A DNA stretch of 24,487 nt from positions 1-24,487 of the IMG/VR virus record IMGVR_UViG_3300032050_000783; one strand, given 5' to 3'. Both the position numbers and the translations under genes were made by a program. This DNA is from a virus. Shown here piece after piece: positions 1 to 24,487 of this stretch. The notes below the pieces were generated by a model, which was not told the DNA's origin, searched no databases, and saw only the letters and a program-made list of their open reading frames with translations. The first letter of the stretch is position 1. Each line of letters starts with the position of its first letter.

Positions 1-599
1 TGCTTGAGAATGCCCAAGCGTTCTCCGCCACCGGGTATCTTCAGGGCCAAGTGGTAAGCCAAGCCGGCCACCATGCAAGGCAAGAAGCGGAAAGGCATGT
101 CCATCGTGTCCACACCGTCCCCGGCATTCTGAATGCGGCGCAGGCGGTAGTACACGAGGGTGTAGGTCTGGGTGTCGTCTGGAACAGGCCACACGGTGAA
201 GCGTGGAGTGTTTAAACGCTCAATGAAAATTTGGATGGGACGAGCCTGTTGCAGCTTGTTCGGGATCGTCGCGTAGGTCGAGACGCTGATCCGGGTGATG
301 GTCAGGTCAGCCTGAGTCGAAACGTTGCCAGCACCGGTGCGGATGACGTGCTCGAGCAGGTCCACGGTGTCGGTTGGCAGCACGTATGTAGCTACGCCGG
401 GGGTCAGAACCTGTGTTCCCTGCTCGTAGGTGAACATATTCAAACCCCTATTTGCCCAATCTGCAAACATAAGGTTTAAAGAGCGACGGGCTGTGCGCAG
501 GTCGTAGCCGGTGCGCAACTCACCACCAACACGCTCGAACGCCTCCTCGACGACTTCTGCAAGGTCGAGGTTGAAGTTTGCAACGCCTGAAGTAGCCAT
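1..599 (-). CDS. Putative head-to-tail adaptor / tail accessory protein (gp4-like), 3' end outside window
   Basis: The minus-strand frame opens at ATG 599-597 and stays open to the left edge, giving at least 199 residues (begins MATSGVANFNLDLAEVVEEA). The segment with ELRTGYDLRTARRSLNLMFA followed by WANRGLN is, from memory, typical of the adaptor or tail-accessory proteins encoded beside P22-type portals in environmental podoviruses. These join the portal ring to the tail. The remainder is beta-rich (VATYVLPTDTVDLLEHVIRTG) and ends with RLRRIQNAGDGVDTMDMPFR. The ATG shares one base with the TAA stop of the upstream gene, indicating co-translation. It carries one GTTTAAAC copy (210-217) read as Arg-Leu-Asn-Thr and a near copy at 474-481. 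I infer the adaptor role from motif style and its place in the structural operon; the C-terminus is not visible. Confidence 0.65.
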   Translation of the reverse strand, partial: MATSGVANFNLDLAEVVEEAFERVGGELRTGYDLRTARRSLNLMFADWANRGLNMFTYEQGTQVLTPGVATYVLPTDTVDLLEHVIRTGAGNVSTQADLTITRISVSTYATIPNKLQQARPIQIFIERLNTPRFTVWPVPDDTQTYTLVYYRLRRIQNAGDGVDTMDMPFRFLPCMVAGLAYHLALKIPGGGERLGILK

Positions 600-832
600 T
601 ATCTAAACCCTGCTGTTTTCTTTGCGATGGCCTTGGGCTGGGCAACAAACTGCTTTCCAGCCTTCTTGCCAGCGCGTTTGGCTTTGGTGGTGGCGGCGTA
701 TTCGGCCGGCGACAGTGATTTTATGGCAGCTTTTGGCAGATACCGCTCACCCGTCTTTGAAGACGGCTTGCCAGACTTGGTGGTCCATTTCTGGTCACCC
801 CAGTCCTTGAGCGATTTCTGCGGTGCTTTCAT
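599..832 (-). CDS. Small basic conserved phage protein of unknown function (77 aa)
   Basis: The product begins MKAPQKSLKDWGDQKW and is rich in Lys and Ala. It contains KSGKPSSKTGERYLPKAAI, then a repeated-basic stretch (TTKAKRAGKKAGKQF) and ends KAIAKKTAGFR. This pattern recurs in many environmental phages and some large DNA viruses as a domain of unknown function; I cannot confirm the Pfam accession. I chose ATG 832-830, one base after the upstream stop, rather than an in-frame start 15 codons earlier that would sit inside the upstream gene. Its stop overlaps the adaptor start. The strong positive charge could suit nucleic acid binding or packaging with DNA, but this is inference. No catalytic motif is visible. 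Confidence 0.75.
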   Translation of the reverse strand: MKAPQKSLKDWGDQKWTTKSGKPSSKTGERYLPKAAIKSLSPAEYAATTKAKRAGKKAGKQFVAQPKAIAKKTAGFR

Positions 833-833
833 T

Positions 834-1109
834 TTAATCCCTGTAAGAGCCACCAGCGGCTTTGTACTTCTTGGCAACCAGCTGAGCCTTGCGGGCTGAC
901 CACTGACCTGCGCCAGTGCCGTGCGTTGCTGCAGCCTTCACCTGAGCCACAATCCGCTTGCGCAGATCGGGCTTGGTGTAGTTACCAGCGGAATTTACCT
1001 TGCCGCCCTCTTTGTATTGGGTGAAGTCGTCGCTGTCCCGGCGAGCCTTACGCTTGCCTTTGGGCATTTTGCTGGGGGAGATGTCTCCCATACCGCGACT
1101 GGCCATCAT
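834..1109 (-). CDS. Small basic conserved phage protein of unknown function (91 aa)
   Basis: Translation from ATG 1109-1107 gives MMASRGMGDISPSKMPKGKR followed by a basic segment, EGGKVNSAGNYTKPDLRKRI, and a C-terminal QWSARKAQLVAKKYKAAGG. The GNYTKP...GQWSARKAQLxAxxYKxxGG pattern is a recurrent small phage domain with no assigned function. The start lies one base after the TGA of the upstream gene; a longer in-frame ORF starting inside that gene is unlikely. The tight spacing with both neighbours places it in a translationally coupled cassette of lysine-rich proteins between the adaptor and the decoration-like genes. No transmembrane or catalytic features are visible. Confidence 0.75.
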   Translation of the reverse strand: MMASRGMGDISPSKMPKGKRKARRDSDDFTQYKEGGKVNSAGNYTKPDLRKRIVAQVKAAATHGTGAGQWSARKAQLVAKKYKAAGGSYRD

Positions 1110-1110
1110 G

Positions 1111-2022
1111 TCAGTACACCCTGCCGCGAGTCTTGCCGCGCTGAGCAATGCCGTCTGCACGCTTGGAGGCAGAGGAGACAGAGCCACCCTTGGCCATGCC
1201 AAAGAACTCTTTTATTGCCTTGCCTCGTGCAGCAGAGCGCTGGCCGGGAGACATCTTGTTTTCCTGTTCCTTTTTATAGCGGTATGCAACAGCACCGGGT
1301 TGCTCGCTAAGCGCCTTACGCTCGGCTGCTTCTTTTGCTGGACGAGCCTTTTTCTCATCTTCTTCCGCCTTACGTTTTGCAGCGCGGGCAGCATCACGCT
1401 TCTTTTCAGCCTCTTCACGCTGGCGCAACGTGGAAGGGTTTATTGGCAGTGCAGTGCCCGGACGCTTTTCTGGTGCTGCTGGAGCTGGAGTGTTACGACC
1501 TTCATTGCGGTAGGGGCCGCCCATCGTCTGCTTGGGCACGCTTCCAGCCGGGGTTACACGAGATCGGCTTACTGGAGCTGCTGGCGCAGTAGAAGGCTTG
1601 GTCTTCACTGGTGCCTTGCTAACACTGGGGCCGGAAGAACTTTGACCGGGACGGGTAGGCATGCGCTTGGGTGCGCTTGCAGCGGCTTCCATACGGCGAT
1701 CGCGCTCATCTACATCACCATCAGAAAATTTTGGTGCTGCCTTTTGCTCTGCCATTTGCTGAGGATCACGAAGGCTCGAGGTTCCTGCTGCCGGTCCTGC
1801 TGCCGCTGGCGCTGCTGCCGGCGCTGCTTCTTTCCCTCGCCCTGTTGCGCGGTTGAAAAACGACTTGAGCATTTCTGCATTTTTTGCACGGCCACGGGCG
1901 GTAATCTCGTCTTCATCAGGGAAAGAACCCGTCATGATGGGATTGCCGCTGCCGTCAAGAACAGGATTACCATCTCTGTCCACCAAGCCGCCGGGTTGAT
2001 ATTTCTTAACTGATTTCTTCAT
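1111..2022 (-). CDS. Low-complexity, charged protein with C-terminal DGIAQRGKT tag (303 aa)
   Basis: The sequence starts MKKSVKKYQPGGLVDRDGNP. Residues about 60-180 are Ala/Pro/Ser-rich and probably disordered; residues about 200-270 form a long charged, helix-prone Lys/Glu/Ala stretch (REEAEKKRDAARAAKRKAEE). The C-terminus reads MAKGGSVSSASKRADGIAQR followed by GKTRGRVY. The same terminal motif closes the next two upstream genes. A disordered, charged protein within a structural operon could be an internal virion or assembly protein, but I do not recognise a named family. A Shine-Dalgarno-like aaggagtaaatc precedes ATG 2022-2020. A 337-aa open frame on the opposite strand here is a shadow produced by the GC-rich coding pattern. 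Confidence 0.7.
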   Translation of the reverse strand: MKKSVKKYQPGGLVDRDGNPVLDGSGNPIMTGSFPDEDEITARGRAKNAEMLKSFFNRATGRGKEAAPAAAPAAAGPAAGTSSLRDPQQMAEQKAAPKFSDGDVDERDRRMEAAASAPKRMPTRPGQSSSGPSVSKAPVKTKPSTAPAAPVSRSRVTPAGSVPKQTMGGPYRNEGRNTPAPAAPEKRPGTALPINPSTLRQREEAEKKRDAARAAKRKAEEDEKKARPAKEAAERKALSEQPGAVAYRYKKEQENKMSPGQRSAARGKAIKEFFGMAKGGSVSSASKRADGIAQRGKTRGRVY

Positions 2023-2032
2023 GATTTACTCC

Positions 2033-2671
2033 TTACCGCATTTTGCAGTTTGTCTTACCGCGCTGGGCAATACCGTCGATTGAACCACCCTTGCGGAACG
2101 ACGCTTTGTCCTTACCCGTAAGTATCAAATCGTCTTTTTTGAATTTTGTCAGCTTATCAGGGGTGCGTCGCTTAAATTCAGAAAGCTCTTTTTTCGACTC
2201 ATTACGCGCAGCTTCAGACTGTTTTGCCGATAGTCCTTTTGGCTTTAGTATTTTCGGTGCTTGCTTTTTCAAAGATGCGGAACCGCCGTCGATGTCCTGT
2301 GGAGGTTCACCCATATCGGCGGTGTAGATACCGCCGTCACGGAAGCTATTAACGTTACCGCCTTTTGCAAGTTTCTTGCCGCGCCTTGCTTCTCGGGTGT
2401 ACTCGTAGTCGCTTTCTTTGCCGGCTTGCTGAACACGACGGATTGCGTCTTCGTCAACCTTGCCCATGCGGCGTGAAATTTCTTTTGAGTCGGGATCGTC
2501 TTTTTTCTTGTACGTTTCATAGGAAGTGCGCATGCCTTCCTTGTCAAGATCAAAAACGGTCTTTGCACCTCGAGCCTTATCAGCGGTAGTAACCTTGCGC
2601 CGATCCATGACGACCGCACCACTTTTGGTTACGGGCACATAACCCTCATAGCGTGATTGTTTGGTAGCCAT
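2033..2671 (-). CDS. Lysine-rich KGG-motif protein with C-terminal DGIAQRGKT tag (212 aa)
   Basis: The product begins MATKQSRYEGYVPVTKSGAV and is strongly basic throughout. It has an internal KGGNVNSFRDGGIYTADMGE segment near residues 105-125 and ends RKGGSIDGIAQRGKTNCKMR. The terminal IDGIAQRGKT matches the tags of both neighbours, so the three proteins probably share a handling signal or binding partner. A ggag stretch lies just upstream of ATG 2671-2669. No catalytic motif, transmembrane helix or signal peptide is visible. By location it is probably a late gene for a virion or assembly protein; the function is unknown. Confidence 0.7.
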   Translation of the reverse strand: MATKQSRYEGYVPVTKSGAVVMDRRKVTTADKARGAKTVFDLDKEGMRTSYETYKKKDDPDSKEISRRMGKVDEDAIRRVQQAGKESDYEYTREARRGKKLAKGGNVNSFRDGGIYTADMGEPPQDIDGGSASLKKQAPKILKPKGLSAKQSEAARNESKKELSEFKRRTPDKLTKFKKDDLILTGKDKASFRKGGSIDGIAQRGKTNCKMR

Positions 2672-2681
2672 GGAGCACTCC

Positions 2682-3140
2682 TTAGCAGGTCTTGCCGCCG
2701 CGAGCCATCGTCTTCATGACGGGCTTTTTGGCTTTGGTGAGACCTCGCTCAGCAATGCCATCAGGACGCGAGTTGGTCTTGACCTTGCCCATTTTGGATG
2801 GAGCAACCGAGCCGCCCATCTTCAAGCCTTTGTGAGCCTTGGATGCGGGCATGGACTTGTGCTTTTCCAGCTCGCTGATGACACGCTTTTTTTCTGCGGT
2901 CAGGTTGCGTTTGCCTTTGGCGGTAGACGCTTTTTCTGCGTTTACACGGCCGAGTTCTTCCAAACGGTTCATACGTGAAGTGTTTGCCATAGTGTCACCA
3001 CCTTTTGAAAATTTGCGGTTCTTGTCCGCTGTTGAAAAATCTTTGCCCACGGACTGTGGGACGCCTACCTTCTTGGCAAACTTTGGGTTGTTTGCCACTG
3101 CCTGCATGAATTTCTTCTGCTCTGGAGATTTACTTGGCAC
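2682..3140 (-). CDS. KGG-motif basic protein, GTG start (152 aa)
   Basis: I place the start at GTG 3140-3138, preceded by AGGAG with seven bases of spacing and overlapping the end of the upstream gene by 11 bases. The longer in-frame ATG at 3299 would lie deep inside that gene. The first 45 residues (PSKSPEQKKFMQAVANNPKF, then KKVGVPQSVGKDF) match a short phage protein type I recall as free-standing. The remainder (MANTSRMNRLEELGRVNAEK onward) looks like a second module, with its own GGTGG-like site before an internal ATG near 2991. So this may be a fusion, or two products in one frame. The end carries RPDGIAERGLTKAKK, a diverged copy of the DGIAQRGKT tag. Function unknown. Confidence 0.65.
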   Translation of the reverse strand: MPSKSPEQKKFMQAVANNPKFAKKVGVPQSVGKDFSTADKNRKFSKGGDTMANTSRMNRLEELGRVNAEKASTAKGKRNLTAEKKRVISELEKHKSMPASKAHKGLKMGGSVAPSKMGKVKTNSRPDGIAERGLTKAKKPVMKTMARGGKTC

Positions 3141-3375
3141 TTCGCTGCTCCTGCATGAAGGTATCGATCTTGATTTCAAGACGGTCAATGCGATCCAGCA
3201 CTCGATTGATGTCGCTGTGAACCTCAACTTTGGTGACGTACTTCTCCGCACCTTCTTCACGAGTCTTGCTAAGCAAGATCGACAGACGTTTGACTTCATC
3301 GTGGGACGCTTTGATCCAAACGAGAATGATGGCAGACGCCAACGACAAGCCTACATTCCAAAGCATCATGTCCAT
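3130..3375 (-). CDS. Membrane-anchored coiled-coil protein, holin/XhlA-like candidate (81 aa)
   Basis: The product starts MDMMLWNVGLSLASAIILVW, a single N-terminal membrane segment (about residues 5-20). A helical, heptad-like tail follows (ASHDEVKRLSILLSKTREEG, then INRVLDRIDRLEIKIDTFM) ending QEQRSAK. One transmembrane helix plus a coiled coil is the architecture of XhlA-type or spanin/holin-accessory proteins, but I cannot assign one. The start is one base after the TGA of the preceding gene and its end overlaps the GTG start of the following one. Likely an inner-membrane protein acting late in infection; lysis is one possible role, inferred from topology alone. Confidence 0.7.
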   Translation of the reverse strand: MDMMLWNVGLSLASAIILVWIKASHDEVKRLSILLSKTREEGAEKYVTKVEVHSDINRVLDRIDRLEIKIDTFMQEQRSAK

Positions 3376-3376
3376 A

Positions 3377-3637
3377 TCAGCATTTCCACCTTGCGAGAGC
3401 AGCCGCCTTGCGGGTAGGCTTGCCCTTTTCATCTTTCATCGGACCCGGCATCCCAGACATACGAGCGCAGAACGAATCCTTGCGCTTGCCGCCTTGGGGC
3501 TGCGGGGCTTTGAGGTTGCTACCAGTGGCAGCGTTGTACTTGGCCCGCCCCTTGGCAGTCAGGCCAGCTCCCTTGGAGACCGGAAGCTTTTCGCCTCGGC
3601 CAACCGATAGGACTGGACCCTTCTTCTTGGTTGCCAT
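3377..3637 (-). CDS. Small basic conserved phage protein with SFCARMxGM motif (86 aa)
   Basis: The sequence begins MATKKKGPVLSVGRGEKLPV. It contains GAGLTAKGRAKYNAATGSNL followed by KAPQPQGGKRKDSFCARMSG, then MPGPMKDEKGKPTRKAAALA and ends RWKC. The combination G-LTAKGR-YN-TGSNLKAP, SFCARM-GM-GPM and a terminal KPTRKA-ALxRW recurs in environmental phages as a domain of unknown function (I believe DUF6321, unverified). Two cysteines, one in the SFCARM motif and one at the extreme C-terminus, are the only notable residues. It lies between a decoration-like gene and a membrane protein in a tightly packed operon. No function can be assigned. Confidence 0.75.
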   Translation of the reverse strand: MATKKKGPVLSVGRGEKLPVSKGAGLTAKGRAKYNAATGSNLKAPQPQGGKRKDSFCARMSGMPGPMKDEKGKPTRKAAALARWKC

Positions 3638-3639
3638 TA

Positions 3640-3951
3640 TCAGCCGTAGAACAAAACGATGGACGTAGTGTTTGTCACCGTGCCGTGCAAGTCACCCTCT
3701 TTGCAGAGAACGCCTTGGCCCGGAACGGGGATGATTGTGTAACCGGCAGTTGAGCTGGCAGCAGTGTTGACCGTGGCGATGATGTTGCCAGAAGCTCCAC
3801 CCTCACGGATCACTACAGACCCGGCGGTTTCGCCATTTACGGCGTAGATCGCTTTGAGACGACTACGAGGAATGTCGCCATTGTTTTGGGCCTTGAAGTT
3901 GCCAGTCGCTGTCAACGGCTTGGTTGCCAAGACATCAGTTTGCATCGTCAT
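3640..3951 (-). CDS. Putative virion structural protein, small beta-rich (103 aa)
   Basis: The product starts MTMQTDVLATKPLTATGNFK and is Ala/Thr/Gly/Val-rich with many beta-branched residues (VIREGGASGNIIATVNTAAS, YTIIPVPGQGVLC). It ends TNTTSIVLFYG. The composition suggests an all-beta fold, and genes like this accompany capsid and head-fibre genes in related phages. I read it as a decoration or minor head protein, on context and composition only. A GGAG site (aggagattaatt) precedes ATG 3951-3949. A five-base-pair UUCG hairpin lies between this gene and the upstream one, which may set relative expression. Confidence 0.6.
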   Translation of the reverse strand: MTMQTDVLATKPLTATGNFKAQNNGDIPRSRLKAIYAVNGETAGSVVIREGGASGNIIATVNTAASSTAGYTIIPVPGQGVLCKEGDLHGTVTNTTSIVLFYG

Positions 3952-3971
3952 AATTAATCTCCTGTTAGACG

Positions 3972-3985
3972 GGGGCCGAAGCCCC
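3972..3985 (-). promoter_or_regulatory. Intercistronic UUCG hairpin
   Basis: On the minus strand GGGGC and GCCCC enclose a TTCG tetraloop between the 74-aa and 103-aa genes. No T-run follows, so it is unlikely to be an efficient terminator. Such stable hairpins often act as mRNA-stabilising or processing sites; that role is inferred. Confidence 0.55.
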
Positions 3986-3994
3986 TGAGATCAA

Positions 3995-4219
3995 TTAACC
4001 GGCCGAGACTTTGAGGGTGCCTGCGTCATTCCAGAGACGGCCAGCAACCGTTGGGTCGCTTGTTGGCAGCGCGGTCATGGAGATGGATGCGTTGGTCAGC
4101 GATGCGACGCCCGAAGCTGTCAGCGTAGTAGCTGCAACAGGACCAGCAACAGCGCCGGTAACTGCGCCAATGAAGCCGTTTGTCGATGTGACTGGGCCGG
4201 AGAAGGTGGTTGAAGCCAT
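3995..4219 (-). CDS. Small Ala/Thr-rich decoration or head-fibre-like protein (74 aa)
   Basis: The product starts MASTTFSGPVTSTNGFIGAV, continues with Ala/Thr/Val repeats and ends GRLWNDAGTLKVSAG. The final LWNDAGTLKVS motif is common at the ends of small phage head-fibre or decoration proteins and of fibre segments that trimerise. It is the first gene after the promoter at 4309-4337, so it can be expressed separately from the capsid operon upstream. A GAGGAA site precedes ATG 4219-4217, itself reached through an ~80-nt structured leader. The structural role is inferred from composition and place. Confidence 0.6.
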   Translation of the reverse strand: MASTTFSGPVTSTNGFIGAVTGAVAGPVAATTLTASGVASLTNASISMTALPTSDPTVAGRLWNDAGTLKVSAG

Positions 4220-4243
4220 GATGATTCCTCACATGCGAGTTGA

Positions 4244-4287
4244 GGTGTTCTGTCTGCATGTCGTCGGCCCGGAGCCGTCAGAACACC
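4244..4287 (-). promoter_or_regulatory. Structured mRNA leader with 9-bp inverted repeat
   Basis: Nine-base arms GGTGTTCTG (4244-4252) and CAGAACACC (4279-4287) are perfectly complementary and 26 bases apart. The interval contains an inner GGC/GCC pair, and a second small hairpin (CCGGA/TCCGG) lies at about 4286-4300. All fall in the predicted leader between the promoter start (about 4302) and ATG 4219. It may control translation or stability of the downstream decoration-like genes. Confidence 0.5.
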
Positions 4288-4308
4288 GGAAAAGTCCGGG
4301 GTGCTTGC

Positions 4309-4337
4309 AATATACCATTGCGTTTAAACCGATGCAA
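4309..4337 (-). promoter_or_regulatory. Sigma-70 promoter with GTTTAAAC in its spacer
   Basis: Reading the minus strand, TTGCAT (4337-4332) is followed by a 17-base spacer and TATATT (4314-4309), a strong sigma-70 match. The palindrome GTTTAAAC (4322-4329) lies wholly inside the spacer, where a bound protein would block RNA polymerase. It starts immediately after the capsid-gene terminator and would drive the small genes from 4219 leftwards. Confidence 0.7.
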
Positions 4338-4338
4338 T

Positions 4339-4367
4339 AAAAAAAGGGAGCCGAAGCCCCCTTTTTT
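4339..4367 (-). terminator. Intrinsic terminator after the major capsid gene
   Basis: On the minus strand GGGGGC and GCTCCC pair (one G-U) around a TTCG tetraloop (forward 4346-4361) and are followed by seven T residues (forward 4345-4339). It lies just after the capsid stop at 4380. The A-run on the other side makes partial bidirectional function possible, but no plus-strand gene needs it. Confidence 0.9.
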
Positions 4368-4379
4368 CAATCCGGTGGA

Positions 4380-5309
4380 TTAGGAACCCGAAGAGCCCCA
4401 GATACCCAGTGGATCACTGAAGCCGAAGCTGTAACGCTCACGGGCTTTGTAACGCACGTTGCCGGTGTCGAAGTCGCCGTCCATCGAGGTCTGCATAGGC
4501 GAACGCTCGAAGTGCTTCAAACCGTTTGGAACGTCAGTGGTCAAGAACCAAGCGTTGTTGTCGGTCAAGAAGTGGTTGACGGTATAGCCACCAGAGATGG
4601 TGCCCATCGACTTCAACGCGTTGATGTCGTTGTCGGCGGTAGCCACGCGCAATTCGGTGTCAAGCAGACGCTTGGCGACGAACATGAGCGATGGAGGGAT
4701 AACCAACTTGACAGGCTTGGCAGCGATCAACAGGCCGCGCTCGTCCACCCAAGCAGCGATCTGGATCGTTGCGTTTTCGAGGGAGGTTTCGTTCAAGTCA
4801 ACACCAGTGGTGGGGCTGTTGTAGTTAACGCCGCCGCCGACCAGAGGGTGACCAACGCGAGTGCCGGAGCTGTTGTTGCCGAACAAAGACACGCCGTCGC
4901 CGCCGAGAGCGGTGCCAGCGAAGCCGGTGTTCAACACAGCAGCAGCTTTGACCTGCTTGGTGAAGGCCATACCGCGAGCCAAAGCCTTGGTGTAGCGGGC
5001 AGACAGACTGTCGTACAGGTTGTCTTCCACAGCTTCTTCAGTGATGGAGAAGCCCAGAGCGATGGTTTCGTGGGTGTAGCGAGCAGTGAAGGCTTCCTGC
5101 GCGTTGTCGTAAGCGATGGCAGAGCCTTCGTTCTTGACAGGTGCAGCGCCAAAACCGGCCAGCTTGGTCTCTTCTTCGAACGAACGCTCAGAGCTTTCGG
5201 TCTCGTAGATTTCCTTGTGCTCTTCGCCGTAGCGAGCGTACTCCAGACCGAACAAAGCGTTCAAGCCGGGGAGCAGTTCTTTGAGCAGTTGTGCGCGTGA
5301 AATAGCCAT
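4380..5309 (-). CDS. Major capsid protein, HK97 fold (309 aa)
   Basis: The product starts MAISRAQLLKELLPGLNALF and shows the organisation of HK97-fold major heads of the Mu gpT-like group. An N-terminal helix is followed by YARYGEEHKEIYETESSERS (E-loop region), ITEEAVEDNLYDSLSARYTK (spine helix), a glycine-rich segment with NYNSPTTGVDLNETSLENAT, KPVKLVIPPSLMFVAKRLLD (P-domain strands) and a C-terminal FERSPMQTSMDGDFDTGNVR with RERYSFGFSDPLGIWG. About 310 residues is normal for the family. An AAGGAG site precedes the ATG. It follows scaffold and decoration genes, the usual order, and is closed by its own terminator, fitting a gene needed in very high dose. No cleavable N-terminal delta domain is obvious. 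Confidence 0.92.
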   Translation of the reverse strand: MAISRAQLLKELLPGLNALFGLEYARYGEEHKEIYETESSERSFEEETKLAGFGAAPVKNEGSAIAYDNAQEAFTARYTHETIALGFSITEEAVEDNLYDSLSARYTKALARGMAFTKQVKAAAVLNTGFAGTALGGDGVSLFGNNSSGTRVGHPLVGGGVNYNSPTTGVDLNETSLENATIQIAAWVDERGLLIAAKPVKLVIPPSLMFVAKRLLDTELRVATADNDINALKSMGTISGGYTVNHFLTDNNAWFLTTDVPNGLKHFERSPMQTSMDGDFDTGNVRYKARERYSFGFSDPLGIWGSSGS

Positions 5310-5320
5310 GATTTAGCTCC

Positions 5321-5923
5321 TTAGATGCCGACGGCGTTGGTGAAGGCGTGAGCGCCGGGGTTGAATTTAACCAACACGTCAGGGAAGGCATCGGACACTG
5401 GAGAAGCGAAACCGATGATTTTGAACGCGGCGGCCGTGGTCACAGTGGTGGACTCCAGTGCGCTGGTCGAGTTACCAGTGGTGGTAGAACCAGTGCTGGT
5501 GCTCTGCACAGCGGCAAAGAAGGTGTTCGCACCGAGGTCCGACTGGTCGGCAACGCCATCCAGCTGGGCTTGGAACGTCACATTGGGGTCGGTGATCACG
5601 TATGCAGTCACCACGCCGGTTGTGCCGGAGGGGTAGTACTGGCCGTAAATCTGCTGACCTTGTGCGTTGATGTACGAACAGCCGACGAACACACCCAAAG
5701 CGCCGACGTTAGCGCCGCCGAGGTTGTTGGTCGTCAAGTCTTCACCGTTGGCGGTTGCCAAAGCAACATAGCCTGCGGCGTTGATGATGACAACTTGGCC
5801 GTTGAAGAGGTTGGATGCCAAACCTGCGGGGTTGATCAGGAATTGGCTCGTAGCGCCGGCATAGGGCATGCCGTCGTTACGGTTTACGGCACGCAGGCCG
5901 TATGGGGAAGCGGTTGTAGCCAT
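5321..5923 (-). CDS. Capsid-associated structural / decoration-like protein (200 aa)
   Basis: The sequence begins MATTASPYGLRAVNRNDGMP, is rich in Thr, Ser, Ala and Gly, and contains beta-type stretches (GALGVFVGCSYINAQGQQIY, TGVVTAYVITDPNVTFQAQL). It ends LVKFNPGAHAFTNAVGI. Proteins with a PYGLRxVxxxxGxxY...GAT opening commonly sit directly before the major capsid gene in environmental phages and are detected as virion components. A decoration or capsid-stabilising role is inferred. AGGAG lies a good distance before ATG 5923-5921; the stop is 11 bases before the capsid start. A Ser/Thr-only stretch near residues 140-165 may be a flexible linker. Confidence 0.7.
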   Translation of the reverse strand: MATTASPYGLRAVNRNDGMPYAGATSQFLINPAGLASNLFNGQVVIINAAGYVALATANGEDLTTNNLGGANVGALGVFVGCSYINAQGQQIYGQYYPSGTTGVVTAYVITDPNVTFQAQLDGVADQSDLGANTFFAAVQSTSTGSTTTGNSTSALESTTVTTAAAFKIIGFASPVSDAFPDVLVKFNPGAHAFTNAVGI

Positions 5924-5937
5924 TTAAGGACTCCTTG

Positions 5938-6393
5938 TTACTTTGAACCTGAACCAAATCCACCACGACTCGTCGTTGACTTTCGATCAGCGAACAGAGG
6001 CATGCGTGGGTCATTGTTTCGCATGAAGCTGTTATCCACAGATTCCATCTGAGCCTTTGCTTGGTTGGCGTAATACTCATCACGGGCTTGGGCGCGTTCG
6101 CGTGGCATCTTGCAGAGCATGAGACCACCTAGTTCGACGTTGCCTGTCTTCGCATTGCCTTCCAGCATCAGCTCTGGATGGTCTACTGCCTTTACCGGCT
6201 CCCAACCTTCACGCATCTTGGTAGACACGTTCGTGTTTTGGGCCTCACCAAGTACGTGGGTCGCAATCCAGCGATACACCATACCGGGTTCGGGTGTCGG
6301 ATCGGGCAATGCATTCGGCGGTGTATACACGTACCGAGTTGTTTTAGCGCGTGACTCAAGATCACGAGGGGTCCGGGTTGTAGTTTCAGCCAT
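5938..6393 (-). CDS. Conserved virion-operon protein of unknown function (151 aa)
   Basis: The product starts MAETTTRTPRDLESRAKTTR and includes PDPTPEPGMVYRWIATHVLG, WEPVKAVDHPELM, LGGLMLCKMPRERAQARDEY and a Gly/Ser-rich end (TTSRGGFGSGSK). The GMVYRWI and LMLCKMP motifs recur in proteins next to scaffold genes in similar phages. It overlaps the scaffold stop by eight bases, so the two are probably translationally coupled, pointing to head assembly. I see no enzymatic motif. Its mixed charge and low hydrophobicity suggest a soluble protein. Confidence 0.7.
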   Translation of the reverse strand: MAETTTRTPRDLESRAKTTRYVYTPPNALPDPTPEPGMVYRWIATHVLGEAQNTNVSTKMREGWEPVKAVDHPELMLEGNAKTGNVELGGLMLCKMPRERAQARDEYYANQAKAQMESVDNSFMRNNDPRMPLFADRKSTTSRGGFGSGSK

Positions 6394-7321
6394 TTGATTT
6401 CTCCAATTTTGCTACTTCAGCAGCGTATTGCTGCGGGGTTAATCCATACTTCTTTGCCAACGCAACTTGCGTCGGAGTAAGCTGGACCTTTCTTGCGCCC
6501 GTTGAACGAGTCGCGGGGGCAACAACCGAGGTAGGTCGCTTGGAGCCATCACCGGAGCGTGGCTTGTCTTCAGTCTCACCGAAAATGTCGGGAAACGTGG
6601 ACTTCATGCGAGCATCAATGCGCTCGAAGTAATCATCAGAGCGAGGGTCAACCCCCGAGTTGACTAGTTTCTGGTGCAGCCCTAGTGCAAAGCTGGTAAC
6701 TTCCTCGTACCCATCAGCCCCAAACCACCGGTTTTTTGCCTGCCAGCGAACAGTCTTGTCATCGAGGTCTTGACGCGGTACTTGCGTTTGTGGTGTTTGT
6801 ACATCAACTTCGTCAGCCTGTAAAGGGGCTGCTCGAAAGTTTTTTGCAGCTTCTGTCTTCATCTTTGCTTCAGTCATAGCCTCTTGTGCTGCAACCAAAG
6901 CGTCAGAGTCGCCAGACTCGTAGGCTTCCTTGTACTTTCGCTTGGCGTCTTCCAGTTCGTTGTCGGCCACCTTCTTGATGGACTCTGCGTACTGCTCGCT
7001 GCCGGACTTCACGTATTCTTTGAGCTTTTTATTCTCATTCGCCATGTGCTCGGCGAGTCGCTCCAGCTCCTTCTTCTCTCGTAGAAGAGCTTCTTTGGCT
7101 CGGCGCTCATCATGACGGGCGTGGGTTAGCTCTTTGATGCGCTTTTGAACGCCATCAGAGTAGCTGTTGATTTCGTCGTCGGTGGGGTCTGCCACCTCAC
7201 GGTTCAGCGGTTCACGACCTCGGTCTTTCTCCGGGGTGTCGTCAACAATCTCTACCTCGACCTCGTTGTCGGTCGAGTCGTTGGAATTTTCCAACTCGTC
7301 GGGAAATTTGTATTCAGGCAT
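6386..7321 (-). CDS. Capsid scaffolding protein (311 aa)
   Basis: I place the start at ATG 7321-7319, behind AAAGGAGC, rather than at an in-frame ATG 16 codons earlier that runs back into the upstream gene. The N-terminus is very acidic (MPEYKFPDELENSNDSTDNE), residues about 60-165 are a long charged coiled coil (ERRAKEALLREKKELERLAE), and the C-terminus holds a compact helical segment (LTPTQVALAKKYGLTPQQYA). An acidic N-terminus, extended coiled coil and small helical capsid-binding C-terminus are the classic scaffold architecture. So is its position between portal and capsid genes. It should guide procapsid assembly and then leave or be digested. No protease domain is fused to it and I see no separate head protease. 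Confidence 0.85.
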   Translation of the reverse strand: MPEYKFPDELENSNDSTDNEVEVEIVDDTPEKDRGREPLNREVADPTDDEINSYSDGVQKRIKELTHARHDERRAKEALLREKKELERLAEHMANENKKLKEYVKSGSEQYAESIKKVADNELEDAKRKYKEAYESGDSDALVAAQEAMTEAKMKTEAAKNFRAAPLQADEVDVQTPQTQVPRQDLDDKTVRWQAKNRWFGADGYEEVTSFALGLHQKLVNSGVDPRSDDYFERIDARMKSTFPDIFGETEDKPRSGDGSKRPTSVVAPATRSTGARKVQLTPTQVALAKKYGLTPQQYAAEVAKLEKSNG

Positions 7322-7331
7322 TTTTGCTCCT

Positions 7332-7766
7332 TTAAGCGCGGGTGTACCCACGGGGGTCCAAAACAACACATTCGATTTGGTCGTCGTTCAAAACTCTGAA
7401 CTCCTTACCAAACACCTTGAAGCGCGTACCCGTATAGGTGCGCACGAGCACAAAATCACCGGGTTTACACCATGGTCCCGAGGGGAACTTGGCGGTGTCT
7501 TTGTACGCGTCTGGTCCGACCGCCATGACCCACAACACAGTGGTTGCGTGTTCTTCTGCCCGCATGGTTGCGGCGTCTCGAACGAGGTCCAGCGATGTGC
7601 CGGCAATCTTTTCATCAACCTCTGGCACGATGCACAACAGCTTGTAACCTGTTGGGATCGGCAGTACTGACGCTTTCTCCTCTGCATCCGCGTTCTCGTC
7701 TGGGGCGTCGATCGGTTGGATGTGTTTTGGCAGGCTAATGCCCGGTGGCAGAATGATTTCACTCAT
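7332..7766 (-). CDS. GroES/Cpn10-like co-chaperonin (144 aa)
   Basis: After a 35-residue extension (MSEIILPPGISLPKHIQPID...) the core reads PTGYKLLCIVPEVDEKIAGT, RAEEHATTVLWVMAVGPDAY, FPSGPWCKPGDFVLVRTYTG and RFKVFGKEFRVLNDDQIECV. This is the Cpn10 order: an opening strand, a mobile loop, V-x-VGxxA, kPGDxVL, then the final yR-l-dd-I strand. Phage GroES-like proteins (T4 gp31 is the well-studied case) cap host GroEL to fold a capsid protein. Sitting directly upstream of the scaffold and capsid genes, it probably helps fold the major head protein. One GTTTACAC copy (7463-7470) is read as Trp-Cys-Lys-Pro. The sequence is divergent, so I assign the family but no symbol. Confidence 0.75.
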   Translation of the reverse strand: MSEIILPPGISLPKHIQPIDAPDENADAEEKASVLPIPTGYKLLCIVPEVDEKIAGTSLDLVRDAATMRAEEHATTVLWVMAVGPDAYKDTAKFPSGPWCKPGDFVLVRTYTGTRFKVFGKEFRVLNDDQIECVVLDPRGYTRA

Positions 7767-7783
7767 CTGATTGCTCTACTTTC

Positions 7784-7806
7784 TAAAAACACCGCAAGCT
7801 GTGCGG
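7784..7806 (-). terminator. Weak candidate terminator
   Basis: On the minus strand CCGCA and TGCGG (7802-7806 with 7792-7796) form a five-base-pair hairpin followed by TGTTTTT. It falls in the 70-bp gap between the 67-aa gene and the GroES-like gene. It may only attenuate, because the downstream head genes have no other obvious promoter. Confidence 0.35.
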
Positions 7807-7836
7807 CGAACAGTCCGCCTTTCGACGGAAAAATCC

Positions 7837-8040
7837 TCATTCATCCTCGGTTTCGGTCTTTCGGGCCAAGTCCAGCATGTGACGCTCTGCAAGGGCCAAG
7901 CCTTGGATCATTCCGCAGAGCTGCTTGTAAGCCTCAAAGTCCTTGCACGCGCCCGTGGCCACGTCATCTGCGTAGTTGTTCATGTCCTCACGGATTTTTT
8001 CCCTGAGAACTCGTACAAAAGAATCAATTTCTGCGCTCAT
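7837..8040 (-). CDS. Small helical protein downstream of portal (67 aa)
   Basis: The product starts MSAEIDSFVRVLREKIREDM and appears entirely helical and acidic, ending ALAERHMLDLARKTETEDE. Its ATG overlaps the portal stop codon in an ATGA arrangement (8037-8040), so it is translated by coupling to the portal gene. Short helical proteins in this position are frequent in phages with P22-type portals but carry no assigned function. No cysteine cluster, membrane segment or DNA-binding motif is visible. Confidence 0.75.
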   Translation of the reverse strand: MSAEIDSFVRVLREKIREDMNNYADDVATGACKDFEAYKQLCGMIQGLALAERHMLDLARKTETEDE

Positions 8041-10451
8041 TGGATGCCTTTCTGTGCGTTACGCATGGCCATGATTTCAGCAAGTTCGGTTTTGTCGGCC
8101 TTATCAAGGGCGTCGATCGCCAATTTCTTCTCGGCCAGCTCTGTTTTGTCTGCCTTGTCGGCTGCATCGACTGCAAGCTTTTGTTGGTTGAGCTGCAGAC
8201 CGCCTTCTTTGATGGCAACTTCGCGTTCTTTGAGCTCCAGCTCCTTTTGCTGCATCTGAACCACGGGGTCCTGCGCTTGTTGTTGGGCCTGCTCTTGGGC
8301 AACCTGACCTTGGCTCTGCTGGAGAACCTGTTGAGCTGCTTGGGCCATCATTCCAGACAGCGCCAACTCGATCTGTGGAGGCAAAGGCTCGCCTTCTGGA
8401 GGCAAAGGCATACCCAGCTGCTGCTCAATCTTCTGTCGATAGGCAAATCCAACGTGCTCCGCGATGTGGGCCATGGTTGCGGCTTGAATAGCGCCGGCCC
8501 GTGGGTTTTGACCCACTAACTGCATGATGATGGGGTCCTGCATCGCCGACATGTGCACCTGAATGTGCGCCTCGTGGTCTTGATACTGGAACGCTTTTAC
8601 GGGTTTACCCTTAAGCAGATTCTGGTTTTCAGAAACTGGGTCGGTTGGCTTTTGATCCTCGTCCATGGGGACCAGTTTGTCTGCGTTCTTGATGCCCAAC
8701 ACGTCCAGCATGCCACGGTGCAGCATGGGCAGGTCGTAGATGTCCGGGGCCATTTGGGCCAGCTGGATGACAGCTTGGTACTGGACCACCCGTTGGGACA
8801 GGGTTGCCGCGTTGGGATCGCTGACGGGCAGGATGTCCACGTTGCGGTAGTCGCTCTTCTTTGCGCGGGGGCCTTCTTCGCCGTCCGGCTCGTAGGTGTA
8901 CTCATCGTCCGTGTAGTCGCGGATGATCGCGGCCAAGAGCTGGAGTTCTTGCTTCAGGGTGAAGTGCACCCGGGCCTGAACTGCGGTCATGACCTTCAGC
9001 TGGCGCTCGAGCAAAGCAAGTGTCGAACCCACGGGAGCGTTGGCACCCATGTCGCTGACCTTCATGTCGGCCGTTGCGGCAAAACGACGGCCTTCTTCAA
9101 CGATGTTACCCAGCAGGGCCATCAGAACCTGACTGGGTTCCTTGTAAGGCAGGGGCAAGATGTTGTCGCGGATCGTGCCGGAGCCGACATCCACGTCGCG
9201 GAACTCGCCGGGTGCGATCGGGGTGTCATCACCCTTGATGCGCAGACCACGGCTCTTCAAGCCACCGGGCAGGTTACTCAATGTACCTGCGTCGATCAGC
9301 TGGCGCATCAGGCTGGTGGCCGAGTTGGCGAACCCGCCGATCAGGTGAAAGAGACCAAAGCCATAGGCACCGAAGCCGGGGATGTACTGATAGTGAACGA
9401 AGTGCTGACGCTTGAGATGAAGACTGTCGTCCTCATTCCAGTTTCTGCGGATGGACAAAACGGTGTTGGTGCCACGGATGAAGGTCACCACGTAGGGTAG
9501 AGCGATGCCGGTGAGTTCGCCGTCTTCGTCTTTGTCGGAGAGGGGGTCGTCTTTGAAAACCAGTTTGACATGGCTCTCATACAGGGTGAAGCGCTCGTCG
9601 TTTAAGTCGGCAAAGCCGGTCTCTTTGTCCTTGGCCTTGTTGATTTCATCGATGGCACGGTCTGGATCACCCAGCTCGACATCGCAGTAGAAACCGGCCT
9701 GTTGCAATTCAAGAATCTCGTTCTTGGTCTTGCGCATCACGTGGGTGACGCGGTAGCAACTTTGGATGTCCGATGTTCCGTAGGGCAGGAGGATGTCTTC
9801 TGCGGGGATGAAGATGGAGGTCTGCCGGCCGATGCTGGGGTCGTAGTAGACCTTCTTGAATGCCGAGCCGGTAGCGGGCAAGCTCCAGAGCATGCGCTCA
9901 TGCTCAGGGCGGAACTCTTGCATGACCTCGGTCAATTGGAAGTTCATGTCCTCTTGAACCCGCTGGGCGGCTTCTTTCTTGGCTGGGGTCTCTTTGCCGA
10001 CGATCTTGGTCCGAACCGGACCGGCCGCAGGGAAGGTCTCGGTGATCGTCTCTGACTGAAACCTGACAACAGCTTCGGTGATCATGGGGTGGAAGACACC
10101 GGAAGCACCATCCCAAGGCTCAGTACGCTCTTCGATCTGTAGGCCCAAGAGCTTCAAGCCGGTGACGTAAGCCTTCTCCCACTCCTTGCGAGAGTTGCGG
10201 TCGTTGTCGATGTCGCCATCCAAGTCGGAGACCATGAGCTGGATGGAGCTCTCTGGGAGGTATTCGGCGAGGTTGGCATCGAAATCATTAACGCTGGGTT
10301 CGGCCTTCTCGATGCTGATCTTAAGACCACCCATGTCAATGTTGACTGCCTCGGGGTCGATGATTTCAATCTCGATCGGCTCCTCTTTTATGGCAGCTGC
10401 GTCGATGCCCATGGGTTGTTGGTAGAGAGCTTTGTCAATGTTCGTTGCCAT
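8037..10451 (-). CDS. Portal protein, P22-like (804 aa)
   Basis: This is the longest gene in the window. It starts MATNIDKALYQQPMGIDAAA, with an acidic 90-residue N-terminus. Portal-type motifs follow: KEWEKAYVTGLKLLGLQIEE, EPWDGASGVFHPMITEAVVR, FIPAEDILLPYGTSDIQSCY, HVMRKTKNEILELQQAGFYC, YHYIPGFGAYGFG-type sequence and DMGANAPVGSTLALLERQLK. It ends in a Gln-rich helical region (AQQVLQQSQGQVAQEQAQQQ) and two 18-residue repeats. About 800 residues fits P22-type dodecameric portals, which form the DNA entry ring and nucleate assembly. It follows the large terminase by nine bases, and GTTTACAC (10452-10459) abuts its start codon. Family assignment is firm; P22-type rather than other portals is inferred from length and motifs. 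Confidence 0.9.
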   Translation of the reverse strand: MATNIDKALYQQPMGIDAAAIKEEPIEIEIIDPEAVNIDMGGLKISIEKAEPSVNDFDANLAEYLPESSIQLMVSDLDGDIDNDRNSRKEWEKAYVTGLKLLGLQIEERTEPWDGASGVFHPMITEAVVRFQSETITETFPAAGPVRTKIVGKETPAKKEAAQRVQEDMNFQLTEVMQEFRPEHERMLWSLPATGSAFKKVYYDPSIGRQTSIFIPAEDILLPYGTSDIQSCYRVTHVMRKTKNEILELQQAGFYCDVELGDPDRAIDEINKAKDKETGFADLNDERFTLYESHVKLVFKDDPLSDKDEDGELTGIALPYVVTFIRGTNTVLSIRRNWNEDDSLHLKRQHFVHYQYIPGFGAYGFGLFHLIGGFANSATSLMRQLIDAGTLSNLPGGLKSRGLRIKGDDTPIAPGEFRDVDVGSGTIRDNILPLPYKEPSQVLMALLGNIVEEGRRFAATADMKVSDMGANAPVGSTLALLERQLKVMTAVQARVHFTLKQELQLLAAIIRDYTDDEYTYEPDGEEGPRAKKSDYRNVDILPVSDPNAATLSQRVVQYQAVIQLAQMAPDIYDLPMLHRGMLDVLGIKNADKLVPMDEDQKPTDPVSENQNLLKGKPVKAFQYQDHEAHIQVHMSAMQDPIIMQLVGQNPRAGAIQAATMAHIAEHVGFAYRQKIEQQLGMPLPPEGEPLPPQIELALSGMMAQAAQQVLQQSQGQVAQEQAQQQAQDPVVQMQQKELELKEREVAIKEGGLQLNQQKLAVDAADKADKTELAEKKLAIDALDKADKTELAEIMAMRNAQKGIQ
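8070..8177 (-). repeat. Two tandem 18-residue repeats at the portal C-terminus
   Basis: Two consecutive 54-base units encode LAVDAADKADKTELAEKK and LAIDALDKADKTELAEIM (13 of the first 16 residues match closely). They sit at the end of the helical, Gln-rich portal barrel region, and so may lengthen the barrel that projects into the capsid. Repeat number could vary between relatives. Confidence 0.8.
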
Positions 10452-10460
10452 GTTTACACC

Positions 10461-11954
10461 TTAGTAATATGCCGCTCGTCTGCGGCGGAGGTTTGGCTGA
10501 TCTTCTTCGTCGCTATCGAGACTGATGAAGCCGCCGCGCCTGAATCTGAGCAATGCTTGGCTTGTTGAGTCAACAAGGTCGTCATGATCGCCATTGGGGA
10601 AGGATGCAAGCTCTTCCATCAATTCATCCGCCCACCTTGTATCCGGGCACCAGACAACCCCAGAGGCAAAGAGATCGGAGATCGCGTTTACACGCGCAAT
10701 CTTATCGCTTCCCTTGCTCGGTGTGTACTCCGAAACAGGAACGCCGATCTGTCGGAGTTCATAAATCAACGGAGCGCCAGAGGCGCGTTTTTCAATGATG
10801 AGGGTGTCAGGTTCCCACTCTTGGTAAAGCTCAAGGGCTTTTTGCTTCAGCTCCGGGAACTCCATGCGCTGTTTAAACGAGTCAAGGCAGATGATGTTGG
10901 GCTTCATCTCGCCCCTTTGGTTGGGTTGGTCGAAGACTCCCCATGTGGTGCAGGCCGAATAATCGGACCGGTTTGACTTCTCAAAGGCCGTATCCCAGCT
11001 CTGGATGATGTAGTCGCATGACGGAGCGACTTCCGACTCCCAGACCCGCCAGCTTTCGCGCTTGATGATCGCGTTTTCCTGTGAGGTGGGATTCTGTTGG
11101 TACTGGGCTTCCCACTTGTAGACTGGAATCTCGGCCTTGATGGCTTCCAGTTCTTCCTTCTTCCAAAACCCGGGCCACAGCGGGGTGCCCGACGGCAGAA
11201 GGGCGGGGAACTCGATAACCTCCCAGTCGTTTACACCGTCTTTTTCCGAGTTCTTCAAGATTTGGCCGGTCAGGTCCCTCTTGGACCATCGGGTCATCAC
11301 AATGATGATGGCACCACCGGGCTGAAGACGCTGCCGAGGGCCGGATGTGTACCACTCATACACATTGTCAAAGACTGCGGGGTTTCCCTGTTTGGCTTCT
11401 TGTTCCGAATGGGGGTCGTCAATGATCAAAAGGTCTGCGCCCTTACCGGTTACCGCACCGCCCACACCGATAGCGAAGTAGTCACCACCCTTGTCCGTGT
11501 TCCACCGGCCGGCTGCCTTTGAATCGGAGGACAGCTTCGTATCAAACACCCGGGAGAACGCCTCAGAGGAAACCAAGTTCCTCACCTTACGGCCAAAACC
11601 CACAGCCAGCTCTGCGGTGTGAGCAGTCTGAATGATCTTCTTCTCAGGGTATTTACCTAGAAACCAAGCAGGTAGCAGGTAGGAAGCAAACTCGGACTTG
11701 GTGTGCCGAGGAGGCATGTTGATGATCAACCTCTTCAGCTCTCCCTTGGCGACGCGCTCAAAAGCGCTCGCCATGATCTGGTGGTGTTTACCGGAAATAA
11801 ACCCCGGCCACATGTGGGATGCAAAGTAAATAAACGACTCTTTGCACTTCTCAATCCTGTCGTACTCCAAAAGCATCATGATCTTCGCACGCTCAAGATC
11901 ATCCACCAACGGAATTAGCTCCCGGTACTTCTCCACCTCTGCGCGAGTCATCAT
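10461..11954 (-). CDS. terL: Terminase large subunit (497 aa)
   Basis: The ATPase half shows a deviant Walker A, MPPRHTKSE (residues 80-88), Walker B LLIIDD (175-180) with the catalytic-type acid following in PHSE, and a coupling motif MTRWSKRD (220-227). The nuclease half has acidic residues in QSWDTA (Asp321), LIIEKR (Glu388) and GDHDDLVD (Asp456-459), the RNase H-like arrangement of terminase nucleases. The protein powers genome packaging through the portal and cuts concatemers. The ATG overlaps the stop of the LexA-like gene (ATGA). Three motif copies lie inside: GTTTACAC at 10686 and 11229, GTTTAAAC at 10871 (Ser-Phe-Lys-Gln). The length is normal and the gene appears intact. Confidence 0.95.
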   Translation of the reverse strand: MMTRAEVEKYRELIPLVDDLERAKIMMLLEYDRIEKCKESFIYFASHMWPGFISGKHHQIMASAFERVAKGELKRLIINMPPRHTKSEFASYLLPAWFLGKYPEKKIIQTAHTAELAVGFGRKVRNLVSSEAFSRVFDTKLSSDSKAAGRWNTDKGGDYFAIGVGGAVTGKGADLLIIDDPHSEQEAKQGNPAVFDNVYEWYTSGPRQRLQPGGAIIIVMTRWSKRDLTGQILKNSEKDGVNDWEVIEFPALLPSGTPLWPGFWKKEELEAIKAEIPVYKWEAQYQQNPTSQENAIIKRESWRVWESEVAPSCDYIIQSWDTAFEKSNRSDYSACTTWGVFDQPNQRGEMKPNIICLDSFKQRMEFPELKQKALELYQEWEPDTLIIEKRASGAPLIYELRQIGVPVSEYTPSKGSDKIARVNAISDLFASGVVWCPDTRWADELMEELASFPNGDHDDLVDSTSQALLRFRRGGFISLDSDEEDQPNLRRRRAAYY

Positions 11955-12181
11955 AGAGAAGCTACCCCGCGAACACTGCGGTCAATCAGTTTGATCGAGT
12001 TGAATTTGTACGGCTTCACCACGAGTAACCCCTCATCCTTCAGGATGTGCACCACACGGTGAATATTCGATTTACTCTTCAAACCCAACCCACGTGCAAT
12101 CACCGAATACGACGGAGCCACTCCGTGTAAACGTACATACGCCTTGATGAAATCCAAAACAAGCTGATGACTCGCGTTCAT
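11951..12181 (-). CDS. LexA N-domain-like winged helix DNA-binding protein (76 aa)
   Basis: The product reads MNASHQLVLDFIKAYVRLHG, then APSYSVIARGLGLKSKSNIH and RVVHILKDEGLL. This matches the LexA DNA-binding domain layout (lxFIxxYxxxxGxxPSxxxIAxxLGxxSxxxVHRxlxxLxxxG), here without the autocleavage domain. It is probably a small transcription regulator, or possibly a diverged packaging-site binding protein since it lies between the terminase genes. Its start is preceded by GGAGG and, immediately before that, by tandem GTTTAAAC and GTTTACAC boxes ten bases apart, so self-regulation is plausible. GTTTACAC lies inside the gene too (12125-12132, antisense), using a TTA leucine codon. Target specificity is not known from the sequence. 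Confidence 0.75.
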   Translation of the reverse strand: MNASHQLVLDFIKAYVRLHGVAPSYSVIARGLGLKSKSNIHRVVHILKDEGLLVVKPYKFNSIKLIDRSVRGVASL

Positions 12182-12191
12182 CGGTTCCTCC

Positions 12192-12230
12192 GTTTAAACA
12201 AGTTTACACCCAATCAGAACGTTCGCAAGG
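12192..12230 (-). promoter_or_regulatory. Tandem GTTTAAAC/GTTTACAC boxes and candidate promoter for the LexA-like gene
   Basis: GTTTAAAC (12192-12199) and GTTTACAC (12202-12209) are exactly ten bases apart, one helical turn. On the minus strand a modest promoter, TTGCGA, 16-base spacer, TAAACT, has its -10 inside the GTTTACAC box. The GTTTAAAC box directly abuts the GGAGG ribosome site. The promoter match is weaker than others in the window. Confidence 0.5.
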
Positions 12231-12256
12231 GTCTTTCAAAAAATATATGTACCCCC

Positions 12257-12387
12257 GGGGGGTGGGAATTTGGGAAGTGACGGGGGGTGTCTGGGAAAAC
12301 ATATTCGTTTGTGTGGATTAGAGCGTATAGCGTAGCCGGGCGGCTGGGTCGCATCGGGCCGGGTGGGGGGTGGGTGGGGGTCGCCGG
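12257..12387. other. G-rich non-coding gap with two potential G-quadruplex tracts
   Basis: The 226-bp gap between the small terminase and LexA-like genes contains two clusters of G-runs on the plus strand. The first is 12257-12295 (runs of 6, 3, 3, 6 and 3). The second is 12361-12380, reading GGG T GGGGGG T GGG T GGGGG, with single-T loops that are the most stable quadruplex type. A CCCCCGGGGG palindrome begins the first cluster (12252). No open frame fits. Packaging sites often lie near the small terminase gene, so a pac/cos role is possible but unproven. Confidence 0.6.
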
Positions 12388-12407
12388 GATGACTGTAGAG
12401 GGAGCGT

Positions 12408-13052
12408 TTACACGCCGCCCTTGCGCTTGGGCATAGGCTTCACGTTGTCCAACAGCTTCAAGTGCCCCGACAGTTCACGTCTCAGTTGCTCTGCGCTGGG
12501 TTTCTCTGCTGTCTCTTCCTTCGCTATCTGGAACATTCCTGCCGCCCTGCCCATCAGTTCGAGGGCTTTCAACCGACTGCCCTCTTGCTTGGCCCCTTTA
12601 GTCAGTGCCAACAACTCTTTGAGCACGTACCGTTTGGTCGCCGCTGTGTCCTCTGCCAGCACTTCGACTGTCTCACCCCACGCCTCTTGCAAGGCGCTTT
12701 GTATGCGTGGATCACGGCTCAGTCTGTAGGCCGCACTGGTGATCACCTGATCCGATCCCTTGGCGTTTGGGTATGCGTCTCGGTAGGCTTGGCGCATGGT
12801 TTTCCCAGAGATAAGCCCCTTCGTGAATTCCATCGCTGATGCCGTCAAGGGTTGCACCCTCTTGTATTCCTCTGTGCCTTTTGGCTTTCCATCCACTCTC
12901 ATCTGCGGTGGTTCTGCGTGAGCGGCTAACCGTTCCGCTTCGCTCAAGACCGGGCCTTCATCCTCACCCTCGTCCTCATTCAGGTGCGCCGCTTCCAATG
13001 CCGCCAGCAGTTCGTCTTTCGTGGCCCTCCCGGGCCTTTGTGTATCGCTCAT
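12408..13052 (-). CDS. terS: Terminase small subunit (214 aa)
   Basis: After an acidic, probably disordered N-terminus (LNEDEGEDEGPVLSEAERLA), residues about 68-115 read LTASAMEFTKGLISGKTMRQ, AYRDAYPNAKGSDQVITSAA, YRLSRDPRIQ. This is the helix-turn-helix signature (exFxxxxxxGxxxxxAYxxAYP...xxxAxxLxxxPxI) of small terminases. A helical oligomerisation part follows (LLALTKGAKQEGSRLKALEL) and a basic tail (PMPKRKGGV). It should recognise the packaging site and recruit the large subunit, which is encoded two genes downstream. AGGAG precedes ATG 13052-13050. The stop TAA is embedded in a GTTTACAC box (12406-12413), and another GTTTAAAC lies 30 bases upstream of the start. Confidence 0.88.
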   Translation of the reverse strand: MSDTQRPGRATKDELLAALEAAHLNEDEGEDEGPVLSEAERLAAHAEPPQMRVDGKPKGTEEYKRVQPLTASAMEFTKGLISGKTMRQAYRDAYPNAKGSDQVITSAAYRLSRDPRIQSALQEAWGETVEVLAEDTAATKRYVLKELLALTKGAKQEGSRLKALELMGRAAGMFQIAKEETAEKPSAEQLRRELSGHLKLLDNVKPMPKRKGGV

Positions 13053-13186
13053 TGTTTCGCTCCTGTGGTTTCGACCAGTCTGTTTAAACGTCCAGCACCG
13101 TTCGCACGCCGGAGTCTACCAGAGCCCCGATCGTATGTCCAAGCCACCTACCCCTTCACCCACCCTCGATCGCCCGTTTAAAGCAC

Positions 13187-13312
13187 TTGTGCGATGAAAA
13201 GGTACTACAAAGTTGTCCACACCAATCCACAACGACCTGTTGATAAGTTGAGTTATCCACAACGTCCTGTGGATACTGTGGATAAGTTTCTTAATACTTT
13301 TTCATCGCACAA
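13187..13312. other. Candidate replication origin: six DnaA boxes within an inverted repeat
   Basis: Six nine-base DnaA-type boxes occupy 73 bp. Forward: TTGTCCACA 13213, CAATCCACA 13223, TTATCCACA 13253 (perfect consensus). Reverse: TGTTGATAA 13238, TGTGGATAC 13268, TGTGGATAA 13277 (perfect consensus). Flanking arms at 13187-13206 and 13293-13312 are inverted repeats matching 18 of 20 bases, each including GTGCGATGAAAA. The right side (13286-13302) is A/T-rich, suiting an unwinding element. No gene covers the region. It resembles a DnaA-dependent origin; direct regulation by DnaA is an alternative. Confidence 0.7.
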
Positions 13313-13505
13313 CGGCCTTGTCGGCCCTGTATTGATCACACCTATACCAACCCCGCTTGAACCCCTTTCAGGGCCTTGTAGGCCCCTTCATTTGCAGTGT
13401 TGGCACCTACATATAAGAGCACCTGATCCCTGCGTCTCACCCCTTACGTCAGCACCCGATGGCTGGCCCTCAACCCAATAACCCTACAGTTTGCTCAGGT
13501 ATCTA
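13313..13505. other. Non-coding spacer between origin-like region and early promoter
   Basis: I see no gene here. A GGGCC..GGCCC hairpin (about 13371-13386) is the only clear element; the open frame crossing it from 13194 reads through the DnaA boxes and has no ribosome site. The opposite flank, 13053-13186, likewise holds no gene, only GTTTAAAC (13082-13089) and GTTTAAAG (13176-13183). Confidence 0.5.
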
Positions 13506-13535
13506 TTGACCCCCTGTTTAAACTAGTGATATGAT
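13506..13535 (+). promoter_or_regulatory. Sigma-70 promoter of the plus-strand operon, with GTTTAAAC in spacer
   Basis: TTGACC (13506-13511), 18-base spacer, TATGAT (13530-13535). GTTTAAAC (13516-13523) lies inside the spacer and ACTAGT follows it. Transcription should begin near 13542. A perfect inverted repeat, GCACTA and TAGTGC around a four-base loop (13544-13559), lies at the start site and could be an operator. Confidence 0.8.
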
Positions 13536-13541
13536 TCAGCC

Positions 13542-13739
13542 ATGCACTAGCAATAGTGCTTCACCGAACAGCCCGGTATACGGTTGGTCTGAGGCGAAAC
13601 CCGGAGGAAGTCCGGGAGCAAGTCAGGCAAGGTTCAAGCCTTGCACCGCTGTTTGGCGGTAGAGCAAACAACAAAGTCAACCGATGCCCATTCATTGAGT
13701 GGGCATCACTGGATTTTGTTCAACAACCGGAGAGACGAC
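13542..13739 (+). promoter_or_regulatory. ~200-nt structured 5' leader with four consecutive hairpins
   Basis: Between the promoter and the first start codon there is no gene. There are four strong hairpins: CCCGGA/TCCGGG (13600-13616, five-base loop); GCAAGG/CCTTGC (13627-13644); ACCGC/GCGGT (13645-13660); and an 11-bp stem, GATGCCCATTC with GAGTGGGCATC and loop ATT (13683-13707, one T-G pair). The single-stranded joints are purine-rich (GAGGCGAAA, GAGCAAG, AGAGCAAACAACAAAG). A leader this long and structured suggests a cis-acting RNA such as a riboswitch-like or protein-bound element, or a processed small RNA. I cannot match it to a known class. Confidence 0.7.
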
Positions 13740-14027
13740 ATGACTGAAAACCAAACCGCCGCACAGAAACTCGCAACCATCTGGGTCAAGACCGCACTGG
13801 CCCAAGCCAATGACGAGTTCGTCCACAACCCCAACAGCGCCAACTGGAACCGGGTGCAACGTGCCATGCTGACCTTCCAGCAGTTTGAGTACACCACCCG
13901 CACCAAGCGTGACGTGGTGGAACTGCTCCAGCAATTGGAGCAAGCCCCCATCACCGACTGGCAGGACTTGATCTGCCTCCACGCTCTCGACCTGTCCTGC
14001 GCCGATGCCCTTAACACCTACGCCTGA
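13740..14027 (+). CDS. First protein of the plus-strand operon, unknown (95 aa)
   Basis: The start is ATG 13740-13742, eight bases after GGAGAG; an in-frame ATG 33 codons upstream lies in the hairpin leader and is rejected. The product starts MTENQTAAQKLATIWVKTAL and appears all-helical, with LTFQQFEYTTRTKRDVVELL and QQLEQAPITDWQDLICLHAL, ending DALNTYA. There is no membrane segment. Three cysteine or histidine residues near the C-terminus do not form a zinc motif. As the first gene behind a strong promoter it is probably an early protein that modifies the host or starts the programme; that is inference from position. No family recognised. Confidence 0.8.
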   Translation: MTENQTAAQKLATIWVKTALAQANDEFVHNPNSANWNRVQRAMLTFQQFEYTTRTKRDVVELLQQLEQAPITDWQDLICLHALDLSCADALNTYA

Positions 14028-14040
14028 ACGGAGACCAGCC

Positions 14041-14232
14041 ATGTACCAGCAAATGATGGACACCTTCCGCAACAAGATGCGGGAATATGACGCCGCCCAG
14101 TGCAAGCGAGCAATGGACGATGTCTACGAGACCCTCTCCCTGCACAAAGACCCGACACCGTACCAGCAAAAACTGCTGTGCGAGTTGGATGCCATCCGTG
14201 ATCGTCAACGTCAACTTGGAGCCCGACCATGA
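14041..14232 (+). CDS. Small early-operon protein, unknown (63 aa)
   Basis: It starts at ATG 14041 behind GGAGACCAGCC, the same ribosome site spelling used by the AAA ATPase gene. The product begins MYQQMMDTFRNKMREYDAAQ and is mostly helical and charged, with DAIRDRQRQLGARP at the end. Its stop overlaps the next start (ATGA at 14229-14232). No known family, membrane segment or metal motif. Tight coupling with the next two tiny genes suggests joint expression. Confidence 0.75.
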   Translation: MYQQMMDTFRNKMREYDAAQCKRAMDDVYETLSLHKDPTPYQQKLLCELDAIRDRQRQLGARP

Positions 14233-14372
14233 GAAAACAATTCATCGAGTGCAAAACCTACCGAACCGCCTACAAACGTGCCCCGTGGGCCTGTGCTGTT
14301 GCACGGGCAACTGGCGGGTTTTGGGCATTTGAATCTGCTGATGACTACACCAACTGGAAAAAACAATCATGA
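14229..14372 (+). CDS. Tiny basic aromatic protein, unknown (47 aa)
   Basis: ATG 14229 overlaps the preceding TGA by four bases. Translation gives MRKQFIECKTYRTAYKRAPW, then ACAVARATGGFWAFESADDY and TNWKKQS. The arrangement of an initial K/R-rich strand and G-G-F-W-A-F-S-x-D-D-Y suggests a small beta-alpha fold like those of other short phage proteins, but I do not recognise a named one. It is too short for a default gene finder. The overlaps on both sides (ATGA each) argue strongly for real translation. Confidence 0.7.
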   Translation: MRKQFIECKTYRTAYKRAPWACAVARATGGFWAFESADDYTNWKKQS

Positions 14373-14476
14373 CCAAAAAACAAATCATCAAAGAGGCGGC
14401 ACTGACCGCCGCCCTGTTCGCCCTCATCGGCTCGGCAATCACCGTCAAGCTTGCCCTGTTCGGGTTCTTTGGGTGA
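14369..14476 (+). CDS. Tiny single-span membrane protein (35 aa)
   Basis: ATG 14369 overlaps the previous TGA by four bases. The product has a short basic head (MTKKQIIKEA) and one hydrophobic helix (ALTAALFALIGSAITVKLAL) ending FGFFG. It should sit in the inner membrane with the charged head in the cytoplasm. Candidate roles, all speculative, include altering membrane potential, superinfection exclusion or tethering a neighbour's product. Translational coupling on its left side supports it as a real gene. Confidence 0.65.
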   Translation: MTKKQIIKEAALTAALFALIGSAITVKLALFGFFG

Positions 14477-14481
14477 CCGCC

Positions 14482-14667
14482 ATGACCATCTCAACAATTG
14501 ACGCCGTGATGATCGCCGAGGGTGTGACCGAGGTTGAAGACCAAGACACCTACATCGAGGCGTGGCAACTACTGATCGACACGGGCCTTGCGTGGCAACT
14601 GCAAGGCTTCTTTGGTCGCACCGCCCAGCACCTCATTGAAAGTGGCATCTGCCACCCCAAAGGATGA
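14482..14667 (+). CDS. Small conserved phage protein with LQGxxGRTA motif (61 aa)
   Basis: Translation from ATG 14482, five bases after the previous stop, gives MTISTIDAVMIAEGVTEVED, then TYIEAWQLLIDTGLAWQLQG and FFGRTAQHLIESGICHPKG. The AWQxLIDTGxxWxLQG and GRTAxxLIExGxC motifs recur in many phages in a short helical family without known function. A longer in-frame ORF from 14278 is rejected because it overlaps three coupled genes. It lacks catalytic clusters. Confidence 0.8.
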   Translation: MTISTIDAVMIAEGVTEVEDQDTYIEAWQLLIDTGLAWQLQGFFGRTAQHLIESGICHPKG

Positions 14668-14726
14668 TTTCAGCCACTAGCCCAGCTTGCTGGGCCTGTG
14701 AGTGCAATCCCAAACGGAGAGAAACC

Positions 14727-14939
14727 ATGTACGACATCACACAAAAAGGCGTTAACGAAATCTTGGCTTGGGTCGATGCCCACCACAACTGGCCCGGGGT
14801 GGGTGAGTTTTGGGTCTTGGATGCCCGAAACAAGCTGACCTCTGGCCGTCCGCCGATCCTGCAAATTCCCGCCGAGCAAAGCCGCTCAGGCTACCCCGCA
14901 AACATGATCGTCAGCCCTGACGAAATCTTCAAAATCTAA
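14727..14939 (+). CDS. Small early-operon protein, unknown (70 aa)
   Basis: ATG 14727 follows GGAGAGAAACC. The product reads MYDITQKGVNEILAWVDAHH, then NWPGVGEFWVLDARNKLTSG, and ends SPDEIFKI. A mixed alpha/beta content and several aromatic residues suggest a compact soluble domain. I do not recognise the family. A 59-base gap from the previous gene contains only a short GC-rich inverted repeat (AGCCCAGC / GCTGGGC, about 14681-14696). Confidence 0.75.
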   Translation: MYDITQKGVNEILAWVDAHHNWPGVGEFWVLDARNKLTSGRPPILQIPAEQSRSGYPANMIVSPDEIFKI

Positions 14940-14950
14940 AGGAGAGCACC

Positions 14951-15274
14951 ATGCCCACCATCACTTTGCGCCGCCGTGACGGCTCCGAAATCAAGACCGT
15001 CAAGTCCCACCTGCTGATCTGCCATGCCGGGGCAGTCACCCACACCCTGCACGTCCACAAAAACGACTCGGGTGAATGGGTCGTGTCCGATCCCGGCTCG
15101 GGCGGCAAGCTCCTGCACCTTGAGGCCATGTACCGTGGTTGCCCCGTCAGCACCTACGGGTTCACCTATCCCGAGGTCAAACCTCTGGCCCAAGCTCAGG
15201 TCGATCTGCTGATTGAGCGGGTCGGATCGGATCGTTTCAACGACATCCTTGGCGCTCATGTGGTCAAGGCTTGA
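14951..15274 (+). CDS. Early-operon protein, unknown (107 aa)
   Basis: ATG 14951 follows AAGGAGAGCACC, eleven bases after the previous stop. The product begins MPTITLRRRDGSEIKTVKSH and includes HTLHVHKNDSGEWVVSDPGS, GCPVSTYGFTYPEVKPLAQA and a helical end (QVDLLIERVGSDRFNDILGA). An N-terminal beta-sheet with a C-terminal helix is likely. Two histidines in HTLHVH are the only metal-like feature. Its TGA stop lies within the -35 region of the next promoter, so it marks the end of the first plus-strand sub-operon. No family recognised. Confidence 0.75.
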   Translation: MPTITLRRRDGSEIKTVKSHLLICHAGAVTHTLHVHKNDSGEWVVSDPGSGGKLLHLEAMYRGCPVSTYGFTYPEVKPLAQAQVDLLIERVGSDRFNDILGAHVVKA

Positions 15275-15298
15275 CCGATTCAATTTAAACAGTACACT
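15271..15298 (+). promoter_or_regulatory. Sigma-70 promoter before the SprT-like gene
   Basis: TTGACC (15271-15276), 16-base spacer, TACACT (15293-15298). The spacer holds ATTTAAAC (15283-15290), one mismatch from the window-wide motif. The perfect palindrome CACTAGTG (15295-15302) overlaps the -10 and echoes the CTAGTG and GCACTA elements of the 13506 promoter, suggesting a shared operator. Confidence 0.65.
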
Positions 15299-15321
15299 AG
15301 TGCTACTTTCAGGAGATCGAT

Positions 15322-15900
15322 ATGACAACCACCAACCGTGAAGACTGGCTGACCGCCGCCGTGAATGAACTGCGCCCCTTCTTTGATGCCATCAACAAAC
15401 CCCTGCCGCAGAACGTTCGTGTGACGTGCGGGTTTCCATCGAACGCCAAGCGTTCGGGTGCTATCGGTGAATGCTGGGCCGACACCGCCTCCGCAGACAA
15501 GACCTTTGAGGTTTTGATCAGCCCCACCTTGGACAACCCCTTGCTGGTGTTCGAGGTGCTGGTGCATGAGTTGTGCCACTCGACTGCCGGGGCCATGAAC
15601 CACGGCCTCAACTTCCAGAAGGTCGCCGCCCTGATGCACCTTGTGCCAAGTGCTGGCCCGAAAGGTTGGAAAGCCACGGGCCGTTCCTCTACCTTTGAGC
15701 CGACCTTCGGCGAGATCATCTCGTCCCTCGGCGCATACCCTCATGCGGCCCTGACCATGAACACAAAGAAGGTGCAGACCACCCGGATGTTGAAGGCCGT
15801 GTGCCCATCCTGTGGGTACACAGTACGCCTCACCTCTAAGTGGGCCGCCCTTGGCCTACCGTCCTGCCCACAGGACAGTGACACCCTCAACCTCGTTTAA
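15322..15900 (+). CDS. SprT-like zinc metalloprotease-domain protein (192 aa)
   Basis: Residues 82-86 are HELCH, the HExxH zinc site, with a likely third ligand at His94 in MNHGLNF; the preceding LISPTLDNPLLVFEVLVHEL fits the SprT active-site helix. The C-terminus has CPSCGYTVRLTSKWAALGLP then SCPQ, a zinc-ribbon remnant that seems to lack the fourth cysteine. SprT/SPRTN-type domains cut proteins or handle DNA-protein adducts; in phages the role is unknown. CAGGAG lies six bases before the ATG. It has its own promoter and precedes the AAA and VWA genes, with the stop codon embedded in GTTTAAAC (15895-15902), so the three form one unit. Family confident, function inferred. Confidence 0.82.
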   Translation: MTTTNREDWLTAAVNELRPFFDAINKPLPQNVRVTCGFPSNAKRSGAIGECWADTASADKTFEVLISPTLDNPLLVFEVLVHELCHSTAGAMNHGLNFQKVAALMHLVPSAGPKGWKATGRSSTFEPTFGEIISSLGAYPHAALTMNTKKVQTTRMLKAVCPSCGYTVRLTSKWAALGLPSCPQDSDTLNLV

Positions 15901-15914
15901 ACAGGAGACCAGCC

Positions 15915-17399
15915 ATGATCGCCACGAATACCCTCACCCCAATCAAAAACGAAATCTTGAAGTTGCCCATCGCCCGTGTCATGGGCGCTTGGGATTTGCA
16001 CGGTGACAGTCGCCCCCTGCTGGGGTCGGTGAGCAACCAGAAAAACACCGCCGCAGACCTGCTGGCTGAGGCCGTCCACCACGGCAAGCTGACGTTGGAC
16101 GCCATCCGCAACGCCCCACCAGCCGCACCACCTGCCTCGGCAATCCCTCAGGCAGACCCCGCTGTTGCCGCCGTGGCGGGTCGTGCCGCCGCTGATGCTC
16201 TCGATGCCCTGCAAGCGGTTCAGGACATGAGGGACGGGTTCAAATCCGACCTGACCAACCTCAATACCCGCCTCGCCATCGAGCGTGAAGACCGCACCGC
16301 CGACCTCGACCAGATCAAGGCCAGCCTCGAGAAGATCAGCAAGGCCAGCAAGGTGAAGGTCGATGACCGTAAGGTAGAAGAGGCCGTGGCCCGTGTGGTC
16401 GCTGATGCGTTTGCACCGTTCAAGGCCGCAGTCGAGGCCGCTGGCGCTCAGGCCGTGGTCGCCGACCTGTCCTCTGTGCGTGTGGTCAGCACCGAGACCT
16501 GCCTCGATGCGTTCGGCGTGAACGTGTTGGATCGAGCCGGGAACCCCCTCACGGTGGACATCTGGAACGACCCGACTGCCCCGGCTGTTGACCCTCACTT
16601 CATCTGGACGCACGACATCCTCCAGCACCTGCTGTTGACGCAAGAGACAGGCGAGAACGTGTGGTTCGGTGGCCCCAAGGGCACGGGCAAGTCAGAGACC
16701 GCCCGACAGTTTGCCGCAGTCACAGGCCGTGCGTTTAAACGCATCAACTTTCACAAGTACACCAGCGCCGAGGACTACATCGGTGCGGTGGGTTTGGAGA
16801 ATGGTCAGACCGTGTTCAAGCGTGGCGACTTCCTCGCCGCCTTCACTCACCCCAGCACCGTGATCCTGCTGGACGAGGTGACCAACGCCGACCCCGGCGA
16901 ACTGGCCCCGCTCAACGGGTTCTTGGAGCCCAACAGCGCCGTGTCTTTTGGCGGGTCTGTCCAGAGCCGTGCCCCCGGTGTGCTGGTGTTCGCCGCCGAC
17001 AACACCCTCGGGAATGGTGACGACTCGGGCCGCTACGCCGGGACACGTTCAATGAACAGCGCCTTGGTCGATCGCTTCGCCCGTGTGGTGGAGTTCGGCT
17101 ACCTGCCCATCGAGTCGGAGGTCGAGGCCGTGGTGCGCCACACCAAGTGCCATCCTAAGCTTGCCGAGCATATCCTTGCCGCCGTGCGCTTGGCCCGTGA
17201 GAAGGTGCAGACGGGCGAGGTGATCGATGCCCCATCGATCCGCTCGGTGATCGGTTTTGTTCGTGCCCTGCGGGTGTTGCCCATCGACAAGGCATGGGCC
17301 ACGACCATTGCCGCCCGTCAACCAGCCGAGTCGCTTCCCGGCTTGACCGCCATATACGTGTCCTGCATCAACGAGGACACCATCAACCAGTACCTGTGA
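15915..17399 (+). CDS. MoxR/CobS-like AAA+ ATPase (494 aa)
   Basis: Residues 252-260 read GGPKGTGKS (Walker A), and VILLDEVTN contains Asp320-Glu321 (Walker B). The region between them (RINFHKYTSAEDYIGAVGLE) and the later SVQSRAPGVLVFAADNTLG with DRFARVVEFGYL match MoxR/CobS-type AAA+ ATPases. The first 210 residues are an Ala-rich coiled coil (ALQAVQDMRDGFKSDLTNLN), longer than in CobS itself. Such ATPases work with von Willebrand A partners as metal-insertion or remodelling chaperones, and the next gene is that partner. Phage copies are often labelled cobaltochelatase, which is probably misleading here because no cobalamin gene is present. GCGTTTAAACGC at 16731-16742 encodes Ala-Phe-Lys-Arg. 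Confidence 0.88.
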   Translation: MIATNTLTPIKNEILKLPIARVMGAWDLHGDSRPLLGSVSNQKNTAADLLAEAVHHGKLTLDAIRNAPPAAPPASAIPQADPAVAAVAGRAAADALDALQAVQDMRDGFKSDLTNLNTRLAIEREDRTADLDQIKASLEKISKASKVKVDDRKVEEAVARVVADAFAPFKAAVEAAGAQAVVADLSSVRVVSTETCLDAFGVNVLDRAGNPLTVDIWNDPTAPAVDPHFIWTHDILQHLLLTQETGENVWFGGPKGTGKSETARQFAAVTGRAFKRINFHKYTSAEDYIGAVGLENGQTVFKRGDFLAAFTHPSTVILLDEVTNADPGELAPLNGFLEPNSAVSFGGSVQSRAPGVLVFAADNTLGNGDDSGRYAGTRSMNSALVDRFARVVEFGYLPIESEVEAVVRHTKCHPKLAEHILAAVRLAREKVQTGEVIDAPSIRSVIGFVRALRVLPIDKAWATTIAARQPAESLPGLTAIYVSCINEDTINQYL

Positions 17400-17406
17400 G
17401 GTTCAC

Positions 17407-18999
17407 ATGAACATCGAAACCATTCTCTCCCGCCCCAACCTGCGCGGGTATCAGTTCCGACAGGGCCTTGAGTCGTTCGCACACAAAGCCGCCCAGTCCC
17501 TTGGCCTTGAGAAAATCAAGGTTTACTGGCTGGCTGACGTGCAGACCGCTGGCATGAGCGGTAGCAACGACCTGTACTTGTCCAACGTCACCGATGAGGC
17601 CATTATCAGCCGTGCGCTGGTCTTGAAGTACGCTGGGTACGTGGTGCATGAACTGCTCCACAGCAAGTACACCAACTTCAACGTGCGTGGATCGAGCCAG
17701 TACATCCAGCAACTGCACAACGCCGTGGAGGACGGTTGGATCGAGAACACGGGCATCCAGTGGGGAATCTTGGGCAACATCGCCCCCCTGCTGGGTGAGT
17801 TGATCGACACCATGAACCGCCAAGCACTGGCAGAGGTGACCGACTGGGACGACCCAGCGCAGTACCCCTACCTGCTGGCTGTCCACTGCCGCAAACACGC
17901 CACCGTGAAGTTGCCCGTCAACCCCCGCCTGTTGCCCATCTTCGATGAGGCCGCTCGGCGGTGCTACAACGCCACCTCCAGCGCCGACACCTTGCTGGTC
18001 GCTGAGTGGGTCTATGACCAGATCAAGCAAGAGTCGGACAAGCCCAAGGACAAGCCCAAGGACAAGCCCAAGGGCAAGAAGGCCGACCAGAACACACCCT
18101 CAGAGCCACAGGATGGGCCTACAAGCCCCTCAAATGACGAGGGTAAGGGTGAGGGTACTGCCGAGGGTGAAAAGCCTTCCCCCATCAAATCACCCGAGGG
18201 TGTTCAGGCCCGTGAGGTCGAACCCAAGCTTGAAGAGGGTGGCGCGATGGGCAATTACAGCGCCGACTATGACGTGCGGAGTGGCAAGGTCTGCACGGGT
18301 GGCAGGATCGAGGTCACCGATGTACCGATTCCCGCCAAGCTTCGCTACGAGGTCAAGCGCCTGTTCGAAAACTCGGGCATCACTGAGTTCAGCCGCAACC
18401 GCAAGTTCGGTTCTGTCAACGTCCACGCCCTCCCGGGTGTTGCCGCTGGAAACGATCGTGTGTTTAAACGCCGCCTCGATGTCGAGGGTATCGACTCTGC
18501 CGTGGTGATCCTGCTGGACATCAGCGGTTCGATGTTCGGCAATGACGACCCCAAAAAGCACCGTGTTGTGTCTGCGGTTCAGGCTTGCCGTGCGCTGATG
18601 GACACCCTGACTGCCGCCGGGGTCAAGGTTGCCGTGGTGGCTTTCGGCACTTACGTGTTCGAGTTGAAGACCTTCGATGGCAATCACCGCAAGACCAGCG
18701 CCCTGCTGGGCACGGTGAAGCCAGCGGGTGGAACGAACGACTACGCCGCCCTGCGCCATGCCCACCAGATGCTGATCAAGCGCCAAGAGAACCGCAAGCT
18801 GGCCTTCGTGATCACTGACGGGCGAGGCAACGTTGATGGTGTGCGCCAACAGGTAGCCTCTGGCAACGCCTTCGGTGTGACGACCATCGGCATCGGCATC
18901 AACACCGACATCGCCGACATCTACGGCAACGCCGTCACCATCCGCAAGCCCGAGGACATCGGCGCTGTTTCATTCAAGCAGATCAAGCTTGCCGCTTAA
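17407..18999 (+). CDS. CobT-like von Willebrand A protein with N-terminal HExxH metallopeptidase-like domain (530 aa)
   Basis: The N-terminal domain has YVVHELLHSKYTNF, with HELLH at residues 81-85 and an acidic follow-up NAVEDGWIE (about 106-113). This resembles the metallopeptidase-like domain found in front of some VWA domains (DUF2201-type, unverified). A linker of KPKD repeats and acidic/Pro-rich sequence spans about 210-275. The VWA domain has the complete metal-ion site: DISGS (Asp371, Ser373, Ser375), the Thr in PAGGTNDYAAL, and ITDGRGN. It starts seven bases after the ATPase gene and should form its adaptor partner, selecting substrates for remodelling. One GTTTAAAC (18462-18469) encodes Val-Phe-Lys-Arg. 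Confidence 0.85.
   Translation: MNIETILSRPNLRGYQFRQGLESFAHKAAQSLGLEKIKVYWLADVQTAGMSGSNDLYLSNVTDEAIISRALVLKYAGYVVHELLHSKYTNFNVRGSSQYIQQLHNAVEDGWIENTGIQWGILGNIAPLLGELIDTMNRQALAEVTDWDDPAQYPYLLAVHCRKHATVKLPVNPRLLPIFDEAARRCYNATSSADTLLVAEWVYDQIKQESDKPKDKPKDKPKGKKADQNTPSEPQDGPTSPSNDEGKGEGTAEGEKPSPIKSPEGVQAREVEPKLEEGGAMGNYSADYDVRSGKVCTGGRIEVTDVPIPAKLRYEVKRLFENSGITEFSRNRKFGSVNVHALPGVAAGNDRVFKRRLDVEGIDSAVVILLDISGSMFGNDDPKKHRVVSAVQACRALMDTLTAAGVKVAVVAFGTYVFELKTFDGNHRKTSALLGTVKPAGGTNDYAALRHAHQMLIKRQENRKLAFVITDGRGNVDGVRQQVASGNAFGVTTIGIGINTDIADIYGNAVTIRKPEDIGAVSFKQIKLAA
18037..18072 (+). repeat. Three perfect 12-base tandem repeats
   Basis: GACAAGCCCAAG occurs three times in a row and encodes Asp-Lys-Pro-Lys repeats in the linker of the VWA protein, followed by a diverged GGCAAG. 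It is a slippage-prone site and the linker length may vary. Confidence 0.95.
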
Positions 19000-19006
19000 T
19001 CAACCC

Positions 19007-19025
19007 GCCCCTTCGGGGGCTTTTT
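19007..19025 (+). terminator. Intrinsic terminator after the VWA gene
   Basis: GCCCC (19007-19011), TTCG loop, GGGGC (19016-19020), then TTTTT. The ribosome site of the next gene (AGGAGAGAG) begins directly after the T-run, so some read-through probably expresses the genes beyond. Confidence 0.9.
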
Positions 19026-19037
19026 AGGAGAGAGAAC

Positions 19038-19247
19038 ATGAACCACTACGCAGTCGAACTGACCCGCACCGTGTACATCACCATCAACGTTGATGCGCGA
19101 GACCCCACCGAGGCCGAGGAGTTGGCTTGGAGGGAGATCGAAAACGGCAACTACGCTGGTGATGCCCACTGGGAAATCAGCGACATCTCGGAGGAGGTCG
19201 CCGATGACGACACCCGATCCAACGGCCCACATGGAGCAGGGTCATGA
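19038..19247 (+). CDS. Small acidic phage protein, unknown (69 aa)
   Basis: ATG 19038 follows AGGAGAGAGAAC. The product reads MNHYAVELTRTVYITINVDA, RDPTEAEELAWREIENGNYA and ends HGAGS. A beta-hairpin opening followed by D-A-x-x-P-x-E-A-E-E-L-A-W helix resembles small phage proteins that start with a strand pair and an A-x-x-E-A-E helix, but none has a known role. The last residues overlap the next start codon (ATGA at 19244-19247). It lies beyond a terminator, so its expression level may be reduced relative to the AAA/VWA pair. Confidence 0.75.
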   Translation: MNHYAVELTRTVYITINVDARDPTEAEELAWREIENGNYAGDAHWEISDISEEVADDDTRSNGPHGAGS

Positions 19248-19324
19248 TCTACGCAAGACTGATCGTTTACGCATTCGCCATCACCATTCTTGGGCTTGAC
19301 CTGTTTTTGTGGAGGCCAGACTGA
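19244..19324 (+). CDS. Tiny single-span membrane peptide (26 aa)
   Basis: ATG 19244 overlaps the previous TGA by four bases, and its own TGA shares one base with the next ATG (19324). The peptide begins MIYARLIVYAFAITILGLDL and ends FLWRPD, almost entirely one membrane helix with a basic residue near each end. It resembles the other tiny membrane gene at 14369. Overlap at both ends is the main support; the role is unknown. Confidence 0.6.
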   Translation: MIYARLIVYAFAITILGLDLFLWRPD

Positions 19325-19545
19325 TGACCGTAGAAGAGGATGCGTTTAAACACATGAATGAAGCCTACGACCAGATCGTGATGGCTCTCGACTCAAACCA
19401 TCTGGACAGGGAGGACGCCTTCGCCCTTCTCGCCCAGATGCTCTGCCAGTTGTCTCAGGATGACCGGGATCACTTCATCAACAAGATGAACTTTTTTTAC
19501 AGCATGGAAAAAGCCATGCGCCCCGAACTCAAGGAGATGCACTAA
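19324..19545 (+). CDS. Small helical acidic protein, unknown (73 aa)
   Basis: ATG 19324 overlaps the preceding stop (TGATG), with GGAGG ten bases upstream; an in-frame ATG five codons earlier lies inside the membrane peptide gene. The product begins MTVEEDAFKHMNEAYDQIVM and contains NHLDREDAFALLAQMLCQLS and DRDHFINKMNFFYSMEKAMR. It looks like a three-helix bundle. GTTTAAAC (19344-19351) encodes Ala-Phe-Lys-His near the N-terminus. The stop and the next start share one base (TAATG). No family recognised. Confidence 0.75.
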   Translation: MTVEEDAFKHMNEAYDQIVMALDSNHLDREDAFALLAQMLCQLSQDDRDHFINKMNFFYSMEKAMRPELKEMH

Positions 19546-19778
19546 TGAAACACATAATCGATGCCCTGCGCCAAGAGAAGTTCAAAGTCACCATCTATGA
19601 CAACGGCACTGACAAGGTGGACTTCGTCCTCGCTGTCGTGATCGATGAACCCATCGACATCTGGTGTGTCGCAACCATCATTGGAAATGCTGGTGCCCTG
19701 CCTTTTGTGGAGGGCCGATACCTGTTTTTCCCCGGCCTACAGATCGACACCGAAACCTACGACTACATCTGTGCGTAA
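19545..19778 (+). CDS. Small alpha/beta protein, unknown (77 aa)
   Basis: The ATG shares its first base with the TAA stop of the previous gene, so it is translated by re-initiation. The product starts MKHIIDALRQEKFKVTIYDN and continues DKVDFVLAVVIDEPIDIWCV, ending TETYDYICA. Alternating strands and one helix suggest a compact fold. There is no membrane helix or metal cluster. The next gene starts at a GTG inside its last codons. Function unknown; context is the tail of the plus-strand operon. Confidence 0.75.
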   Translation: MKHIIDALRQEKFKVTIYDNGTDKVDFVLAVVIDEPIDIWCVATIIGNAGALPFVEGRYLFFPGLQIDTETYDYICA

Positions 19779-19998
19779 GATCAAAACCCTGCGTGACCCG
19801 TGCCCACACTTCGCCCGACAAGCCATTGAGTTCGACCATTTGCTGGAGATTCATCCCGACAAGCAGAGGTTCAAACGGGGCGAGAAGTTCATCAGGTACG
19901 AGCGCATGCGATGGTGCGTTTACACGCACTCTGACAGCCCGCAAATCTACGGGCGCTACAACACTGTAACCACTGCAGTGTTTCATGCATTGAAATGA
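19771..19998 (+). CDS. Small basic protein with GTG start, last gene of plus operon (75 aa)
   Basis: I place the start at GTG 19771, overlapping the previous gene by eight bases; the in-frame ATG at 19645 would overlap by 134 bases. The product reads (M)RKIKTLRDPCPHFARQAIEF, then HPDKQRFKRGEKFIRYERMR and ends TTAVFHALK. The KRGEKFIRYERMRW pattern and CxH pair near the start suggest a small basic nucleic-acid-associated protein, but this is weak. A GTTTACAC copy (19918-19925) is read Val-Tyr-Thr. A strong terminator follows directly. Confidence 0.65.
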   Translation: MRKIKTLRDPCPHFARQAIEFDHLLEIHPDKQRFKRGEKFIRYERMRWCVYTHSDSPQIYGRYNTVTTAVFHALK

Positions 19999-20001
19999 AG
20001 A

Positions 20002-20040
20002 GGGGGGAGAGGCATCAAGCTTCTCCCCCCTTCTTTTTTT
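20002..20040 (+). terminator. Strong intrinsic terminator between converging operons
   Basis: GGGGGGAGA (20002-20010) pairs with TCTCCCCCC (20022-20030) around an 11-base loop, and is followed by TTCTTTTTTTT. It ends the plus-strand operon four bases after its last stop. The minus-strand side lacks a good T-run, but the primase gene converges on it from the right and may also stop here. Confidence 0.92.
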
Positions 20041-20053
20041 TCGTCTGTACTTT

Positions 20054-21748
20054 TCAGAACATATCCAAGTTCTCGGAATACGTACCTGCGGTTTTGTTGA
20101 ATATCAGGGTAGTCTCACCCTGCGTCCCTACCCAGCGGTAGCGGCACTTCCAGACCGCCAACTCCGTGTAATTGTCTTTGCGGTGGATCGTGATACCGCA
20201 GTCGGTCTTCGCCCACCATGCCATCGAGCCGCTGATCGACATACCGTCCGGCCTTGGTTGCTCCACACCCGAGCGTGTGATCTTGCTGGGATGGGCCACG
20301 AACCATGTGTGTACATCGTGGGCCATGCAGAACTTCTTCACCTTGGTGAGAATCTCGCTGATGGCGTTCGTCTCGGTCTTGTCCGATCCGGGCATCTCGA
20401 TGTAGTTGTACGGGTCAATCACCAGACCACGCACACCCATGCGCTTCACCGCCGCCCGTGCCCGTGTCAGGATCGAATCCAACGTGCTGGGTTCTTCGCC
20501 ATTGGTATCGATGAAGAGGAAGTGTTCGTTGACCCATTTAAACGCATCATCCGATACCTGTTTACTCATCCGATCCCGGCCTTCGTAGAAGGATTGGAAT
20601 GTGTAGAGTTCCATCAGTCGGGTGATGTGGACTTCGGGCTGGTTCTCGAAAGAGCAGATCGCAAACTTCCAGTCGTTGTCCCGTGCGAGGTTGACCATCA
20701 ACTGATCCACAAAGTTCGACTTACCAGACGATGGGTAGCCCGTGACCACCGTCATCTGCCCCGGTGCGATGGTGTAAAGGCTGTCAATGGATGGGTAGCC
20801 CGTGCTGAACCCCTTACCCGTGCCTTTGGTGTAGAGGTCGTTGATCTTGTCAGCGTAGGCCGTGGCTTCGGAAATGCCATTGATGGGATACGGTTCTGCG
20901 TCTTCGATGATCTTGTTTAAACGTTCAACCGGGTTTAGCTCCGCCGTCGGGTCATCGTCGAGCCATGCGTCGTTTAAATCTTTCCATTCAAACTTGGCGA
21001 GTCGGCACTTCTCTTTGCCGATGCGTCTTGCGAGTTCTTCTGCCAGAGCCTGACCGGGGCCGTCCTGATCAGTCGCCAGCACAACGTAGGGTGCGGCATC
21101 GATGATCTCTCGGGCGTTCCACACAAACCCAAACTTCTTGTCTTCTGTCGGCAGTACCTTGCCGTCTGCAACCTTAACTGGTGCGCCGCCCGGGACGCTC
21201 ACCACGTTCTTGATACCTGCCTCGATGGCGGTCAGGCAGTCCATCTCGCCTTCGACAATGATGAGGGGCTGGCCCTTCTCCACCTTGTCGATGCCAAAGA
21301 AATCATGTGCCCCACCTGCGTCTTGTGTGAAATCCTTCGCTTCGATGCTTCGGTACTTCGCCGAGACCAGCGCCCCGTTTCGGTAGTACGGGAAGCCAAC
21401 CGCCTGTGTGGGTTTACTCAGCCGGGAGAAGAACTTCTCCGCCGAAAAGAGCCTCATTGAGTCTGCGGTGATCTCCGATATGCCCCTCGACTTGAGCCAT
21501 TGGTAATGCTGGAAGGTAAGCCTGTTGCTGACGATTGACTGAGCAGGTACAACTGACAATTTGGTCTCCTTGGGTTGCACAGAACCCGATGCGTAACAGT
21601 GGTGGCAGTGATAGACAACTGCGCCGTCATCCTTGCGGGTCAGCGTCATGTCTTTGAGGTTTTGTTTTCTGCGGTCAGGTGTGCAGAATGGGCAGATGAC
21701 CCGGGTCGAGTCGTGGAAATGTGTATCAGCTACAAGAGCCTCAATCAT
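20054..21748 (-). CDS. Primase-helicase, T7 gp4-like (564 aa)
   Basis: The N-terminal zinc finger has Cys19, Cys22, Cys48 and Cys51 (CPFC ... CHHC). The TOPRIM domain shows IIVEGEMD (Glu166) and LATDQDGPG (Asp227, Asp229). The RecA/DnaB-like helicase half begins at about residue 310, with Walker A GYPSSGKS (337-344), ICSFENQPE and GLVIDPYNYIEM (Walker B). This is the T7 gp4 order, giving one protein that primes and unwinds at the replication fork. The ATG overlaps the stop of the HNH-like gene (ATGA). It contains GTTTAAAC at 20915 (Arg-Leu-Asn-Lys, with a TTA codon) and near copies at 20536 and 20972. No DNA polymerase gene is visible in the window. Confidence 0.92.
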   Translation of the reverse strand: MIEALVADTHFHDSTRVICPFCTPDRRKQNLKDMTLTRKDDGAVVYHCHHCYASGSVQPKETKLSVVPAQSIVSNRLTFQHYQWLKSRGISEITADSMRLFSAEKFFSRLSKPTQAVGFPYYRNGALVSAKYRSIEAKDFTQDAGGAHDFFGIDKVEKGQPLIIVEGEMDCLTAIEAGIKNVVSVPGGAPVKVADGKVLPTEDKKFGFVWNAREIIDAAPYVVLATDQDGPGQALAEELARRIGKEKCRLAKFEWKDLNDAWLDDDPTAELNPVERLNKIIEDAEPYPINGISEATAYADKINDLYTKGTGKGFSTGYPSIDSLYTIAPGQMTVVTGYPSSGKSNFVDQLMVNLARDNDWKFAICSFENQPEVHITRLMELYTFQSFYEGRDRMSKQVSDDAFKWVNEHFLFIDTNGEEPSTLDSILTRARAAVKRMGVRGLVIDPYNYIEMPGSDKTETNAISEILTKVKKFCMAHDVHTWFVAHPSKITRSGVEQPRPDGMSISGSMAWWAKTDCGITIHRKDNYTELAVWKCRYRWVGTQGETTLIFNKTAGTYSENLDMF

Positions 21749-21996
21749 TTCATGGCCCCTGAGCTTGTGCGTTTAAACGACCGATTGGCCGAGGCCGGTT
21801 TCGCTTTGAGGTTGCTGCGAGCAGATGTCCCGCCTTTACTGAGAGGGGTCATGTGATCGACATCCTTGCCGTCACCCTTCTTCACGACCCCTTCACGCTC
21901 CAACATTCTCCGGGCTTTGTTTCTCTGCGCCCTTTTCTTCTTCACCGCCTCTGTCCCATCGTAGTTGGCGTACTCTTCTTTGTAGTTCCGTGGCAT
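21745..21996 (-). CDS. HNH-like endonuclease-domain protein (83 aa)
   Basis: I choose ATG 21996-21994, behind AGGAG; a longer in-frame frame to 22104 would read through the preceding small ORF. The product begins MPRNYKEEYANYDGTEAVKK, is strongly basic (KRAQRNKARRMLE), and has DVDHMTPLSKGGTSARSNLK followed by SANRSF. The D-x-DH-x(2)-PLSKGG-x(4)-NL-x(6-7)-N pattern is the short His-Me-finger signature of phage HNH proteins. Such short versions may nick DNA or assist packaging. GTTTAAAC (21771-21778) encodes Ser-Phe-Lys-Arg-Thr. It is coupled to the primase gene, so a replication-linked role is plausible. Confidence 0.78.
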   Translation of the reverse strand: MPRNYKEEYANYDGTEAVKKKRAQRNKARRMLEREGVVKKGDGKDVDHMTPLSKGGTSARSNLKAKPASANRSFKRTSSGAMK

Positions 21997-22007
21997 TGCG
22001 ACTCCTG

Positions 22008-22133
22008 TTACTGGCCCTGATCGAGAGGGGCCATCATGTTGGTGGGGGTACTGGCTACGTCTGTTTGCTCTAGGCTTGTGGCATAGCGCGTGAAGGTCTC
22101 CCAATCACCAGCATCCGCTTTCCCCCCGAAAAT
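22008..22133 (-). CDS. Cryptic 41-codon ORF with possible ATT start or stop read-through
   Basis: Directly after the TAA stop of the 71-aa gene, in the same frame, an open stretch reads (I)FGGKADAGDWETFTRYATSL followed by EQTDVASTPTNMMAPLDQGQ and a TAA. It has no ATG or GTG near its start, but GGAGG (22143-22139) lies five bases before ATT 22133-22131. Either ATT is used as a start, as in infC, or the TAA is read through to make a 113-residue fusion. A decayed fragment, or initiation at the internal ATG pair, are alternatives. The protein-like sequence argues against random DNA. No ORF above the usual size threshold covers this 137-bp gap in a better frame. Confidence 0.4.
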   Translation of the reverse strand: MFGGKADAGDWETFTRYATSLEQTDVASTPTNMMAPLDQGQ

Positions 22134-22349
22134 TTAACCCTCCAGAGAGAGTTCCGTCTGTTCTGGTGGGCGGTAGTTCTCCACCTTGACCCCGTTGGTG
22201 ATCGCATCAACCAAGTCATTCTGACTTGCCATACGAACCACGAACGATGTTTGTGCGACATGAATCAAGGCTTGATGCCTTGAAGATGCCCTGACCAGAC
22301 GGACATTGTTATCCGATGTCCCAACAATGTAAATGCGTTCTTCTCTCAT
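22134..22349 (-). CDS. Small phage protein, unknown (71 aa)
   Basis: The product starts MREERIYIVGTSDNNVRLVR and contains SSRHQALIHVAQTSFVVRMA, then SQNDLVDAITNGVKVENYRP. The order IYIV-x-LVRA-x(3)-QAx-HVA-x-ASQxDLVxxxxxGVKVE is familiar from many phage replication regions but has no known function. A run of A then GGAAGAG precedes ATG 22349-22347. The fold is probably alpha/beta. It lies between the nuclease and HNH genes and its stop directly precedes the cryptic ORF. Confidence 0.78.
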   Translation of the reverse strand: MREERIYIVGTSDNNVRLVRASSRHQALIHVAQTSFVVRMASQNDLVDAITNGVKVENYRPPEQTELSLEG

Positions 22350-22407
22350 ACTCTTCCTTTTTTTTGAATGCCTTGCGGCGCTTGGTTTTGTAGACGTTGA
22401 TCTACGT

Positions 22408-22887
22408 TTACTTCATAACCAAATGCTTCGCCTTGCTCATGTCAATGTACGCATTACTGCGTATAGCGGTGCGTCCATTGATAGTTGCTTGGGTCTGCGT
22501 GGTGATGATCTTGATGCTGGGCACGTACAGGCCGCAGTCTGATATTGTTTGAACAAGCAGGGTCTCCGATGGAACGATGTACAGGAAGCCAATCAGCTTG
22601 GTACACATCGCATCAGCAACCTGCTTGCCCCGGGTGATCTTGTCGAACGTGACAAGCCATGAGTTCTCGTAACGCTCGGTGAACCCGTGAAGGTCTACGT
22701 CATAACGGCACTTCGTTTCGACAACCCCGGCAATGACCCCATCCTTCACCAGTAAGGCATCAACATCTGCGGGTTGATCTTTCTGCGTTTGGATGTAGCT
22801 GTACATGGGGTAGTTACTCAGGAAGATGTCCCGTGCTTTCTGCTCATCGGCCAGACTTTGCTGGCCCCGCTTACTCAGTATGTCCAT
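22408..22887 (-). CDS. PD-(D/E)XK nuclease-like protein (159 aa)
   Basis: I choose ATG 22887-22885; the in-frame ATG at 22980 has a Pro/Gly-rich extension of doubtful reality. The sequence MDILSKRGQQSLADEQKARD is followed by PADVDALLVKDGVIAGVVET and KCRYD. The ...D(x)9-12-E-x-K arrangement (ADVDALLV ... VETKCR) is the active-site core of PD-(D/E)XK nucleases, here with a helix upstream carrying a conserved-type Glu. Later text (ITRGKQVADAMCTKLIGFLY) fits the core fold. A role in recombination or DNA processing is inferred. The upstream 400 bases contain the candidate structured RNA and its promoter, which may also drive this gene. Confidence 0.72.
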   Translation of the reverse strand: MDILSKRGQQSLADEQKARDIFLSNYPMYSYIQTQKDQPADVDALLVKDGVIAGVVETKCRYDVDLHGFTERYENSWLVTFDKITRGKQVADAMCTKLIGFLYIVPSETLLVQTISDCGLYVPSIKIITTQTQATINGRTAIRSNAYIDMSKAKHLVMK

Positions 22888-23171
22888 CTCTGTTGCTCTC
22901 TGTTCTTTTACGCCGGATGGATAGTTTCCACCCAAAGACCCCCTACCCCACGGGATGTGAGGAGAAGGGGAAGGTTCCACCCCTGCAAAGCAGGATCATC
23001 ATGTGACGGATCGTCCGTCTACCCTCGGCTTGATGATTCGACCAGCCGCACGGATTATTCGGGAACTGCCCCCTAGACGTGAGTCATACCGTGTCGCGGT
23101 TTTCTTCCGAGCGGCCCCACTTGCGGCCCCTGCTGTCGTGCGGAGTACGGAAGTCGTGGAAAGTACAGACG
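22888..23171. other. Non-coding stretch with short inverted repeats
   Basis: No credible gene is visible. Palindromic elements: CCTGC-AAA-GCAGG (22982-22994), GACGGA-TCG-TCCGTC (23005-23019), and two direct GCGGCCCC-type copies about twelve bases apart near 23111-23130. An open frame from GTG 23003 crosses the region but has no family resemblance and runs antisense through the structured RNA. The stretch would form the leader of the nuclease transcript if the 23300 promoter reads through. Confidence 0.5.
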
Positions 23172-23293
23172 TAAAAAAGCCGCTTGCAACTGCGATCCCG
23201 GTAGCAACCTTGCCTAATACCTCTCAACGGGCATTAGGCAAAGCGGAATCGCATGTGTAAGCGGCTTCAATTTCTGTCACTTGCTACGGCAAC
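23172..23293 (-). ncRNA. Candidate ~120-nt structured RNA ending in a U-tract
   Basis: On the minus strand a long rod-like fold is nested. P1 pairs AAGCCGCTT (23267-23259) with AAGCGGCTT (23185-23177), P2 pairs TGCGAT with ATCGCA (23253-23248 / 23196-23191), and P3 pairs TTGCCTAAT with ATTAGGCAA (23241-23233 / 23218-23210) around a 14-base loop. The closing strand runs directly into six T residues (AAGCGGCTTTTTT), like an intrinsic terminator. The 5' end CCGTAGCAA (23289-23281) can pair with TTGCTACCGG (23207-23198) inside the rod, with one bulged C, giving a pseudoknot or an alternative fold. A consensus promoter lies just upstream. It could be a free small RNA or an attenuator for the nuclease operon. 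Confidence 0.65.
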
Positions 23294-23299
23294 AGCTTC

Positions 23300-23329
23300 A
23301 CTGTACCACCACATTTCAACCAGTGTCAA
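23300..23329 (-). promoter_or_regulatory. Sigma-70 promoter for the structured RNA
   Basis: On the minus strand TTGACA (23329-23324, exact consensus) is followed by an 18-base spacer and TACAGT (23305-23300). Transcription should begin near 23293. Unlike the other strong promoters it contains no GTTTAAAC, so it may be expressed under different control. Confidence 0.75.
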
Positions 23330-23357
23330 GCACCTTGTTGAAAAATATTTGTCTTCG

Positions 23358-23443
23358 TTGAATGTTGTTGGATGTTGTTGGACGTTACTGGAACCACGGC
23401 AGAACCACGGCAGAACCACGGGGTTCATACAGGGTTCACACAG
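23358..23443. repeat. Three sets of helically phased short direct repeats
   Basis: Ten-base units TTGAATGTTG, TTGGATGTTG, TTGGACGTTA (23358-23387) are followed by 11-base units GAACCACGGCA, GAACCACGGCA, GAACCACGG (23391-23421) and then GGTTCATACAG, GGTTCACACAG (23422-23443). All periods are one helical turn. The array leads directly into GCGTTTAAACGC (23449-23460), with further motif copies at 23527 and 23583. It resembles an iteron or protein-binding array; no gene covers it. Confidence 0.8.
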
Positions 23444-23629
23444 GGTTTGCGTTTAAACGCTATGGATATTAATCGCCAAAAAGGCGAGGGTATCAGAGGT
23501 TACAGACGTTACAAGTGGAGTTATGCGTTTAAACATTACAGCTCAACCGGCTGCCTGCGAGCTGCACGCCGGCCTGCTTTTCGTTTACACTGGCAGGGCA
23601 GGGTGTCTCCCCTTGCAGTTGCTTCTCCT

Positions 23630-24064
23630 TCAGCCCCGGCCTTTGCGCTGGGGCTTTTTTATTGGGGCAACGGACTCGATCTTCTCCACCAGTATTTCTG
23701 CCCGTGGGTTCTCGGGGTCAAGCCCCCAGTACGCATGGCGCTCCTTCACCTGCCTGTCGTTCTCATAGATCAACCCCTGCATCAGGTCGAGGATCAACGA
23801 CTCGTCCAAGTCTGGCCTTCGGCTGGCGTAGAAGATGTGCAGAGTAACTCGCAGATCACCCGTCATCAGCGTAGCCAACGGCTGGCACTGTTGCCGAAAA
23901 GCATCAGAGTAGTTCAACGCCTTCTGCGACTTGATCAGACGGGACATCCCCCCGAACTTCACCACCCTCCTGCTGTTGGCCTTCGATGCTGGCTCACCAA
24001 AAATAATTTGCACAAGGGCTTGCAATTCTGGTGTATCATCACTATCATTGGAGATGTCAGTCAT
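23630..24064 (-). CDS. rusA: RusA-family Holliday junction resolvase (144 aa)
   Basis: The RusA pattern is clear: an opening strand with IFGEPASKANSRRVVKFGGM, then LRVTLHIFYASRRPDLDESL (Asp85, Asp87) and ILDLMQGLIYENDRQVKERH (Asp103), and a final ENPRAEILVEKIE strand. These acids match in spacing the catalytic trio of E. coli RusA. It should cut Holliday or branched junctions during recombination, or resolve concatemers before packaging. The usual Asn in PDxDN is Glu here (DLDES). Its start is only 19 bases from that of the divergent nuclease gene, so the two ribosome binding sites share the gap and each promoter must lie inside the opposite gene. Confidence 0.88.
   Translation of the reverse strand: MTDISNDSDDTPELQALVQIIFGEPASKANSRRVVKFGGMSRLIKSQKALNYSDAFRQQCQPLATLMTGDLRVTLHIFYASRRPDLDESLILDLMQGLIYENDRQVKERHAYWGLDPENPRAEILVEKIESVAPIKKPQRKGRG
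23632..23660 (+). terminator. Plus-strand intrinsic terminator at the end of the non-coding region
   Basis: AGCCCCGGC (23632-23640) pairs with GCTGGGGCT (23647-23655, one G-T pair) around a six-base loop, and T6 follows. The T-run is on the plus-strand side only. No plus-strand gene precedes it, so it implies a plus-strand transcript, perhaps non-coding, from 23340-23600. It overlaps the last codon of the resolvase gene. Confidence 0.85.
24020..24048 (+). promoter_or_regulatory. Sigma-70 promoter for the right-edge nuclease gene, inside rusA
   Basis: TTGCAA (24020-24025), 17-base spacer, TATCAT (24043-24048), giving a start near 24055 and a leader of about 30 bases. It lies within the first codons of the divergent resolvase gene, so the two transcripts overlap head to head. 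Confidence 0.65.
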
Positions 24065-24083
24065 AGCAACCTTTGGAGAAAAG

Positions 24084-24487
24084 ATGAAAATTACGAACGT
24101 TCACAATGTACCAGAACCTCTGGTCACCCTTGCAAAGGCCGAATTTTATAGCAAGGGTGATGCTCAGTACAGCGTTACAGAGATCATGTCTCCTCCCAAA
24201 ATCCGCCGCTTGCGGGAGAAGTACTCCGAGCAGATCACGCAGGATGCCAGCGATATGTTGTGGAGCCTGTTGGGCTCTGCCCTCCATGTGGTGATGGAGC
24301 GTGGCGACACCCCGGGCTGGCTCAAGGAAGAGCGCATCTTCGCTGACGTGGACGGGGTCAAGATCAGCGGGGCGATCGACCTTCAAGAAGAGACGCCCAA
24401 GGGAATCATCATCCACGACTACAAGTTCACCTCTGCGTGGGCAGTGATGCAGGAGAAGGAAGAGTGGGCCGAGCAGTTGAACATCTA
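24084..24487 (+). CDS. PD-(D/E)XK nuclease, 3' end outside window
   Basis: The frame opens at ATG 24084 behind GGAGAAAA and stays open to the edge (at least 134 residues). It begins MKITNVHNVPEPLVTLAKAE, with YSVTEIMSPPKIRRLREKYS (a family-typical S-V-T-x-I-x-x-P-P opening) and LLGSALHVVMERG. The active-site core is VKISGAIDLQEETPKGIIIH then DYKFTSAW, with an Asp in GAID and the Asp-x-Lys of DYK. This is the PD-(D/E)XK arrangement of RecB/Cas4-like phage exonucleases. It probably works with the resolvase in recombination or host DNA processing. Its C-terminus cannot be assessed. Confidence 0.8.
   Translation, partial: MKITNVHNVPEPLVTLAKAEFYSKGDAQYSVTEIMSPPKIRRLREKYSEQITQDASDMLWSLLGSALHVVMERGDTPGWLKEERIFADVDGVKISGAIDLQEETPKGIIIHDYKFTSAWAVMQEKEEWAEQLNI

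Follow-up and report, generated by a model that had tools for sequence, protein, structure and literature searches.

Background

In the MatP/matS system, palindromic sites dispersed along a chromosome are recognised by a single small protein, MatP, which is a ribbon-helix-helix (RHH) protein. To our knowledge, neither a sequence-specific DNA address in the Spartan/SprT family nor an agreed role for SprT-like genes in phages is known, and a literature search on the SprT/Spartan family retrieved no suggestion of such an address. The immunity repressor of mycobacteriophage L5 has numerous cognate sites dispersed across the phage genome; these stoperators are asymmetric, predominantly share one orientation relative to transcription, and serve a lysogeny repressor (PMC6550527, available part). 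In Spartan (SPRTN), a zinc protease core with HExxH precedes a zinc-binding part. The antirestriction protein ArdC is a DNA-binding metalloprotease whose protease domain is closest to Spartan; its DNA-binding domain has been described as non-specific for single-stranded DNA, and its antirestriction did not depend on protease activity (PMC7213743, available part). Finally, a role in virion assembly has been proposed for a MoxR-vWA-metallopeptidase pair of jumbo phages (PMC7824862, available part).

The window considered here is the whole stretch of 24,487 nucleotides of IMG/VR virus record IMGVR_UViG_3300032050_000783. Its SprT-like protein resembles Spartan in having a HExxH core and then a zinc-binding part, and its named phage homologues are annotated as SprT-like, but its ribbon tracks an octamer that is spread genome-wide. 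As in phage L5, many sites are scattered over the genome; unlike stoperators, those of the window's family are mostly palindromic and located in genes, and no tyrosine integrase or HTH_3 match was present in 12 records. Nor does the RHH protein of this family track the word, in contrast to MatP. A homologue of ArdC, a DNA-binding metalloprotease as is proposed for SprT here, occupies the position of SprT/MoxR/VWA, between TerS and primase, in the wordless relative G024. The gene pair of jumbo phages is similar to that of the window, but the proposal made for it concerns virion assembly and mentions no DNA word in the part available (PMC7824862).

Distribution and conservation of the octamer

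The original prediction of 14 exact copies of GTTTAAAC and 10 of GTTTACAC, far above chance, was confirmed, all copies being recovered. Indeed, dinucleotide shuffles yielded expectations of 0.17 and 0.46, respectively, and none of 100 shuffles matched either observed count. The density in the window was about one word per kb, and GTTTACAC was found nine times on the plus strand and once on the minus strand (12125). The sites are the following (fractions refer to aligned relatives):

210..217, no strand, GTTTAAAC, word count
2940..2947, +, GTTTACAC, word count
4322..4329, no strand, GTTTAAAC, intergenic, exact in 18/30
7463..7470, +, GTTTACAC, exact in 0/16
10452..10459, +, GTTTACAC, portal-terminase intergenic, word count and alignment
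10686..10693, +, GTTTACAC, within TerL, exact in 78/88
10871..10878, no strand, GTTTAAAC, within TerL, word count and alignment
11229..11236, +, GTTTACAC, within TerL, word count and alignment
12125..12132, -, GTTTACAC, word count
12192..12199, no strand, GTTTAAAC, word count
12202..12209, +, GTTTACAC, GTTTAAAC instead in 20/50
12406..12413, +, GTTTACAC, at TerS stop, word count and alignment
13082..13089, no strand, GTTTAAAC, word count
13516..13523, no strand, GTTTAAAC, GTTTACAC instead in 18/29
15895..15902, no strand, GTTTAAAC, overlaps SprT stop codon
16733..16740, no strand, GTTTAAAC, within MoxR gene
18462..18469, no strand, GTTTAAAC, within VWA gene, exact in 15/17
19344..19351, no strand, GTTTAAAC, word count
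19918..19925, +, GTTTACAC, word count
20915..20922, no strand, GTTTAAAC, within primase-helicase gene
21771..21778, no strand, GTTTAAAC, within HNH gene
23451..23458, no strand, GTTTAAAC, word count
23527..23534, no strand, GTTTAAAC, word count
23583..23590, +, GTTTACAC, word count

One-mismatch forms of GTTTAAAC occurred 18 times in the window, as GTGTAAAC (10), ATTTAAAC (3), CTTTAAAC (2), GTTCAAAC (2), and GTTGAAAC (1). The longer consensus GCGTTTAMACGC, which had been proposed as a protein-binding site, did look like such a site; its length was not upheld, the information content being concentrated in the 10 bp of YGTTTAMACR.

The word is a real, selected, and genome-wide feature. In relatives of about 60 kb, it was spread throughout, mostly within genes. 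Among in-gene copies of GTTTAAAC in 12 related records, 90 and 81 were in the two stop-free codon phases and 12 in the TAA-containing phase; both stop-free phases are used and therefore no peptide is being kept. In addition, the GTTTAAAC and GTTTACAC forms interconvert at aligned places in relatives, so that the earlier claim that the DNA word rather than a peptide is kept stands on both grounds. Eight of nine testable in-gene sites were more strongly conserved than matched 8-mers are on average (one of the ten in-gene sites was without an aligned relative), the aligned relatives including overlapping records and their rows not being independent.

Association of the octamer with SprT

The genes that accompany the word in the window's family are the following:

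15322..15900, +, SprT-like zinc metalloprotease of 192 amino acids, proposed word reader (PHROG 6361; named homologues annotated as SprT-like protease)
15565..15579, +, HELCH (HExxH) active-site motif, SprT residues 82-86, read from the translation
15766..15870, +, C-terminal zinc ribbon (KKVQTTRMLK..C..CGYTVR.T.KW....LPSCP), SprT residues 149-183, proposed DNA-reading part; its motif tracks the word
15915..17399, +, MoxR/CobS-like AAA ATPase, in a block with SprT and missing alongside it in the wordless clade
17407..18999, +, VWA (CobT-like) protein with HELLH motif, in a block with SprT
23630..24064, -, RusA-like resolvase, missing from the wordless clade too

Homologues of SprT, MoxR, VWA, and RusA were present in all 12 word-bearing records covering the region (25-63 kb) and absent from the wordless records G023-G025 and four named outgroups; among the called genes of G003, only these four displayed that pattern. 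The wordless clade counts as one event, and its reading as a loss hinges on the midpoint root. The SprT of the window had no Pfam match at E<=0.01; PF10263 weakly matched 6 of 11 sequences in the A2 set (best E 7.8e-4; 15.2 for the member shown, versus a cut-off of 25.6), in which HExxH is invariant. Single-sequence structure prediction gave no usable model (pLDDT 33), and a sequence search of the PDB gave chance matches to antibody chains only. SprT-like genes are present in numerous sequenced phages, 163 of 50,697 named records matching the window SprT.

The same word was found in unrelated phages of Microbacterium, Arthrobacter, Streptomyces, and Dinoroseobacter whose SprT retains the C-terminal zinc ribbon. 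Word counts (expected in brackets) amounted to 22 (0.1) for Microbacterium phage Zeta1847, 27 (0.2) for Arthrobacter phage Tweety19, and 13 (0.4) for 4A, and in slices to 22 (0.1) for Microdon and 9 (0.1) for Yang; the R5C and R26L slices contained five GTTTAAAC each (about 0.1). The four named phages whose SprT is without the ribbon motif had 0 (Brahms, ChiliPepper, and Epa5) or 1 word (CN2).

A survey started from 173 SprT loci, of which 50 were shorter than 8 kb and 18 were longer loci of the window's family, all enriched and set apart; nine of the 105 other loci had an unreadable tail and were excluded, so that 96 remained. Word enrichment was found in 66 of 84 loci with the ribbon motif versus 2 of 12 without it, the motif pattern having been picked after the named-phage word counts and loosened for the survey; the reversed word was enriched in none of the 96. 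By clusters at 60% identity, 24 of 34 motif-bearing clusters were enriched versus 2 of 11 without the motif (Fisher 0.004). The loci were mostly fetched by SprT, one scan having used the ribbon motif itself; the scan with a pattern other than the ribbon gave 24/31 versus 2/8 (Fisher 0.01). Exceptions occurred on both sides, as 10 of the 34 motif-bearing clusters, ep3-like phages among them, were below the enrichment threshold, and L459 and L495 were word-rich yet failed the motif pattern. Among scored 8-mers in a pool of 31 of the 34 motif-bearing clusters, GTTTAAAC ranked first (136 versus 5.3), with GTGTACAC at 1 versus 4.6 expected; the negative pool was without the word-rich exceptions L459 and L495 and included three phages lacking a SprT match. 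When records were chosen by the DNA word alone, SprT was present in all six word-rich and none of the 13 word-poor records, the gap between these classes having been set afterwards; 19 of 20 non-family records longer than 25 kb were tested (L567 was missed). Hence, the word is very probably tied to SprT across unrelated phages, a link of which a literature search found no description.

Proposed function of SprT

The sharing of one word by unrelated SprT-encoding phages suggests a protein that homes on its own virus DNA via a built-in address. The C-terminal ribbon of SprT, whose motif tracks the word, is probably the reader. YGTTTAMACR would then be the address recognised by the SprT-like zinc metalloprotease that the phage itself encodes, whose ribbon would read one perfect GTTTA half-site and tolerate changes in the other; ATGTACAC, which is without a perfect half, was found 20 times versus 10.7 and counts against this one-perfect-half reading. 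Sites at about one per kb may tether SprT along the entire phage genome inside the infected cell, where the anchored enzyme would most likely remove or cut proteins on phage DNA, such as host silencers, defence complexes, and stuck or crosslinked proteins. SprT would thus act as a Spartan-like protease restricted to self DNA through sequence. Taken as a whole, i.e., a ribbon-read address in YGTTTAMACR that tethers SprT, which likely clears DNA-bound proteins, this proposal is evenly poised between right and wrong, confidence being lowered because the intergenic sites of Tweety19 mostly share an orientation. Tethered proteolysis itself is put forward tentatively. It is rather doubtful that the word serves as a self mark in phages of very different hosts, SprT destroying host proteins that land on the genome as it enters; the targets would be silencers and restriction or other defence complexes, and the word would act via proteolysis, not methylation.

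If SprT-like proteins read a fixed octamer that is maintained in phages of Actinobacteria, in those of Dinoroseobacter, and in the uncultivated relatives of the window, their target DNA can be named before experiments begin, and the role of an obscure gene can be tested directly. It would also represent a new way of marking phage DNA as self and provide a DNA marker for function prediction from sequence only.

Alternative explanations

A first alternative is that SprT, on reading the word, regulates transcription or acts as a roadblock across the genome, like a stoperator-binding repressor, instead of being a tethered protease. Dispersed repressor sites have a precedent in stoperators (PMC9283540 and PMC6550527, available parts), and some annotators label a homologue 'transcription elongation protein SprT'. 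In Tweety19, 12 of 27 sites are intergenic, 11 of these 12 pointing with the genes and most lying at most 50 bp upstream of the next gene's start, which fits a regulator better. A slight surplus of sites 20-30 bp before gene starts (12 versus 5.2) in the window's family points the same way, but 384 of 529 sites are in genes and the single orientation of L5-type sites was not seen: GTTTACAC in genes was on the opposite strand 75 times and on the same strand 43 times, and the commonest form, GTTTAAAC, is a palindrome and hence without orientation. Similarly, the placed intergenic sites (n=144; 96 tandem, 31 divergent, and 17 convergent) roughly follow the share of spacer bases (75, 18, and 7 per cent, respectively), convergent spacers, in which one least expects promoters, holding more than their share. 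A regulatory reading is thus unlikely, and the phage-wide operator suggested earlier loses ground in the window's family while keeping some in Tweety19. A lysogeny repressor was considered separately and is unsupported in the window's family, PF00589 and HTH_3 (PF01381) matching in 0 of 12 records; some unrelated word-rich phages do possess an annotated integrase.

A second alternative, in which the reader is either the MoxR-VWA-SprT block acting as one machine or an unseen partner that was inherited together with SprT, draws on the joint presence and absence of the four genes in the window's family. It is improbable, as no protein of at least 70 amino acids other than SprT was common to more than 6 of 16 word-enriched loci in the slices examined. 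Moreover, ICP2 and Mae-Yong1326 have annotated CobS/CobT without a SprT match and without the word, and an annotated Holliday junction resolvase is present in Brahms and ChiliPepper, whose slices as read contain no word.

Thirdly, the phage RHH protein (107 amino acids) could be what binds the word, in a regulatory or nucleoid role. Its fold is assigned from HMM matches (Pfam, PHROGs, and PDB profiles), a Foldseek search of the PDB with the RHH model returning nothing at E<=0.001; the beta-strand residues M11 and Y13 are invariant in 31 sequences, and the protein occurs in all 12 word-bearing records covering the region. It was rejected as reader and is very improbable in that role, since the wordless G023-G025 retain it with the same M and Y and no match was found among named phages, some of which are word-rich.

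Nothing in favour of a recombination signal, an uptake-type signal, or a signature of the host genome came up in these analyses. That the phage has copied such a signature or uptake-type signal, as had also been suggested, is hardly credible, since a single Burkholderiales MAG (about 3 Mb) that contains a relative's contig, and is a host candidate by binning only, had 68 copies versus 109 of the reversed control, and the word recurs in phages of Actinobacteria and Dinoroseobacter. Finally, composition or chance has a negligible probability of yielding the word count: the Markov check proposed earlier does reproduce it at maximal order (14.3 predicted from the window's own 7-mers and 6-mers versus 14 GTTTAAAC observed), but its sub-words owe their inflated frequencies to the word, so that this model is self-fed, and the dinucleotide models (about 0.2; shuffles 0.17), the conservation of in-gene sites, and the top rank of GTTTAAAC in the pooled clusters argue against it.

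Variation of the octamer among relatives

Neither SprT nor any of 13 other proteins changed in clear parallel with the shift of the word from GTTTAAAC to ATTTAAAC, none of the 14 core proteins standing out when GTTT-type and ATTT-type genomes were compared with swapped controls. In the wordless clade, no convincing alternative enriched palindrome was found, CCCGGG being at 20 versus 6.0 in L235.

Genomic context of the window

The window is a tailed phage fragment of 24,487 bases, organized as follows:

4-13 kb, minus strand: genes for the major head protein, portal and terminase
15322-15900, plus strand: SprT-like zinc metalloprotease (SprT)
15915-18999, plus strand: MoxR-VWA pair, the VWA protein with a HELLH metallopeptidase motif
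thereafter: primase-helicase, HNH and RusA-like resolvase (RusA; 23630-24064, minus strand)

Based on the terminase, the closest named phages are DSL-LC04, 023Pt_psg01, and the Pelagibacter phages HTVC027P and HTVC023P (49-58 per cent identity), and a 55.6 kb record (L005/G001) is near-identical to the window. A similar MoxR-VWA pair has been described for jumbo phages (PMC7824862).

The word and its spread in the lineage

The 8-letter word GTTTAMAC occurs mainly as the palindromic GTTTAAAC and as GTTTACAC, which has a strand. The window contained the predicted 14 and 10 copies, respectively, against expectations of 0.17 and 0.46, and none of 100 shuffles reached as many of either form. A maximal-order Markov model yields an expectation of 14.3, which taken literally refutes an abundance far above chance, but this is no real refutation, since the 7-mers underlying the model are inflated by the word itself. 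Most of the site information lies inside 10 bp, YGTTTAMACR.

The word is a property of the lineage. Indeed, GTTTAAAC was present in 75 of 80 terminase-selected loci (expectation 0.02-0.26 copies per locus), and four of the other five (L081-L084) use ATTTAAAC instead. A wider survey of 266 loci, overlapping records included, gave 254 word-positive, seven negative, and five unclear ones. In long relatives, the word ranked at or close to the top of all 8-mers; four named outgroups, at 50 kb each, displayed no enrichment (0, 3, 1, and 2 copies of GTTTAAAC). In 11 GTTT-type records, GTTTAAAC was 42-fold, GTGTAAAC 13-fold, and ATTTAAAC 6-fold over-represented, the double variants GTGTACAC, ATTTACAC, and ATTTAAAT were at background, and ATGTACAC was a little over it (20 versus 10.7). 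Therefore, one perfect GTTTA half seems to be needed.

Lineages in which ATTTAAAC mostly replaces GTTTAAAC comprise G006, G014, G026, and G040, for which the terminase tree requires two changes. Other over-represented 8-mers were CCAGGACA in Microcystis phage Mae-Yong1326-1 (L332; 51 copies, two models expecting 4.4 or 1.6) and CGAGCTCG in phage Zeta1847 (L329; 81 copies, 17.5 or 6.3 expected).

Selection on the DNA and site placement

Selection acts on the DNA, as the original prediction held: in-gene sites split 90 to 81 between the two stop-free codon phases, and the two forms substitute for one another at aligned places. At position 13516, 29 aligned relatives (rows including overlapping records) carried GTTTACAC 18 times and GTTTAAAC 10 times, and the forms likewise interchange at position 12202. 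Eight of nine testable in-gene sites were conserved above the mean of 8-mers matched for gene and phase; at site 7463, conservation was absent (0/16 aligned relatives).

Among 529 sites in 12 records, 145 (27 per cent) were intergenic, such DNA making up 4-17 per cent according to our own gene calls. Gaps between sites were near-Poisson (coefficient of variation 0.71-1.30, means 0.5-1.5 kb). In the family of the window, intergenic sites were in small excess 20-30 bp upstream of starts (12 versus 5.2), as well as within convergent spacers. The first fifth of genes was poor in sites. The densest group in the window, at 12125-13523, packs six sites into the 1.4 kb surrounding the TerS gene, and the terminase region is among the densest in several relatives too.

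Proteins that track the word

A 107-amino-acid ribbon-helix-helix (RHH) protein was dropped as reader of the word, as the nearly wordless G023, G024, and G025 retain it. In the 31 sequences of alignment A1, this protein (L097:9286-9609, minus strand; encoded after a Sak/exonuclease operon) conserves MRFPSGxSF as a C-terminal stretch and has an M-x-Y in the beta-strand that is invariant. The exonuclease-to-RHH stretch lies at both contig ends of G002, so this 63,406-base record probably overlaps itself.

Comparison by profiles built from the called genes of record G003 retrieved exactly four proteins that track the word, namely RusA, VWA, MoxR, and SprT, in 12 of 12 word-bearing records covering the region (25-63 kb, three below 38 kb); G023-G025 and the outgroups yielded none of the four. 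G024 covers the expected place of these genes, which is occupied by an ArdC gene. Because G024 clusters with five word-bearing records in the terminase tree (100/99), loss would be the simpler reading, depending on the midpoint root.

Association of SprT with the word in unrelated phages

Unrelated phages decided among the four candidates in favour of SprT. ICP2 and Mae-Yong1326 possess annotated CobS/CobT, and neither a SprT match nor the word was found in them. Phages retrieved via SprT carried the word (Zeta1847, Tweety19, Microdon, 4A, and Yang; R5C and R26L as GTTTAAAC) or had it weakly raised (Alexa, Persinger, Mano, and ep3). Brahms, ChiliPepper, CN2, and Epa5 have SprT and no word, and their SprT is without the C-terminal ribbon TR[ML]xK...C..CGY..R.T.KW.

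Two scans with SprT alignments, one using the ribbon as pattern, gave 80 loci each. With the motif pattern fixed after the named-phage comparison, the word was enriched (p<1e-3) in 66 of 84 motif-bearing loci versus two of 12 without motif (96 usable non-family loci), in 24/34 versus 2/11 clusters at 60 per cent identity (Fisher 0.004), and in 24/31 versus 2/8 in the scan without the ribbon as pattern (Fisher 0.01). A reversed control word was enriched in none of the 96 loci; all 18 longer family loci were enriched. When 31 of the 34 motif-bearing clusters were pooled, with one locus per cluster, GTTTAAAC topped the 8-mers scored (136 versus 5.3 expected), GTGTAAAC was third (122 versus 9.1), and GTGTACAC occurred once (4.6 expected). 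A further pool, of 13 loci lacking either the motif or SprT itself and with L459 and L495 left out, gave 1 versus 2.7 for GTTTAAAC and 3 versus 5.5 for GTGTAAAC.

The reverse test searched DNA only, for two GTTTACAC close together (77 stretches). Six of 19 non-family records tested were word-rich over the full record and all six contained SprT; the remaining 13 gave no SprT. Matches on one strand numbered at least 14 in word-rich records and at most 6 in the others; one of the six (G050) had appeared word-poor on a 3.3 kb slice. SprT was the sole protein common to 16 word-enriched loci, the next (frames overlapping the SprT gene set aside) being shared by six and lying at the annotated DNA polymerase I in Tweety19. 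Because SprT served to fetch 15 of the 16, 20 kb slices are common among them, and the comparison covered proteins of at least 70 amino acids, this speaks only to the absence of a second widely shared protein.

Possible role of SprT

SprT-family proteases (Spartan) act on DNA-bound proteins. Given this activity and the dispersal of sites over all kinds of genes, SprT may be held on phage DNA by sequence and would work there as a protease. We give this main reading, a SprT addressed to phage DNA by sequence, an even chance; protease action there is rated lower and, like the targets, is a proposal. In the family of the window, such dispersal agrees more with a tether or coat than with a switch by which SprT would act as a regulator. 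In Tweety19 (L333), however, 11 of 12 intergenic GTTTACAC sites point with the genes, most of them less than 50 bp from the next start, which raises the weight of regulation, still rather unlikely, at the expense of the tethered protease. Intergenic sites lean similarly in Zeta1847 and the Microdon slice (4/5 each); sites inside genes, which occur on both strands, make up 17/22 in Zeta1847, 15/27 in Tweety19, and 17/22 in the Microdon slice.

Among the open-access matches listed for the word in phages or bacteriophages, for SprT in phages, and for over-represented phage 8-mers, there was no description of this system, judging by title and start of abstract. Phage SprT has been considered a shared DNA-processing gene (PMC8758107), has been described as probably attacking host proteins (PMC7824862), and is tabulated as a toxic mycobacteriophage gene (PMC7474061). 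The protease domain of ArdC is closest to Spartan, and its antirestriction did not need protease activity (PMC7213743). An ArdC homologue (L245:1895-2656, plus strand) stands at the place held by SprT/MoxR/VWA in relatives, a single case that would fit a role in protecting incoming DNA.
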